Of a stretch of 64,000 nt of DNA, positions 1-64,000 are shown piece by piece; the first letter of the stretch is position 1, and each line of letters begins with the position of its first letter. The stretch spans positions 868,001-932,000 of the forward strand of contig NW_026570243.1 in NCBI RefSeq assembly GCF_019649055.1, read 5' to 3'. The stretch is from Paramacrobiotus metropolitanus (taxonomy: Eukaryota; Tardigrada; Eutardigrada; Parachela; Macrobiotidae). The notes below the pieces were generated by a model. It was not told the DNA's origin and did no database searches. It saw only the letters and a list, made by a program, of their open reading frames with translations. The position numbers were made by a program, and so were the translations under genes.

Positions 1-572
1 CAGATAAAATTATTTTTTTAATAATACTACGATGGTATACCACGTTTCTGCAAAAGAGATTTTTCTGAATTTGGGCCCAGAAAATGTGCGCTGATTAAGT
101 ACTGCTACAGTATCTACAGTATAAAGTACAGTACTTCTTGGTGGCTTCTACTCGTGGAAAAAGCGATGTTCTGTGTGCTTCAACGAAGTTCTATCACTTC
201 TATGCACACCCTCTGCGCATTAATAGCTTTTGTAAAAATTCTGTAACTGCAATGAACTTTGCGAAACTCGAAATGATTTTGTTAGCTTCCAATAGTAGGC
301 AGAACTGCAGGCCGCGGTGCAGCAAACGAGATATACTGAATCGTATTTCCGATTTAACGTACGTCGAAAAAATTTTACGGGATTTTAGTGCGTATTTAAA
401 TTTTGTAACTCACCATTGCGTTTTTCGCCATTCCCCATGCAAACGGCAAAGCAATAGGAAACCAGTTAAAAATCGGTTCTCTGGATTTTCTCAGAATCTG
501 ACTGTCAAACATGATAAACGCAACAACAGCGCTCGACCCCATCAGTAGATTAATAATGTAAGGTTTAAGCCT
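1..572. other. Left edge, no gene supported
   Basis: This stretch is AT-rich intergenic DNA. A 136-codon open frame exists on the plus strand (138-548), but it has no recognisable domain, its composition looks like translated non-coding DNA, and no splice or start context supports it. I see no RNA gene or repeat here. Confidence 0.4.
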
Positions 573-1256
573 TTAAGGGAAGTGGCCCGGTACATGGTAC
601 CAAATTTGTGTACATGTACGAAATCTTTCGCTTTCGCGCACTCCCAAACCCATTTTTCTCTTGTTTTATGACATTCGGTAGCCAAATGATTTGTATACAA
701 TGGCGTGAAAACCGTTTGTGCGCGCAACATCCGGTTCGAGAGTTATGGCTGTTAGAAAATTTCAAAAAGTTTAAATGCATTCCGGTGTACCAAAAGTCTC
801 ATTATGGACCGATCTCCTTCAAATTTTGCACGTAATTGCACATGGCCATGAAGATCGTTTCTACACCGATCCACTGTTCTAGCAAGTTTTTTAAATTTTA
901 AAATGAATTTCAAAAAATTTAAAATTAATTTGAAAACTGGAAAAAAATCATGGAAGTCTGGATCGGTGTAAAAACGATTTTCATGGTTATGTGCATTTAC
1001 GTGCAATATTTGAGGGTGATCGGTCCATAATGAGACTGTTGGTACACCTGAACGCGTTTAAATTTTTGGAATTTCTAACAGCCATAACTCCCGAACCGGA
1101 TGTTGCTCGCACAAGCGGTTTTCACGCCAGTGTATACAAATCTTCTGGCTGCAGAACGTCATAAATCGAAACAAAAAGTGTTTGGGAGTGCGCGAAAGTA
1201 AAAGTTTTCGTGCATGTACACGAATTTGGTACCATGTACCGGGCCACTTCCCTTAA
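573..1256. mobile_element. Foldback (MITE-like) element with TTAA ends
   Basis: The two halves of this 684-bp segment are long imperfect inverted repeats of each other. The left arm begins GGGAAGTGGCCCGGTACATG directly after TTAA (573-576), and the right arm ends with its complement directly before TTAA (1253-1256). Similarity runs almost to the centre near 900-960. A TTAA target duplication is typical of piggyBac-type elements, but the G-rich termini are not the usual piggyBac ends, so the superfamily is uncertain. No transposase is encoded; the open frames inside are by-products of the palindrome. Confidence 0.8.
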
Positions 1257-1396
1257 GGCAAATACAGCGAACACTTGTATGTTTTTGAACTGAACAGAAA
1301 GTCATTTCGGGAAGGAAGTTCGAAAGTTGAACTTACATGATACAGGTTCATGGTTTTACTCCTAACTCGTAACAGTCGACGGGGTGGCAAACTTTG

Positions 1397-2242
1397 TCAG
1401 CGAAATGATGATAAAAGGCGTCTCTCACCTGCTTCGTAAGGGAGCTTCCTAAGATCAGTGTGAAAGACCGGCTTCAAGTCGACCCGACTGCCTACATGGG
1501 TCAGCAGCATTGCCGATAGGGCTTCGATCATCCACTGCGCCGTCTTAGGGTCCGCTGCCAGACTGATAACAACGAACATGCAGCCATCTCGTTGGATTTG
1601 AAGGTGAAATCGACAGCAATCCCAAAGGGTGGCCAAACGCACGTCACCCTTCATCGTATCGCTAAAATGCTTGATGATCCGCGATCTGTCCGAGGCATCG
1701 CTCAAAACATACTGCGCTTTGTCAAACGGAACGAAGAGTTTTCTGTACATTAGCCCATCAACTCGGTATAATAGCGGTGGCTCTGTGACCGGAAGCTGGG
1801 CTGCAATTTGGCGTTTATCTACCAGTTCCATGCGACGCGGTCCAGAAGCGCCATCAGTTTCGCAACTCTGCGTTTCGACGTAAAGGACTTGGCAAGAACG
1901 GCATGTAGCAACGCAACCGACCACAATTCCAGGCCGAAAGCGAAACGGTCCGTCATCTTCATCGCGGACAGCCACAAATATTTGCTTACAAAAAATTAAC
2001 CCATACTGGGGAGGCATAGCGTCCTCATGGAATGGCAAAGGCCAAACGCGGCCCAAGTGGATCCAGCTTGGCTTCACTTTTGTGGACCCAAAATGGATAA
2101 ACGCGTAGTCTCCGGATATATTCTGAATGTTTCCCAGCCAATAAGCGTCGTTGTCATTGCGAACGGCGACAGTGTTCTGATAGCTCATTTGCTGAGCATC
2201 AAACAAGAGCCTCTTATACGGAGGCAATGACGTTGAAACCAT
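1397..2242 (-). CDS. Hypothetical protein, probable first coding exon
   Basis: This 281-codon open frame begins at an ATG preceded by an in-frame TAG eight codons upstream, so the start is credible. The N-terminal part contains a motif of the form AYWLGNIQNISGDYAFIHF and then WIHLGRVWPLP, which reads like a small beta-barrel (Tudor/SH3-like) module. The middle has two C-x2-C-like cysteines (CVATCRSC) and the C-terminal part is mixed alpha/beta. I do not recognise a named family. Near the 3' end the sequence AAGCAG|GTGAGA (boundary at 1429/1428 on the minus strand) is a strong 5' splice site, so the true exon may stop there and the last ten codons to the stop may be intronic. Downstream exons were not found before the window edge. 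Confidence 0.5.
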   Translation of the reverse strand: MVSTSLPPYKRLLFDAQQMSYQNTVAVRNDNDAYWLGNIQNISGDYAFIHFGSTKVKPSWIHLGRVWPLPFHEDAMPPQYGLIFCKQIFVAVRDEDDGPFRFRPGIVVGCVATCRSCQVLYVETQSCETDGASGPRRMELVDKRQIAAQLPVTEPPLLYRVDGLMYRKLFVPFDKAQYVLSDASDRSRIIKHFSDTMKGDVRLATLWDCCRFHLQIQRDGCMFVVISLAADPKTAQWMIEALSAMLLTHVGSRVDLKPVFHTDLRKLPYEAGERRLLSSFR

Positions 2243-4071
2243 CTTTTTCCGAGCCTTGGACCACTAAGGAACAAAAGAGTTGCTTTAAATGAGAACACCA
2301 ATAAGACAACAAGCATTTTGGAAAGTGCAGCAGTTTATTGCGATCACTGCATGTCTGCAATCTGCCTGGTCAAGCTGACACTCCTGAGAGTCGGATGTCT
2401 TCCATTTATTAGAAATACAATGGCATGCACTTTCTAACTTTGAGTCTCTGAATGATTTCACCGACCTTTTTTTTTACAACTGACAATAATATACAATATT
2501 AATAATATAATATAATATACAATATTGAGTTAAATTGTGCACCCAGTGAAAAGTACATACCGTTTATGCCAGCAGTAGATCTCTAATTTTATAAACACAC
2601 ATATAAAACAAAATATTATCGCGTGTGTAATTATATTAATAGAACTACTCTACAACTATGGAACTATTATATTACAATTATATTAATGGAACTCTGCATT
2701 GAATGCAGATTTGCTTATGCATCAAACGCACGATACCATTTAAAATAAGTTAGCAGTTATGATTTAGTAGATTGTACACGTTAAATTACGGCATTTGTCT
2801 GCTTCTCGTAAAAGCCAGATCAGTTGTATCCCGGATCAAACATTTTTTAGGTCATGCATAATCATGATGAAAGCGTTTCAATCAGAAATACATGTGTATC
2901 CGTGAAGAACCTCGAGTGGTTCCTATTTGTCTTAAGGCGAAATGGCGTGCTTGGGGTACTCCGTAACGATTTTTGAGAAAAATTACCATTGATACAGTAA
3001 CACGTAAGCTACACGATGGCGTATCGGAAATAACAATCGGCCGTCTCCACTTAAAAGAGTGAATTTTTTTCAACAACCGGTCGGTGAAAGAAAACAGTGA
3101 ATTAAACCTGCCTTGATGCAGTTGTTTCTCTGTTCAGTAAAAGCTGCCGCTGTTTCGTAGCCGGCGGTATCGGTTCGGCTTTGGGCTGCTTTACACCGCG
3201 CGCGCTGCTTGTGTGGACGATGGCCACTTGGCGCTATCGTATTGTCAGACTGAAGAGTGCCGAGCAGTGATTATCATAAGGTTAGGGAATAATTAGTCGG
3301 CACAGGTACACTACCACATTTTATGGCTTTGTTATTTACACAGATGACCACTGTCAGCGCCAGCTGATCAATAACAATCATGAGAACAATCTTCACACAT
3401 GTAACAAATTGCTGAGCGTTTCATCTGCAAGAGTATGATGCAGATTGCAGAGCAGTTTATCAGTATCACTCTAACCGTGGTGACCGTTAGCATATAAATT
3501 TATTCAGGCTGCGCATTGCTATCTATCAATTAAGAGCTAGGTTATTAACGTTAGCATAGGTGTGCTGCGTGAACGCAATTTTGGGACCTAATGCAATTAG
3601 GTGGTTGTCCCGGGTTGAACTCAAACTTCACTAAGCAATTAAGATAGATAGGTGTACGCCTGAACGGGCCCTTAGATACAGAACACTGTAACTCGGGCGT
3701 CCAATCAGCGGTAAGGGGGTGGTAACAAAATGTTACAGAACTTCCGGCACTGCATCTTACAGAACCCATTTAAAGTGCGTTTCGAGTGGTACTACTGTAG
3801 TATGGGTAACTAGGAAATTTGCTTGAAGCTATAACTTTGGTGCCGCATAAACCTGTGTTTCTAAGTTCCCCTTTTGCAAATTATCCCAGTATTTTAATTA
3901 TTTTGGCACAATCTGCTTGTCAAAATTCTACTTGTTTGGTGAGAAATGGACTTGCGAATATGGACCAAACAGCGTTGTAGTTTACGGGCGAAATTGCGTC
4001 CGCTCCACCAGCCTTTGTCACGTGATCAAAAGTGACCTGTGGCATCACTTTTATTGCCTTTATTGCAGAAC
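2243..4071. other. Intergenic DNA, AT-rich
   Basis: No gene is supported. The segment 2480-2700 is a very AT-rich stretch of repeated TATAAT/ATAATATA-like sequence. Small open frames at 2882-3076, 3551-3769 and 3917-4129 have no conserved motifs and no supporting context. Confidence 0.4.
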
Positions 4072-4290
4072 TGCGTGCGTTTCAGATTTGCTACAATTTC
4101 GAAATCTGCTACGTTTTCGCTTTCAGTAGATAAGGTAAGGTGGTGTCCGAGAAAGGTAAACGGGCAACTTGGGATATTCAAGAACTGCTTTGAAGAACAG
4201 GAAACAGTCACTAGATCAGCCTCTTACTTCAGATCGCAGACAGACAGCGTGCATTGTAGAATACTGCATTGTTAACACTCGAGTATAAGA
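4072..4290 (+). repeat. 0.2-kb dispersed repeat, copy 1
   Basis: This segment matches 18584-18787 over about 200 bp in the same orientation with few differences, beginning at GTTTCAGATTTGCTACAATTT and ending near GAGTATAAGA. The left copy has an extra insertion of about 15 bp near its 3' end (around 4258-4272). No coding capacity is visible. It contains the short inverted repeat CAGATTT...AAATCTG near its 5' end. Confidence 0.8.
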
Positions 4291-5148
4291 TGTCCCTCGA
4301 AGATATGTGGACTGTTATGTGGACAGGGAGACTAGCGCTAAGCTCATCGCATACAGGTTCAATGTGCGTGTCTAACCAGGACACATATTCTCCCAATCTC
4401 CCTCCAAATTCAAAAAATTCTCATATTTTATAAAATGGTAGTGTACTATTGTAGTATGCTTAAAAAAATATTTTTAGCTGCCATCGTCAAGGGGGCGTGG
4501 CCAGACAACAATTAAAAGTTTGCATACTACCACATACTGTGTACTGCAGTGCAGTACAAGTTTAACACCTGGTTGGAATTTTTATTTGGCATCCAAAAAC
4601 CGCTATCGATAGTCATATTTTTAACGTATTGCGTCATTCGATTCATATACGTATCAAGCAAACAAACCTAAATTGTTAAATGATCAATGTTTTTCACTTT
4701 TCGCTTAATACGGTTTCGAGTTCTGAAAGGTATTAATTCTGCAAAAATACTGGCAGACTTACTTACTTAAAAATACTTGTCGCTAGTTAAGTTATCATCA
4801 AACTTCCAGTCGATTTCTTGAAATACCTCGGAACATGAATGTTAGGAGCAAATGATTTTACATTTTTTGACATTATAGCCGTAATCAAAAGTCGAAACTA
4901 AGGATGGTTTAAATAAAAGCGCAATGCGCATCTTCCACGCACTCTGGAACTAACACAACTACTCCGCGCACTCAGTACGTTGTAAGACCAGTGAGTAAAA
5001 TGCTGCAATATGGTAAGTAGTAAGTACTGAAAATACCCCCTAGGTCCATAGTCCATACGGTTCTATACCGCAGACAGTGCGATCACGATGCCAGATAGAA
5101 GGGTAATACACGTAGCTCAGAGGCCATGTCAATCGAATCGCATATGTG
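4291..5148. other. Flank of element A
   Basis: This is AT-rich intergenic DNA with no supported gene. The last bases before element A, CATATGTG, contain the copy of the target duplication (ATGTG or TGTG) that recurs just after the element at 17405-17410. Confidence 0.4.
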
Positions 5149-5482
5149 TATAATGTTGGATTCAGGATGAATCCAGGGCAGCGTCCCAGACTGACAGGAA
5201 CCTGAGTAGCGTGCTATGCTATAAGCTATGGATAAATGTGCAACACACGACATCCCGCTAGCAAGAGCAAACTTTATCGACTGAATGAACAACTGACTGA
5301 GGCTGCACTAATCGGAGAGCCACACACAGTGTGCGCGCACCCGCATTAGGCGCCACCCACGCACGTGGTGCGAACAAAGAACGGCTTTAGCCGTCAGCCA
5401 ATGAGAAACGAGACACAACACAGACCGCATAATCCGTGGCGTAGCCCAACGAAGGTGAACGCCAGTGAAGCCATCGCTCACA
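5149..5482 (-). repeat. 3' LTR of element A
   Basis: In element orientation the LTR reads TGTGAGCGATGG...CCAACATTATA. The inner boundary is fixed by the polypurine-like tract that abuts it. The outer boundary is fixed by TTATA, which also abuts the PBS at the other LTR. A shorter TG...CA reading (5154-5482) is possible, but it would leave the flanking duplication unexplained. Confidence 0.85.
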
Positions 5483-5496
5483 TGCCTCTGGGTGGG
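5483..5496 (-). promoter_or_regulatory. Candidate 3' polypurine tract of element A
   Basis: The 14 bases immediately upstream of the 3' LTR, read on the minus strand, are CCCACCCAGAGGCA. Element B has CCCGCCCAGAGGCA at the equivalent place (49521-49534). The position and conservation argue that this primes plus-strand DNA synthesis, although only the AGAGG part is purine-rich. Confidence 0.65.
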
Positions 5497-6399
5497 ATGC
5501 CGAGCTCCGCCGAGGCTGAAGTCCTGTCTCCGATGAATCCATCTCGTTGAATGTCTGTGTGTGCTAATAGAACATCATATTGCTCTTATCCCAATTTATC
5601 ACATCAAGTCTATTATAGACAATTCCAATGCGCGATGTGAGAAATAAAGAGATCCGTATCAAAATACTATTCCATATAACAGTTAAACAGATCAACAGTT
5701 AAAAAGATCAACAGAAGCAGTTAATCAAATCATAGACTAGGATCCTCCATTTGACTCGCGTAGGTCACAGGCCCTGTCCACCGTTTTCCGCATCCTCGGC
5801 TCATTCCGCTCCATTTGAGCAACTTCGCTCGTCTCTTGAGCAACTTCGCTCGTCTCGAGCACATGAGATCCGCTTGAGAGTTTAGTGCGTATCAATTGTA
5901 CGTCTTCGGAATACTGCTTCAGCTTTGGAATAGGTGCGTATCTACTGTACGACTTCATAATAAGATCCATTTAGGTCATGGAGGGACGTCATATAGACAA
6001 GCGTAGTTCGCTTCCTCCCTGGTGAGATCATCCTTTTAGCGAGATGATCATGGGTGTGCGACATCGTCAACACGATTTCCGGTATTGGTCTTGGAGGAAC
6101 ATAGCCATTTTTGCATCGGCTTTCAAGCACATTCAGCTTGCCTCCTTAGTAAAGTTCATCTGGTCGCACGTCTCATCGTTATTATCAGAGAGCCGGCGAG
6201 GTGCACCGTAGCTGCTCCGTTAAGAGATCCGGCTAATTACCGTAGATCCCCTCACTGAGATGAGCACATATAGGAGAGCCGACCTTAAGCCGTAGCAACT
6301 CCTATCAGGTCAACTTCACTGCTCCATCAACTCATCTCCATCGCCCTGATCTCGCGGTGGGCGTTTTCGAGTTGAATCCGGCTGATATTTATCAGAAAT
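5497..6399 (-). other. 3' non-coding region of element A
   Basis: About 0.9 kb lies between the last ORF and the polypurine-like tract. It has no convincing ORF. Short direct repeats of the form CTCGTCTCTTGAGCAACTTCG occur near 5820-5860. The CAATA-loop hairpins of element B were not seen here. Confidence 0.5.
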
Positions 6400-7215
6400 T
6401 CAATCGACCGGTTCCACTGGTTTAGCTGCTGCGCCCTCATCCGCTTGAACTCGTATGGCGATGTTCCGTGGACCACGACCCTTTCCTTGTTGATTGCGTT
6501 TGATCGCATCCAACCTGTGTCGTGCGTTGTTCTCTTCGCATTGTAAAGTCCGATTTTGAGGATCGTTGGCCAACCGTTGCCTAGCGTCCTCGTACTGATC
6601 CCGGATATTCTGGTTCTTAACAGCTCGTTTTCCCGGCTTATTCGGTACTTGCACAGGTGCTAGATTCTGGGATCCGTTCCACACCAGGTGTTCTTTGATA
6701 TACTCATGAACATAATCTTTCGGTTCGATGTACGGCGTGTCCATGGTATCTCGAATGCGATCGATCCTCTCCTGGTATTGCGAATCGTGCCTTCCTTGCA
6801 AATTATCATTCTCGAATCGTTGTCTGCAAATCTCAAGCTCGTTTTTCGCTTTACGAGCTATCGCTTGATGTCTCGATGGCATCCCTAATTTAGCCGCTTT
6901 CTCCCGAAACACTGGCGGAACTATATCCCTCTCTAGGTCCGAAAATAGCTGATTCTGTGTCGGGTAATGGCCCAATCTCGCAGCAAAGACCTTCTGACCA
7001 AATGTTCTCGAATCCTGGTTGGTAGGGTCTACTGTCAATCCAATTACTGCTCGTGCCGGAAGTACTTTGAATGCCGGGTTCACGCTACGTAGCACAAATT
7101 GTGCCACATATTCTCGTCGTTCCTTAATCTCCATGTATTGGAACCGGTGTCCATCCCGTGGTATCGATTGTCTAGCAAACTCGGTAGACCACACTGTCGG
7201 ATCGGTGTATAACAA
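6400..7215 (-). CDS. Distal accessory ORF of element A
   Basis: This ORF of 271 codons is charged, rich in R, K, Q and N, and mostly helical in character. It has no membrane segment or signal peptide, so it is not envelope-like. The segment around residues 27-45 (MEIKERREYVAQFVLRSV) resembles the segment ERTDYVMATMRYR of an accessory ORF in element B (near 42640-42670) and a decayed segment in element C, which suggests a shared 3'-terminal gene. The C-terminus is basic (KGRGPRNIAIRVQ). It directly follows the point where pol should be, so it marks the right side of the internal deletion. The function is unknown. Confidence 0.6.
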   Translation of the reverse strand: MLYTDPTVWSTEFARQSIPRDGHRFQYMEIKERREYVAQFVLRSVNPAFKVLPARAVIGLTVDPTNQDSRTFGQKVFAARLGHYPTQNQLFSDLERDIVPPVFREKAAKLGMPSRHQAIARKAKNELEICRQRFENDNLQGRHDSQYQERIDRIRDTMDTPYIEPKDYVHEYIKEHLVWNGSQNLAPVQVPNKPGKRAVKNQNIRDQYEDARQRLANDPQNRTLQCEENNARHRLDAIKRNQQGKGRGPRNIAIRVQADEGAAAKPVEPVD

Positions 7216-7470
7216 GTAGTTGCTGATTCAGTAGTGATCTCCAGTCGACTGAGTCTGCTTGCTCTAAGCTCATCCTTGTAGTCGGAATCCCTTAAAAACT
7301 CTCAAAGATGGTGGAGCTGTGCATGTATCATTACTGACTGCTCCGACCCGATTTCCAGTCCCAAGTATCACAGATTTCAGCTCGCTGATCTTCAATATCA
7401 TCCATATTGTAAGTCTTGCTGATCAACCTCTGACGTTTTTGAGAGTCGTCGAATCTGGAAGTCTTTTCAT
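7216..7470 (-). other. Probable pol deletion junction in element A
   Basis: Between the pre-RT ORF and the distal accessory ORF there are only 255 bases. In element B the equivalent interval holds RT, RNase H, an integrase remnant and several other ORFs. I see no RT box, YIDD-type motif or DDE core here, so the deletion breakpoint is placed in or next to this interval by inference. Confidence 0.5.
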
Positions 7471-8526
7471 CTATTTTTTCATTTCATTTTCGATTGTCGT
7501 TTCATCTCTTTTTGCTTCTGTTACTGGGTCATTAGTCCCATCTGTGATCTTTTGGAGTTCCTCCTTGAACTTCCTCCACATTTCTCCTCTTTCTGTGATC
7601 ATCTGTGATAACTCAAATGCAGTCGGTGATCTTTCCTCTTCCACTTCGATCACCTCCGCATCAGCAACTTCTTCATATCCGACGGGTCTTTTAGTCCCGA
7701 TGAAGACACAATTCGCTTTTAAGTCTTCTGCGGTGAGTTCTCTGTTGGGAATCACCTCATATATGCACCATTTGTCGTCTCCACGTTGAGGATATTCGGC
7801 TCCATCTGGAGCTGGTGCGAAGGTCACCTTCTTCTTAACTGGGTAACCGGCTCCCACTTCTCTTCGTTTCCGATATACTTTCAGTTCGAGTATATCCTTA
7901 TCTGGCAATGGTGGGGATTCCGCTTCCAACTTTTTCCAAAACTTGACAAAGGAGCTCTCGTCTCTTTTCTCCAATGCCTTATAAAACTTTTCGAACAGCT
8001 CGTATACCGGTGTACCAAGTCCGGTTGGGAAAATGACCGTTCTTCCTTCTCCTTTATACAGATGATTTACACGGAAGTCCCAGAACAGGTCACATCTTGC
8101 GTCTTCCCACATTTCTCCTTCATCGACTATCTCATGTATCTCTCTGTTGAGCTCCGTTTGTAGCTGGTTGATCTTTGGGTCCGATGATCCCGGCTGCTGC
8201 TGGTCATCACGATTTTCCCAATAATGCATCCGTTCTTCTCTTGTCATGGTGAAGTTCCGGACACAAGACAACCATTCTTTATATCGTTGCCAATGATATC
8301 GCTCGATGTGCTGATTCCACATCGGGATCGTCCTACTTATACTTTTAACTTCCTTTTGGACATGCCCTTTCATGTCTTCGATTGCCGCGTTACACTTGGG
8401 CCAGTCAGATAGATCATCTCGGTGAGCATCTCGACAGCACTTCTCACATTTCTCTTGAGGCTGTACTCTGCACGGGTTCTCATTGTAACCGTGATGACAA
8501 CTGCTAATTCGTTCTTCCAGTGTCAT
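7471..8526 (-). CDS. Pre-RT protein of element A, downstream of protease
   Basis: The first ATG gives about 351 residues (MTLEERISSC...). The N-terminal half has many cysteines and histidines (CHHGYNENPC, CEKCCRDAH), a possible metal-binding cluster. The central part, DLFWDFRVNHL, then FVKFWKKLEAESPPLP, then KKVTFAPAPDGAEYPQRG, lines up with element B (LFWHFRDPYHL, SFWSKFGENS, KKVRLCGDVYPQEG; around 29510-29690). The C-terminal third is acidic. In element B this region sits between protease and RT. I do not know the family. A short frame just upstream (8525-8750) encodes a Lys/Glu-rich segment that probably belonged to the same reading frame before a frameshift. Confidence 0.6.
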   Translation of the reverse strand: MTLEERISSCHHGYNENPCRVQPQEKCEKCCRDAHRDDLSDWPKCNAAIEDMKGHVQKEVKSISRTIPMWNQHIERYHWQRYKEWLSCVRNFTMTREERMHYWENRDDQQQPGSSDPKINQLQTELNREIHEIVDEGEMWEDARCDLFWDFRVNHLYKGEGRTVIFPTGLGTPVYELFEKFYKALEKRDESSFVKFWKKLEAESPPLPDKDILELKVYRKRREVGAGYPVKKKVTFAPAPDGAEYPQRGDDKWCIYEVIPNRELTAEDLKANCVFIGTKRPVGYEEVADAEVIEVEEERSPTAFELSQMITERGEMWRKFKEELQKITDGTNDPVTEAKRDETTIENEMKK

Positions 8527-8731
8527 TTTGCGAGGCAAGCGAACGGGTTAATGCTGTCGTCATTTTTATCAGTTCTCACGCCATATATCGGCATCTCTTT
8601 ATGCTCATCAGATGAGATTTTGATGATCTCCGGTTTCTTTTCAACTCGATCTACTTTCATCTGTTTGATCGCTTCATCACGTATCTCACTTATGACCATC
8701 TGCTCGGCTTCCGTGATCTCCTTCAGAGCTT

Positions 8732-9880
8732 CTAGTTTCTTTTCGAACTTTTATCTCTCCATACTTTTGCAGTTTTTATTCCCAGTGCCTCTGGTACTGG
8801 GATAGACTTTGCCCACTCCATTCCAGGTGCAAGAGCTCGTTTTGCTTCAGTAGCTGCTTCGTTTTGTACGACTTCTATCTGTTCCAATGTCATCGGAGTT
8901 TCATCTTTCGTTCCCAGTGCCTCTGGTGCTGGGATAACATCTTTATCAGTTCCCTTTTGATCATTTTTCGTCGTTCCCTGTGCCTCTGGTACTGGGATAA
9001 CGACGTTTGCCTGTTCCATCGGTTTGACCGATGATCGTTTTAACCGGGTCGCTATCTCCTTTTGGATAGCTACCGTCTGCTCGAATATCGATAGTTGAGC
9101 AGGTGAACCTCCCCTTCTTTGGTTCATCACTTGCGTTCCCAGTGCCTCTGGTACTGGGATAACCTTTTGATCCGATTTAACAGCTCCTTTAACAAGTTCG
9201 GTGATCTTTCCAGCTTGAACTTTAACAGCTGATTTTGGCTCATCTTCAACTTCCTCCTTCCCATGATTATCGATCAGAACGAACTTTGTCGCCAGAAAAT
9301 CATGTCCCAATAGAACTTGTACGTCATCTGTTTTCGGTCGTACATAGAAGGAGTGTTGGCTGGTTCGTTTTCTTAGGGTCGCAGGTGCTACGCAATAGTG
9401 TGTCACGTTGAAACCTGATGTCCCGCTGATTCCTTTAATTCGCACCATCTTATCAGGTGGCAGCAGTAAGACATGGAGACCGTTCTTTTCACAGAATGGT
9501 AGACTGATTAATGACGTTTCTGCACCGGTGTCCAACATCGCCATCACCTTTATGTCACCGACTTTAACCTCGTGAGTGTACGCTTCGATCCTTTTGGGCA
9601 TGTTCCCATTTTGAACTTTAAGCGTACATTTAACTGCGATCAGTGAGACAGGTCCCGGATCCATGTCAGCTGCTGAAGAGAGCACCTGCCCGTTCGCTAA
9701 GGTGCTATTCTTCTGCAATATCGATCTCAGATGATCGATCCTATGTGGGACATTAGTTCGGACATCGTAAAATTCTCTCTTCTTATTATCTTTTGAGCTT
9801 TTTAAGTCCTCACACCCCTTTTCCTTTGCAGCTTTGACATCGCTGAAGATCTTCAACTTCATTAAGTTGCCTGTTCGCAA
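8732..9880 (-). CDS. Retropepsin-like aspartic protease, element A
   Basis: This is a 382-codon ORF. The catalytic motif is DTGAETSLIS at residues 117-126, and the second conserved segment is VLLGHDFLATKFVL at about residues 189-202, as in Ty3/Gypsy proteases. The enzyme would cut Gag and Gag-Pol. Downstream of the protease fold the sequence IPVPEALGT occurs four times with small changes (about residues 241, 295, 316 and 360), separated by acidic/basic spacers. The proline-acidic repeats could be self-cleavage sites or a binding motif, and their codons match the polypurine-tract nonamer. The ORF overlaps the end of the preceding ORF in another frame. Confidence 0.85.
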   Translation of the reverse strand: MRTGNLMKLKIFSDVKAAKEKGCEDLKSSKDNKKREFYDVRTNVPHRIDHLRSILQKNSTLANGQVLSSAADMDPGPVSLIAVKCTLKVQNGNMPKRIEAYTHEVKVGDIKVMAMLDTGAETSLISLPFCEKNGLHVLLLPPDKMVRIKGISGTSGFNVTHYCVAPATLRKRTSQHSFYVRPKTDDVQVLLGHDFLATKFVLIDNHGKEEVEDEPKSAVKVQAGKITELVKGAVKSDQKVIPVPEALGTQVMNQRRGGSPAQLSIFEQTVAIQKEIATRLKRSSVKPMEQANVVIPVPEAQGTTKNDQKGTDKDVIPAPEALGTKDETPMTLEQIEVVQNEAATEAKRALAPGMEWAKSIPVPEALGIKTAKVWRDKSSKRN

Positions 9881-10571
9881 CTTCCATGTGGCTTTTTGTC
9901 ACCTCATTGATGGTCTGATGCAGTGTCGCTTTCTTGCGATCATCATCCTGTTTATTGCGCAACTTCTCAATGACTTCGTTTGTTACATGGTCAGCTCGTT
10001 TCAGCTCATCTTCTTTGCTGTCTCTCAACTCATCTGGTGATCTCTCATATTCGACCATCTCATGTCCATTTTGGTTCATCCATTCGATCACCTTGGCAGA
10101 TACCTGGTTGTTCTTTCTCGTCGGATCGAGCTGCGAGGACATCCCATCTGCTCGAGCTGGTGACTTGTCATTGATATCTTTTTGCAGCGCTTGCGACAAG
10201 TCCCGGGACTTTTCAGCTCGTTTTATGGAAAATCCGCCATTTGGCAAGTTTTGCAATATAGCTTTTTCTCCATAGTTTGGCGGTTTCTCAACAGGGGGAA
10301 CATTTCGGTTCTGGTCAGCGAGTGTCTTCTTATATTCCATCTCGTTAAACACTGGGACAGAGTTCATTGACCCTTGAGCTTGTTTCCCGGTAACCGGTGA
10401 CCCGGTTTCGCAGCTGCTGCATGTCCCAGTAATCTTCTTTTGACATTTTTGCTCTCTGAGATGCTCTCGGCGATACCGGTATCCACATGCCATGGTTTCC
10501 GTTAGGTCGGTATGCCACATTTTGCCAATTCTGCTTCCGCTGCAGCATATCTGCATCATCCAGTGAGTCAT
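9810..10571 (-). CDS. Linker ORF between Gag and protease, element A
   Basis: This is an open frame of 253 codons of charged, low-complexity helical sequence (K, E, D, Q, N rich) without a recognised domain. It ends 71 nt inside the protease ORF in a different frame. It is probably the N-terminal part of the Pro polyprotein, separated from its neighbours by frameshifts. No ATG-based argument fixes the start. Confidence 0.45.
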   Translation of the reverse strand: MTHWMMQICCSGSRIGKMWHTDLTETMACGYRYRREHLREQKCQKKITGTCSSCETGSPVTGKQAQGSMNSVPVFNEMEYKKTLADQNRNVPPVEKPPNYGEKAILQNLPNGGFSIKRAEKSRDLSQALQKDINDKSPARADGMSSQLDPTRKNNQVSAKVIEWMNQNGHEMVEYERSPDELRDSKEDELKRADHVTNEVIEKLRNKQDDDRKKATLHQTINEVTKSHMEVANRQLNEVEDLQRCQSCKGKGV

Positions 10572-10731
10572 CTGAGACCTGTTGTGCTCAATCGCTCTCT
10601 TTAAGCTGCACTTTTCGCAGCATTAGTTCCTTTTCCTGACCTTGTAAAACGACCTGTTCGTCGTTATTTTTAGCCACTGCACTTGCTCCCTGATCTCTCA
10701 CTAGCGCGGAGGTGACTTATCGTTTTCCTGT

Positions 10732-11222
10732 TTACGCCGACAATCTCGGAACTTCGCATGTTGCTTCTTTTTCTTCCATTTTCTTTTTCAAGTTCGCTTT
10801 CCGGATGATCTCGTTACGTTGATCACGCCGTTCTTTCAACTTTTCGGCGGTACAGTAAGGTGATCTGTCCTTATTGTTCACCTGATTATCAGCACTACCA
10901 TTCTGCTGTGATTTCACAGTTCCATTCTGCGCAGGTGGCCTTTCTTCCACCTGTGTTGGCATCTTATTAGCCATCTCACTTGCAGTACCATTCTGCAGTG
11001 ACTTCGCAGTACCATTCTGCGGCAGTGGCCTTTTGTCCACTTGTACTGGTTTCCCAATAACCACGTCCTTTGGCTGATGTGATGGCATCTTGTTAGCCAT
11101 CTCACTCGCAGTACCATTCCGCGGTGATCGCGCAGTACTATTCTGCGTTCCTCCTTTATCTGGTGGTTTCGGTTCGGGGAGATCAGCAGGCTCACCGGCG
11201 CCTACTGATCCTGGCCGTTTCC
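10732..11222 (-). CDS. Start of the Pro frame reached by -1 frameshift, element A
   Basis: This frame is open from the slippery heptamer at 11217-11223 to the stop at 10732, about 163 codons. It is in the -1 frame relative to Gag and would be translated as a Gag extension after slippage. It contains a degenerate tandem repeat of about 36 codons (MANKMP, then QNGTA and QNGTV). The C-terminal third is basic and helical (KLKERRDQRNEIIRK). No enzymatic motif is present. A further frameshift after 10732 would be needed to reach the protease. Confidence 0.6.
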
Positions 11223-11223
11223 C
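11181..11223 (-). promoter_or_regulatory. Candidate -1 ribosomal frameshift signal, element A
   Basis: On the minus strand the heptamer G GGA AAC lies in the Gag frame at 11223-11217, four codons before the Gag stop. After a 6-nt spacer comes an 11-bp stem, GATCAGTAGGC (11210-11200) pairing with GCCTGCTGATC (11191-11181) with one T-G wobble, and an 8-nt loop GCCGGTGA. GGGAAAC is an established -1 slippery sequence in retroviruses. The -1 frame is open downstream. Loop GGTG could pair with CACC at 11165-11162 to make a pseudoknot. Element B has the same layout. Confidence 0.85.
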
Positions 11224-12752
11224 TGGTTGAGCTCCTGTAGCTTCGGGACTTTCACATTCTGCTGTCCCTGGCCAGCGCCGTTCGCGCCGCCACCGTTATT
11301 CTGGTTGCCGCCACCACCATTATTGTTGGCGCGCCAGCCACCTCCATTCCAGTTACCGTATCCGCCGCGTCCCCTGCCGCGACCTCGTCCGCGGAAGCCT
11401 CCTCTGCCTCCGCCGTTATAACCACTGCCTTGTCCGTTTCCTTGGCCGCCGCCGCCACCATTCTGCTGTTTGAACTGGGCCCAATGCGCAACCATATCAT
11501 ATCCATTCGCGAGGGCCTGTCGCCAGCCGCCCTCGTTTCGAAGCCTCTGCCATTCTCTTGAGGCAAACAAGTTCGGGTTCCGGTTCAGCGGCATGTTGGC
11601 CAACATGCAGCTTTGCGTTTGAAGGTTGCCAAATAGACAGTGTTGACACAGCTGTACTCCTTGGGCCACCCATCCATCAATTTGGCCGAACCTCCATTCC
11701 TTTCTGGAACCCTGCTGCGGCTGATAGCTACCGCGGTTCTGCTGGTAGTTCCCTTGATTTCGATTTTGGTTGAAGTTACCATTTCGTTGACCATTATTCC
11801 AATTGGTGTTTCCGTCTCCGCCTCCATTGAAGTTGCCATTATTGGGACTTCCTTGCTGTTGCTGGGCCCCTACGTTCAGGGGGTTCGGCATCACATTTGC
11901 CGGGATCATGTTCTGAGCCATTGGTCTGGCTTGCGCCGATGCCTGTATCGCGGCGACCATGGCATATGAGATGGGCTGCCCAGTTTGGCTATCGATAAAA
12001 GTCACTTCCTTTTGGGTTGGAGTTGGCGATCTCTGTCGATATTCCATCTGTTGAGGTGGTGCAGCTACGAACTGGTTCGAAGCCATCTCTACTCGGCCCG
12101 AGCGGATGGTTACGCAATCCGGTTGATTGCGTTGTCCTTCAACCATCTTATACTTACCTTCACCAGCTGCCCACGATCGGAAGAAGTCCTTTATTTCCGT
12201 CGGCGTTCTGAACCCCTTCGTTTTCAGTGCTTTGTAGAGGTCGTTATCACCTCCACATCCGTCAATCAGGAAGGCAACTGCTTGTAATTCGGTGATGGCC
12301 TTCTTCGCTTTGAACTTCATTATCGCTTGATAAAACTGATCAAGCGTCCCCTTTCCAGGTTTAAATTTCCTGGCCATGGCCTCCCGTAAGCCGATCACTT
12401 CTTCATCTCGATCACCGAACTCATCTTTGAACTTAGCCATCCATTCCATGATCGTATATGTCTCAGCTTCTGCATCCTCGAAATCGCTTTCTCCGTCAAA
12501 CCAGATTTTTGCCGGTCCTTTACCGGCACTGGCGACGTCGATGATCATTTGAGCATCGGTCAACTCATATGTCCTTTGTGTCTCTTTTGCCAGCCGAATC
12601 CATACGGTGAGCGCATCGCGGTTACCGTCAAATGTCGCGAGCGTTGTTTTTCGTCCCATGGATTTGATCGACCTGGCTAGCTCTCTTGCATCATTATCTT
12701 CATCGCGAAGTGGCGCACGCTCTGGAGTGTCTTCATTTCGATTGTTTCGCAC
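11202..12752 (-). CDS. Gag of element A
   Basis: This is an intact ORF of 516 codons. Residues about 38-200 form the capsid-like region typical of retrotransposon Gag, with the hallmark-like stretch REAMARKFKPGKGTLDQFYQ. The rest is N/G/Q-rich, followed by an RGG/RGRGRG-rich box (about 449-470) likely to bind RNA. A degenerate zinc knuckle sits at residues 369-382 (CQHCLFGNLQTQSC). The histidine of CX2CX4HX4C is a leucine here, whereas element B has the complete knuckle. Gag would package the element RNA in cytoplasmic particles. The ATG lies inside the 3' end of an upstream ORF in another frame. The stop follows the -1 frameshift signal. Confidence 0.85.
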   Translation of the reverse strand: MRNNRNEDTPERAPLRDEDNDARELARSIKSMGRKTTLATFDGNRDALTVWIRLAKETQRTYELTDAQMIIDVASAGKGPAKIWFDGESDFEDAEAETYTIMEWMAKFKDEFGDRDEEVIGLREAMARKFKPGKGTLDQFYQAIMKFKAKKAITELQAVAFLIDGCGGDNDLYKALKTKGFRTPTEIKDFFRSWAAGEGKYKMVEGQRNQPDCVTIRSGRVEMASNQFVAAPPQQMEYRQRSPTPTQKEVTFIDSQTGQPISYAMVAAIQASAQARPMAQNMIPANVMPNPLNVGAQQQQGSPNNGNFNGGGDGNTNWNNGQRNGNFNQNRNQGNYQQNRGSYQPQQGSRKEWRFGQIDGWVAQGVQLCQHCLFGNLQTQSCMLANMPLNRNPNLFASREWQRLRNEGGWRQALANGYDMVAHWAQFKQQNGGGGGQGNGQGSGYNGGGRGGFRGRGRGRGRGGYGNWNGGGWRANNNGGGGNQNNGGGANGAGQGQQNVKVPKLQELNQGNGQDQ

Positions 12753-13042
12753 CTCTCTAAAATATCCACCACCATGTTCATGGAGGGGACGGCGTTCATC
12801 CCGGTTACCATCATCCCTGCCCCTCGTATTAGACTGTCGAGCGAAGTGTGAGGAATCGTCTTGGCTAGTGTGCGGTTAGCTCTCTGATGGGGGTTGATAC
12901 TCATTATCCTTTTCCATTTCCCTTCCTTTTTCCGTTTTAATGCCACCCGTGCCGCCGTCCGTTCGTAGCGGCATCTCGAAGTGGAAGCTCCCGCGCGTTT
13001 CACGTGCCTTACTGTAAACGGGCGGGGGCGTATCGGTTGCAT
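12677..13042 (-). pseudogene. Duplicated tail of the coiled-coil ORF
   Basis: This 121-codon frame repeats the C-terminal part of the upstream coiled-coil ORF (QPIRPRPFTVRHVKRAG...) and overlaps the start of the intact Gag by 76 nt in another frame. It is a by-product of the tandem duplication and lacks the coiled-coil N-terminus. Confidence 0.65.
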
Positions 13043-13064
13043 CTCGTTTATTTATAAAAGTCCT

Positions 13065-13623
13065 TTATTCCGTTGGCGTCCTGAACCCCTTTGTTTTCAG
13101 CGCCTTGTAGAGGTCGTTGTCACCTCTACATCCATCGATCAACAAGGCTACTGCTTGTAACTCGGTGATGGCCTTTTTCGCTTTAAACTTCATAATGGCC
13201 TGATAGAATTGATCCAGCGTCTCCTTTCCAGGTTTAAATTTCCTGGCCATGGCCTCCCGTAAGCCGATCACTTCTTCATCTCGATCCCCGACTCATCTTT
13301 GAATTTAGCCATCCATTGCATGATCGTATATGTTTCACCTTTTGCATCCCCGGTATCTCTTTCTCCGTCAAACAGGTTTTCGCCGGTCCTTTAACGGCGC
13401 TGGCGACATCGATGATCATTTGAGCATCGGTCAGCTCATATGTCCTTTGTGTTTCTTTCACAAGACGGATCCATCCAGTGAGCGCATCGCGGTTACCGTC
13501 AAAGGTTGCGAGCGTCGTTTTCCGATCCATGGATTTGATCGACCTGGCTAGCTCTCTTGCATCATTATCTTCATCGCGAAGGGGCGCGCGTTCTTGAACG
13601 TCTTCATTTCGATTATTTCGCAC
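13065..13623 (-). pseudogene. Truncated, frameshifted Gag copy
   Basis: The first part (13276-13623) repeats the Gag N-terminus starting MRNNRNED. It then shifts frame near 13360-13370, and the capsid sequence continues in another frame as 13065-13271 (REAMARKFKPGKETLDQFYQ). It ends at the duplication join, equivalent to Gag residue about 187. It cannot make a full capsid. Confidence 0.75.
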
Positions 13624-14618
13624 CTCTCTGAAATATCCACCACCATGTTCATGGAGGAGAGGGAGTTCGTCCCGGTTACTATTGTCTCTGCCTCTCGTAT
13701 TTGACTGTCGAGCAAACTGCGACGGATCATCCTAACTTGTATGTGGCTGGGTATCTGATGGGGGTTGATACTCGGTGTCTTTTTCGGTTCCTTTTTCCGT
13801 TCCTTTTTCCGTTTTAATGCCACCCGTGCCGCCGCCCGTTCGTAGCGGCATCTCGAAGTGGAAGCTCCCGCCCGTTTCACGTGCCTAACTGTAACTGGGC
13901 GGGGGCGTATCGGTTGTATCTCGTTTAACTCCGAATTGTAGGAGTTGCTCATCTTGTGCTTATTTATCATTTGGAGGCCTTTGTTCTCATCTTCAAGTTG
14001 ACTTATTCTAAGGGTCAGCTGCTCGTTCTCTGTCTTTAATTGTTCCCTCTCTTGTCTGACTTTTTGGGCGTAATCCTGCAGTTTTATGGTTTGGTCATCC
14101 GTCCTCTTTTTATCCTCATCTTTTGCTTTGGTAATCTCTTCTCCCAGCTGGTTCACTTGTTGTTCCAATCGAGTGTACTCCTCAGCAGCCGATCTCAACT
14201 GGGTTTTGAGTTCCGTTGCCTCGTCTTCCTTGGTCATGACGGTTTGCGTCATGTCGATCAGCTCCGTATTGAATCTTAAGTTCTCCTGGGTTTGTTGGTG
14301 AACCTTTTGCTGCCATTCTTTGTCCTTTCGTTCCAGCACTGTGACCATTGTGTCCAGACGGCGGGCTTCTTCCCATCTTAGGCCTTGTTCAGCAGCCTTT
14401 TTGCCAGTTTCTGTGAGCACCTTATTCGCTTCCGTCACTTTGTTTATCTCATCTTTCAATCGTTCACCTTCAGTGGCTGTGAGATCTCTCAAGTCCTTTG
14501 CCACCTGGACAGCGTCATCAGCTCGTTTCTGATGATCTTTCGATTCTTTCTGGAGGATTTCGATATTTCCGTCCCTTAGTTTCAGGTCGTTCCTGAGCTT
14601 GAACACTTCCGTGGTCAT
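13548..14618 (-). CDS. Coiled-coil protein upstream of Gag, element A
   Basis: This ORF of 356 codons is dominated, over residues about 1-230, by heptad-rich K/E/Q/L sequence (for example EEYTRLEQQVNQLGEEITK), so it should form a long coiled coil. A basic segment with HVKRAGAS and RKKERKKEPKK follows. Its ATG overlaps the stop of the preceding ORF as ATGA, which would suit termination-reinitiation. Element B has an equivalent coiled-coil ORF with an HVKRA motif. The function is unknown; a structural or RNA-binding partner of Gag is a guess. Confidence 0.65.
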   Translation of the reverse strand: MTTEVFKLRNDLKLRDGNIEILQKESKDHQKRADDAVQVAKDLRDLTATEGERLKDEINKVTEANKVLTETGKKAAEQGLRWEEARRLDTMVTVLERKDKEWQQKVHQQTQENLRFNTELIDMTQTVMTKEDEATELKTQLRSAAEEYTRLEQQVNQLGEEITKAKDEDKKRTDDQTIKLQDYAQKVRQEREQLKTENEQLTLRISQLEDENKGLQMINKHKMSNSYNSELNEIQPIRPRPVTVRHVKRAGASTSRCRYERAAARVALKRKKERKKEPKKTPSINPHQIPSHIQVRMIRRSLLDSQIREAETIVTGTNSLSSMNMVVDISERCEIIEMKTFKNARPFAMKIMMQES

Positions 14619-15190
14619 TGCTGACAGTCGTTGTGTGACCTCAGCCAGGTTGCTGCGTATTCGTTTCGTTTTATCTCAGCTTCGTTTGCCTTTTGACGCA
14701 GTTCGTCACACTGATCCATCAATTCAGTTATGTGTCGTGATCTTTCAGCTGTCTCTTCCGACATGCTCTCGTTGAGCTCATCTACTGCACTGAATTTTTC
14801 GACCTCTTTGTCGTCGGCCACCTTCTGAGCCTCTTCGGCGATCTCCTTCTGTCCCTCGTATCTGATTTTCTACTCTGTTGCCATGTTCTCCAGGACGCCC
14901 TGTTGTTGCTCCATCTCGTATATACGAGCTTCGAGTGAGCTTAACCTGTTCTGATATTCCTGCTTCTTCTGGAGGATTTGACATTCCTTTTCTTCCAGCG
15001 AAGCTTCCAATTCTCTAATATGTCTCTTCAGATTTGAGGTGGGACTGTTTGGTGATGGGGATCGTACGTTGATGATCTTTCCTGTCTGATTTTGTTCAAT
15101 CAGACTTTCGGGGATGTCCTTTAACGGTGTCAATCCCGGTGCTCGATCAGCTTCCTTCATCGCAGTTCTGAACGACATGTTCATTGTCAC
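14615..15190 (-). pseudogene. Upstream coiled-coil ORF with in-frame TAG, element A
   Basis: Two open stretches (15190-14870 and 14869-14615) lie in one frame, interrupted by a single TAG at 14870-14872. Both parts are coiled-coil-like (LKRHIRELEASLEEKECQIL; ELMDQCDELRQKANEAEIK). The terminal TGA overlaps the next ORF's ATG. It may be read through or may simply be broken. Confidence 0.55.
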
Positions 15191-15468
15191 GTCGTCCTCT
15201 GTGAAGTACGATTCTTCATCCTTCCTGCTGAACTTCGGATCTCAAACCATCTCATCAAATGACATTGGAATCAAATGACAATGACCAAATGACACATGGA
15301 GAGCTCATCCAACTTGAGTTCATTGAGATCCTCTTCTGTGACTTTCGACTTTTCATTGAGGTCCGGTTTAGTGAGGCTCACGTTCTTATCCTGCTCCGAT
15401 AAGTCAGGACTGGCTACTACATCCTTCTGTGATGTCAGATCCATCTCCGTTGCTCGTTCCGAGCTCGT

Positions 15469-15777
15469 TCATTCTTTAGTGACCTCCTGGTTCACCTCAA
15501 TACCTCCCGCCGCAGACGCGGGAGCTCGTTTCTGATTATCGCTGGAGCTCTCCTGAGCTGACACTGCTTCGAGTGCCTTCTGGTATGTCATGTCCGAGCC
15601 TCGTGAATCCTTCTCCACGATGGCTTTAGGTGCTCGGGTAGCCCTGTCATGTTCAACCGGACGTGTATTTGGTTTGCGTTCCTTCTTATACGCATCTGAT
15701 GCGCCTTGCTGAGATCGGCGGGAGCTACGGCTTCCCTGACTGCTGTTAGATGTCGGTTCAACGATGTGTTTATCCAT
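15469..15777 (-). CDS. First small ORF of element A
   Basis: This gives 102 residues from the ATG at 15777 (MDKHIVEPTSN). It is Ser/Arg/Lys-rich and disordered in appearance (SRSSRRSQQG). The frame is open a further 16 codons upstream, but this ATG is a natural start. It resembles the Ser/Lys-rich segment that opens element B near 21130-21245 only in composition. The function is unknown. Confidence 0.45.
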   Translation of the reverse strand: MDKHIVEPTSNSSQGSRSSRRSQQGASDAYKKERKPNTRPVEHDRATRAPKAIVEKDSRGSDMTYQKALEAVSAQESSSDNQKRAPASAAGGIEVNQEVTKE

Positions 15778-17054
15778 GGTTGATCGGATAACTGAGACGC
15801 ACCTGTCAATTTTTCTCACACACACGTTATGATAAGATCGTTACGATCGTTTCATAGATGAAGTTGTTCAGCTGCTAATATCAACTGAACTGCTCAAAAG
15901 CTCACTTCGAGTTCGTTTTTAGGTAGACTGATCGATCTCAGCTCGTAAAGATCACTTTTCGCTAAACTTGTTTCAATTATAAATCAGCTTGTTTCAACTG
16001 GGATTAGGTCAATTTCAATTAAAAAGATCGTTCTTATAACAAAATGATCGGTCTTAGCTCGTCGGTGAAGATCACCACCTGATCTGGTCGAAGGTTAGAG
16101 GTCACCTGATGAGCTCGATCTGATCGATCTCAGGTGCCAATGGTAACTTTTTCGTCAACTTGTTTCAATTAAAATCAGCTCCTTTTAACTGAATTTAGGT
16201 CAGTTGCGATGAAGAAAGTTCGATTATGCTGTTTACCACTTTGCTACGAGATGGTTTAGCTCGGTTTTACCAGTTAAAATTTCGACCAATCGTAGCTCAG
16301 AAAACTGACCAATTACGTGCGTCCGTTAAAATTTGCTGACCTGCCTGAAATCATAGGTCGACGGCCAGACTTGCGCGCCGTGTGCAAAAACTCCACCTAC
16401 ACCTAACTCAGATCAGTACAGACCAATGAGAATTGCGCTTTTTACGCCTCAACCAATCCAATAATTAATAACGGTTTTTACCGGATTACCGTTCCGTTTA
16501 CGCAAAAGATGATCCAGATGATCTCGTTTTTCTTCTCCACAATCCGATCCCGCGCGGCCGTATTCCGCACGGTTGTGGCGCCTTCCTGTCCGACCTAGTC
16601 AGCCTTCTGCTGCGCTTGTCAGGCTAAACAGCAGGTCGCTCTACAACCAATTTGATGGAGCGCGTTAAAACTGATCTTGGCACCTCCTTCGGTGCTGCCA
16701 ACTTGTGGCTTCTCGGCTCTTGGGCCGACAGCCTCGACCTCTACAGAGGAACCCACTGCCTAGCAGAGGAAACAGCACAAGTTCCCCGACAGGAGAAACT
16801 CGTACCGCAGCCGCCTGCCGTCTGACTTGAAGCACAAGACGAGTTCTCCTACAAAAGATACTCGAGTCAGTGCTGCCGTTGACGCTGGCAATCCGATCGA
16901 TGAGGTGCGCCTTGCTCGTTCAGATGAGGAAAACCAGTGCCTCACTAGTGCAATGTGATCGATATCGATCCAGATCAATATGGCCGTTCGCCAGACAAAT
17001 AAATCGATGTGGCCGTTTGCCAAACAAATAAACAAATCAATTCAGAAACCGTCG
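15778..17054 (-). other. 5' leader of element A
   Basis: About 1.3 kb lies between PBS and first ORF with no supported coding sequence. It is rich in GATC-containing short repeats and contains several CCAAT-like motifs near 16320-16460. It probably holds the packaging region and internal promoter elements, but nothing specific can be assigned. Confidence 0.5.
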
Positions 17055-17072
17055 GTCACGGCTCTGCTACCA
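17055..17072 (-). promoter_or_regulatory. Primer-binding site of element A
   Basis: Directly inside the 5' LTR the minus strand reads TGGTAGCAGAGCCGTGAC. TGG complements a tRNA CCA end. The first ten bases are identical to the PBS of element B. The primer tRNA was not identified. Confidence 0.8.
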
Positions 17073-17406
17073 TATAATGTTGGATTCAGGACGGATTCAG
17101 GGCAGCGTCCCAGACTGACAGGAACCTGCGTAGCGTGCTATGCTATAAGCTATGGATAAATGTGCAACACACGACATCCAGCTAGCAAGAGCAAACTTTA
17201 TCGACTGAATGAACAACTGGCTGAGGCTGCACTAATCGGAGAGCCACACACAGTGTGCGCGCATCCGCATTAGGCGCCACCCACGCGCGTGGTGCGAACA
17301 AAGAACGGCTTTAGCCGTCAGCCAATGAGAAACGAGACACAACACAGACCGCATAATCCGTGGCGTAGCCCAACGAAGGTGAACGCCAGTGAAGCCATCG
17401 CTCACA
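17073..17406 (-). repeat. 5' LTR of element A
   Basis: Same length as the 3' LTR, with about eight substitutions. The motif CCAATGAGAAACGAGACACAA (around 17323-17343) is shared by both LTRs. Transcription would run leftward into the element. Confidence 0.85.
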
Positions 17407-18583
17407 TGTGCTTAATAATGCAGCGTTCCGTTGTCACGTTGTGCCGTTCTGCTTAAGACCCCTGCTTCGAACACGAATATCATTGGCAAAAGTGTCACTT
17501 TTTGGCCATGCGGATTGGCTGTATTTACGGTTATGTGCAATTATGGTTGGTTACCCAAATGCAAATAAATCCGCACAACCTGCTTTGGCTGTATGAATTG
17601 ACTGGATTCTACCACATTCTTAGATGCAACTGCCGTTCGTGGCTGGTAAGCTAAAGATAGGGGGTCTTAATCTTAACAGAAAACTGATCACTCGCAAAGT
17701 ATTGCGTACATACAAGCCCAACCGAGGCGGATTAAATTTTGACTAGCAAACCCCGCGCAAATTGCGCGAAGTAATTAATGCGATGGACAGATCATAACCC
17801 ACTGCAAAATTAAAACTACATGCAGTACAAGTTTATACACGAAGCCGTCGAAGCATAAACTTCTTTAATATACCAAAGTCCAAAGCTGACGAGTGGCGAT
17901 AATATCTACTGGAAAATTTATCCTGTCTCTTTACGAACTGCAGAGATGGCCTTAAAGATGAAATGTGAAATTTTTCTCCAAAAGGCGGATAAATTTGCTG
18001 ATTAGCTTCCGATCTAATTCTAATTTTCTTAATTTCCAGATGACCCGATCCGTAACCAATCATTTACCTAAATTTCGTGCAGCTTCCGCATGGAAACTTC
18101 TGTAATTTAATAGTTGTTCTCACTTCCCTTTTTTTTGTCATTCTGCGCTTTTGCAAGCTGTAAATTATCCTATAACAGTCAATTACTAGTAACTGTACTT
18201 TCAATTCCAGTTGGGCCACTATCACCGCTGGTGACCTTCATAACCCAGTTTAACAATCATTGTATTAACAGAGTAATTGCTATACTTGCTGCTACAATTC
18301 CTTTCTGGCTATTGCTCTGACCACAGCCAAACACTTCTAAATAAATAAGGACAGAAGCATGTCGTTGTACTTCCTTCTCCACCTTAGCTTCTTTCAAAAT
18401 CGGGAACTGTTGTGCGACATTTCTGGCATGCTTGCTGCTAAGCGAGGTCACATCGCGCCGCAGCTCTCGATCGGCGTCGCCTGTGGCTCCGCCTTCAATA
18501 AGTACGCTGCACAGCGAACAGAAAAAATTATTTGTCCCTTGTTACTTCATACTGAATCCAACTTATATCATGCAATTCAGTTT
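17407..18583. other. Spacer between element A and the dispersed repeat
   Basis: It begins with the second copy of the target duplication. Beyond that it is AT-rich intergenic DNA with no supported gene. Confidence 0.4.
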
Positions 18584-18787
18584 TGCGTTTGTTTCAGATT
18601 TGCTACAATTTCAAAATCTGCTACGTTTTCGCTTTCAGTAGATAAGGCAAGGTGGTGTCCGGAAAGGTAAACGGGCAACTTGGGATATTCAAGAACTGCT
18701 TTGAAGAACAATAAACAGGCACTAGATCAGCCTCTTACTTCTGATCGCAGACAGACAGCGTGCATTGTTAACACGCGAGTATAAGAG
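18584..18787 (+). repeat. 0.2-kb dispersed repeat, copy 2
   Basis: Matches 4072-4290 in the same orientation. With copy 1 it flanks element A at unequal distances (about 0.9 kb and 1.2 kb), so the two copies are not the element's target duplication. They are an independent repeat family. Confidence 0.8.
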
Positions 18788-19421
18788 GGAGTTTATAGCG
18801 GTTGCTACAACTGTGTGGCTACGTGCTATTCCCTCCCCCGATGCACAAATACTAGTCTGTTCGCATAAACTCGTCGCCAGCTTGGTAGTCTTCTAGCTGA
18901 TAGCAAGAAAAAATCCAGTTTACAGCGGTTTGCTACGACTATGAGGCACCCGCCCAGTGTGACCGCAGCAGTCAACCGCCTGCGGGATCGGTACGTAGCA
19001 ACGGCAGCTCCCGCCCACTGTAACGGAAGCGGACAACCGCTCACGGCGTCGTGTTACTTGAATATGGCAAGCCGATGTTAGGCGTATGGCAAGCCGGCAT
19101 TAGACACATGGCGAGCCGACTTAAGATATATGGCAAGCCGATATTAGGCGCATGATAACTATTTTCCTGCAGTTATTTTAATCCGGTTTTTACTGTTAAC
19201 TATTTATTATTATTTACGTTTTACTATTAACTATTTCCTATTATTATTTTTTTACTTTTTTTTAACCAAGGTGTAAAATTTCACACTGAAGCTTAAAAAA
19301 TTTTAATTTGAAATTTAAAATTTAAACTTAAAATTAAAATTTTAAAAATTTAAAAAAATTTTAGGTCCAGATTTCAAGATCAAATTACAAATTAAGATTT
19401 TAAAAACTTTAACGTTGGCAT
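18788..19421. repeat. Minisatellite and AT-rich flank
   Basis: Four degenerate units of about 23 bp with the core ATGGCAAGCCGAxxTTAGG occupy 19061-19155. The next 230 bp (19180-19400) are almost pure A/T with runs of TTAAAATTT. GGTTGCTAC/GTAGCAAC-type motifs occur at 18790-19030. No gene is seen. Confidence 0.7.
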
Positions 19422-19853
19422 TGTTGGGCCAGTCGCTATGGCAGCCTACGAATATGGCAGCCAGCGACAGTCCCGCTTTCGGTGCACGGTGCAGTGGTGC
19501 TTATGATCGCACTCACTCCCGTACGCACGCACTCGCATAGCTCACGCCGAATTACTGGCCTCGACTCCGCCTAGCTACACCTACGGCTTTACGTCTCGGT
19601 CAATCAGCGTTTGCCATCGCTCGTGTTGGATCTGCCCAGTGCCGCATTAGGCTTTTTCCTCTTCACGGCTCGATGTGCCGTTCATTAGCATTCACTACGC
19701 TGTGCTGTACACCAGCATATCATTCACTGTACTGTCATGATATTGGCCACATCGAGCCTTCATCTGCTTTGTGTTTTGGTTTTTACATTATTGCTATCAC
19801 ACAATAAAGCCTTTGTTCTCACACTCGTGAGCCTTTGTTCGCCAGCTGTCACA
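19422..19853 (+). repeat. 5' LTR of element B
   Basis: Canonical TG...CA ends (TGTTGGGCC...CTGTCACA). A polyadenylation signal AATAAA lies at 19803-19808, about 45 bases before the end. The PBS follows directly. Confidence 0.88.
19803..19808 (+). promoter_or_regulatory. Polyadenylation signal in 5' LTR of element B
   Basis: AATAAA followed by a GT/T-rich stretch (CCTTTGTTCTC, then GTGAGCCTTTGTT), consistent with an R-U5 arrangement. The truncated 3' LTR lacks this segment. Confidence 0.6.
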
Positions 19854-19871
19854 TGGTAGCAGATCGTTGAG
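19854..19871 (+). promoter_or_regulatory. Primer-binding site of element B
   Basis: TGGTAGCAGATCGTTGAG begins at the first base after the LTR. It shares TGGTAGCAGA with element A. The tRNA was not identified. Complements of its first 12 bases recur in the element's 3' non-coding region. Confidence 0.82.
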
Positions 19872-20990
19872 TTTTCCTTCGACGGAACTCTTGAGAAGAC
19901 GGTGTAGAATTACAGCCGTAACAGCCGACGAGAAGAAAGGGGAGAATCGGTACCCGGTTCCCATCCCCATCTGATCGCCGCCAGCCAGAACGGTCTGGTT
20001 CCTCTTCTCTCTTTTGCAGGCAGAAAGCCTCAGCGAACTCTCCTCTCGTGCGCGGACGGAACGATCTTGCGCTTACGGCCAGCGGAACGACTTGGCCCGG
20101 GTAGATCAGCGGACGGAACGATCCTGCGGATCCTCGGACTATACGGACGGAGCGGAACTCTCTCAGCACTCAACAATCGGGGTCGCCTTTGCGTTAAGTC
20201 GCACCCGCAGCTTTACCAGCGCTTGCGGAAGGATTTCACCCGGAGAATCCGGCGGATTGACCTGAACGGACGGTACCACACCCGTACCCACCCGGTAAAC
20301 AGGTCTTTCAGACCCTTGTAGAGCCTTAAGAACCCGATATAGCCGGGAAATTTTGATTTCTACCGGACCAAAAGTAGTTTTGGCCGGCTAAAACTTATTT
20401 TTACCCGGATAAACGGGCTTAAAAACATCTTTTACGGGTAAAAGTAGGGTTAGCCTACCTTACTACCGGAGACCCTCGGAGTCCCGGCTAACGACCTTTG
20501 AAACTTTCGGAAAATTAGGCAAACTAATTTTCCCCGGCTAAATTAATTTTTGGTCGGTGAAAAAAAAGTTTTCCTAATTTTTCTGAATTTTTCGCCGATT
20601 TTCCCACGGCAAAAATAAATATTTCAAATTAAAAATTAATTGTGACGTCACTACGGCCGATTTACCGTACTTAAGATTGACCAATCAGAATCTTGGGGAG
20701 AATCCCTATGTTATAAGCCCGTAGTGTTTTTTGGAAATTTGCACAGGGCGCGCAGAATCGTGACGAAGGCAGTAATCCGCAAGACCACTTAATAGTGTGA
20801 CGTCAGAGCGGTCAGTACTGTAGTAAGGACGTACGTAAGTAGCACCCTGTATTAACATCAGTACTGAGTTGCAAGTAGTACAAGCACACACACCACATCA
20901 ACCCCACTCCACCGGACCTTCGGACCCTCGGACCTTCAACACAAAGACTTCATCTCGGACGTCCCCAATTAGGGACAAGTCCGGACTTCA
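19872..20990 (+). other. 5' leader of element B
   Basis: About 1.1 kb with no supported ORF. GGACGGAACGATC repeats occur at 20050-20135. Two perfect CRE palindromes TGACGTCA (20642-20649 and 20799-20806), an inverted CCAAT-type motif (ACCAATCAGA, near 20680) and a TATA-like TTATAAG (near 20711) cluster 200-350 bp before the first ORF. They could act as an internal promoter. This is inference. Confidence 0.45.
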
Positions 20991-22045
20991 TTGGCCGAAG
21001 GGATAACCCGGAGACTAGTTCACGGATCCAATAGTGCTACACTTGGACATGTCTGGGCGGGAGGACATCTACGCTCGGAAGCCCGACGTGACCAGGCTGG
21101 CGGGTACACATTCCGCCATGCCGGCCCGGGCAACCCGGAACCTAAATCATCGGACTCCAATCGGTCGACGAAGTCCAACAAATCGGACAAATTGACCAGC
21201 TCGGCCAAGGAGAAGCGAGATCAGCGGATCCAGGAGCTGGTCTAACCCAATCGCCGGCGGATAGTTTTGAGGACGTCCACGATCGGACGTTCTTGGAACC
21301 ATCACGGGCTGAACCGGAGGTTCTGCTTGGCCCAATAGGCCTAGACATGTTGAACCAGGAGCCTGCAGCGGGACATGGACACCCAACAGATGCCGTGTCA
21401 AGCACATCTCCGGCTAAGTCCTCGGAGAGTGGAGCCTCGGACCCGGCACTTAGCAGTGCCGCGGAGTCACCGGACATGGGTGACCCGGTGTCACCCCAAC
21501 AGGGTGGCATGGGAGCCAGAACGGAACCGAGGCAGACCCGAATGAGCCCTAACCAGAATGGAGGGAAGGTTCCACCGGCCCGGGAGGTGACCCACAAGGC
21601 GGGTTCACCAAGTAAAACCCCGGTGTCTCCGGTCGGAGACCCTAAAATTCCAGGCAATACCCGGAAATCAGCATCCCCGGACCTGAGACGACCCGTGGGG
21701 ACTTCGAAGGTGACGTCACCGGACCCGAAGCCCCGGACCGGGACCCCAACTCGGACCTTGGATTCACCGAGGCCGACTTCGGGAAGCCAGAAGTCGTCAT
21801 CGGGGACACTGCAGCCGGCTAAGACCCCTAACACCGGGGCTCGGACCCCAACCCAACAGGTCGGAACTCCGAAAACCCGGTCTGCAACCCCTACTTCCCC
21901 GGCCAAAAACGCCATTTCCCCGGCAAACTTTCGGATTTCACCGTCCGGAACCGAAGTAACCTCGGCCACCGGGCTTCAGATCTCGGTCACCGGACCTTCC
22001 CCTGGCAGTGAACCCATACTGACCAAGGCTAGCCGGGAGGAATAG
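20991..22045 (+). pseudogene. First ORF region of element B (Ser/Pro/Thr-rich)
   Basis: A short frame (20991-21245) with a Ser/Lys-rich end (SSDSNRSTKSNKSDKLTSSAK) is followed, in another frame, by 21293-22045, about 250 codons rich in P, S, T and G and full of SPxK/TPxT-type motifs. Neither begins at a convincing ATG over its whole length (the second has an ATG at 21347). It is low-complexity and disordered, with no domain. Two CAATA/CAACA-loop hairpins lie inside (21329-21341, 21492-21506). Confidence 0.45.
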
Positions 22046-22168
22046 ACTCGGAAGTCAAAGTCCGCGTGGCCTCAGAAGGAAAAGCCGGCGACGGAACTTC
22101 CTCCGACACCGCCGATGTTCGAACCCTCGGAACCCCGGGCTAGTAAGACACCGTGACCGACTGACGAC

Positions 22169-23560
22169 GTGTTCGACGCAACCGTGTTGCCCAACCAGGC
22201 GACCGGACGTCCGGATAGCTCGCAGGGTTTCATCCGAACTCCGCCACCGAAGCAGTACCCTGGTTCCCATATCGGAACCTCGGATTTCACGCCTCAGCGG
22301 TATCTATCAAAGACTCCCCCGGAGAAGATCCAAGATCCTGAAGTTCTCCGGCAACGGATCTACGGGTTGCAGAATCAGCTCGTAGCCGCATCTAACATCG
22401 TGGAGTCGACGGAAAATGTCTTGTCAATGACCGTCGCCACTAATCAGCGTGAGCGCAAGAAGTTCACGGCTGATTTAGATAGCGCGAACATCGCTATCGG
22501 CGACCTTACCCAGCAGATCGAACGGCTAGAGGCCCAGTTACAGGCAACTGAAGCGCTTTGCCGATACGACCAGAATTAAGTCGGCCGACTCCAGGATTTG
22601 CTGGAGCAGCCTCGTGCCGAAGTGGTCGCCCTGCGCCAGGACTTGGAGCAGCGGCTATCGACCCTCGGTGATTCGGAGGCTGGCTCGGCTTATCTGCAGG
22701 ACATGCTGGGTCGGATGGATGAATACCGGGACGAGAATGACCGGTTGAAACAGGGCATCATTTGCCTGGAGGTTAAAATCGACGAGCTCCAATCAGGGCT
22801 CGAAGTCCTCCGGCAGGCCTATGAAAATCACCGGCTGAATCAGAATGACCCGGAGGGCGTGGCCGTGGACCTTCGGCTATACCAGGCTCAGCTCACCGAC
22901 CAGATCTATGCCCTCAACGATCATCCCCGGAGCGAAGCCGCTCGATTTGAGAATGACCGAAGAGAGAACCTCAAGGTTATCGAAGCTCAGCGGGCTTGGA
23001 TCGCCCAACTGGAAGCCGAGAAAACGGAGATGAAGGAATACCAGACGGGTTGTATCAGTATGGTTGCGAAGCAGCAGCCATCATCCGCGGATACCTTCGA
23101 GAAAAAGAGGAGTGCGAGATCGAGGTGGCCTGCCTTAACGCGGAGAAGTCCCACATCGAGGAGTCGCTGAACGAGCAACCCCCGTCATACCGGACTACTC
23201 AGGAGCAGGAAAAGTGCCGTCAGATTGATGACTACCTGCGCCGGGACAACCCCTTGCTTGGCCCAATAGGTCAACCAGGGATGTCCACTAACCAAATCTA
23301 TCAGGTCGGGATGGTCCGTGGCGAGCCGTCTACCGGGAATCCACCTTTGAGGGCCACCAGTCCCATCGGCCCCGGAACCAGAACGGAACACGGCCACGTC
23401 AAACGTGCCGACCCAATCCACGGCAACGACAACCATGGCCTACGGAGGAACGTCCGCAAGCGTGACGTTCTCAACCGGACTAGGCCTGTGGCGTCAACTT
23501 CTGCCAGACCGAACCCGGACAACCGACAACAGAGTCAGATCCGAGGCTCAAACCCCCGAG
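22169..23560 (+). pseudogene. Coiled-coil protein upstream of Gag, element B
   Basis: The frame is open from 22169, with one TAA at 22577-22579, to about 23040. It then continues in another frame (motif EKEECEIEVACLNAEKSHIEE) to the hAT insertion at 23561. The region 22400-23200 is heptad-rich (LTQQIERLEAQLQ; WIAQLEAEKTEMKEYQ). An HVKRA motif near 23395-23410 and a basic RRNVRKRD segment match the order in element A's coiled-coil ORF. It is broken by a stop, a frameshift and an insertion. The function is unknown. Confidence 0.6.
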
Positions 23561-25279
23561 CAGACCTGGGCAGTTATGAGATTTCGACTCATAGTTAGAG
23601 TTAAGAGTTAATCGCAGCTCGCGAGTTACGCTACGAGTTAAGTTAGCCGCAATAACTAAAGTTAACTGGAGTTAACTTCTAATACAAAAAATCATGATTT
23701 TATTAATCAACTTCAAGTAGTCTTTTATGCATACCGATATCACTTTTACCAGATTTGAGACACAGACCAATTATTAATTGTTTTCTTAAAACTGATTTTT
23801 AAAATTCATGCTTTTTCTTATGTTCCTTTTTCATGTTTTTCCTGAGGCAGAGAGCGAGAGACACATTTTTCTTGAGGGAGGAAGATAAAATATAAATGAA
23901 ACGTAAGAAAGAATAAGAATGAAACAAAAGAACGAAACATATAAAGCATGCTTGTGTTTTTTGTGTTTTGTTCTTATTGTTTTTCCTGCCTGTTTTCTCT
24001 CACCCTCAAGAAAAAATCAATCATAAGAAGTTCTTATCTGACAAAATTCCTCCCTCTTTTTGACCCTGGCTTTTGGGGCCGAGCGCCGGCAACGCTGAAC
24101 ATTTTTACTAAGATTTCGCTTCACATGGCTACCGAAGTTAGTGTAGCTGTTTGACAGCGTTGACCGCATTATTACGCTTCCCTAATAGGCAGGTAGCGAA
24201 CAATTACAGGTAGCAGGTAGCAGGTAGCGCACAGACGATCAGTTCCCGTGTGATTTTGGTGCGGAGCATGATTTGTCCTCTCCTTGACAAAATTTTGCTC
24301 CGAAAAAAATTACGTTCTCTGCACGCTGTTAATTGAGCTCAAATTGAACGACCACACTCACTGTGCATGGACTCTCCGATGCATATTCATCGACCGAAGC
24401 GTAGCGAAGGCAGATTAATCGACCGGAGCGTAGCGAAGGTCCTCTTAAAATTCAGCACCAATGCAAAAATGTATCTGTGTCCGTTACGAAAGGTTGTTAC
24501 GAAAGGTCATTACAAAATATTGCTGAGTTAAAATTATTGATTATTTTAATTAAGAGTAGTAGCACTACTCTTAAGAGTGCTACTACTACTGGTAGTATAG
24601 TAGTAGCACGTTAAAAATTAATTATGATTCGCACAAACGAAAAGCTTCTGCGCTCCGGTCTGCCAATGAACGCCAACGTGCATTTTTCCTAGTACATACT
24701 TTCGTTGATTTCTGTCCGTTACGAAAGATCGTTACGAAAGGTTGTTACGAAAGCCATTTCCAACGAGTAACTGGAAGTCTCTGCTTATGTTGCTAAGCCG
24801 TTTTGCAAAATAATATAAAATTTCATTACTTATTCAACATATTATACAAATAGTATTAAAATACTTAAATAGTTTGTAATATAAAATGTAGTATACTGTA
24901 CTCAAAGGAAACGCTGCGCTCCGGTTTGTCAAATGCACGCCAACGTGCATTTTTTCTAGTCTAGTCAAAGCCTTGGGCGGTCGTAGTGTACGTCGGCTCG
25001 AGAAATTTTGTACACACATACTTTTGTAACTATGGCAATTTATGCGATCCACGGTTAAAATAACATTTTTTCTGATATTTTCTATGTTTTAATTTCGTTT
25101 TTGCTTTCAACTGAAACCCGCAGAGTTACGTTAAACTCGAGTTGCGCTATATTATTTTTGAGTTGCGCTAGAGTTAAGTTTTCGTCCTGGCGTTTTAAGC
25201 TTCAAAGTTAATTTATAACTCGTTAACTCGAAAAAAACTCGCGTTAAGTTAAATAGTTAAAATTAACTGCCCAGGTCTG
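23561..25279. mobile_element. Non-autonomous hAT-like element inserted in element B
   Basis: The termini are CAGACCTGGGCAGTTA (23561-) and its complement TAACTGCCCAGGTCTG (-25279). The flanks CCCCCGAG (23553-23560) and CCCCAGAG (25280-25287) form an 8-bp target duplication with one mismatch. An 8-bp duplication and a CAG-GGGCA-type terminus are hallmarks of hAT. No transposase frame is present. The inside is AT-rich, with subterminal GAGTTA/TAACTC-type repeats and short repeats such as GGTAGCAGGTAGC near 24210. Confidence 0.85.
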
Positions 25280-25550
25280 CCCCAGAGCCCCGGCTACCGG
25301 GTCGGATAATTCCGGCATCGGAATAGGACTTAGGCCACCAGGGGGCTCACAGCCCAACTCGGCAATCACCGATCAGGATCGAGGAAGGTCGAACTCCCAA
25401 ACGGTGTTCCCCCTTCGAGCCCAGTCGGCAATGGGCGGACAGAGAAACTGGGCCGACCCGGCACACCCCGGCTACTCGGCCAACCAGGCTCATCAGCCCC
25501 GGCAAGATAACCCGGGCCCAATAGGCCCGGCGCCGCAGGCTGATTAGTAC

Positions 25551-27528
25551 TTGGTAGTGCCACCAGGGATGTGGCTGGACCAGAACGGAGTCCTCCAGCG
25601 GATTCCCGGCTATGGAGCGCAGAATCCTCCGCTGAATCCAGGGTACGGAGCGCAGAATCCTCCGCCCGGACAAGGACAGCCACAACAACCGGCACCCCCG
25701 GGAAACCCGAACCCCCAACCTCAACCGAACCCACTCCAGCCAGCCCCGGCCGCGCAACATACATACAACGTATGTGGCATACATGCCGGCCTTGCATCCT
25801 CCGGTTGCCCAACAGGCACAACCGGCGATACAGGCCTATCAGCCCGCGCCACTCGAACAAGACATCGCGCAAGCCCGATTAGAGGGCTATGAAGAAGGCC
25901 GAAACCGCTATGAAGAGCGAATGGCTCGGATTGCGGCTAAGAAGAACCGGGCGACTTGCCAAAGTTCGACGGCGATCGATCCAAAGTGGAGGGGTGGATC
26001 ACCAAAATCCGGCGAATCTATCGCCAGGAGGCGGACGACATCGGAATGTCCAATACCGCCTTTATGAACGAAGTGGAGAGCGTTCTGACCGGGCAGGCCC
26101 TGGATTGGTACCAGAACCAGTCGGCCCTGGAACCCGAGGAGAACGGCTGGCCAGTAGAATACTGGCTCCAGCAGTTTGCAGCCGGCTTCGCGGAAGCGGA
26201 TAAGCAGGTGACGGCAATAGCGGACATCACTAATCGAAAGTACAAGTTCGGGCAAGAGACCCCGGAGCAGTACTATGACGCTATTATCAACCTCCAACAA
26301 CGAGGTAACCTGAGTGACCAATTGGCCGTTCACTATCTGCGGGCAAATGTCCTGGAGCCGAACTTACGGGTGGCCTTAGACATCCGAATGCCGAAAACCA
26401 CGCGGGAGTTCCGAGACTACCTTCGGGACTACACACGGGGAAGGCCCATGTATGAAGTCCAGAAGGGCGGTAATGTCAATAATTATATTACCGTCAGAAC
26501 GGCGACACCCCCCGTCCCGGTGACTCAACAGCCTTCCGGTTACATCCAATCCAGCTCGCCAGGTTAGCAGAACGTGCAACCGGGACTTCATCGACCAAGT
26601 CCCACGGCGACACCCCCTCCCCAAGCCCGGGCTCAATTGGACCAGACTTGGGCGGCGATGGCGGCGTTGAACCTTAACGGATCCCCAACAGGGATCGTGG
26701 TTCCGCCGCCCGCTTACGGAAATAGTGGGCAACCGAGTCAACCTCGGAGCCCCGGCTACGGCAAATCTCAGAGTCGGGGTTACTCCGGCTACGGCCAGCC
26801 CCAACAGGGCTACAGCCAGCCTCGGAGCCCTGGCTACGGACAGCCTCAACAAGGCTTCGGCCAACCCCAACAGGGTTACGGCCAGAACTCCGGCTATGGC
26901 CAACCTCAGAACCAGGGGTACGGCTCCGGAGGTGGGTATGGACGCGGTGGAGCCACACAATATGGCGGCTCCGGCGGAAGACGTGGCAACCGTCGCGGAA
27001 ACTTCGGCAACCGCGGAGGCGGAGGTGGCCAAGCGCAGAATGCCCAACGGCAACCCCGCACACCACAGCAGGAGGCAATTAGCGACCTACGTAGATCGGA
27101 TGGAAGCAAAGTTCTTCCAGTGGACACAGGACGGAACGTTCTCGTGTCCCCACTGCATGTGGGGCAACCACAACCAGGCGAGTTGTGGGTATGCCGGACT
27201 CCGGGAGCAGGACAATCCTAACCGGAGATGGTACAAGGATTGGAGGTACCGCTACGATAACGGATGGCCATTGGGCCCGGCGAATCAGAACTACGCCAAC
27301 ATGGTGCCACCACCGCGCCCCCGTCAGCAGAATGTCGGCGGAGGAAATCAGCAGCCTGCCCAAGGGGGCGGAGCAAACCGTCAGAATGGCGGTCGGCCTC
27401 CGTTGGCGACTCCGCCACCAGGCCAGCGGCCACAGTTGCCGCCCTCCCAGGCTCCCAGTAGGAGTCAGGGTGGGTTCTCACCGGCAGCTGGTGGGCCGGT
27501 CCCGGGAACGTCCCAGGGAAACGCTTAA
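25551..27528 (+). pseudogene. Gag of element B
   Basis: Coding runs through three frames. 25551-25780 is a P/G/Q-rich N-terminal part. 25774-25960 is a charged segment (LEGYEEGRNRYEERMARI). 25956-26567 is the capsid-like domain (FDGDRSKVEGWITKIRRIY...), ended by TAG at 26565-26567. 26568-27070 is a GYGQPQQ-type Gly/Gln/Tyr-rich repeat and RGG region. After a shift the last part (to 27528) carries a complete zinc knuckle CPHCMWGNHNQASC (CX2CX4HX4C, 27145-27186) and a P/G/Q-rich tail. It is homologous in layout to Gag of element A. Its stop TAA (27526-27528) directly follows the frameshift signal. Confidence 0.75.
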
Positions 27529-27582
27529 GGTCGATGAGTGCCGGTGACTCGTTCGACCTCCGTCATCTAACGGAACCACCGG
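27516..27582 (+). promoter_or_regulatory. Candidate -1 ribosomal frameshift signal, element B
   Basis: G GGA AAC lies in the Gag frame at 27516-27522, two codons before the stop. After a 6-nt spacer (27523-27528) a stem forms between GGTCGATGAGT (27529-27539) and ACTCGTTCGACC (27547-27558), with loop GCCGGTG. Loop CCGGTG (27541-27546) can pair with CACCGG (27577-27582), giving a possible H-type pseudoknot. The -1 frame is open into the protease region. Heptamer, spacer length and loop sequence match element A, while the stem sequence does not. Confidence 0.85.
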
Positions 27583-29747
27583 ATAAGGATAACCCCACTA
27601 ACCGGACTAACCCTTTGGACACAACTCGGAACTTTGACATGGATTCAGCCTCCGCAACGGTCAGCGAAGCTGGCAGAATCTTGGCGGCGGGGACGGTAGC
27701 CCAATCAAGCACCGGACTTCCCCGGCTCGGAAACTCGGAGAACCGACCCGAACCTCGCAGCACCGATAACGCGGCTCCCGGTCCAGAAGAGGTACCCGGG
27801 GGGATCGGCCAAGAAACTTTGGCCCGATCGGCAGGAGCAAGAAATGCTCCACCCGGCCCGAGAAGGGGAGCCGGAGGGGTCGGCCGAGGAATTTGGAACC
27901 GACCGGCCGGGACAAGAAACGTTACCGAGCCGCCTGGAGGGTTCAGTGCCCAATTAGGCACTGCGAACCCCGGGCTCAGCGGACAACCGGGACGCCGGAC
28001 CGCAACTTCAAAGTATGCCAGAGTGACATCCAAACCGTCACCAATAGGCCAACCGGGATGACGGCCCGTCGAACGGACGGAGGATCCCGCCGTACGAGCA
28101 AAAACTCCGGAGGGATGGGAATCAGTCCCATTAGAAGCACAGGTACCCGTTTACTCTCGGCCGGAAGAAACGGACCTCTTCCAACGCCAGCCAGCAAGAA
28201 CCGTAACAGGCTCGCGTACGTTCTTCAACGTGCAGTACAACTTGTCGACACTGCCGGAGGGGGAACCAACCATGGAAGAACGGATTAACAGCCGAATAGC
28301 CCCGGTAGAAACCGCCGAATCACTAGTGGACGGAGTAGCTAATCGCCTGGAGGTGCAACACTCGATTAATGAGGTTTCACCAGGCCGATCAGCCCCGGCT
28401 GAAAGACTTATCCGACGCAACCGAGCCTCGGATGAATCTGGATCATTGGTCGTCTACCCACAAGACGGAGTAGACTCAGTAAGACCAGTCCAGCAACCTC
28501 TTCAGCCGCCGCGAGTAGACAACAATAGTGTCCCCAGCGAATTAACCCTGATTCCGGTGGAAGTTACCATACCGGAAGTAACTTTCCAACCGCTCTCGTC
28601 CACCGGACGATCGAAAGTAGTCCGGGCATAGACCCATGAAGTCCAGATTGGACCGACCACAACTACGGCCATGTTGGACACCGGAGCCGAAACATCCCCA
28701 ATAGATAAGCGTTTCTGCCGGGCCAACAACCTCAAAATCGAATCCATGGGGTGCTTCACCAAAATACTCGGTGTAGGCGGACAAATAGCCTTCATGGTGA
28801 CCCATTGCTGCACCGTACCGGTAACGCTGCAAGGATACACCAGCCCCCACACATTCCATGTTCAACCGAACAACTCGGATGTTCCAGTCCTACTTGGATG
28901 CGACTATCTGCATTCTAAGTTCATCCTCACCCGGGCGCCGACCCCCAATAAGGGTCAGCGAAACCCATCTTCGGGTGTAATGCAGCCTATCCCGATACCA
29001 GAGGCATCGGCCACGGCAACGAACACGGCTCGGATTAATCGGACGGTTAACCCGATTATCCCCGGACCCTCGATTTGCCCAGAATGCTCGGCCACTGAAC
29101 AAAGCCTCGTCACGGAGCTGCAAGCCCACAACGCCATCGAACAGCACATGGCCAAAGTACGGACAACCCGACTGGAACCAATAAAAAGGATATTAAATTC
29201 TATCCCGATACCAGAGGCATCGGCCTCTGGTATACTCAGACAAAGATACCGAACATGGTTTTCCGGCATCCAACACCTCCTTGAGGCCAGAACGGTCGAA
29301 ATAATAAATGAGCTCGGACGGGTCGGCGTGAGAACCGACGACCAGATCCGCCAAGCCAGAGAGGAATGCCAGGCGGTAATTAACCTAACCGAAGCCTTAG
29401 AAGAGGAGATCATCGAATGGGAAGAGGAACGAATCGTACTCCACGCACAATTTGCGGAACATCAGCTTCCCATACCACCGATACTTGAAATCCAAGCCCA
29501 CGAATTGGGCAGGCGACTCTTCTGGCACTTCAGAGACCCGTATCACCTTGGTACACTGGACACTGCCTCATTTTGGAGTAAGTTCGGTGAGAATAGCCGA
29601 GGCGTGCCGGACCCCGAGCCTCCGATTGAACCCCGTAACTGGCACCAGGCCAAGAAAGTGAGGCTCTGTGGAGACGTATACCCACAAGAAGGGGGTCGTC
29701 TAGCCAATATCCGGGCAAATGTCTCGGATCAGGAGTATATGGCCTAG
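27529..29747 (+). pseudogene. Retropepsin-like protease region, element B
   Basis: A single frame (-1 to Gag) runs from the frameshift site to 29747, broken by TGA at 28059-28061 and TAG at 28629-28631. The protease active site DTGAETSPID starts near 28677 and the second segment VLLGCDYLHSKFIL is near 28890. Downstream, IPIPEASA occurs twice (near 28990 and 29205), matching the IPVPEA repeats of element A. Then comes a coiled segment and the motif LFWHFRDPYHL...SFWSKFGENS, shared with A's pre-RT ORF. A frameshift near 29720 leads to a CPIC-containing frame that continues the protein. Confidence 0.75.
29208..29233 (+). repeat. Perfect 11-bp inverted repeat over the PEA codons
   Basis: ATACCAGAGGC and GCCTCTGGTAT pair perfectly around a 4-nt ATCG loop. 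It contains the nonamer CCAGAGGCA that precedes the 3' LTR. Confidence 0.8.
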
Positions 29748-31306
29748 AATGCCCGATCTGCCGTGAGAATAACGAAGTGATCGTCCAAGCCCTCAGAACT
29801 CGGAAGAAACAAGTCTGGGAGCATGGAAGGCCACCACCACCCGGATCTCCCGAACCGGAAAGCTGGGTAGGACCAGTTCAGGAGACCCCAACTAGGGTTA
29901 CTGACGGTCTACTCAGGCCTTCTGGGGACTTAGCCGACGAAAAAGCGGAAATTGACTTCGAAGCGCCAGACTCGGATGTATCGGATGTCCAGAGTGCAAG
30001 TGACTTACCGGACACCGACTCCGACCCCTCGGACGAAGAATCGTCCGACGAGGATGACGACGATGACGATATCGGCTTCGACCCGGCAGTCCGATGGATA
30101 GGGATTGAAACACCCCCGGACGGACCCCCAGAACGTGAACCGCCCGGTGATCAACCCTCAAAAGGAGCCCAGGAGCCTCGGAATGAAGGCTCAGGCTATC
30201 AACGGGCTGAGTTAACCGCAAATACGGTTTCACACCCGGCCGACAGCCAGTCAACCTCGGCTACGTCAAGTGATACCGGTTTAGACCAGGACATCAACCC
30301 TTCCGAAGACGAAACATCGGAAGGAGACTCGATGGACGAGGAATTCGGTACGGAACGACGGGTATCCCCAACCGACGACGAACAGATTGCCCAACAGGCG
30401 ACATTCATCCGAGATAAACCCGTCGTTCCCGGTCAAACCCCGGTACCCGAGGCTCAAGCCTCGGTGCGGACGACTAAGTCCGAGAAAATCGTATATAACC
30501 CAGGGAAACGGGTTAAAAAGCCGAAGCCATTAGCGACGGCGGATGAATCTAACCCGACGGTCAACCGCCTCCATGTACACACGGAAGATAAGTGCGACGG
30601 CCGGCAACCGGTATTCGTCGAGAACAAGTCCACATTACCCCCTTACTCGGCTTGTGCGATACTTGTACGAACCCTCCGGAGCATGGACCCTAAACGGTCC
30701 ATCCAGTACGAATCATTCAGGAGAAGGCACTCCGGGATTCATCCAATAGAAGACGACATCGAGATCCGACCAACTTGCGATACGGCATGGATCAAGGTCC
30801 AGAACGCGACCGAATATAGCCAAACACTCCGTAGAGGAACCAAGATCGGTTATATGCATTACTCGAACACTTACGAGTATGAATTCGACAACGAAAGCAT
30901 CGAATGGGAGATCCCCATGGGAATCGCCCGGGTCGAAAAGCACGGAGACCGACCGTACAAGTTACCGAAGGCGACACAATATGACGCCACTACGGTCCGA
31001 ACAAAACAGAAGGTTGAGTTGCCACCCCGGGCAGTCGTGGAAGTCACGGTAACCATCGACCTGGAGGTGGACACCGCCAAGCACAAGTACCTCATGTACC
31101 TCGGCTCGGAGGAAGCCTTAGCGGAGGGCATAGAGATGAAGGATGGCCCAACCCCACACGACGGGAAGAAAATTCACCATCCTTGTGGCCAACCACAACA
31201 ACAAAGAGGTCATTATCCGGAAAGGAACCCCAATGGGCCGGATCGAACCGTACGAACATATGACGGACGACCGAAAGGCCCGGGTCAGACTTGCCCAATT
31301 AAGTGA
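29748..31306 (+). CDS. Pre-RT ORF of element B (acidic plus beta-rich)
   Basis: The ORF has 509 codons from the ATG at 29777; the frame is also open upstream (CPICRENN). Residues about 50-200 are acidic and Ser-rich (DEESSDEDDDDDD). At about 219 a third PEA-like motif (TPVPEAQAS) occurs. Residues about 280-490 are beta-rich (FVENKSTLPPYSACAILVRT; VELPPRAVVEVTVTIDL), like the dUTPase/agglutinin-type region that often precedes RT in Ty3/Gypsy polyproteins; that likeness is only approximate. The true polyprotein shifts into the RT frame near 31140-31200. This ORF is itself unbroken. Confidence 0.6.
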
Positions 31307-32868
31307 GGAAGACCCGGAGACCATCGAGGAGCAAAGAAAGGCCATCAACTCCATGAAGCTCGGAGAGAACCTAACCGACGAGCAGCGACAAGTCTTACGG
31401 GACATCGCATGGGAGTATCGGTTGGTCTTCCCGACCTCGAAGCGACCCTACGGTGACGTCAAGGAAGTAACCCACGTCATTGATGTCCAGGGAGCGAAGC
31501 CCATCAAAATGAATCCGACCAGAACGAGTAGGAAGGGCCGCGAGTTCATCTCTAAGCACGTGCAAGAGATGCTGGACCAGGGCGTAATCGAACCCTCCGA
31601 CGCAGCATGGATCTTCTCCGTGGTCTTGGCAGCCAAGAAAAACCCGAACGGTTTCGTCGGAACTCGGTTCTGCATCAACTGCATTAAGTTGAACGCTGTA
31701 ACCAAGAAGAACAACTACCCCCTTCCTAACCCGGACGAACTACTGGACCAGTGCGCCGGAATGGAATACTACGGCTAGGTGGACTGCCAGTCCGGTTTTT
31801 GGCAAATCCCAATGGACAAAGCCTCAAAGGACATGACAACCTTCGTAACCCCGGAGGGCATGTACCGCTTTAACCGGATGCCGTTCGGAGTCTGTAACGG
31901 ACCCGCAACCTTCCAGATGCATGTCGATAAAATCATGGCAAAAGTCCGCAAGAAAGGTGTTTTTGCTTATATTGACGACATCGTCTTCTTCGGTCGGATC
32001 TTTGACGAATTCAAGGAAACCTTCCGAGCAACCCTGGACTGCCTACTAGAGGCCGGGTTCACCATCAAGCCCTCGAAATGTGAGGTCGGAACGAATAAGC
32101 TACCGTTTCTCGGACATGTCCTCAGCAAGGCCGGCGTCCAGACCGACGACAAAAAAGTAGCGGCCATTGCTCAGCACCAACCCGCGAGAACAGAACACCA
32201 ACTGCGGTCGTTCCTCGGGTTGGCCAACTATTACGGGAAATTAATCCGCAACTATGCTCAGAGGGCATCAAAGATGTACGAACTCCTTCGGAAAACGAAT
32301 TCTATCCGGACAGACTGGACGGATGAACATACCGCGGAGTTCAACGGCATCAAACAGGCTTTAACTACAGCCCCGGTACTCGCAAAGTTCGACCCGTCCA
32401 AGAAGACGGTAATCGAATGCGATGCCAGTGGAGCCGGACTTGGCGCGGTGTTGTCACAAGAAGACCACCCAGTAGCTTTCGCCAGCCGAGTACTCCACGG
32501 AGCCGAAAAGAACTACGGAGTCACCGAATGAGAATGCTTAGCCGTAGTTTGGGCCGTCCAGAAGTTCAAACACTTCATCGACCATGGACCCTTCACCGTC
32601 AGAACGGACCATCAAGCCTTGCAGAACTTGATGCGCTGTGAGTCCAATAGATTCGGCATCAACCCCCGGTTAACACGGTGCGCATTGGCTCTGCAAGGCA
32701 AGGATATCACCATTGAGTAAAACCCGGAGTCTTCTGCGATAACGCGAATGCTCTCTCTCGATGGCCGTTGGGACGACCCGACGATAACGACCCTCACGAA
32801 AAACTCGACCAGGTACCCAACTTCGAAGACTTCAAAGACGAGATCCAAGTAAAATCTCTAACCAGTAA
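31143..32868 (+). pseudogene. Reverse transcriptase and RNase H, element B
   Basis: The RT begins near 31380 (LTDEQRQVLRDIAWEY). Recognisable blocks are GVIEPSDAAW, RFCINCIKLNAVTKKNNYPLP, QSGFWQIPM, MPFGVCNGPATFQ and the catalytic FAYIDDIVFF (YIDD codons at 31968-31979), then PFLGHVLSKAGV and LRSFLGLANYYGKLIRNYA. RNase H follows with IECDASGAGLGAVLSQ and RTDHQALQNLM. The final NANALSRWP (near 32745) matches the usual NADALSR segment. The breaks are TAG at 31776-31778, TGA at 32529-32531, TAA at 32718-32720 and a frameshift before NANALSRWP. The family is Ty3/Gypsy. It is catalytically dead as it stands. Confidence 0.92.
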
Positions 32869-32871
32869 TGC

Positions 32872-33612
32872 CAGGATAGTGCCATATTCCTTAAAAATTG
32901 ATATCAGTATCACTGGGTAGAATAAAATCTATACTATTCAAATAAATTTTTTGTTTTCCGGTAAGTATTACCAGTTTTTTGTAAAAGTTGTGTAAAGTTA
33001 GTATGGAAAAACGTTCGGTGGCGTCTTGCCGCGCACATCAGAAATGCCGCCCATCGCGCATCTGAGATACCGATCTTCACTTCAAATCTGAGCGCTGGCC
33101 TTCCTGTACGGCAGGTACATTATAGCGACAAACCAAAAATTTTTGTTTTTGACTTACATAAAGCGCCGACGGATTATTATTATCTTCAAAATTTTTTGAG
33201 TCTAGACATCTCTGAATTTAATTTTTTTGGTTCGTAGAAACAGAAACAAAACGATATGTCTTGACTCAGAAAGTAAGCCGCTCGATGCTCGGTAGATGCA
33301 GCTCACTTCACTTCAGCTTGCACTGAATCCGCATATGATCTGCTAACTGATAACCATGTGATACAGCATATCCGCGATCCGCGTTTGAAGTGAAGATCGG
33401 TATCTCGGATGCGCGATGGGCGGCATTTCTGATGTGCGCGGCTAGACGTCACCGAACGTTTTCCCATACTAACTTTACACAACTTTTACAAAAAACTGGT
33501 AATAGTTACCGGAAAACAAAAAATTTATTTAAATAGTATAGATTTTATGTATTCTACCCAGTGATACTGATAGCAATTTTTGAGGAATATGGCACTATCC
33601 TGGCATTACTGG
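32872..33612. mobile_element. Harbinger-like MITE inserted in pol of element B
   Basis: This 741-bp palindromic element has arms beginning CCAGTAATGCCAGGATAGTG at both ends and inverted similarity over more than 250 bp. TAA flanks both ends (32869-32871, 33613-33615), a 3-bp TWA target duplication as in PIF/Harbinger. It has no coding capacity. It lies between the RNase H and integrase regions. A related core lies at 55826-56587. Confidence 0.85.
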
Positions 33613-34395
33613 TAAGGGTACAACGGAAGGTTCAGAAGGAGAAAAGCCGAAGAAACCCTAACAAAGTATGGTCCCTTCGAGCGGTCGGATGGAAGCAGAC
33701 CACCAGAATGCGTCGCCCAGTCCCGAAGAACACCCCGCTCCCCGGATGCAAAGTCATCTCCGACTGGAATGAACTTGCAACCGCAGACGTACGCATAATT
33801 AACGTCGTCGTACCGGACGATCCGGGCTCACAAGGCGAGTCGAGGGTCGGAACCGCAAGGGTACGAGTAACCGGAACAGCCGGATCGGAGGCTTCGGGTT
33901 CACAAGGCGAACCCGAGGAAGAAGAAGAAAAACCAGTGAAGTCCAATAAGGAGCTACGCAGACTGCAACTCCGGGACCCTCACCTCCGGAAACTGATCGA
34001 TGAAATGGAAAATCAAGATCAGCTGGACCATAAGTCCCGGCTACTGGAACATTACCAGATGAGCGGCGGGGTACTATACCGGCTGACCACCCATAACACC
34101 AAACTGGAACGGCGGTTCGTGGTCCTGCTCTTCATGCCGAAAGGCATCATTCTGGCACTTCACGATGGAAAGACCGGCAATCATTTCGGCCGCGAAAGGA
34201 AGACGTCGTCGCGGTGGATCGCTGTAAGCACCACCCTAGCAACAAACGCCGCCGGATAACCCGGTCCTACGGTCAAAAGCGACCGGTAGAAGCCCCGGAT
34301 AGCAACATTGCATCGGCGCCAGACCCCCATGAGGGTCGGCCCGCTCGCAACACGCGGGCCCAGAAGGCTAACTTAGCCGAAGAAGTCTGAAGAAG
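33613..34395 (+). pseudogene. Integrase remnant, element B
   Basis: After the MITE the coding frame resumes with a charged linker and then ELRRLQLRDPHLRKLIDEM...GGVLYRL and HDGKTGNHFG (near 34160-34190), which matches the HH part of the integrase zinc-binding domain. A frameshift follows, and the other frame gives CKHHPSNKRRR. No D,D-35-E catalytic core can be found between here and the next ORF, so the core seems to be deleted. Confidence 0.65.
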
Positions 34396-35069
34396 TGGCG
34401 AAAGACCCTCGGCAACCGGACTTAACGTCGGTGCAGGATCCCAATAAGGGTCGGCCCGGCAAACCAAGCCCGGCCGCCGAGCCTGAACCGGAGAAACCGA
34501 AGGGCAAACGAGGCCGACCAAGGAAGAAGCCTCCGTCGGACTCCAAAACACAAGCCCTGCAGGAACTGCAGAAGCAGGCCATCATAGAAGATGAAATCGC
34601 GGCTACACCGGGGCAACCGATGGACTTAGCAAAATTAGCCGAGGCTACCCAGGATAAGCCGGAGGATAAAGCCAAGAAGCCTAAGGTTACCTCGAAGAAG
34701 CCGAAGGAGCCCAAAGAACCGAAGGAAAAGCCGGCCAAAGAGATGAAACCGGTGAAGAAGCGGGAAAAGAAGCAACCCGACACACCGGCCCCGGCCGATT
34801 CAGCTAAAGAACAAGCCGAACCCTCGGTCACAACGACCAATGATAAGGCTGAGCCCCCGGTCCCGAAGCGAAAGTACGGGACGGCGAAGCAGCCTAAGTT
34901 AACGGCTCAGGAGGTACTTGAGGAGGCTCAAGTAGCCGAAGACGAAGCCCGCAAGGACATCCTGGAGAGAATCACCGAAGGAAGGGCTGAGCCGAAGCCG
35001 AAATCAACGAAGAAATCCAAAACAGCAAAACCCACCACACCACAAACAGAAAATAGGGCCCATAGATAA
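34395..35069 (+). CDS. Lys/Pro-rich AT-hook protein, element B
   Basis: This ORF of 224 codons from an ATG is intact. Residues 36-46 read KGKRGRPRKKP, a classic AT-hook core (RGRPRK) that binds the minor groove of AT-rich DNA. The rest is rich in K, P, E and A (PKEPKEPKEKP) and disordered. Because it follows the integrase remnant, it may be the integrase tail or a separate chromatin-tethering protein. The tethering role is inference. Confidence 0.6.
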   Translation: MAKDPRQPDLTSVQDPNKGRPGKPSPAAEPEPEKPKGKRGRPRKKPPSDSKTQALQELQKQAIIEDEIAATPGQPMDLAKLAEATQDKPEDKAKKPKVTSKKPKEPKEPKEKPAKEMKPVKKREKKQPDTPAPADSAKEQAEPSVTTTNDKAEPPVPKRKYGTAKQPKLTAQEVLEEAQVAEDEARKDILERITEGRAEPKPKSTKKSKTAKPTTPQTENRAHR

Positions 35070-35245
35070 CTTAGATTCAGTTAGGGTTTCTTCGGCTTTT
35101 CGAACTAGTTAAGTTAAGAATGGACCTTTGGTGTCGGAATGGAACCTCTTCAGTTGTGCATGGAATCTTCAGTTGAATTTAACCCCAAGGAAATGCGGCT
35201 CGCTAACAAGCATTTATTTCCTTATCTCAGTAGCCTCCAATAACG

Positions 35246-35670
35246 ATGTTTGACCGACGACGAGATCCTCCATCAAGTAGAAGTGGGAGCAGCCGACGCG
35301 ACAACCGACGATCACAACCATACCCGCCTGATCGGTCGGGCTCCCGTGCCGACACAGGCTCGGCTACCCAGACGCCAACCCCACAGGTAATAAACCCGCA
35401 TGCGAACATAGCGGCAGATTCTTTTGCAGGTTTAACGGTCGGTCACGGACGGTAACTCAGCCCCGGACAATCCCCCTGCAGACCTTGCCACCGGGCACTA
35501 TGCTCGATGAAACTGCACTTTTGGTGAATGTGAGCGCGGCCACCGGTCAGAACGCACCGGCAGTACCGATCGGCCCAATAGGCCAGATCCGCCCGCCACT
35601 TCTACCGGGACCATTTATCCCCGGACCAGTTCTGCCACAAGCATCCAGCAGGTCCCAACAGGGCCGCTGA
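35246..35670 (+). pseudogene. Short ORFs before the 431-codon accessory ORF
   Basis: Two frames, 35246-35455 (Arg/Ser-rich, RRDPPSSRSGSSRRD) and 35485-35670 (Pro/Gly/Ile-rich), have no known domain. The second ends in TGA, which overlaps the next ATG as TGATG. A CAACA-loop hairpin (35651-35665) stands 2 nt before that stop codon. Confidence 0.4.
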
Positions 35671-36965
35671 TGACTCAAGCCGGGATGAACTTTCCGTCGA
35701 ACCAAATGTTCGCAATGTTCACCCAATGGTGTAACCAGATGGGCATGAACCAGCCACAAGGCGGCTTGGTCGGCCCAGTGGGACACTTTCCGGTAACCGG
35801 ACAGATGCACCCCTCAGGAGCCCCGCCACAGCCGATTTTACCGGCAGGGCCACGTCAGGACGGCACAAATATGCCTCCGGTGGTCTCGGCGACGGCTCAG
35901 CCCGACCGGCGACGGACACCATCACCGTTTACCCGGTACTATGAAGACGGAACGAAAGCTTTTTCGGTTCAACTCCTGAAGCGACCGAAGCCTACCACCC
36001 CAACGACGGAAGCAGCCCCGGCTAAGCCTACAGCCGGACCTTCGGCAACCGCAATTACGGTTGAACCGATTTTTGCTGCATCCTTGGTTGGATCTCGACG
36101 ACAGATCCGACCCTCGGAAGAGCTCCAATTAGGGCTCATGGAGGCAGAAAGTGAACACACCGTCCTTCAGAATAGGACTGCGGCCCTCCGAATCGAGGAT
36201 CCAAACTTCGCGCAGGAGTTGACCAGGCTGATTGATGAGATCAAACCCCTGGAGCAACACATCCGGGATATAAGAGCCATACTCCGAGCTCGTCAATCGA
36301 CTTCAGAGACACCCGCTTCTGAGAGAAGGCCGGCCGTAGCAACCGCAACTATGGGGGCTTCGGCTGGATCGACCAACCCTCTGAGCCTGCCTCCAACAAC
36401 AACGGCAAGTCGTAACCCGCCAGAACCTTCGGCACCGGCTGACACAGCGGATGACCGAAGAGGCGACCCGTCTCAACTCCAGCTCCATGCCACAATTCGT
36501 GAAGCGGATCGGTTGGCGGCATACTTGTGCCAGGAACAACGAGGAACGTCCCAGAATGAGCCACGGTACCTTGACCAGGAACTGGTCATCAACAACTTGG
36601 TCCATGACTTATATATCCTACGAAGATCAGTCGACGTCACCAACCCGACTGCCGACCAACTCCAGCAGTTCCGTGCTGCCTTCTGGAACACCCGGAAGCT
36701 TTTTGGTAAGCACCCAAGAGCCCAGTCACCGGAGATTCCTCGACCGGGATCCCCGCGCCCTGGCCACTATACACAACAAGAAATTTTGGCAGACGTGTGG
36801 CGTATATGGGAACGAGGGACGGAGCTCTACACAAGACTGAAGCAACAATACCGCTCTCTCCCAAGTAACGACCACGAAGAGCCGGACGAGCTCCGTGACC
36901 TGATAGAACATGTCCGAGGGAACCTCCGCCAGGTCAGCAAGTTGACCCGAGAGGAATCCCAGTAG
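35670..36965 (+). CDS. Accessory ORF of element B, 431 codons
   Basis: The ORF is intact from an ATG that overlaps the previous stop. The N-terminal 150 residues are P/G/Q-rich. Residues about 150-215 are helical and acidic (LMEAESEHTVLQNRTAALRIE). A Pro/Thr linker follows, then another helical domain (about 265-430; LDQELVINNLVHDLYILRRS; EILADVWRIWERGTELYTRLK). There are no membrane segments or signal peptide, so it is not an envelope gene. No family was recognised. Survival of a 1.3-kb ORF in an element this decayed is notable. Confidence 0.55.
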   Translation: MTQAGMNFPSNQMFAMFTQWCNQMGMNQPQGGLVGPVGHFPVTGQMHPSGAPPQPILPAGPRQDGTNMPPVVSATAQPDRRRTPSPFTRYYEDGTKAFSVQLLKRPKPTTPTTEAAPAKPTAGPSATAITVEPIFAASLVGSRRQIRPSEELQLGLMEAESEHTVLQNRTAALRIEDPNFAQELTRLIDEIKPLEQHIRDIRAILRARQSTSETPASERRPAVATATMGASAGSTNPLSLPPTTTASRNPPEPSAPADTADDRRGDPSQLQLHATIREADRLAAYLCQEQRGTSQNEPRYLDQELVINNLVHDLYILRRSVDVTNPTADQLQQFRAAFWNTRKLFGKHPRAQSPEIPRPGSPRPGHYTQQEILADVWRIWERGTELYTRLKQQYRSLPSNDHEEPDELRDLIEHVRGNLRQVSKLTREESQ

Positions 36966-37309
36966 GCCCCCGTAACCGATGGCGGTTGGAAGGAGCGGTA
37001 GCGGAACTCCAACAGCAGGTGGCTGCGTACAACTTGACCCAGGAGGCCGGACCGCACGGATAGGCAGCCGGCCTCGTAGCCCGTTTGGCAAACGACCAAG
37101 CCCGGGATAGAGTTGAGTTGTGGGAACGGATTAACCGGACGACGACCCTGGGAGAAGGAATTATAGCTATGCTCATCACACGCCGTGACCAAGCCCGCAA
37201 CCTTGGTGGCCACGAGCCACATTACCAGTCACGGACTCGATAGTCGACGTCCGCAGCCCCGGCTAAAACATCAGAATCCACAAGACTCGCCACTCCATCC
37301 GGAGAACCC
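36966..37309 (+). other. Short gap between accessory ORFs of element B
   Basis: Fragments of P/S-rich coding sequence in shifting frames; no continuous gene. Probably decayed coding sequence. Confidence 0.4.
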
Positions 37310-38227
37310 GTGGACGTGCCACCCTTGGAGGGTGAAGAAGCAAATCTTGGGCTTTCGACCATGGAGCGAGAGGCTTATGCACGGACACGGGACTTGATCC
37401 CGGAGAAGCCGAGTACCAGCAAAGCACCTTGGCCAACAACACTACCGATACCCCCAACAGGTGGTTCGGCCCGGCCAAAACGAACAGAACAGGTGCTAGT
37501 CATCCGGCGACCATAAACTCAGCAGGATGACCCGGAGAGAACCCCGGATGGAAGGGCTATCCATCAACCCGGAGGCCCTGATTCACCTAAGTTCGCTCGG
37601 AAACCCAGATCGAAGGACAGAGAAGAGGACAGCGGCCCAAGAAGGCGGCTATTCAGTTCACCACCCCCACCTGTTCGAACCCTCGAACAACTTCAAGAGT
37701 TCATGATGCGAGACACAGCTTCGGACCCGGCACCGGCACCCTCGGGAGATAGCCACAAGACGGCTCATCAGCCCAGGGTAGTAATCCGAAAGGTTAAGCC
37801 AGTGCTGGAACCTACGGAACGAGAAGCCTTAGCCTACCACAACCAGTTGGTAGAACAGATTAAGCAGGCCGAATTCTACCGCGTCCTTCAAGAAGGCGAG
37901 CTCACTGGTAGACAACTCCGCGGGCCGATGTCTTCGAGGGACCAGATTAGCATCACCCAGCGGATAGTTGACCGAACAGCCGACCGGGCCACCCTCCTAC
38001 GCAGGCTGCTAGCACTCAGGAGCGGAATGCAGGTACTTCGCCAGCAGAAGTTACGGAGGATGATACTCGAATACGCACAGCTGCTAAGGAACCCAAGGAT
38101 CAACCCGGCCGTATACATACGCGAGCCACCCATGGAGCCCGGTCAACCCAAATCGGACTTCATTAAGGAGACCATGTCCGACCATTCGGACGAGGAAGAC
38201 CCTCAGCATGTTCACACCGGACAGTGA
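37310..38227 (+). pseudogene. Accessory ORF of element B with one in-frame stop
   Basis: One frame runs from about 37310 to 38227 with TAA at 37514-37516. The second part is basic and helical (KVKPVLEPTEREALAYHNQLVEQIK; RATLLRRLLALRSGMQVLRQQ), and the C-terminus is acidic and His-rich. The function is unknown. Confidence 0.5.
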
Positions 38228-38249
38228 CATGGGCGATGAAAAACAGTGG

Positions 38250-38355
38250 CAGTTAGCGGATGCTCGGACAACATCCCGGCTGTTAGCGGATGTTAGCGGA
38301 TCCCGCCTGTTAGCGGATGCTCGGACAACATCCCGGCTGTTAGCGGATGCTCATC
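38250..38355 (+). repeat. Minisatellite GTTAGCGGATG
   Basis: GTTAGCGGATGCTCGGACAA units and shortened forms (GTTAGCGGAT) recur about five times. They fall in a frame with no other function evident. Confidence 0.75.
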
Positions 38356-38580
38356 AGAGACCGTGTCGGCAACACCGACTGGTAGACGGAGCAGATCCCC
38401 GGTTAAACAGGTGTCTCCAACTAGAGCCATGTCCCAGCCTAACCGGATGCCGAGCATGAACCCTATTCAACCCCCGCCACCGAGGTTTTCCCCAAGACGG
38501 AACCCTCGGGAGGCTTCACCGGAACGAATGGACACTTTGTCCCCGGCAAAACCGGAGACAACGGCAAAGAACCCGGCAGC

Positions 38581-39318
38581 ATGGCCTCGGTACCGGACAT
38601 AGCAGCTGAAGTAACGGTCGAAAGCGGGTCACAACCAGTTGTGCAACCCCAATTAGGGCCCCTGGTTCGTAACGAAGGGTACCGGCAGTACCATAATGAC
38701 CCGGCTATGGATCCCATTAAGGACCCTACAATCACCGAACGGGATGATTGCATTAACCGAGCTGCCAGTGCTGAGCCTAACTATTTCAACGCTCTCAAAA
38801 ATCGCCGAGGCAACTTGCCCGATAACGATTCCAACGATACCATTCGGGAATACCACAACTTGACCGAACGAATGAAGGAAATAGTGCAGCAGATAGGTGA
38901 TGACTATGGAAAGAAGCGAGCCCCGGGAGAAATCCCGGCGCCTCATCCCATCGCACCCTCACCGGTCACCGGAGAAGAAACCCCTAAACCCACGACATCC
39001 CATAAGGTGTCCGTGGTATCATCAAAAAGGATGATTCAGCCGGCCCGAGAGCCCTCTGTCGACGAGATCCGTCGATGGGCCGAAGGGAAGCCTCCAATAG
39101 AGGCACCCAAGGCCAAGCCAAAGGAAGAACAGCCTCGGGACGAAAGGACCCCGCTGCTTCAGATGATGATTGACAACTCCAACCGGAAGGAAGCCGGAAA
39201 GGCCGAACCGAAGAATAAACCGGAACCACGGGAGGCGGAGATGAGATCACCTTCACCGGAAATCCCACCGAGGGCCCTAGACGAGTCTGACGGATGTCAG
39301 AGCCACGATCTACCGTAA
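38581..39318 (+). CDS. Accessory ORF of element B, 245 codons
   Basis: The ORF is intact from an ATG. The N-terminal half is helical and charged (TIREYHNLTERMKEIVQQIG), and the C-terminal half is rich in P, E, K and S and disordered. It contains a CAATA-loop hairpin in the frame that encodes KPPIEA (39090-39104). No family was recognised. Confidence 0.5.
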   Translation: MASVPDIAAEVTVESGSQPVVQPQLGPLVRNEGYRQYHNDPAMDPIKDPTITERDDCINRAASAEPNYFNALKNRRGNLPDNDSNDTIREYHNLTERMKEIVQQIGDDYGKKRAPGEIPAPHPIAPSPVTGEETPKPTTSHKVSVVSSKRMIQPAREPSVDEIRRWAEGKPPIEAPKAKPKEEQPRDERTPLLQMMIDNSNRKEAGKAEPKNKPEPREAEMRSPSPEIPPRALDESDGCQSHDLP

Positions 39319-39364
39319 TGCGCGAGGCTCAACTCGACTTCAGATCGCCCGGTTTCTCAACGTA

Positions 39365-41131
39365 ATGTACACCTACGGGGACAAGCCCCGGGGCGAAGCC
39401 GAGATTGAAGCAATCCAGACGGCAATCGCCCCAATCCTACATCAGATGGTCAGGGATAGAGAGCTGCAGACTACCAATGTGCAGCGCGGACAATATCTAC
39501 GGTACACCGTACCTGACTTTATCCCCCTGGCAAGACGAAGGGAATTGAAGCTTCGGATCTCATACGTCCATAACAAGAATAGGGACTGTGCCGGAGACGA
39601 ACCTCAGGCCAGACCAGTGGAATCGCGAGCGGCCCAGGCGAGGGTCTGGCTGGAACTTGCCAGATCAACAGCAGCCTCCGCGGGTAGCCGATTCCCCCAT
39701 GACCGACCCAGGGCACCCGGAGATTCGAAGGGCTACGAGGTGATGGGACCCTCGACCCGGGAATCGGCTAATAAGCAATCTAAGCACGCGGTGCGGGATA
39801 AGAGGGGTAAATTCATCAAGGACACACAGTCAGCTTCCCCGGCATCGCAGCCTACCTCCCCGATGGACTTGTCGGCTTCGCAGGCTGGAACCTCAAAAAG
39901 GGGCCAGTCTACGACTAAGAAGCGCAAGGATAAGGGCCGGACATCTCGGAATCAGCAGTCCCTCGAGGAGGAGGAAGATTCTTCCTCGGAGAATGATGAC
40001 GCCGAGTCGGAACAGGACTCCGACAAAGCCGATAAATCGGAAGGCGAAGATGACGATGATGATGATAAAGGGAAGCCGCCAACAGCGGCACCCCAGGATG
40101 GAAACTTGGAGGAACCGGACCAACCAGAGGATCCTCCGGCGGAAAACCAGGATGAACCGATGGATGGGGAGAATGCTGGCCAGAGTGCCCCTTCCCACCA
40201 ACAGAACCCGGGTCAGCTCAACCAGCAAAAGCTTTGGGAACGAACACCCAGCCCACCGAGGGATCAACTGCTTATGATGTGGCACCAAGACACAGCGCAA
40301 GTTCTACCACGGGAGATCCCAGCGAAGCCCATATTACGGGTTCCTCGACCGAAACAACCGGCGACGATGCGAGCGGCTAAACCGAAGTTTAAGCCTCGGA
40401 TCTCGGACACCGATGAAGGTTGGGTGCACGTACATGCTGCACTCAAGGCGCTATCTTGGTCTGGCCCACTGTACGCAACCCCGGACTTGGCTTACCAACT
40501 GTTAAAGCAATGGCGCGTCGATAAGGACGGAAGCTGGTTCGACCTTAGCCTCGACAGAGTCAAGAAATACTGTCGGTTGGCTTACGAAACAGGCGCCATC
40601 CTCCGAGTCTACACCCATACTGGAAGGCCATATTAGGTCTTCCCGAGGGAGAAGCAAGACCCAGCACCCCGGACTTACCTTGGATGGCGAGATGCAATCA
40701 TCGCCTGCTTGCGGACGGATCGATACCCGGACGGATTAACTCGCCGGGAGATCCTGAGCCACCTAATTGGTCGGTTCGAATTTATCCGGATGTCCGCCCG
40801 ACCTCAATTGGAAGATGATCTGTATCGACCAGTCCGAAGAAAGCAGATCAACCTGTACCACCTTACGGACGAACTGGAATACGTTCTGGTACAGGCCTGC
40901 CGGCAGAAAGCCTTGGAATGAGTGAGGCCTACAAGACGCCCACGCAGCGCTTCTCCGTCTTCCACTTACCTACAGACTTCGGCCAACACTTGCCTAAGAC
41001 CCGGTCCAGCTCGGAGAGCCCAAGTAAGGCTTTACCCGGCTGCCCGGGCCAAAGAGTCCAAGAAACGGTTAGCACGGGCGAAATTCATCAACCCTGCCGA
41101 CGTGCCGGAGGAAGCCCGGAAAGTGACTTGA
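39365..41131 (+). pseudogene. Winged-helix-like accessory protein of element B
   Basis: The frame is open from the ATG at 39365, interrupted by TAG at 40634-40636 and TGA at 40919-40921. The N-terminal domain is about 100 residues. A central disordered segment carries an acidic run (KSEGEDDDDDDKG). The C-terminal half has two similar helical modules, GWVHVHAALKALSWSG...YQLLKQWRV and GWRDAIIACLRTDRYPDGLTRREILSHL, whose spacing resembles winged-helix repeats. The second module has a clear homologue in element C (RYPDG...LTRGEM). It may bind nucleic acid; this is inferred from fold-like patterns only. Confidence 0.6.
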
Positions 41132-41374
41132 AAGTGAAGTCACCCGAGGCTCCTTGCCCAATAGGCGAGGATAGATAGCCTCTACAACGGGAATGTTTTC
41201 TAGCCAAACAGGCTGGAAGGAAACAACTTGGAACGGAAGAGAACCGACCGTACCCGACCGTAGTATTTGTCTAACCGTAGAACGTAGAACCCAATAGGTT
41301 TACGTAAAACCTAAAAGGTTTAAAAATAACTTAATAAAATTTAAGTTTGACCATAGCCTCAGCCACAGCCTCGG
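41132..41374 (+). other. Spacer with CAATA hairpins, element B
   Basis: This non-coding gap contains two strong hairpins, at 41152-41170 (7 bp) and 41283-41304 (5 bp plus 3 bp around a bulge), and a related TAAAA-loop hairpin at 41307-41321. Confidence 0.6.
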
Positions 41375-41815
41375 ATGGAAGCCTACAACCCGGAATGCCA
41401 GACGTGCCGGGCCAACAACGATTCACCGCGGACCCTCTTACCTTGCGCGGACTGCTTGCTACGGAACCTCGATAAACAAGCCGAGGACAACAGGGCTCAC
41501 CGACGGGACCAGGCTGTGGCCTTCTACCTTCAAGGCGTGACTGGAAACTTGAGCGCATACACCCATTTGGTCAGCACTAGCCGGCTCCTAGACCAGTTGC
41601 ACTCACAAGAGTTGTTGCATTTGTGGGACATGCAGCGCCACCGTCGCGTTCGACAGGAACCCGGGTGGCGTAACACCCTACCGGTCCCGGAGAATCTCAA
41701 GCTGGTTCAGGTCCGTGAAGCACGCCGAGAAAGTGAGCGTGAAGAAGAGCGACGGGAACTTGCGGCAGTCGAACGGCAAATCGCCGCAGACAGCGAGAAC
41801 ATGAGGAGCGGATGA
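41375..41815 (+). CDS. Small CxxC protein of element B
   Basis: The ORF is 146 codons, intact. Residues 8-27 contain CQTC and CADC separated by about 12 residues, like a zinc ribbon. The rest is helical with a very acidic/basic C-terminus (RESEREEERRELAAVE). A segment around AVAFYLQGVTGNL...QEPGW has a decayed homologue in element C (52430-52620). The stop overlaps the next start as ATGA. Confidence 0.6.
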   Translation: MEAYNPECQTCRANNDSPRTLLPCADCLLRNLDKQAEDNRAHRRDQAVAFYLQGVTGNLSAYTHLVSTSRLLDQLHSQELLHLWDMQRHRRVRQEPGWRNTLPVPENLKLVQVREARRESEREEERRELAAVERQIAADSENMRSG

Positions 41816-42942
41816 ACCGGGAGAACATCCCACCCCCGGCTGCTCCGACTGGTAGGCTCACAGTGGAGCCCAAAAGGTCCCCGGATGAGCCCGCGGCACA
41901 CTTCAGCGGACCGACGAACCTTTGGAACGCGGATGGAACCGTAAATATTTCAGCATTGGCTGGTGCGTTCGCCGCAAACCCGAACCCTCTCCCAGGAGCG
42001 ACCTTGGCATTTATCGGACCAGATGGTCAACAATACATGGCCCAGATTATCAACCCTCCGCAACCGCAAGCCTCTGCGGCAATACCGCAAGCTCAACCGG
42101 AACAGCAGCCGGTAACCCTGCAAGTGAGTGGCTTACCTCAACCCCCTGCTCAATCGGTAGTTCGCTCGGCTGACCAACCAAGAACGGTGGCAGTGACCCC
42201 AACAGGGTCCACCCCGTCCAACAGAAGAAGCCAGAGTGTAGCGGACTTGGCCCCCGGCGACCTACGTCACAGACTGAACAGTGACTTACGCCGGAAATTG
42301 GAGAGCCAGAATAGGTCCACTACTGACCGAGCCCCGGCTGACCGAGCTTCGAAGGATCGAACCCGGCCTTCCCCCGGCAAACGATCCGGATCGGAGGATA
42401 ACGGAGGATTGGTGGTGGACTCTAACACTAAGTCTCGTTGGAACTTCACACAGCCCGTGACTTGACACCCTACACCAGCTCCGAGGCCGGATCCACAAGT
42501 GATGGCCCCGGATGAGTTACCGGTGCCCCAGTACCCGATACTTGAAGTGGAAGTGCCAGGCCAGCATGACTCTCGGTATGACCATGCACGCCGACAGGGC
42601 ATTGCGGTGGAAACCCCACACCCGACGGAACGGACGGATTACGTCATGGCCACCATGCGGTACCGGGAGGATCGTCGGACTCAAGTCTGGAACATGATGC
42701 ACGGGTTACGACAGTTCCTCAACAACTCCGGTTACCAGCAGATGTTCGAACACCGTCAGGGGTCAGAAGATTTTCAGATGATTGACCGACTTGCGTATGG
42801 CATTGGCTTCCCGCACTTCCGGAACAACGGCCTGCCTAGCGCCACCGACCCGGCTATCTTGGTCATATCATTGGATCGACCCGATTGGTCCCAGTTGAGC
42901 CAACTCAAGGTCCCAAGTATTGGTCCCAAGCAGCCATGGTAG
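41812..42942 (+). pseudogene. Accessory ORF of element B after the CxxC protein
   Basis: One frame runs from an ATG overlapping the previous stop to 42942, with TGA at 42463-42465. The first part is P/Q/A-rich. The second part (42499-42942) holds a compact domain with ERTDYVMATMRYR and VWNMMHGLRQFLNNSG. This domain resembles segments in element C (IDYIMGAI...WW) and in the distal ORF of element A. The function is unknown. Confidence 0.55.
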
Positions 42943-43589
42943 TCACGGCTGCCAGAGCATCCCGGGACATCCCCGAGTACCTTGGAGCCATCGAACCGCA
43001 GGCTCAAGGAGAAGCCCCGATGGCCTTCCTGACGGCTTAGCGACTGATTTTCGCAGCCTGGCTAGGCCACCATCACAGCCATTACACCCTGTACTGCGCG
43101 TACCGGAATAACAACATTCCACCCACGCTGCGAACCACTGTAGCCCGGCTCAGCACGCCGATGCAGGACGCGGTAGTTTGATTGTGGCTTCGGGACTTCC
43201 TGATGACGGCAGAACGATGGAAGAAGGAGTACCAATATTACCCTGACGAGAAACTGGACAACGACGAGGCCTCGACCCTCTCAGAATGGTGCCGATGTAA
43301 CCGCCACCTACCACCTGGGTTCACTTCGCCACCGATGCCTGAATGCAAGTCATACTACCGGTATGACATGTGGCCCGGCTCATCATCATCCAGCAGAAAC
43401 CGCCGGCGTCGAGAAGCACGCCGTGTAAAGGCCGGAAAGCCGGATCAGGAGGCTTCAGACACCCAGTCAACCTGTACCCAGGAAGCCACGTCCTCGAACC
43501 AACCGGAACAACGCGGCCCAGACAAAGATGACGACTCGGAAGGATCCCATTTTGGTGGTGGAGCCCCGGTCGTCGGCGACTTAGAATGA
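42936..43589 (+). pseudogene. Last accessory ORF of element B
   Basis: The frame is open from about 42936, with stops at 43038-43040 and 43179-43181, then 135 codons to 43589. It contains helical sequence, CRCNRHLPPG and an RNRRRREARR basic run, and ends acidic. It probably continues the previous protein after a frameshift. Confidence 0.5.
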
Positions 43590-43714
43590 GAAAGACCGGT
43601 AGCTGGACCCCAATAGGGTGAGGCTTACCGTTAGGACCGGTCAAATGGACATGACGACGTCTCCAATAGAGACTTAGACGAAGTTTTACCCGGATAACCC
43701 GAAGGAGAACTTTC

Positions 43715-46700
43715 GCAGATCGCGTTAACCACGTTCTGCTACCTAACCGGACCCTCAATAAGGGATACGGTGGGTTAATACATCTTTATACTATGTCCAA
43801 ATGAACCTTAAAGAATGGATTCCCCGGACCGACTCGGCAACCACGGGTGCACCTGTCAGAATTTCAGAGGTGGCACCGTACCGGTACGTCATCCCCGGTT
43901 TTCCCCGGACAGAATCCGTCAGAAGGCTCGGATCCTCCGGCATTAATCCTTTAAGTGCCAAAGATCGTGTGCCTAACCACATCTGCTACGTACATCACAG
44001 ATCGTGTCTTCAACCATGATCTGCTACCATTACCGCAGACCGCGACATCGAACCACTTCTGCTACCGAAGAAAGTCAGAGTCAGCCACAAGCACGGCTGT
44101 CCGTGGAGATCTCAGCGAGGGAACCGCAGACTGTGGTCTATAACCACGATTCTGCTACTAGCTGGACCCTCATTAAGGGATACAGCAGTAGATCCCCGCA
44201 GATCGCCGGCAACCACGATCTGTTACCTGATCACCCTGCAGACCGCAGCCTCAACCATGATCAAGCCTTTGAACGTACACATTGTTCAATATCTAACCGG
44301 ACCCTTGGAGCTCCGGAGTAGAGGCCCAGTAGCCCTCCACCTGTGAATGAAATTCTAAGTTCTGCCCCCTAGACGCGGGGAGCAATATCATCTACATCTG
44401 AGGAACGGAAATACCAGAGAAACCCCCGAAGGGAAGGCCGCGGCATTTCAGGAAGACATATTACCTTAAATGCATCGGTCCGAGAAATAGAGTCCAAAGA
44501 AGTGGACCTTGCCGGACCTTAACCCGCGAAACGTCGGATAGCTACCTTGTGAACCCAATAGGTTCCGAGGAAAGCGCTTAAAAGTCCGCTTCGGATGTTC
44601 GAAGCCTTATCCTCGGGTAGACGGCCGGGCAGAACTTTTACCTCACCGCCTACCGGGGATAACCCGATACGTACCTTTGAACCTTGGACTCTGGTTTATG
44701 CCACTTCGGGTAGACATACATCCTAAAGTGACATAGGCAGGCATCACCCTCCAGAATTGGACGGCATGAAGAGTGGTCGGAATGGAAACACTGATGTGGA
44801 CCTTGGAATGGGATCCACATCGGTGTTTCCCGGCATTGATACCTTTCCTGAGAACCCAATAGGTTCCGGGATAGGTGCCCAACAGGCCGCCAAATACTAA
44901 AAGGAACCTGATCCCCGTGGACGATCCGGGCAGAACTGAGACCTCGTCGTCTGCGAGGGATAACTCGAGTAAAACCCTCGGCCCCGTTGGACTGGACTCG
45001 GCAAGCAAGTTGCTTAGACGGTTCAGCGTGACCACTGAATGGAAAGGGCCTACCGTAGCTTTCGAAGAGAAGCCTCCTAAACCACGGGGGTCCAAAGGAT
45101 CCTTCGTACGAAAGGAGGTTTATCCGTGCAAAACAGCACGACCGGCTATATTGGGCGGACAAACCACTACGGCAGAAGAGCCCGAGACCCTCGGATGGAT
45201 CCCTCGGATGAACCCGATAAGTACGAGTTCAACCCAATCGAACCGTACCGGATGTTCCCCCTGGCTTCCCCTGGACGAACCGGACAGAATGTTCCGGTCG
45301 CCGGCGACAATGACAGGAGGCTAACCGAGCCAATAAGCGAGGGTATGCAACGTCACTGACGGAGCCTAGATGCGTGACGGTTTAGTTGGCCTCAGTCGAA
45401 TCAACGACTCCGCCACCGTCGATCGCTTCTGCAGAACCTGTGGAGGATAAACCATAGAAATGCCACAGACCGTGATACCAACCACGGATTTGTCGTTGAC
45501 TAAGGGAGCTGTCCCCAATAGGGACACCCCGATGTCGGACCCCGGACAGGAGGAGCCGAACCATCGCAGATCGCGTCATAAACCACGAATCTGCTACGTC
45601 AACGGGACGAATCACACGAAAGGTGGTTAACCAGGGGCATAACTTGCCGAGTCCCCCTGTTTAGACCACTCCGGCAGAAATATCCCGGCAAATCATTCCC
45701 ATAACTCGGACTTCGGAGCCCAATAGGCTCTCAGTCACTCAACCCAGCCCGGACTTCTGCGGCCTAGGAAGCCATAACTCCTATACCGATGAAGCCCAGG
45801 CGAGAAACCAGCTTCACAGGGATTCGTCGCACGAATAGCGGCTGGACAAGCACAACTGCGCACAACACACTTGTTCTTGTTCAGGCCCCTCCTGCAGAAG
45901 GACCCCGGTGGAATAGCGGTTCCGTAACTTGAACCGTTAGAGCCCAATAGGCTCTGCCCACCGACCGAATGTGGACCGCGCTGGCCTGGAAGCGACTTTT
46001 CCTGACCACTCGATCCACACGACTTAATCCCCGGACCTTGAACCAAAGAGGATTCCGCTAACATACGGTCAAACACGTCATTGCCGCGTTTGACCGCATC
46101 TTTGCCAATGCACCCATGGACAACCCGGGACTTGGAACATTAGCTGGCTGTACTTTAAACCAGCGATGGGCCCAATAGGCCCTACTCGTAAAGACACTTA
46201 AGTGGGCCACTATGATAAGTGAATGGGCGACATACATCTAACTGGGCCAGCTTCAGTTATTTTTTTCCCGAGCCATATGGCTGTCAACTTTTTGTTTTAG
46301 CAGATTCAGGAAAGTTTGTCCTTTGCAGAGTACTTGGAATTTTTGAAATCGGATCACCCGTTTTCGAGTTATTTGCGTTGTAAAAAACCGATGACGAAAG
46401 CACTCAAGCCACGCCACGCGAGCCACTGCACTACAGCAAAATGACTTTTGTAACCGTCACACATGTGCGGCTGCAGCTCTTCTTTATCGCATCACGCCTC
46501 AGCACCTATGCAGTACAGTAAAATCACTGCATTCACCGCAATACGCGTGCAGAGGCGTCCTGTGATAAAGAAGTGCTGCAGCCGCACATGTAACATTAAA
46601 AGCCATTTTGCTGTAGTGTAATAATCGCGTGGCGTGGCTTATGCTTTCGTCATCGGTTTACAACGCAAATAACTCAAAAACCTGTGATCCGATTTTAAAA

Positions 46701-46994
46701 TTCCAGTACTCTGAAAGAGCAAACTTTCTGAATCTGCTAAACAAAAGGACAGCCATACGGCTTGGGAATAAAATAATTGAAGCTGGCCCACTTGTGTCGT
46801 CCATTCACTATCCCCATTATAACCACTGGGTATTGAATGACGTTGACTCCACCCGGGATCCCTCGTACGAAAAGCGACGAACCATTGTGGAGGAGGGTAA
46901 CCCGCTCCGCTCCAATGGCTCGTCCCTCCGGCAGAAGGACTCCGGACCTTGGAATACGACCATCACGCAGATCGCGCTAACCACGATCTCTACC
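43715..46994 (+). repeat. Hairpin family ending in the PBS complement
   Basis: Copies occur at about 43715-43743, 43962-43989, 43998-44029, 44035-44066, 44126-44158, 44198-44227, 45566-45598 and 46967-46994, with weaker ones near 45470, 47050 and 48510. The pattern is GCAGATCG-loop-CGATCTGC-TACC. The copy at 44018-44029 contains GATCTGCTACCA, the exact complement of the first 12 PBS bases. Confidence 0.7.
46200..46830. mobile_element. Foldback element in the 3' region of element B
   Basis: Long inverted arms share TGGGCCAGCTTCA near 46243 and 46780. The match runs through GCCATATGGCTGTC / CAGCCATACGGC and on to GATAAAGAAGTGCTGCAGCCGCACATG near the centre. The outer ends are near AGTGG (46201) and CCACT (46828). 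No coding capacity and no clear target duplication, so the superfamily is unknown. Confidence 0.75.
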
Positions 46995-49520
46995 TCGACG
47001 CTGCTTGCAGAAGCGCAATAGGCCTCTAGCACAGCTTAGCAGCCCGCGGTAAAACCACGATCTCTACCTGTACGGACAAAGGCACCAGTAGAGGCCCATT
47101 AGGCCTCCAGCCCGGAGAACTCCCTTCGGAACGGATGGATCGGGACATTAGGGCACATCGGTACCATTGCTCCGATCCAGAGGATCGGACTCATGGTACT
47201 GATGACCGGCATGACCATTCACCCGCGAACCGGACCTTGGTCACCTCACGGAACGTGCTAGGACATTAGGGAACGCTCGTATCCTTGCCCGACCTCGAAG
47301 AAGATCGAGTAATGATACGCGTGTCCGGCATGACTGCATGCTCGACGGAAGCCATGGAAAGACGCCAATAACTACGGCAGGTAGGCCCAATAGGCCTTTA
47401 TCACGCCGATGAACCATCTTCCAGTAAACCCTGGAATGGATCGAACGTAAAGTGGCACGCCAGTGGTTCGGTGTAAAAACTCCACAACGTATTGCTTGCG
47501 GGCCACCTCGACGAGAAATTCCGGAGTAAAAGAAACGGAAGAAGCCCAATAGGCTCCTATTCCACCTCAGAACGATGGATTGAGACAGTAGGGCGCACCG
47601 GTACCGTTGCCCCAATCCAGGAGATAGGAGTCCCGGTATCGGTGCCCACCATGACCGTTCACCGCGAATCGGATGGTGGTCCCCGGAAGGAGGAGACCAC
47701 GGATACCAGCTGAACTTGCTGGATTGCCCGGATAGGATCCAAAATGGACCTCCCGCGGAGAATCCCACGGTGTGAACCGGCCAGAACGGACGTGTTTCCC
47801 GATGACCAAGACAGGACGCTTCGATACCGGCATCCCGGGTGTTTCTGCCTAAGTAGAAGCACGGGATCGGCCGAGGGACGGACCAGAACGGACCCCGTCT
47901 TTACAACCTCAGAGTGCCTACCCAGCGGCTAAGACCCAATTAGGTCTAATATAGCCGCAGGGAAGCCTCTTCTTGCATGATTTTTGCTAGTCGCCCGGTG
48001 AAGATCCCCGGCATCGAGCTCGGACTCCCACCAGAGCATGTTGGGCCAGTTTTGGTCGGTTCCCAATAGGAACCCCCGACCAAACCAGCAGGGACCGGAA
48101 TTGGACTCCCATGGCTTAGAGACCCATCTTTCCGTTGACAACTCGGAACACCCGAGGCCAACAGGGCTCGGATCCCGCCCAGAAGCCTAACATCCCGGCG
48201 GCAATCCTATCCTCAACGCCCAATAGGAGCAAGAGGGCAACTTAGAGGATTCCGCCCGGATGGATCTCCCATCAGATCGGCTTGGCTTGCCGTCAACTAT
48301 GGCTTGGCTTGGCTTGCCTTCGGACTTGGAATCGCTAGCCGAGGCTGCCACTGGACTTTAATCCAGCAACCGGGGCTACCTTAGGATTCGACCCTTTGGA
48401 CCCTGGATTTGACGTCAGAGTCCGGCATCAACCCTTCTAATGTTGGCCAATAGGCGACAGCTGACAATTACGGGGTTTTTGCCCGGACCGAACCCTCAAC
48501 ATACCCAGTAACCACGATTCTGCCATAGCAGCTGAAACTTCCATCGACCTTTAACTCTGAAACGGAGGCTGCAATTGGACTTTAACTTTTCCACCAAGGA
48601 TGAACCCCGGATACCGAGGCTACCCTCGGTTTGGACCCTTGAAGCCCGACATAACCGGTCCAAGTTGCCCAAATAGGCGACGAGACGCGAAATTACGGGT
48701 TTTGTCCGGACGAAATCCTGGAATTCCGGTACTTTATACCGGAACATTCCCCATCGGAAGACCCAATAGGTCTTATTCCTAACCTAGAGAGGATGCCTCA
48801 TGGCTTTCGCGGATCGCGACGGTGCCTCTCCATTCACCGACTCCATGAACCCGGGTAACGGAGGCTCCATTCAACTTTAACCGGAGGATACCCGGTCGGA
48901 ATATGAGTTTCATGCCCGTTTCTCACCCGGCTTATGGAGATCCATGTCTCACCCCGAAGTCATTCGGTCGGAAGTGAGTTTCGCGCCCCTTTCTTACCCG
49001 ACCTCGGTGAAGTGAACCGGTACCATCGGGTATCTCGGGAACTGATGCCTCGAACCCGGATGACCGGACATCCAGTGGACTGGAGCCCTCGTGTGCGGAT
49101 TAGCTCTAGTCGGAATAAGCACCCGGACTAAAGTCCCGGACCAAAAATTTGTTTATTGTTTTAACTCGAAATGATGTTCTCATTTTCTTTAGATCTGTAG
49201 CAGATCTCTTTTATTAACCTGCTCACCAGGAATTGTGATGTTTTCTTACTTTAACGAGAGAGAGAGAGAGATAACACTATTTTTTACTTTTTTGCCGTTA
49301 CGGACACCATCAACAGAAGCCTACACCGGTCCAACTACAACACCGACCGACCTTCGGATTTCTGCCGTGAGTTGTTCCGCCACGACGGGTCCGGAGGAGA
49401 ACGCGGTGCCGGAGAGACCCACACCGGACACCCCGAGGCGATGCCACCGACCCCAATAGGGTCGTGTGCGGAGCGGGCACTGGGACGGTAGGGGGCCGGT
49501 CCTTCGCAGGGGCTCGGACT

Positions 49521-49534
49521 CCCGCCCAGAGGCA
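49521..49534 (+). promoter_or_regulatory. Candidate 3' polypurine tract of element B
   Basis: CCCGCCCAGAGGCA directly precedes the 3' LTR and matches element A's tract at 13 of 14 positions. Confidence 0.65.
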
Positions 49535-49893
49535 CGTTGGGCCAGTCGCTATGGCAGCCTACGAGTATGGCAGGCAGCGACAGTCCCACTTCCGGTGCAC
49601 GGTGCAGTGGTGCATATGATCGCACTCACTCCCGTACGCACGCACTCGCATAGCTCACGCCGAATCACTGGCCTCGACTCCGCCTAGCCACACCTACGGC
49701 TTTACGTCTCGGCCAATCAGCGTTCGCCATCGCTCGTGTTGGATCTGCCCAGTGACGCATTAGGCTTTTCCTCTTCACGGCTCGATGTGCCGTTCATTAG
49801 CATTCATTACGCTGTGCTGTACACTAGCAAATCATTCACTGTACCGTTATGATAATGGCCACATTGAGCCTTCATGTGCTTTGTGTTTTGGTT
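49535..49893 (+). repeat. 3' LTR of element B, truncated
   Basis: Starts CGTTGGGCC (the first T is mutated) and matches 19422-19782. Homology stops at TTTGTGTTTTGGTT, so the last 71 bp with AATAAA are missing. No target duplication can be scored. Confidence 0.85.
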
Positions 49894-51639
49894 CCCCTAT
49901 TTTTCCGCATTACCTGCCAGGTTGATATATGGATTAGCAACCTCAAGAGGTTACCACATGGCGTAACCATTGTCCTTATGGCCAAGCAATCTAGCACTGA
50001 CTTCCAGTAGTATCGTTTGTTTATGCAGGCACTTGCGCTACATAGTCGGTGTGCAATGCAGGCCTAGATCTACGTGAGGTGCCTGCTGCTATATCTACCG
50101 GAAATACGAAGGAAAACACACGGGAAGACGTAAAAATCCTCTTTACTCTTCCCAATACCCAAAATCACCAAAGATCACTATAACAAAGCTCATACTATGA
50201 CACAGGGATGTGGCTGACAAGCTGACATAAAACACACTGCGAGCTGTGCAAATGATCCGTTGATCATCTGCATATCACTGATACGCTGGCTCTGAACCGG
50301 ATGTACGTGTGCACTCGGTAAGCACTCGTACATCCACTGCTGAATATACCTGCAATATGGCTGCATACACTGGCAAGTACATACAAAATACGTATCACTG
50401 GGCGATCCTCCGCAAGGCGGTACGAGACGTCTATAGCCTGACCACCTCCACGAAGTCTCTCTCAGGTGCTACGTAGCGAGCTACGTAGCAGTAGTCAACC
50501 AGCATAAACTCGTTTTGTGGAACTACTTGCTACCAAAGTGGCTACAAGAGACCAAGGCCTGCGAAATTGGTAGCAAGTAGCAAGTAGTCAGGTTCGATAA
50601 ACAGCCTCTAAGATGCTCCCTCGAAGATATGACGAGATCATCACGACTGATCGAATCCTGCTGGAGGGTTGGGATGCGTGTTATTCACACAATTCGATTC
50701 ATGTTACGCACTTAGCGTCTTGCTCCGTGACAGCGCTTAAATATCCAATCTAACACCAAATCCATTGGATGTTGCCGCTTTTCAGTGCCTAAGCGCAAGT
50801 CCAAGCACGAAAATTATATCAAAAATTTTGGTTTTTTCAAAAGGAGGGCGTAAAAAGCAAAGCGCAGAACATATCGGTCATGATAACAGATTACTGTTTC
50901 AGTTTTCTGTTACTATATTAAAATTTTTATATGAATACGAATTTACGATACAGATTGACATTGTTAATTCTCTTCTTCATTCATTTGATAACCGAGAAGT
51001 GTTCTAAGTTAACTACATTAGCAGTATGAAATACTGTGTGAATTTTAAAAGATACCCTTTATGCCTGGATCAGCTTACGGAATTCCTTTCGTCCATGCGA
51101 AATTTTATTTGGGCCACCTTAAAAATGAATTTGCTTTTAGCAAATTTTCTGTACGTTACACTTTCAAACCTCGCAACGGAATATCATTGCAAAACTGATT
51201 TTGTTCGAAATAAAAAGTCAGGGATCGTTTTCCTCCTACCAAAACATGCTTATAAGCAATTCTAAAGTATCTGTGAATTATTACTTCCACTTGTCTATGC
51301 CTCTCGACAACACTACCATGAGCACTTGGATTTAGACAATGGTTAAAACTAACATCAGCATTCGGGTTTCTACAATACTTTGGGTACAACTAATGTGTGC
51401 ACTCGGGTTAAGACTGCGGTTAAGGTTCAAAACGGCTCCCAGTGGAAATTCATTATGGGCTTTATAACTCATTGTAAGAATAAAGTCTCCTCTATCAGAA
51501 TATGCCGCTCTCATGTATGTAAAAAAATTTGTTGCGTTAAAAAAACAATTTTCCGTTATGAGTGCCGAAGGGGGAAGCGCTGTTCAACAGAGAAAAAGCG
51601 GCTAGCGCTGCTTTTAGACTCCGGCATCTATCCGGCCAG
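49894..51639. other. Spacer between elements B and C
   Basis: Intergenic DNA. GTAGC-rich short repeats occupy 50465-50600, and a segment CTCCCTCGAAGATATG near 50613 recurs near 4290-4305. Small open frames (50765-51007, 51026-51265, 51380-51664) look incidental. Confidence 0.4.
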
Positions 51640-52429
51640 CCCTTCCGCTGAAACTCCCGTTTGAGTCCGGACCACCAGACAAAGTTCTGCGGGTCCTGAA
51701 TAATGACGTCAATCTGGGCCCATCGATCTCTTGGATGTGGGATGGCCCCCATGATGTAATCGATGAGGACATGGCTGGATATTTATGCCCTGGTTGGGGG
51801 CGTATTCATATGCGTCGAAGTCTGTCGCCCTGGTGCTTGTGTCACGTCGGACCGGTGGGTCCGATGACGGTGGATCGGTATCCATTTCCATGGTGACATT
51901 CCGTTCAGGCCTCTTATTGGTGCGTTGGACAACCAGGCTCGAGTCTTCCTCGTTCCGCTTACAGGGTGAGATCCGCGTATGGTGCGATCGCTCCTGAGGA
52001 TGCCCGCGATTCTGGCTGCCAGTCTGGTCCTGGTGTCGATTGTCAATGTAGGGGCGTAAGTTTCTGGCGGGCGCGATGGCGGTGCCGGTGGCGCTTACTG
52101 TTGAGTACGCGTCGGTTCATATTGGTCTTTTTAGGGCATCCAGCAGGCCGCCTTCTTCCTTCCGTTGCTTGACCACTTGGTCGACGACGGTTTTGTTAAA
52201 GTTGCTCATTAGCTGATCATATGTAATGCGTGTCTGAAACCCGTGGGGCTAAGATCGCGACTGTGGCTGCTGGTGCGACTGCTGTCCAAAGATTTTCGGG
52301 GCAGCCGATAGGCAGCGCCCTGTACTGGTCGACACCCGTGTTACGGGGTCGACCGTTGCGTTCATGGTCACGCTGTGCCTTCCGCTCTCGTGCCGTTTGA
52401 GTGAGGGGAGGCAACATCTTGTCGCCGCT

Positions 52430-52768
52430 GCTCCAACCTGGTCCTAAGGCGCCGCAACGTTCCAGGTAAAGATCGAAGATTTCGATCTGTTCGCTGTCCC
52501 TCAGTAATGAGAACAGGTGGTGTCCGTGAGTGGTTATGTAGCTCTAGGCTTCGAAGTTTCCTCTAACCACTTCTTGGTAGAAGGCGTACGCCATTTCGCT
52601 ATCGTTGCGGAAGCCGGGCCTCAAGTGGTAGGCACAGGGGAAACTTCTCGTTGAGAGTTGTCCCTCCGGTTCGACTGGTCCGTACTGTTGGTTTTGCAGT
52701 CCCGCAACCAGGGTCATGCTTCTGCCGTGGAGTAAGTCCCATTCTCTGTGGTAACAGAAATAAGACAT
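52430..52768 (-). pseudogene. CxxC-protein homologue fragment, element C
   Basis: Open stretch with PCAYHLRPGF and AYAFYQEVVRGNF, a stop, then DLYLERCGALGPGW. Lines up with B's 41375-41815 ORF. Broken by one in-frame stop. Confidence 0.5.
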
Positions 52769-52953
52769 GCAGAATAAAGTTCGCTTCTCGAACTAAAGTG
52801 AAGTCTACTTCTAGATCAAGTCCCTATGATAATTACACCCTATGATTTTACGTACCCATGAAATTTTACATGTTATTTGTTAACTTGGCTTTTCTTGCCC
52901 GGTGAATTATTTCGGGATTACTCCCTAGAACCTATGCAACTTCTATGCCTAGG

Positions 52954-53337
52954 TTACTGATGGTACTTCCGATTCTGCATCTTCTTGGTAGAAGCCAGGG
53001 CGGCGGTGGGACGAGGCCCATAACGGTCCGGTTGGTCACGTCGCATCCTGTATCGCTGCTGGGCCTCTGGGGCATCAACGGTCTGTTCGAACCAACCTTC
53101 GAGCATCTTCTTGACGACGTGCCTCACATCTTCTCCGATGGGGTACCAGCCCGTGGTGCGGCCCTGACCGGAGACATACTGTGTTCCATCGACCAGCTGT
53201 AAGTGGTGTGCCAAGGCTGCCAGCTGATATCGTCCCAAGGGCTGGTTGGCCATTTCGCCTCGTGTCAGGCCGAGGGGGTGGGCACCGTCAGGATAGCGTT
53301 GCGCCATTCCCAATAGCCTTGAGGGGCCGTTTCGCAC
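52954..53337 (-). pseudogene. Winged-helix-like accessory fragment, element C
   Basis: 127 open codons with QRYPDGAHPLGLTRGEM and a helix-rich segment ending VVKKMLEGWFEQ. Aligns by eye with the second helical module of element B's ORF near 40710-40920. Partial and without a supported start. Confidence 0.5.
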
Positions 53338-53835
53338 CTTTCCGGTGGGAAAGTGTAAAAGATGTCGCCGTTAGGCGTATGAGTCCTTAGGATGACACTC
53401 TCTTTATAGCCTATTTGGATCTACAACATCACTTTGAACTTCGATAGCCATGGACCATGCCATTTCTCGATGAGCTGGTAGGCTGTTCCCAGTGGCATAA
53501 GTTGTGCCCGTGTGGGACAACGCCTGTGGAGCGGCCCTAACGTACGCCTATTCTTTGTCATTGCCGGAGATCTTCATCCGTTGGGAATGAGCTCCGCTTG
53601 GGTACTTCCTGACCACTCTTGAGGTTGGTGGCGAAACATAGTCCATGCGCGGCTTCCCGGGCAAGGCTCGGGCAGGGTATGGCGTATCTCACCAGAGTCC
53701 GACTTAGGTGAGTACATATCACTCACGTTGGCCAGGTCGGGCTGCGGTCCGCTCTGCTCACCTGTCACGTTGGCCTGGGCTGTTCACACAGCAACAGGTT
53801 AACGTTCGAGAGACAAATGCTGCTCTGCCGTTCGG

Positions 53836-54260
53836 CGCAGACTCAAACTCTGACTCTGATTCTGACTACTCAAAGTCTGACTCTGAGTCTGAGGGTTTTT
53901 CCTAGGTTTTTTAGGTTTCTTAGGTTTCTTAGGTTTTCTTTAGGTTTCTTAGGTTTTTCTTATGTCTCTTAGGTTTCTTAGGTTTCATAGGTTTCTTAGG
54001 GGCTTTTTTAGGCTTCATATGTTTCATAGGTTTCTTAGGTTTCTTAGGTTTTCCTTATGTCTCTTAGGTTTTTCTTAGGTTTCATAGGTTTCGTAGGTTT
54101 TCCTTATGTCTCTTAGGTTTCTTAGGATTTTCTTGGGTTGGGACAGTCAGAGTCAGAGTTTGAGTGGTCAGAGTCAGAGTTTGATCGGTCAGAGTCAGAG
54201 TTTAAGCAGTCAGAGTCAGAGCTTGAGCGGTCAGAGTCAGAGCTTGAGCGTGGGCCCTGT
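53836..54260. repeat. TTAGGTTTC minisatellite inside an inverted repeat
   Basis: The core 53896-54130 is built of TTAGGTTTC / TTAGGTTTTTC units. It is flanked on the left by CTCTGACTCTGA-type sequence (53836-53895) and on the right by TCAGAGTCAGAG-type 20-24-bp units (54145-54250), which are its reverse complement. The right units give a QSQSL repeat when translated, but this is a by-product. Confidence 0.8.
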
Positions 54261-55775
54261 CGTTCGACGTCTAGGTCAGACGTTGATCGTTGAATGCGGA
54301 AATTCAGAGATCCTGACTTTAAAAAGGTCAGAATAATGCGGAAAACTGATCTTCCTAATGCTAAAATACAGTCTATAAAAACTGTATTTTAATGCTGAAT
54401 TATGCGCGTTTACTAACTTTAGGAAACTGCTGTGAATGTAGTTTGATAAAATGCTGTGACTCTGAATACTGCGATATGAATGCTGTTTACAATGCTGCTG
54501 TCCATTACTTCCACTTAATTTTCAAAGCGAAAACCAAAAAGAAAAAGGAAAACTGCAGTTGCAAGGTGAAAGTTTTCAAAACAGTTAATCAGCTTTGCTG
54601 GCAACTGACTGCTTCAAATTTCCACAATCCTTGCGGCATGGAGTTTCGAGAACCGTGTCTCACCGCAACACCTCTCTCCACAATCCGACTGCACGGGTTT
54701 CGGGTTACCGTGTCTCATCGCTCTGTAATCCACGAAAACCGAAACTCTGCAACTAGGCTCCAAATAGTGCTGTCAGTTAATCCCAGTATTAAAAGGGCAA
54801 TGCTTCACGACAATACTGCTTCAAAGAATTGGCGTCCACCACGCCAAGTTCCGACGAAGATGAGATATTGCTTCAAAATATGAAATTATGCTCAGATTTG
54901 GCGGATCTTGGGAGTTGGGACTCTGCTACCATAATAGCCATGCCACGGAGCAGGCTACGAAGAAGAACGATTTTCTATGAAAATCTACGAGAGAAACACC
55001 GTCCAACTTCCGCTACGCTTTTATTAGTCAAAACCAGTAAATCATAAGACATTCCCGAGTTGTGCGATCATAACTTCTCAACTAAAGTTGTCTGACAAAA
55101 CATCCAGCGGATCAGAAGTTCCAAGCTCAGTGTTATCGCAACAGTGTAATGCTGATCGTCTGTGTACTGCGTTTACCTGTCTTGGCTATCGAGCCAAGTG
55201 CTGAACACAGTTAATGCGGTGCAACAGGTAATGATAAGACGTACGTGTACGTGCATATGCACGGGAGATGGTGACGTACTAGCGTCATCCCCAACATCGG
55301 CGATTTTTGTCTTCTTCTTTCGTTGTATTTCTTTCTCAAAACTAATTTTGATGAGAAATATACAAACTTAGGACGATGGGGCATTATCTGTTATGGGACG
55401 TAAAGTTCCCTCAGATTGCTGCGAAACTGTCAAAGAAGCGTGTTAGCTGTTGAGAATGATGGGGTTGTCGGTTTAGCAGTGGTGGGTTCTTACTGGTTAA
55501 CTTTTCCCGTAGACTTTGAAAGCTTTGAAAGTTTTTGAAAGCTTTCTCTCAAAGGTATCTTTTCCTTGAAAAACTCATTGTGATGGCTAATCTACACATT
55601 AGGGGCTATAGAATAATGCATAGTCATGGCAGTTTGGATCCGTGCGGCGAGCTGACGGATTCAACAAAGAATAAGGCTTACGCGATTATTATACAGAGAT
55701 TATCGTTTTAATATTGTAATTATTGATAATTATTATGGAATTACTGATTTGCAAATTTTATTGTAATACGATGAA
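54261..55775. other. Intergenic DNA
   Basis: A 163-codon frame at 54392-54883 has scattered cysteines but no motif, and composition typical of non-coding DNA. No feature is supported. Confidence 0.35.
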
Positions 55776-56686
55776 CTACTACAGTACTGTAGAGTAACCC
55801 TGCACTTGACAGCTTTTTTTACAGCTCACCAGTTAAGTAGAAATCAGCGCATATTCACAAAAATATGACAAGTACATTACCTAATAGAATAAAATGTGCA
55901 GAATTTTAATAAATTTTTTATTTTCCGGTGAGTTTTGCTACTTTTGTGTAATAATCATCTAAAGTAAGTATGGAAGAACTTTCGGTGACGTCTACGCGCG
56001 CACAATAAAGATGCCGCTCATCGCGCACCTGAGATACGGATCTTTTCTAATTCGGATCGCGGATATGCTGCATCGCATGGTTATCAGTTGGCAGATCATA
56101 TCCGCGGTTTCAGTGCGAGACTGCGAGCTGAAGTGAAGTCAGCTGCATCTTTCGAGCACTGAACGGCGCAATTTTGTTTCTGGTTCTACGATCCAGAAAA
56201 ATTGATGTTCAAAGAATTCTAAGTTTAAAAATTATGAAAATAATAGTACTGTAATGTATCGGCGCCCTATGTAAAACGAAATTTAGAGCGAATAAAAATT
56301 ATTCTTTTATCGCCAACGCAGCTGTCGTACAGGCAGGCCAGCGCTCAAGATCGGAGTGAAGATCGGTATCTCACAATGTCAGATGCGCGTGGGCGGCATC
56401 TTTGATGTGCGCGCGTAGACGTCACCGAACGTTCTCCCATACTTACTTTAGATAATTATTACACAAGAGTAGTAAAACTCACCGGAAAATAAAAAATTTA
56501 TTAAAATTCTGCACATTTTATTCTATTAGGTGATGTAAGTGTCATATTTTGGTGAATATGCGCTGATTTCAACTTTACTGGTGAGCCAGCTGAACGTTTG
56601 CCAGTACTACAGTGCCGTACAGCTCATATCATACGAAAAAGCTGTCAAGTGCAGCGTTACTCTACAGTCTACAGTACTACTAGAAA
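55776..56686. mobile_element. Nested foldback element
   Basis: The outer arms read AGTAACCCTGCACTTGACAG on the left (55793-) and the complement AAGCTGTCAAGTGCAGCGTT on the right (to about 56670). The inner arms (55826-56587) share CTCACCAGT ends, AATCAGCGCATATTCAC and a core resembling the MITE at 32872-33612 (TTTTCCGGT, GTATGGAA, TTCGGTG, CATCGCGCA). Either a Harbinger-like MITE inserted in another palindrome or a longer family member. Confidence 0.7.
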
Positions 56687-59276
56687 CCGTCCGTAAGTCG
56701 AAAATATAAATAGTTTGGAATGGAATGACGACAATTTGTTTTATGGAATCCGTCCGCTTAAAGTGTTTTATATAGTAAGACTGGCAAAAATCCTTATCCC
56801 TTTTTCTAACCGTCGAAAATCCCTAACCTTCTGTCTAACCGGCGATATCCCTTTTCCCAATGTCTAACCAGCCAAAATTTCCCTCCCCTTTGTGACTCAT
56901 CGTTCTACAGACATCGTTCGTTCTACATCGTTCTGTACAATATTTTCCAAATCAGTGTTCCTGGCCCATATTAGTAATGACATGCTATACGGAAGTCGCA
57001 CCGACTACCGTACTCGATGACCAACCATACACAGTCGGTACAGTGGGAATACACTCTGGAGTCTGGACTCCGATGAATGGTCGTACACAAACAAACTACT
57101 TCCGCTAGGTATTGCGGATGTGCCTACCGAAAGCTACCGAAACCCAAACACTCAGGAACTTCCCAAATGTTTAATCAACAGAACAGAACGCACTTCTACC
57201 AGAAGGTCACACCAACATTCTAGTAAAAGCTAACTTCACAGTCTTCAGACTCTTCTAACTCGTCAAGCCAAAGACTCGAACACGCTGAAACATGCAACGA
57301 GAATCGCTAATGGAGTTGGTGATCAAATGCGTTAGATAAGAACAGCAATCGTACGTAACAGAACAGATAATGTACGTCACAGCACGTACGTACGTAATAC
57401 ACGCTTTCTACGCATAGCGTGTTAGTAATCTTATAACGCATGTTGTTAGTCAGCGGCTTTCGTTCGAAAAGTCTCGCATTTCCGCCAATCTTCTGTTAAT
57501 TTCTAATGATAAGCCGATCGGATAAATAATAAATTCGATCTGGACGTCGATCAGTAAATCGGAGGTCGAAAAATCGAAAAACGAAAGCCAGTGAGACCAA
57601 CTATTGTACCCGCTAAACGAACTTGCACCACTTTCAGATCCGGCCGTTGCCTGCACCCGCCACCTGTAACTAACTTTTTCGGATTCAGGAATAAAAGTTA
57701 CGTAAAACCTTTAAAAAAATAGGTCAATAGGGTAGGCCCGCAAAAACGGCATATTGTCTACTCATTACAGTATGTGCAATGGAATGTGGAATTGGAAAAT
57801 TAAAAGTTGAAAACAATTTTGAAGTCGAACATCCGGGTTGGCAAAATCGTAGTCGATGTTTTCCAAAACCACGATTCCAAATCGACGTTTTCCAAAACCA
57901 CGATTCCAAATCGATGTTGAAGACGCACTAGTAATTCGTGATAAGCGGTAGAGGGGCGGTGCCGCTGGAAACAGATTCATTGGCTGTATGAGTAGTCTAA
58001 CGAACAGAGAATTCAGCATAGCGCTAACAGGACAAACTGCAGGAGCGCAGTATAAGAGAATCTATAATACCGAATTTCATGGTGCAAACTGCAAAGCGCT
58101 GGCGGCACGCTTGTAGAACACATTTTTCTGTACATTTTCGTTATGGTCTTGGTTTGCTAACAGATCTGGTTTACCTGATTTTCTGGTTTAACGCGCTGGA
58201 ACGTGGCTGAAGGCTTGGGTGTGGCGAAAGTGCGGCAATTTACAGTGAACTGTGCAATAGCGCTTACCTGGTAACCGTGGCTTAAGCCAAACCAACCCAG
58301 TATCATAAAATCTGAAGCGTTGTAGTTAACTCGACGCTAGCTAGCGTTTGGCGAATATTTCACGAAACTTTTGTATTGAACACCTAGTACGCCATCATTG
58401 GATTATAAAAGAAATGCCCTACGAGTACATTTTGATGCAAAAAAATCAATATCTTGGCAATGCGCACATTGCGCAGCGTACCAGCACGCTACTTGTTAGC
58501 ACATGTAAGGTACGTAGTGCGTGGATTGCATGCGGTGGGGTAGAGGGCGATGGCTTAAACCAGAAAATTAGCTGGATTTTCTGGCTGTTTCGAACACCTG
58601 CTTAAGTACAATAATTTGTTAGCGACAGAAACAGCGACTTCCGGAAGCTGGCTGGTTTTCACAAACTGCCGTCCTTGTCCGGTTACGCTGGCACATACCG
58701 TCAATAAAGGGATCTATTTTGAGCTTATGCTCCGCCCACCGAATCGAGATGGCTGACCAGTGAGACAATCTTATTTTTACATGCGCCGAAGGTGTTTTCG
58801 GGTTCTCTTTTGTTTCTTACGGTTAGGCTTGGACGTCTTGGTGCAACCCGAGTTGTGTACTAATTAATGCTTGCTCTAGCCTCTATTTATAAAATAGTTT
58901 TGTGTTTTTATACGATGAGGCGTACAGTAGTTATCCCTTGTTTCATTATCAACACTACGGGGCGGACAGGTAATTCGACTGCGCCTTGATTTGAACTGAA
59001 TTGAACTGCAGTTTTTTCTCAAGTGTTGATTGGTTAAAATGACCCAATCAAATGAGTGTGGGCTAAGCCAGATCTATCTATTGGAAACTCCATAGACAAA
59101 ATCTGAGCTCCTGTCGCTCTGTCCAAAACTTGTTTTAACGGAATTCTATGCATCCATGCTTTGAATTTGTGACACGTTCCGTTTCTTCTGGGTCCCTGAT
59201 ATCCTGACATCCCTATCTACACGGATCTCAAGGTTTTATCTGCTTCAGTCTGTCTGCACCCCGCCAGCCATAGACC
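56687..59276. other. Upstream region of CFAP410
   Basis: No gene is supported. TACGTACGTA-type motifs occur near 57355-57395. Two 32-bp tandem units TTTTCCAAAACCACGATTCC lie at 57858-57914. A 5' untranslated exon of CFAP410 may lie here, but cannot be placed. Confidence 0.4.
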
Positions 59277-62200
59277 ATGGTGGTCCTCACGGAATCGTCT
59301 ATCTTGGCTCGTTCGCGGGTGCAGGAACTGTCCCAGTGCATTAAACTCAACGTATGGTAAGGGTAAGGCAGCTCTCCTGTCGATTGCTCCCTCCGGTCAT
59401 TCCTGGTCCGGGAGACGTTGGCCGTTGGCGTAACGACCAACGTATCCTTGATAAGTTTTTGCTTTCCTCACACTGTTTGCTGGCTACGAACTTACGGTGT
59501 TGTACACAGTACACTTGTACATAACTTGCCGTATTCAGTATTGTTTACTTTACAAGTGCTTTTTCCTTTAATTGAGTGTGCCCATGCTTTTATATTCGGA
59601 TATTTGTTAGGCTGGAGTGTTTTGCAGGGGCTGCAACTTGACAGATATTTCCATTGTGGAGAATTGTCGGAATCTGCAGATATTTTCTGCCAGGTAAGCA
59701 GTAAGCTTTTTCGAACAAGATACGCGTTACGCATTCACTTTTTATTTATTTATTGAACCGTCGTAAAAAAAATATTTCTGTTCGACAGCTATCGGAGAAA
59801 ACGTTTTCACAACATTTTCATACTTTTATGATTTATCGTTGATTTTGGTGAGTTATCGGTTTATCTTTGGCTTTGATGATTTTTTTGGCTTTTATCGTTA
59901 TATTTGGTGAATTACCTGTTTACGATTAGTAGTGATGATTTTTTTAGCATTTATGATATTATCCTTAATTTTAGTGCAATATCGGTTTGTCATTAACGAA
60001 TAATCTTGATTCATTCTGTAGCTTTCATTGTTAATTTTGTGGTTTTATTTTGTGGTCTGTGTAAGCATGCCTGAAGTGTTCACATGATCGTATCCGATCC
60101 CGTTGATTATATATATTTTTGATACGTCGACAATCACTGCAAATAGTTTGTGTAAGACACAATTTGCGCAACGAACGTCAACATTGGTGTAATGCGATCC
60201 GTTTGACTTTACTGCGGCATGTGGATGTTGAGTATTTGATTGTTTTCCTTGCTGCAGCTGTAATGAGATTGTGACGCTGCGCGAACTGTCGGCGTGCGTC
60301 CATCTGCAGGAGCTGTATGTGCGCGAGAACCAGATTGCGGACTTGGACGAGGTCGTTAACCTCAAGCGGCTGCCCAAGCTGCGCGTGCTGTGGTTGGCCG
60401 GCAATCCGTGCTGCAGCGTCTTCGCCAACGATGAGGACAAGTATCGATTGTGGGTCCTGGCGCATCTGCCGTATCTGGAGCGGCTGGATAATACAGGTAA
60501 AAAGGAAGAGCGTAATTTAATTAGGTCGTGTTTTTTCGCCCCGGGGCCTATCTGGTTTCTGTTTCGAAAATCATTCGAGTTGGCATTGGTTTCCATGTTT
60601 TTGGAAACTTGATTCAGACCGACGGTGCAAAATAGCAAAATTTAACAGCCTTGAACCTTTTGATGGAAAATCAATTTTGGACTGGTTATTGTTCTGATGA
60701 TTTTTTATTAACCATCTCTTAAGATTGGCAGAGTAAGAGTTAGCGGATTAGATTAAAATGATCGTACAATTTTGCACCTGGTTTTGTGAGATTTTACTGC
60801 AATTCTATTTCACTCCGATGGCTTTAATTTGTTTTCTTTAAACAAGCTTCCGCTCGCATTTGCCGAACATTTTTAAACTCTTTGATTTCGGTTTATTGGT
60901 TACTCAAATACGGATACGGTAGATTACGTAGCAAGATGTTGGTTGAACGGTTGTTATTTGCCAAAATTGGCGCTGTATATAGTACATTGCAAAACTGGTT
61001 TATAATATGGAGAAGACAGAAGTCTCCTTTTACGTGGATAAGGAAAATAATTTCCCTTTAAAACGGACAACCAGACAAGTGGCACGACATCGAAAAACAT
61101 CTTACGCTGGTGAACCGCGTGGGTTAGCGGTAATTGGGGCAACACACCGCGAACCTATCCGCTGGGTCGATGTTGCATTGGCTGTTGGCTGGGCAGGGTT
61201 TTCCTCCGCGTCCGCAGTTCAGGTTCTGTCCGCTGGCATCTTTAAGGGGCTGTCCTTTGGGGCATATCTTGCCGCACTTTGCTTATTGGCGTGACAATGG
61301 TCGAAACTGCTGAGAGTCAACAGGAGAACAATACATAATGCGGGATACACGCAGGCCATGATGAATTATAGTTTGAGTACTTTATACACATAAATTAGCG
61401 CCAGGAAACGTAAAATTTGCTACTGCGGGCTCAAGTGCAAGCGTGCACAGCGTTTTATACGAGAATTTTGCCGACAGATCACAACAACTTACGGATATGC
61501 GGTTGCCTAAACTTGATTTTTATCGCTGCCGTACAGTATTTGTTTTCGTTTTCATGGAAAAATCCGGATATGTGTGTACGAGTTCTTGTTGTTACGGTGT
61601 GGTTTTTTTGTGACGTCAGGAAATTGCCACTGAAAATGGGATCGTATTTTGCGCATTGCTAGTTGCTACTGTAGTAACGATACGTACAGACTATTTTTGC
61701 TTTTTGTGCTTTTGCTGTCATTGGTCAATGTGTTTTTTATGTGCTATTTTTTGAAATCTTTTTTATAGAACAGCATGCAACGTAACCGGTGTAATATTGG
61801 GATTAAAACAGCTAAAATTGACTTTCATGACACGTACTCAGGCGCAATACACTCGTTCACGTCTTGTTTGTTTATTGTTGCTTAGAAGTGCGACCGGATG
61901 AGCGTAAACGCGCCGCCAGCATTGATCCCAACCATTTACTGTTGATGTTCAGCGATGCGGATCCCCGAGCGCCCGTTACACCGGCTGCTGCCACACCGCA
62001 GAAGACCCCGGCCAATCCGGCGTCCGGCCTCAGGCAACAACGGCCACACACAGACCCGCTCACCGCCGCGATCATCGGGCAAGAACGGTTTGGACATGGC
62101 CGGCCATCTGACACCCGGTGGTCAGGGACAGGGTGATGGGCGCAGTAGTGCGACGCATACGGTGCCCTCGACGCCGTCGGATATGACCATCAGTGCTCCG

Positions 62201-63432
62201 TCGTCCAGGTCGGTTGGTACTTACAGAGCATCGTAATAAGCGGGAGTCACGAATTGTTACTGCCCGTGATAACTAAAAGTGATTTAAAAATTAAATATGT
62301 ACAGTAACTCTGCGTTTGTTTTCGTAGTTCATTAATCTCGTAATTCATCAGCTAATTTACTTTCAGTTGGGACTTTTAAAGGATGCGTAAGTTATTTTGT
62401 CAAGGTTTTGAAGTATGGTAATGATGTTATTTTTTCCCGCAGATCCGGAGTTAACGATGCCACGCCGCTGAGTAAACGCCCCTCGCGTTTGGAATCTCCC
62501 GCGTCGACGCTCTCCATGTCTCCATCGGGCGTGAGTAATTCCCGTAAAGCCCAGGTAATGCAGACGCCGGTGGAAGCACCGAAGAGCATTGTGGCCGCCT
62601 CACCACCCCATCGGATCGACATACCGCGTATCTATTCCGCGGTGAATACCACCGCCCCCACCAGCCCCTTTCCCCGGAGTAACGCCAACCAGATGATTAT
62701 GGATGATGGTGTGGAATCGGACCAGAATAGGTATGTGTACCGGCTTTGCTGAAATTTGATTAGAATTATTTCTAGCATTCTCGGCTGACGTTCGCGCGGC
62801 TTTGGTAAAAAGCGAGAACCGACATTACGGGATTCCCAATAAAAAGTTCTGCTGTTTCATGATATTTGTACTGTTTGTGATTTGCGCGTTGTATTATCGT
62901 CACTGGTTAACTTCAGAAAACAGATGTTTTGGTCAGAGCCGTTCTACTACGATCTTGGTTGTATTATTGGGAAGAAGCCACTATTAAAAGCAATAAGAGT
63001 ATTTATTGACACACTAAACAAGCATCTTGTCCGTTAACAAGCGATAAAATTTGACTGATATCCTTCCTGTGCAAACTGTTACGCTTTTTGCGTCACTTAG
63101 TACTTGTCACACTGGAAATTAATTGTATTAACATTTTGTTTGATTGTTACAGTGAAAATGGTTTGTCTCGATTGCAGGTCCATGTCGTCAACACATTCGA
63201 AATTACGGGTACGTCAAGTTAAAAGGGCCAACACTAATTTGCAGTTTCACGAGTTACTTGTTTATCTATGCGTTTTTTGTACACGTTTATTGTTGTTACA
63301 TTGCAGAATGTGAATATTCTCAGTGCGACGTTGAATCTCGTGAAGGAGTTGGATGCGGACAGTCTGCAGATCCTGCAGCTGGACATCAACAACCGGCTAA
63401 ACGATCTGGACTCGCGATCTTCGGCTGATTAG
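59277..63432 (+). CDS. CFAP410: Cilia- and flagella-associated protein 410 (C21orf2 homologue), spliced
   Basis: I place seven coding exons: 59277-59356, 59628-59693, 60258-60496, 61886-62132, 62443-62730, 63178-63208 and 63307-63432. All introns are GT-AG with consistent phases, giving about 358 residues. Exon 1 starts MVVLTESSILARS; exons 2-3 form leucine-rich repeats (LTDISIVENCRNLQIFS; LQELYVRENQIADL; LRVLWLAGNPCC), as in human CFAP410. Exons 4-6 encode a disordered S/T/P-rich linker, and exon 7 the conserved C-terminal helix (NVNILSATLNLVKELDADSL). The family acts at the ciliary base with NEK1 and in photoreceptors. The exon 4 donor (62132) is the least certain; 62087, 62117 and 62120 also fit the phase. 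Confidence 0.9.
61007..61294 (+). CDS. Small ORF in CFAP410 intron 3
   Basis: 95 codons from ATG in the same orientation as the host gene. N-terminal part VDKENNFPLKR contains a KEN-box-like motif; the C-terminal 45 residues are hydrophobic (VDVALAVGWAGFSSASAVQVL; LSFGAYLAALCLLA), suggesting one or two membrane segments. TATAATATGG lies at the start. It could be a nested gene or an alternative exon. No family recognised. Confidence 0.3.
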   Translation: MEKTEVSFYVDKENNFPLKRTTRQVARHRKTSYAGEPRGLAVIGATHREPIRWVDVALAVGWAGFSSASAVQVLSAGIFKGLSFGAYLAALCLLA

Positions 63433-64000
63433 CCCGGCGTGCAGTGTGTTTTGTGGTGTTTTCAGTTTTCTTAGCCTGTCGATTCTTTTACCTCTTTTAC
63501 AGTGTCATGGTGTTTTTTTGCAACATTGATGGTTTAAGGCTTCCGGTGTGCTGCGGTGGCATACGAGTGATGTTTGCAAAGCGAAGAACGTACAAATATT
63601 CTTACTTTACTAAGTTTGCTTTAAATTTTATTAACTGAAATCTCTAAAATTGCAGTGTGAATGCTACTGCTGTTTTTTGCACTTTTGTTTCTCTCTAAAG
63701 GCGCTCCTCGTTTTGCTTTCCTGATTACTGATCTGAATTTGGCTGGTTTGTAACTTTTCTGTGGTTTTGTAATTTTCCGTGGTCTTGCCGGTTTGATGGT
63801 TTTCTTTGTTATTGATGCAGTAAAATTTGTAACAAGATGTTTGCGATGAAAAACATGACCGCCCAATTTCACGGCAGAAAAGGAGAATTTTAACTTTAAG
63901 GGCTGTTTGGTGAACTGCTGCCTAAAGCCTACTCATATAAAAAACCTCTTGTTTTTAACCTTTCGAAATTTAGTTAAATCAACGTTCATGTAGATCCAGT
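63433..64000 (+). other. 3' side of CFAP410
   Basis: Contains the 3' UTR at least in part. I see no clear AATAAA. The minus-strand frame 63621-63872 gives a repetitive KPxK-rich peptide from T/G-rich DNA and is not credible as a gene. Confidence 0.4.

What the first reader, a model, noticed from the sequence alone, without database searches (positions are those of the whole stretch)
20961..49464. About 39 sense-oriented CAATA-loop hairpins with covarying stems across element B
A constant loop (CAATA, CAACA, CAATTA, CATTA) is closed by stems of 4-10 bp that differ in sequence yet stay complementary. Copies upstream of the 3' region: 20961-20976, 21329-21341, 21492-21506, 23258-23274, 25512-25530, 25801-25825, 26690-26706, 26797-26811, 26842-26856, 26863-26877, 27944-27963, 28940-28956, 30387-30401, 34437-34452, 35572-35584, 35651-35665, 36120-36137, 39090-39104, 41152-41170, 41283-41304 and 42195-42209. 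In coding DNA the motif lies in different reading frames (PIG, PNK, LQLG), so the constraint is not on protein. I saw no copies in the opposite orientation and none in element A. This suggests a recurring RNA signal, for example a Gag or nucleocapsid binding site used to coat a very long genome. This role is inference.
Basis: partly seen in the sequence, partly recalled or inferred. Interest (0 to 1): 0.92.

Follow-up and report, generated by a model that had tools for sequence, protein, structure and literature searches.

The report
Tardigrade giant retrotransposons' family-specific RNA hairpins
A 30-kb retrotransposon in a tardigrade carries some forty small RNA hairpins that share one loop sequence and are kept by evolution, and two related giant families carry different loops, as if each family labels its own very long RNA for its own protein.

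Summary
Element B (window 19423-49893) is a 30.5-kb Ty3/Gypsy element of the tardigrade Paramacrobiotus metropolitanus. Hairpins with CAAYA-type loops (stem >=5 Watson-Crick pairs) number 27 sense, 0 antisense, and 0.07 on average (maximum 1) in 30 shuffles. Five relatives, 77-79% identical to B, carry 33-42 by a looser count, against 0-2 antisense. At eight chosen hairpins read in 20-26 copies, 849 of 911 base-pair cells pair, 9 of 42 pairs changed on both sides, and G-U outnumbers A-C 49 to 5: selection on sense RNA.

New: the loop is family-specific. A related 19.4-kb family lacks the CAAYA class but has 24 hairpins with NACRGAA loops. A third has NANC tetraloops: 15 sense/0 antisense where found, 7/0 and 5/0 in held-out stretches (6/0 and 4/0 without a shared LTR hairpin). 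Four other sequences showed no clear class.

Best explanation: dispersed recognition hairpins read by an element-encoded protein, most likely the nucleocapsid part of Gag, each family with its own code. The hairpins and their selection are shown; the reader protein and packaging are inferred.

The parts
19423..49893 (+). Element B, giant Ty3/Gypsy LTR retrotransposon, about 30.5 kb
   Evidence: LTR match 19423-19781 / 49536-49893, 94.7% identical; PR, then RT/RH/INT Pfam order in relative c4
19423..19781 (+). 5' LTR (part that matches the 3' LTR; may run on to about 19853)
49536..49893 (+). 3' LTR (truncated or diverged after 49893)
26400..28600 (+). gag region, frames broken in this copy (limits approximate)
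   Evidence: homology to the c4 gag frame L018:3412-6756
28671..29747 (+). protease region (PF13975, E 3e-4, below its cut-off)
31779..32531 (+). reverse transcriptase / RNase H piece (PF00078, PF17919, PF17917)
32858..33616 (.). inserted inverted-repeat element inside pol, not part of the system
20961..20976 (+). hairpin, loop CAATTA
21329..21341 (+). hairpin, loop CAATA; covariation in 26 copies
21492..21506 (+). hairpin, loop CAACA; covariation in 26 copies
23258..23274 (+). hairpin, loop CAATA, G-U in stem; relatives have CAACA with a weaker stem
25512..25530 (+). hairpin, loop CAATA; covariation in 20 copies
25801..25825 (+). hairpin, loop CAACA, bulged stem
26797..26811 (+). hairpin, loop CAACA, in the gag repeat
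26842..26856 (+). hairpin, loop CAACA, in the gag repeat
26863..26877 (+). hairpin, loop CAACA, in the gag repeat
27944..27963 (+). hairpin, loop CAATTA
28940..28956 (+). hairpin, 7-base loop CCAATAA
29884..29899 (+). hairpin, loop CAACTA (CAATTA in three relatives)
30387..30401 (+). hairpin, loop CAACA
34437..34452 (+). hairpin, loop CAATAA
35572..35584 (+). hairpin, loop CAATA; covariation in 20 copies
35651..35665 (+). hairpin, loop CAACA; one both-side change in 20 copies
36046..36063 (+). hairpin, loop CAATTA
36120..36137 (+). hairpin, loop CAATTA; not kept in relatives, may be chance
38365..38379 (+). hairpin, loop CAACA; no ortholog seen
39090..39104 (+). hairpin, loop CAATA; three relatives have CAAAA in its place
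40075..40089 (+). hairpin, loop CAACA
41152..41170 (+). hairpin, loop CAATA
41283..41304 (+). hairpin, loop CAATA, imperfect outer stem
42195..42209 (+). hairpin, loop CAACA
43607..43619 (+). hairpin, loop CAATA; kept in nearly all of 21 copies, inner stem does not vary
43659..43673 (+). hairpin, loop CAATA; both-side changes at three stem pairs
43752..43764 (+). hairpin, loop CAATA
44167..44179 (+). hairpin, loop CATTA (CAATA in c5)
44551..44565 (+). hairpin, loop CAATA
44852..44866 (+). hairpin, loop CAATA
45510..45526 (+). hairpin, loop CAATA
45715..45731 (+). hairpin, loop CAATA
45938..45956 (+). hairpin, loop CAATA
46168..46182 (+). hairpin, loop CAATA; no ortholog aligned
47091..47107 (+). 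hairpin, loop CATTA (CAATA in c5)
47383..47397 (+). hairpin, loop CAATA; no ortholog aligned
47543..47555 (+). hairpin, loop CAATA; no ortholog aligned
47932..47947 (+). hairpin, loop CAATTA
48058..48074 (+). hairpin, loop CAATA; no ortholog aligned
48758..48774 (+). hairpin, loop CAATA
49448..49464 (+). hairpin, loop CAATA, last one, 71 bases before the 3' LTR

Best explanation
The hairpins are recognition sites in the element's full-length sense RNA. A protein encoded by the element binds the constant loop presented on a short stem of almost any sequence; many contacts along the RNA let the protein find, coat and condense its own very long genome. The most likely reader is the nucleocapsid part of Gag, a glycine/arginine-rich stretch followed by one zinc knuckle inside a conserved domain of about 80 residues. 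Co-resident giant families use different loops (CAAYA, NACRGAA, NANC), so the loop would also mark which RNA belongs to which Gag. Shown: nearly sense-only hairpins, far above chance, kept at orthologous sites with compensatory changes, and family-specific loops. Inferred: that a protein reads them, that it is Gag, and that the purpose is packaging.
For: Excess and strand bias: 27/0 against a shuffle mean of 0.07. Present in five relatives, 33-42 sense against 0-2 antisense. Class hairpins found in three relatives match the window at 87.5-90.7% while their flanks match at 74.2-77.7%; other hairpins of the same minimum stem match at 77.6-78.7% with flanks of 77.2-77.7%. Eight hairpins in 20-26 copies: 849 of 911 cells paired, permutations reach at most 831, slid partners pair in 15-49% of cells, 9 of 42 pairs changed on both sides, G-U 49 against A-C 5 (29 against 5 without one constant outer G-U pair). 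Family-specific loops. The NACRGAA family has no frame of >=200 aa, within each piece read, between integrase and the 3' LTR, yet 11 of its 24 hairpins lie there. Gag carries a CCHC knuckle in a domain shared by all three families at 53-57% identity to the c4 sequence; such knuckles are known RNA binders (general knowledge). Precedent: STNV coat protein reads AXXA loops present in about 30 copies per genome (PMC3593212, passages).
Against: No binding, expression or particle data. In yeast Ty1 and Ty3 the cis-acting signals lie near the RNA ends and most internal sequence is dispensable (PMC4974528, passages). Four other sequences (C216, C71, C41, element A) show no clear loop class, so the feature is not general. 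In the old window copy 5 of 12, 6 of 16 and 5 of 12 ungapped class stems taken from c4, c5 and c1a are broken. Several window hairpins (22783, 32639, 36120, 42075) are not hairpins of this class in the relatives aligned. The eight hairpins were chosen by me, partly after seeing changes, so its rates may be flattering. The paired total exceeds the permutation mean by only 28 cells (849 against 820.6), because most stem pairs do not vary. The NANC loop is short and degenerate and was defined after seeing the data; it held in two held-out stretches, but the label-free test is weak for it (7 against a shuffle maximum of 4).
Confidence: 0.55

Rival explanations
1. A host RNA-binding protein reads the hairpins, for nuclear export, stability or translation of a 30-kb RNA, and each family happens to use a different host factor.
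For: Hairpins are densest in the 3' non-coding stretch (2.42 per kb in B, 2.17 in the c27 family), where export or stability elements often lie (general knowledge).
Against: Three related families in one genome use three loops, which a single host factor does not explain; hairpins also run through gag and pol.
Confidence: 0.2
2. Another element protein, not Gag (for example the frame before gag, protease, RT or integrase), reads the hairpins in a step such as reverse transcription or the control of splicing or translation.
For: The frame before gag and the pol proteins occur in both B-type and c27 elements.
Against: Among the frames of >=150 aa scanned in c4, c27 and C51, the CCHC pattern occurs only in the Gag region.
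Confidence: 0.15
3. The hairpins are structural RNA features without a specific reader, for example part of a general excess of local structure that slows reverse transcription or hides the RNA from silencing.
For: All short hairpins together are about twice the shuffled number in B (182 against 97) and 2.6 times in c27 (152 against 58); but background DNA also exceeds shuffles (76 against 49).
Against: Structure alone does not need a constant loop; other hairpins are not conserved above their flanks.
Confidence: 0.07
4. A DNA-level feature: palindromic protein sites, or small mobile hairpins that spread through the element.
For: The core contains CCAAT, a known DNA motif (recalled), and stems are palindromic.
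Against: One orientation almost only; CAACA loops break CCAAT; G-U far exceeds A-C in varying stems; a self-comparison of the window (E <= 1e-8, matches over 80 bases) found no repeats linking hairpin sites; many sites are orthologous between copies.
Confidence: 0.03

Closest known systems
Dispersed RNA packaging signals of single-stranded RNA viruses (MS2, STNV, parechovirus, enterovirus-E) and of HBV
   Same: Many short stem-loops across the genome with a short loop motif; STNV has AXXA loops in about 30 copies (PMC3593212, passages); enterovirus and parechovirus sites (PMC7793301, passages); HBV loops with RGAG (PMC7612645, abstract start in listing).
   Different: Those motifs are more degenerate and were found with the help of SELEX (as the passages describe for STNV and enterovirus-E); here the loop is nearly fixed, in an LTR retrotransposon, with covariation at single sites and a loop that changes between families. 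Binding is untested here.
Ty1/Ty3 cis-acting packaging sequences
   Same: LTR retrotransposon RNA recognised by Gag; the Ty3 zinc-finger motif is critical (PMC4974528, passages).
   Different: Ty1/Ty3 signals were mapped near the ends and internal sequence is dispensable; here hairpins run through the whole internal region. The same review says that scattered sites may contribute.
Burro giant Gypsy-like elements of planarians
   Same: Gypsy-like, over 30 kb with LTRs, very large frames (PMC6431247, passages).
   Different: Hairpins are not mentioned in the passages read. Burro's internal region is up to 25 kb of over 30 kb, so its LTRs are long, and it has known accessory domains; B has a short LTR, and the post-integrase frames scanned have no convincing Pfam match.
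Retroviral packaging signal (psi) stem-loops
   Same: Stem-loops bound by the nucleocapsid part of Gag (general knowledge).
   Different: Clustered near the 5' end, few, each of its own sequence (general knowledge).

Membership tests
Ty3/Gypsy LTR retrotransposon | LTRs flanking the element | tested here: met
   19423-19781 / 49536-49893, 94.7%
Ty3/Gypsy LTR retrotransposon | Order PR-RT-RH-INT | tested here: met
   Pfam matches in relative c4: protease frame first, then RT, RNase H, H2C2 and rve in one frame
Ty3/Gypsy LTR retrotransposon | Place in an RT tree among Gypsy clades | not tested
   No tree was built; filed by domain order only
Dispersed packaging signals | Many stem-loops with a shared loop motif across the genome | tested here: met
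Dispersed packaging signals | Conserved across variants of the genome | tested here: met
   not every site is kept
Dispersed packaging signals | Sequence-specific binding by the coat protein or Gag | not testable with these tools
   needs binding assays
Dispersed packaging signals | Needed for selective packaging | not testable with these tools
   needs particles
Burro-like giant element | Burro accessory domains (BIR, ankyrin, MATH, BCL2-like) | tested here: not met
   No such Pfam match in the 10 c4, 4 c27 and 6 C51 frames scanned

The most novel reading that the evidence does not exclude
Several giant retrotransposon families that live in one germline have evolved separate loop codes, repeated dozens of times along each RNA, and a matching Gag domain for each, so that each Gag packages only its own very long RNA. 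Related families would then differ by a switch of both code and reader.
Probability: 0.45. Interest if true: 0.92.

Novelty: new variant of a known kind. Interest (0 to 1): 0.85.

Why it matters
Dispersed packaging signals are hard to prove in RNA viruses because the motifs are weak and degenerate (my judgement). Here the motif is strong, its conservation can be read in dozens of genomic copies, and three families offer a built-in specificity test. It would also bear on how LTR elements exceed the traditional limit of about 10 kb, for which packaging capacity is one proposed cause (PMC6431247, passages). A small zinc-knuckle domain with three natural loop targets would be a good system for RNA-loop recognition.

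Tried and rejected
Element A (14.5 kb, minus strand), the C216 and C41 relatives (83% RT protein identity to c4) and C71 (81%) were scanned for their own loop class; none was clear. In the label-free test A, C216 and C71 exceed the shuffle maximum by one at most; C41 was not in that test. C216 (6.8 kb read) hints at loops with ACA or ACAA. C41 has 3 NACRGAA and 7 NANC hairpins with stem >=4 (0 and 1 antisense) and 0 and 1 with >=5; C71 has 6 NANC sense and 4 antisense at >=4. A first pairing profile used a core shifted by one base and was discarded; one search is the corrected one. RT homologs did not name the host: of 393 proteins, the 120 listed are at most 42% identical and mostly unnamed; HSP70 settled it. 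The Gag knuckle domain has no match in solved structures and two protein matches, both from the same species, one annotated as 'RNA-binding protein cabeza-like'. No covariance model was built; core-only selection and ortholog alignments address the same question with less circularity. Paper searches touching hairpins or packaging in LTR or RNA elements and tardigrade elements listed no report of this kind; several lists were capped (for example 12 of 83, 10 of 22,714), and only an open-access library is held.

Left out before counts: class sites without a window ortholog (2 of 17, 3 of 21, 1 of 16) and gapped sites (3, 2, 3). For one search four stretches with eight hairpins, out of 42 class hairpins listed under parts, were chosen by hand, partly because one search showed changes there; short or weak matches and many further copies were not fetched (18 fetched for the stretch at 35450, 20 at 21250, 16 at 25440, 20 at 43560, from lists of 26, 42, 22 and 80 rows that also hold the window and copies already in hand). 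Gap cells were left out; badly aligned rows at the 43560 stretch were kept and count as unpaired. In the C51 counts one hairpin lies in the LTR and is counted once in each held-out stretch; without it they are 6/0 and 4/0 at stem >=5. L034 also holds about 1.5 kb beyond the LTR.


Full report
WHAT WAS CHECKED. The window is part of a 170-Mb eukaryotic assembly (G000). A host HSP70 from it is 100% identical, over 92% of the query, to one of Paramacrobiotus metropolitanus, so the host is taken to be this tardigrade. Element B spans 19423-49893, between LTR segments that are 94.7% identical. Relative c4 has a protease frame, then RT, RNase H and integrase in one frame, the Ty3/Gypsy order. An RT DNA search gave 42 matches, a lower bound and with a few copies in two pieces. 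The RT frames of this group are diverse: the 96 matches scored run from 100 to 79% identity to the query from c4.

THE HAIRPINS ARE REAL. Of the 21 listed stretches, 20 hold the hairpin as given; one is misplaced by about ten bases. With stems of at least five Watson-Crick pairs, B has 27 CAAYA-type hairpins on the sense strand and none antisense; 30 dinucleotide shuffles give 0.07 on average and at most one. Choosing sites by the core CCAAYAG alone, without asking for a stem, gives 44 sites in the window and 199 with distinct surroundings in the window and five relatives (many are orthologs, so not independent) against 9 antisense. The next five pairs outward are formed in 83, 80, 75, 67 and 53% of the 199, against 62, 39, 39, 41 and 37% expected from the separate base frequencies; at the next pair the excess is gone (32 against 32), though one pair far outside (the twelfth) is again at 50 against 37. 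So the unit is about a 6-bp stem with a CAAYA loop, usually closed by C-G. A label-free test over all three-position loop patterns found 24 five-base loops of the form CA..A in B (1 antisense) against at most 5 in 40 shuffles.

THEY ARE KEPT BY SELECTION. Five further copies (c1a, c1b, c1c, c4, c5), 77-79% identical to B where aligned, carry 33-42 hairpins each by the looser count, against 0-2 antisense. The five are 89-95% identical to each other, so they are close to one lineage apart from B. Many hairpins lie at orthologous places; some window hairpins (22783, 32639, 36120, 42075) have no class hairpin in the relatives aligned. Class hairpins found in c4, c5 and c1a match the window at 87.5, 90.7 and 87.7% while the flanks match at 77.7, 74.2 and 76.9%; other hairpins of the same minimum stem match at 77.6-78.7% with flanks of 77.2-77.7%. 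Stems remain fully paired in the window in 7 of 12, 10 of 16 and 7 of 12 ungapped class sites, against 28 of 88, 22 of 69 and 23 of 75 other hairpins. Four hand-picked stretches that hold eight hairpins were then read in 20-26 copies each. 849 of 911 cells pair; dealing the 3' letters anew gives 820.6 on average and at most 831 in 500 trials; sliding the partner by 1-3 columns gives 15-49%. Nine of 42 pairs show changes on both sides, for example G-C to A-T with G-T in between at 21329 and 35572, and changes at three pairs of the stem at 43659. Other cells are G-U 49 times (29 without one constant outer pair), A-C 5 times and other mismatches 57 times. The excess of G-U over A-C is the mark of selection on the sense RNA rather than on DNA or antisense RNA. 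Permutations do not remove relatedness between copies.

THE LOOP IS FAMILY-SPECIFIC. The c27 family (76% RT DNA identity to B; 19,355 bp by its 447-bp LTRs that are 100% identical) has no CAAYA class (5 sense, 3 antisense by the loose count over 30 kb). It has its own: 14 sense and 0 antisense hairpins with loops CACAGAA, AACAGAA or CACGGAA at stem >=5 Watson-Crick, 24 with stem >=4 and G-U allowed. Many of its stems share CGAC/GTCG, but others differ entirely. The label-free test gives 23 loops of the form .AC...A (1 antisense) against at most 5 in shuffles. The C51 family (80% RT protein identity to c4; about 24.4 kb from LTR end to LTR end, judged from a 63-base match) has NANC tetraloops: 15 sense and 0 antisense at stem >=5 in the first 10 kb read (shuffle mean 0.8, maximum 3), then 7/0 and 5/0 in two held-out stretches, or 6/0 and 4/0 without one LTR hairpin that both contain (30/0, 18/1 and 19/1 at stem >=4). 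The label-free test is weaker for C51 (7 against at most 4 in L027; 4 against at most 3 for tetraloops in L029). C216, C71, C41 and element A showed no clear class. The classes do not mix: c27 has 0 CAAYA hairpins at stem >=5, C51 has 0 in L027 and L029 (0 and 2 at stem >=4) and 0 NACRGAA there (L034 was not tested for these), and NANC in B is at background (3 sense, 3 antisense).

WHO READS THEM. In c27 no frame of 200 or more residues, within each piece read, lies between integrase and the 3' LTR, yet 11 of its 24 hairpins are there, so the large unknown frames after integrase of B-type and C51 elements are unlikely readers. Gag is shared: in all three families its C-terminal part has a glycine-rich stretch with arginines and a single CX2CX4HX4C knuckle inside a conserved domain, 53-57% identical to the c4 sequence, with differences around the knuckle. 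That domain has no sequence match in the PDB and only two protein matches, both from the same tardigrade. This makes Gag the leading candidate by elimination and by motif, not by proof.

HOW IT COMPARES. The closest idea is that of dispersed packaging signals, for example the AXXA loops of STNV, up to about 30 per genome (PMC3593212, passages), and the enterovirus sites (PMC7793301, passages). For Ty1 and Ty3, cis-acting sequences were mapped to the RNA ends, and the reviewers state that packaging sequences are not clearly defined and that scattered sites may contribute (PMC4974528, passages); the Ty3 RNA map says the packaging sequences are not precisely defined (PMC11381356, passages). Giant Gypsy-like elements are known in planarians (PMC6431247, passages). 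The paper searches made here listed no report of many same-loop hairpins in an LTR element, or of loops that differ between families (capped lists, held open-access library only). For a tardigrade transposon study I saw passages only; it treats two other species (PMC11071193).

VERDICT. Selection on sense-RNA hairpins is close to certain (about 0.95). A protein reader encoded by the element is likely (about 0.7). Gag-mediated packaging or coating is the best single mechanism (about 0.55). These odds are my judgement.

Noticed in passing
L024-L026 (c27 family), L027/L029/L034 (C51 family): Related giant families with their own constant-loop hairpins (NACRGAA; NANC). c27 also has many repeats of the type CCGACC-TCA-GGTCGG and ACCGAC-AACAG-GTCGGT on the sense strand, perhaps a second class.
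   Followed up: partly
L018:6202-6534, L024:8078-8410, L029:4676-5008: Gag C-terminal domain of about 80 residues around one CCHC knuckle with conserved NPNR and GSAN motifs, without PDB match; Pfam scans of the frames that hold it gave no convincing match.
   Followed up: partly
L019:5639-10000 and L020:2-3370: In relative c4 a very long open frame follows integrase, with no convincing Pfam match; distant homologs occur in C51 and none was found in c27.
   Followed up: partly
window 32858-33616 and 55824-56586: Two copies of an inverted-repeat (MITE-like) element, one inside the pol region of element B.
   Followed up: no
window 4051-18768 (minus strand): Element A, another LTR element with a protease match and an internal duplication of about 870 bases (12184-13927); no clear hairpin class.
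   Followed up: partly
window 53841-54250: Array of short tandem repeats; weak matches to it occur beside c27 in L026.
   Followed up: no
B-type, c27 and C51 elements: All short hairpins together, whatever the loop, are 1.9 times the shuffled number in B, 1.8 in c4, 1.6 in c5, 2.6 in c27 and 2.1-2.6 in C51, against about 1.4 in element A and 1.6 in the rest of the window.
   Followed up: no
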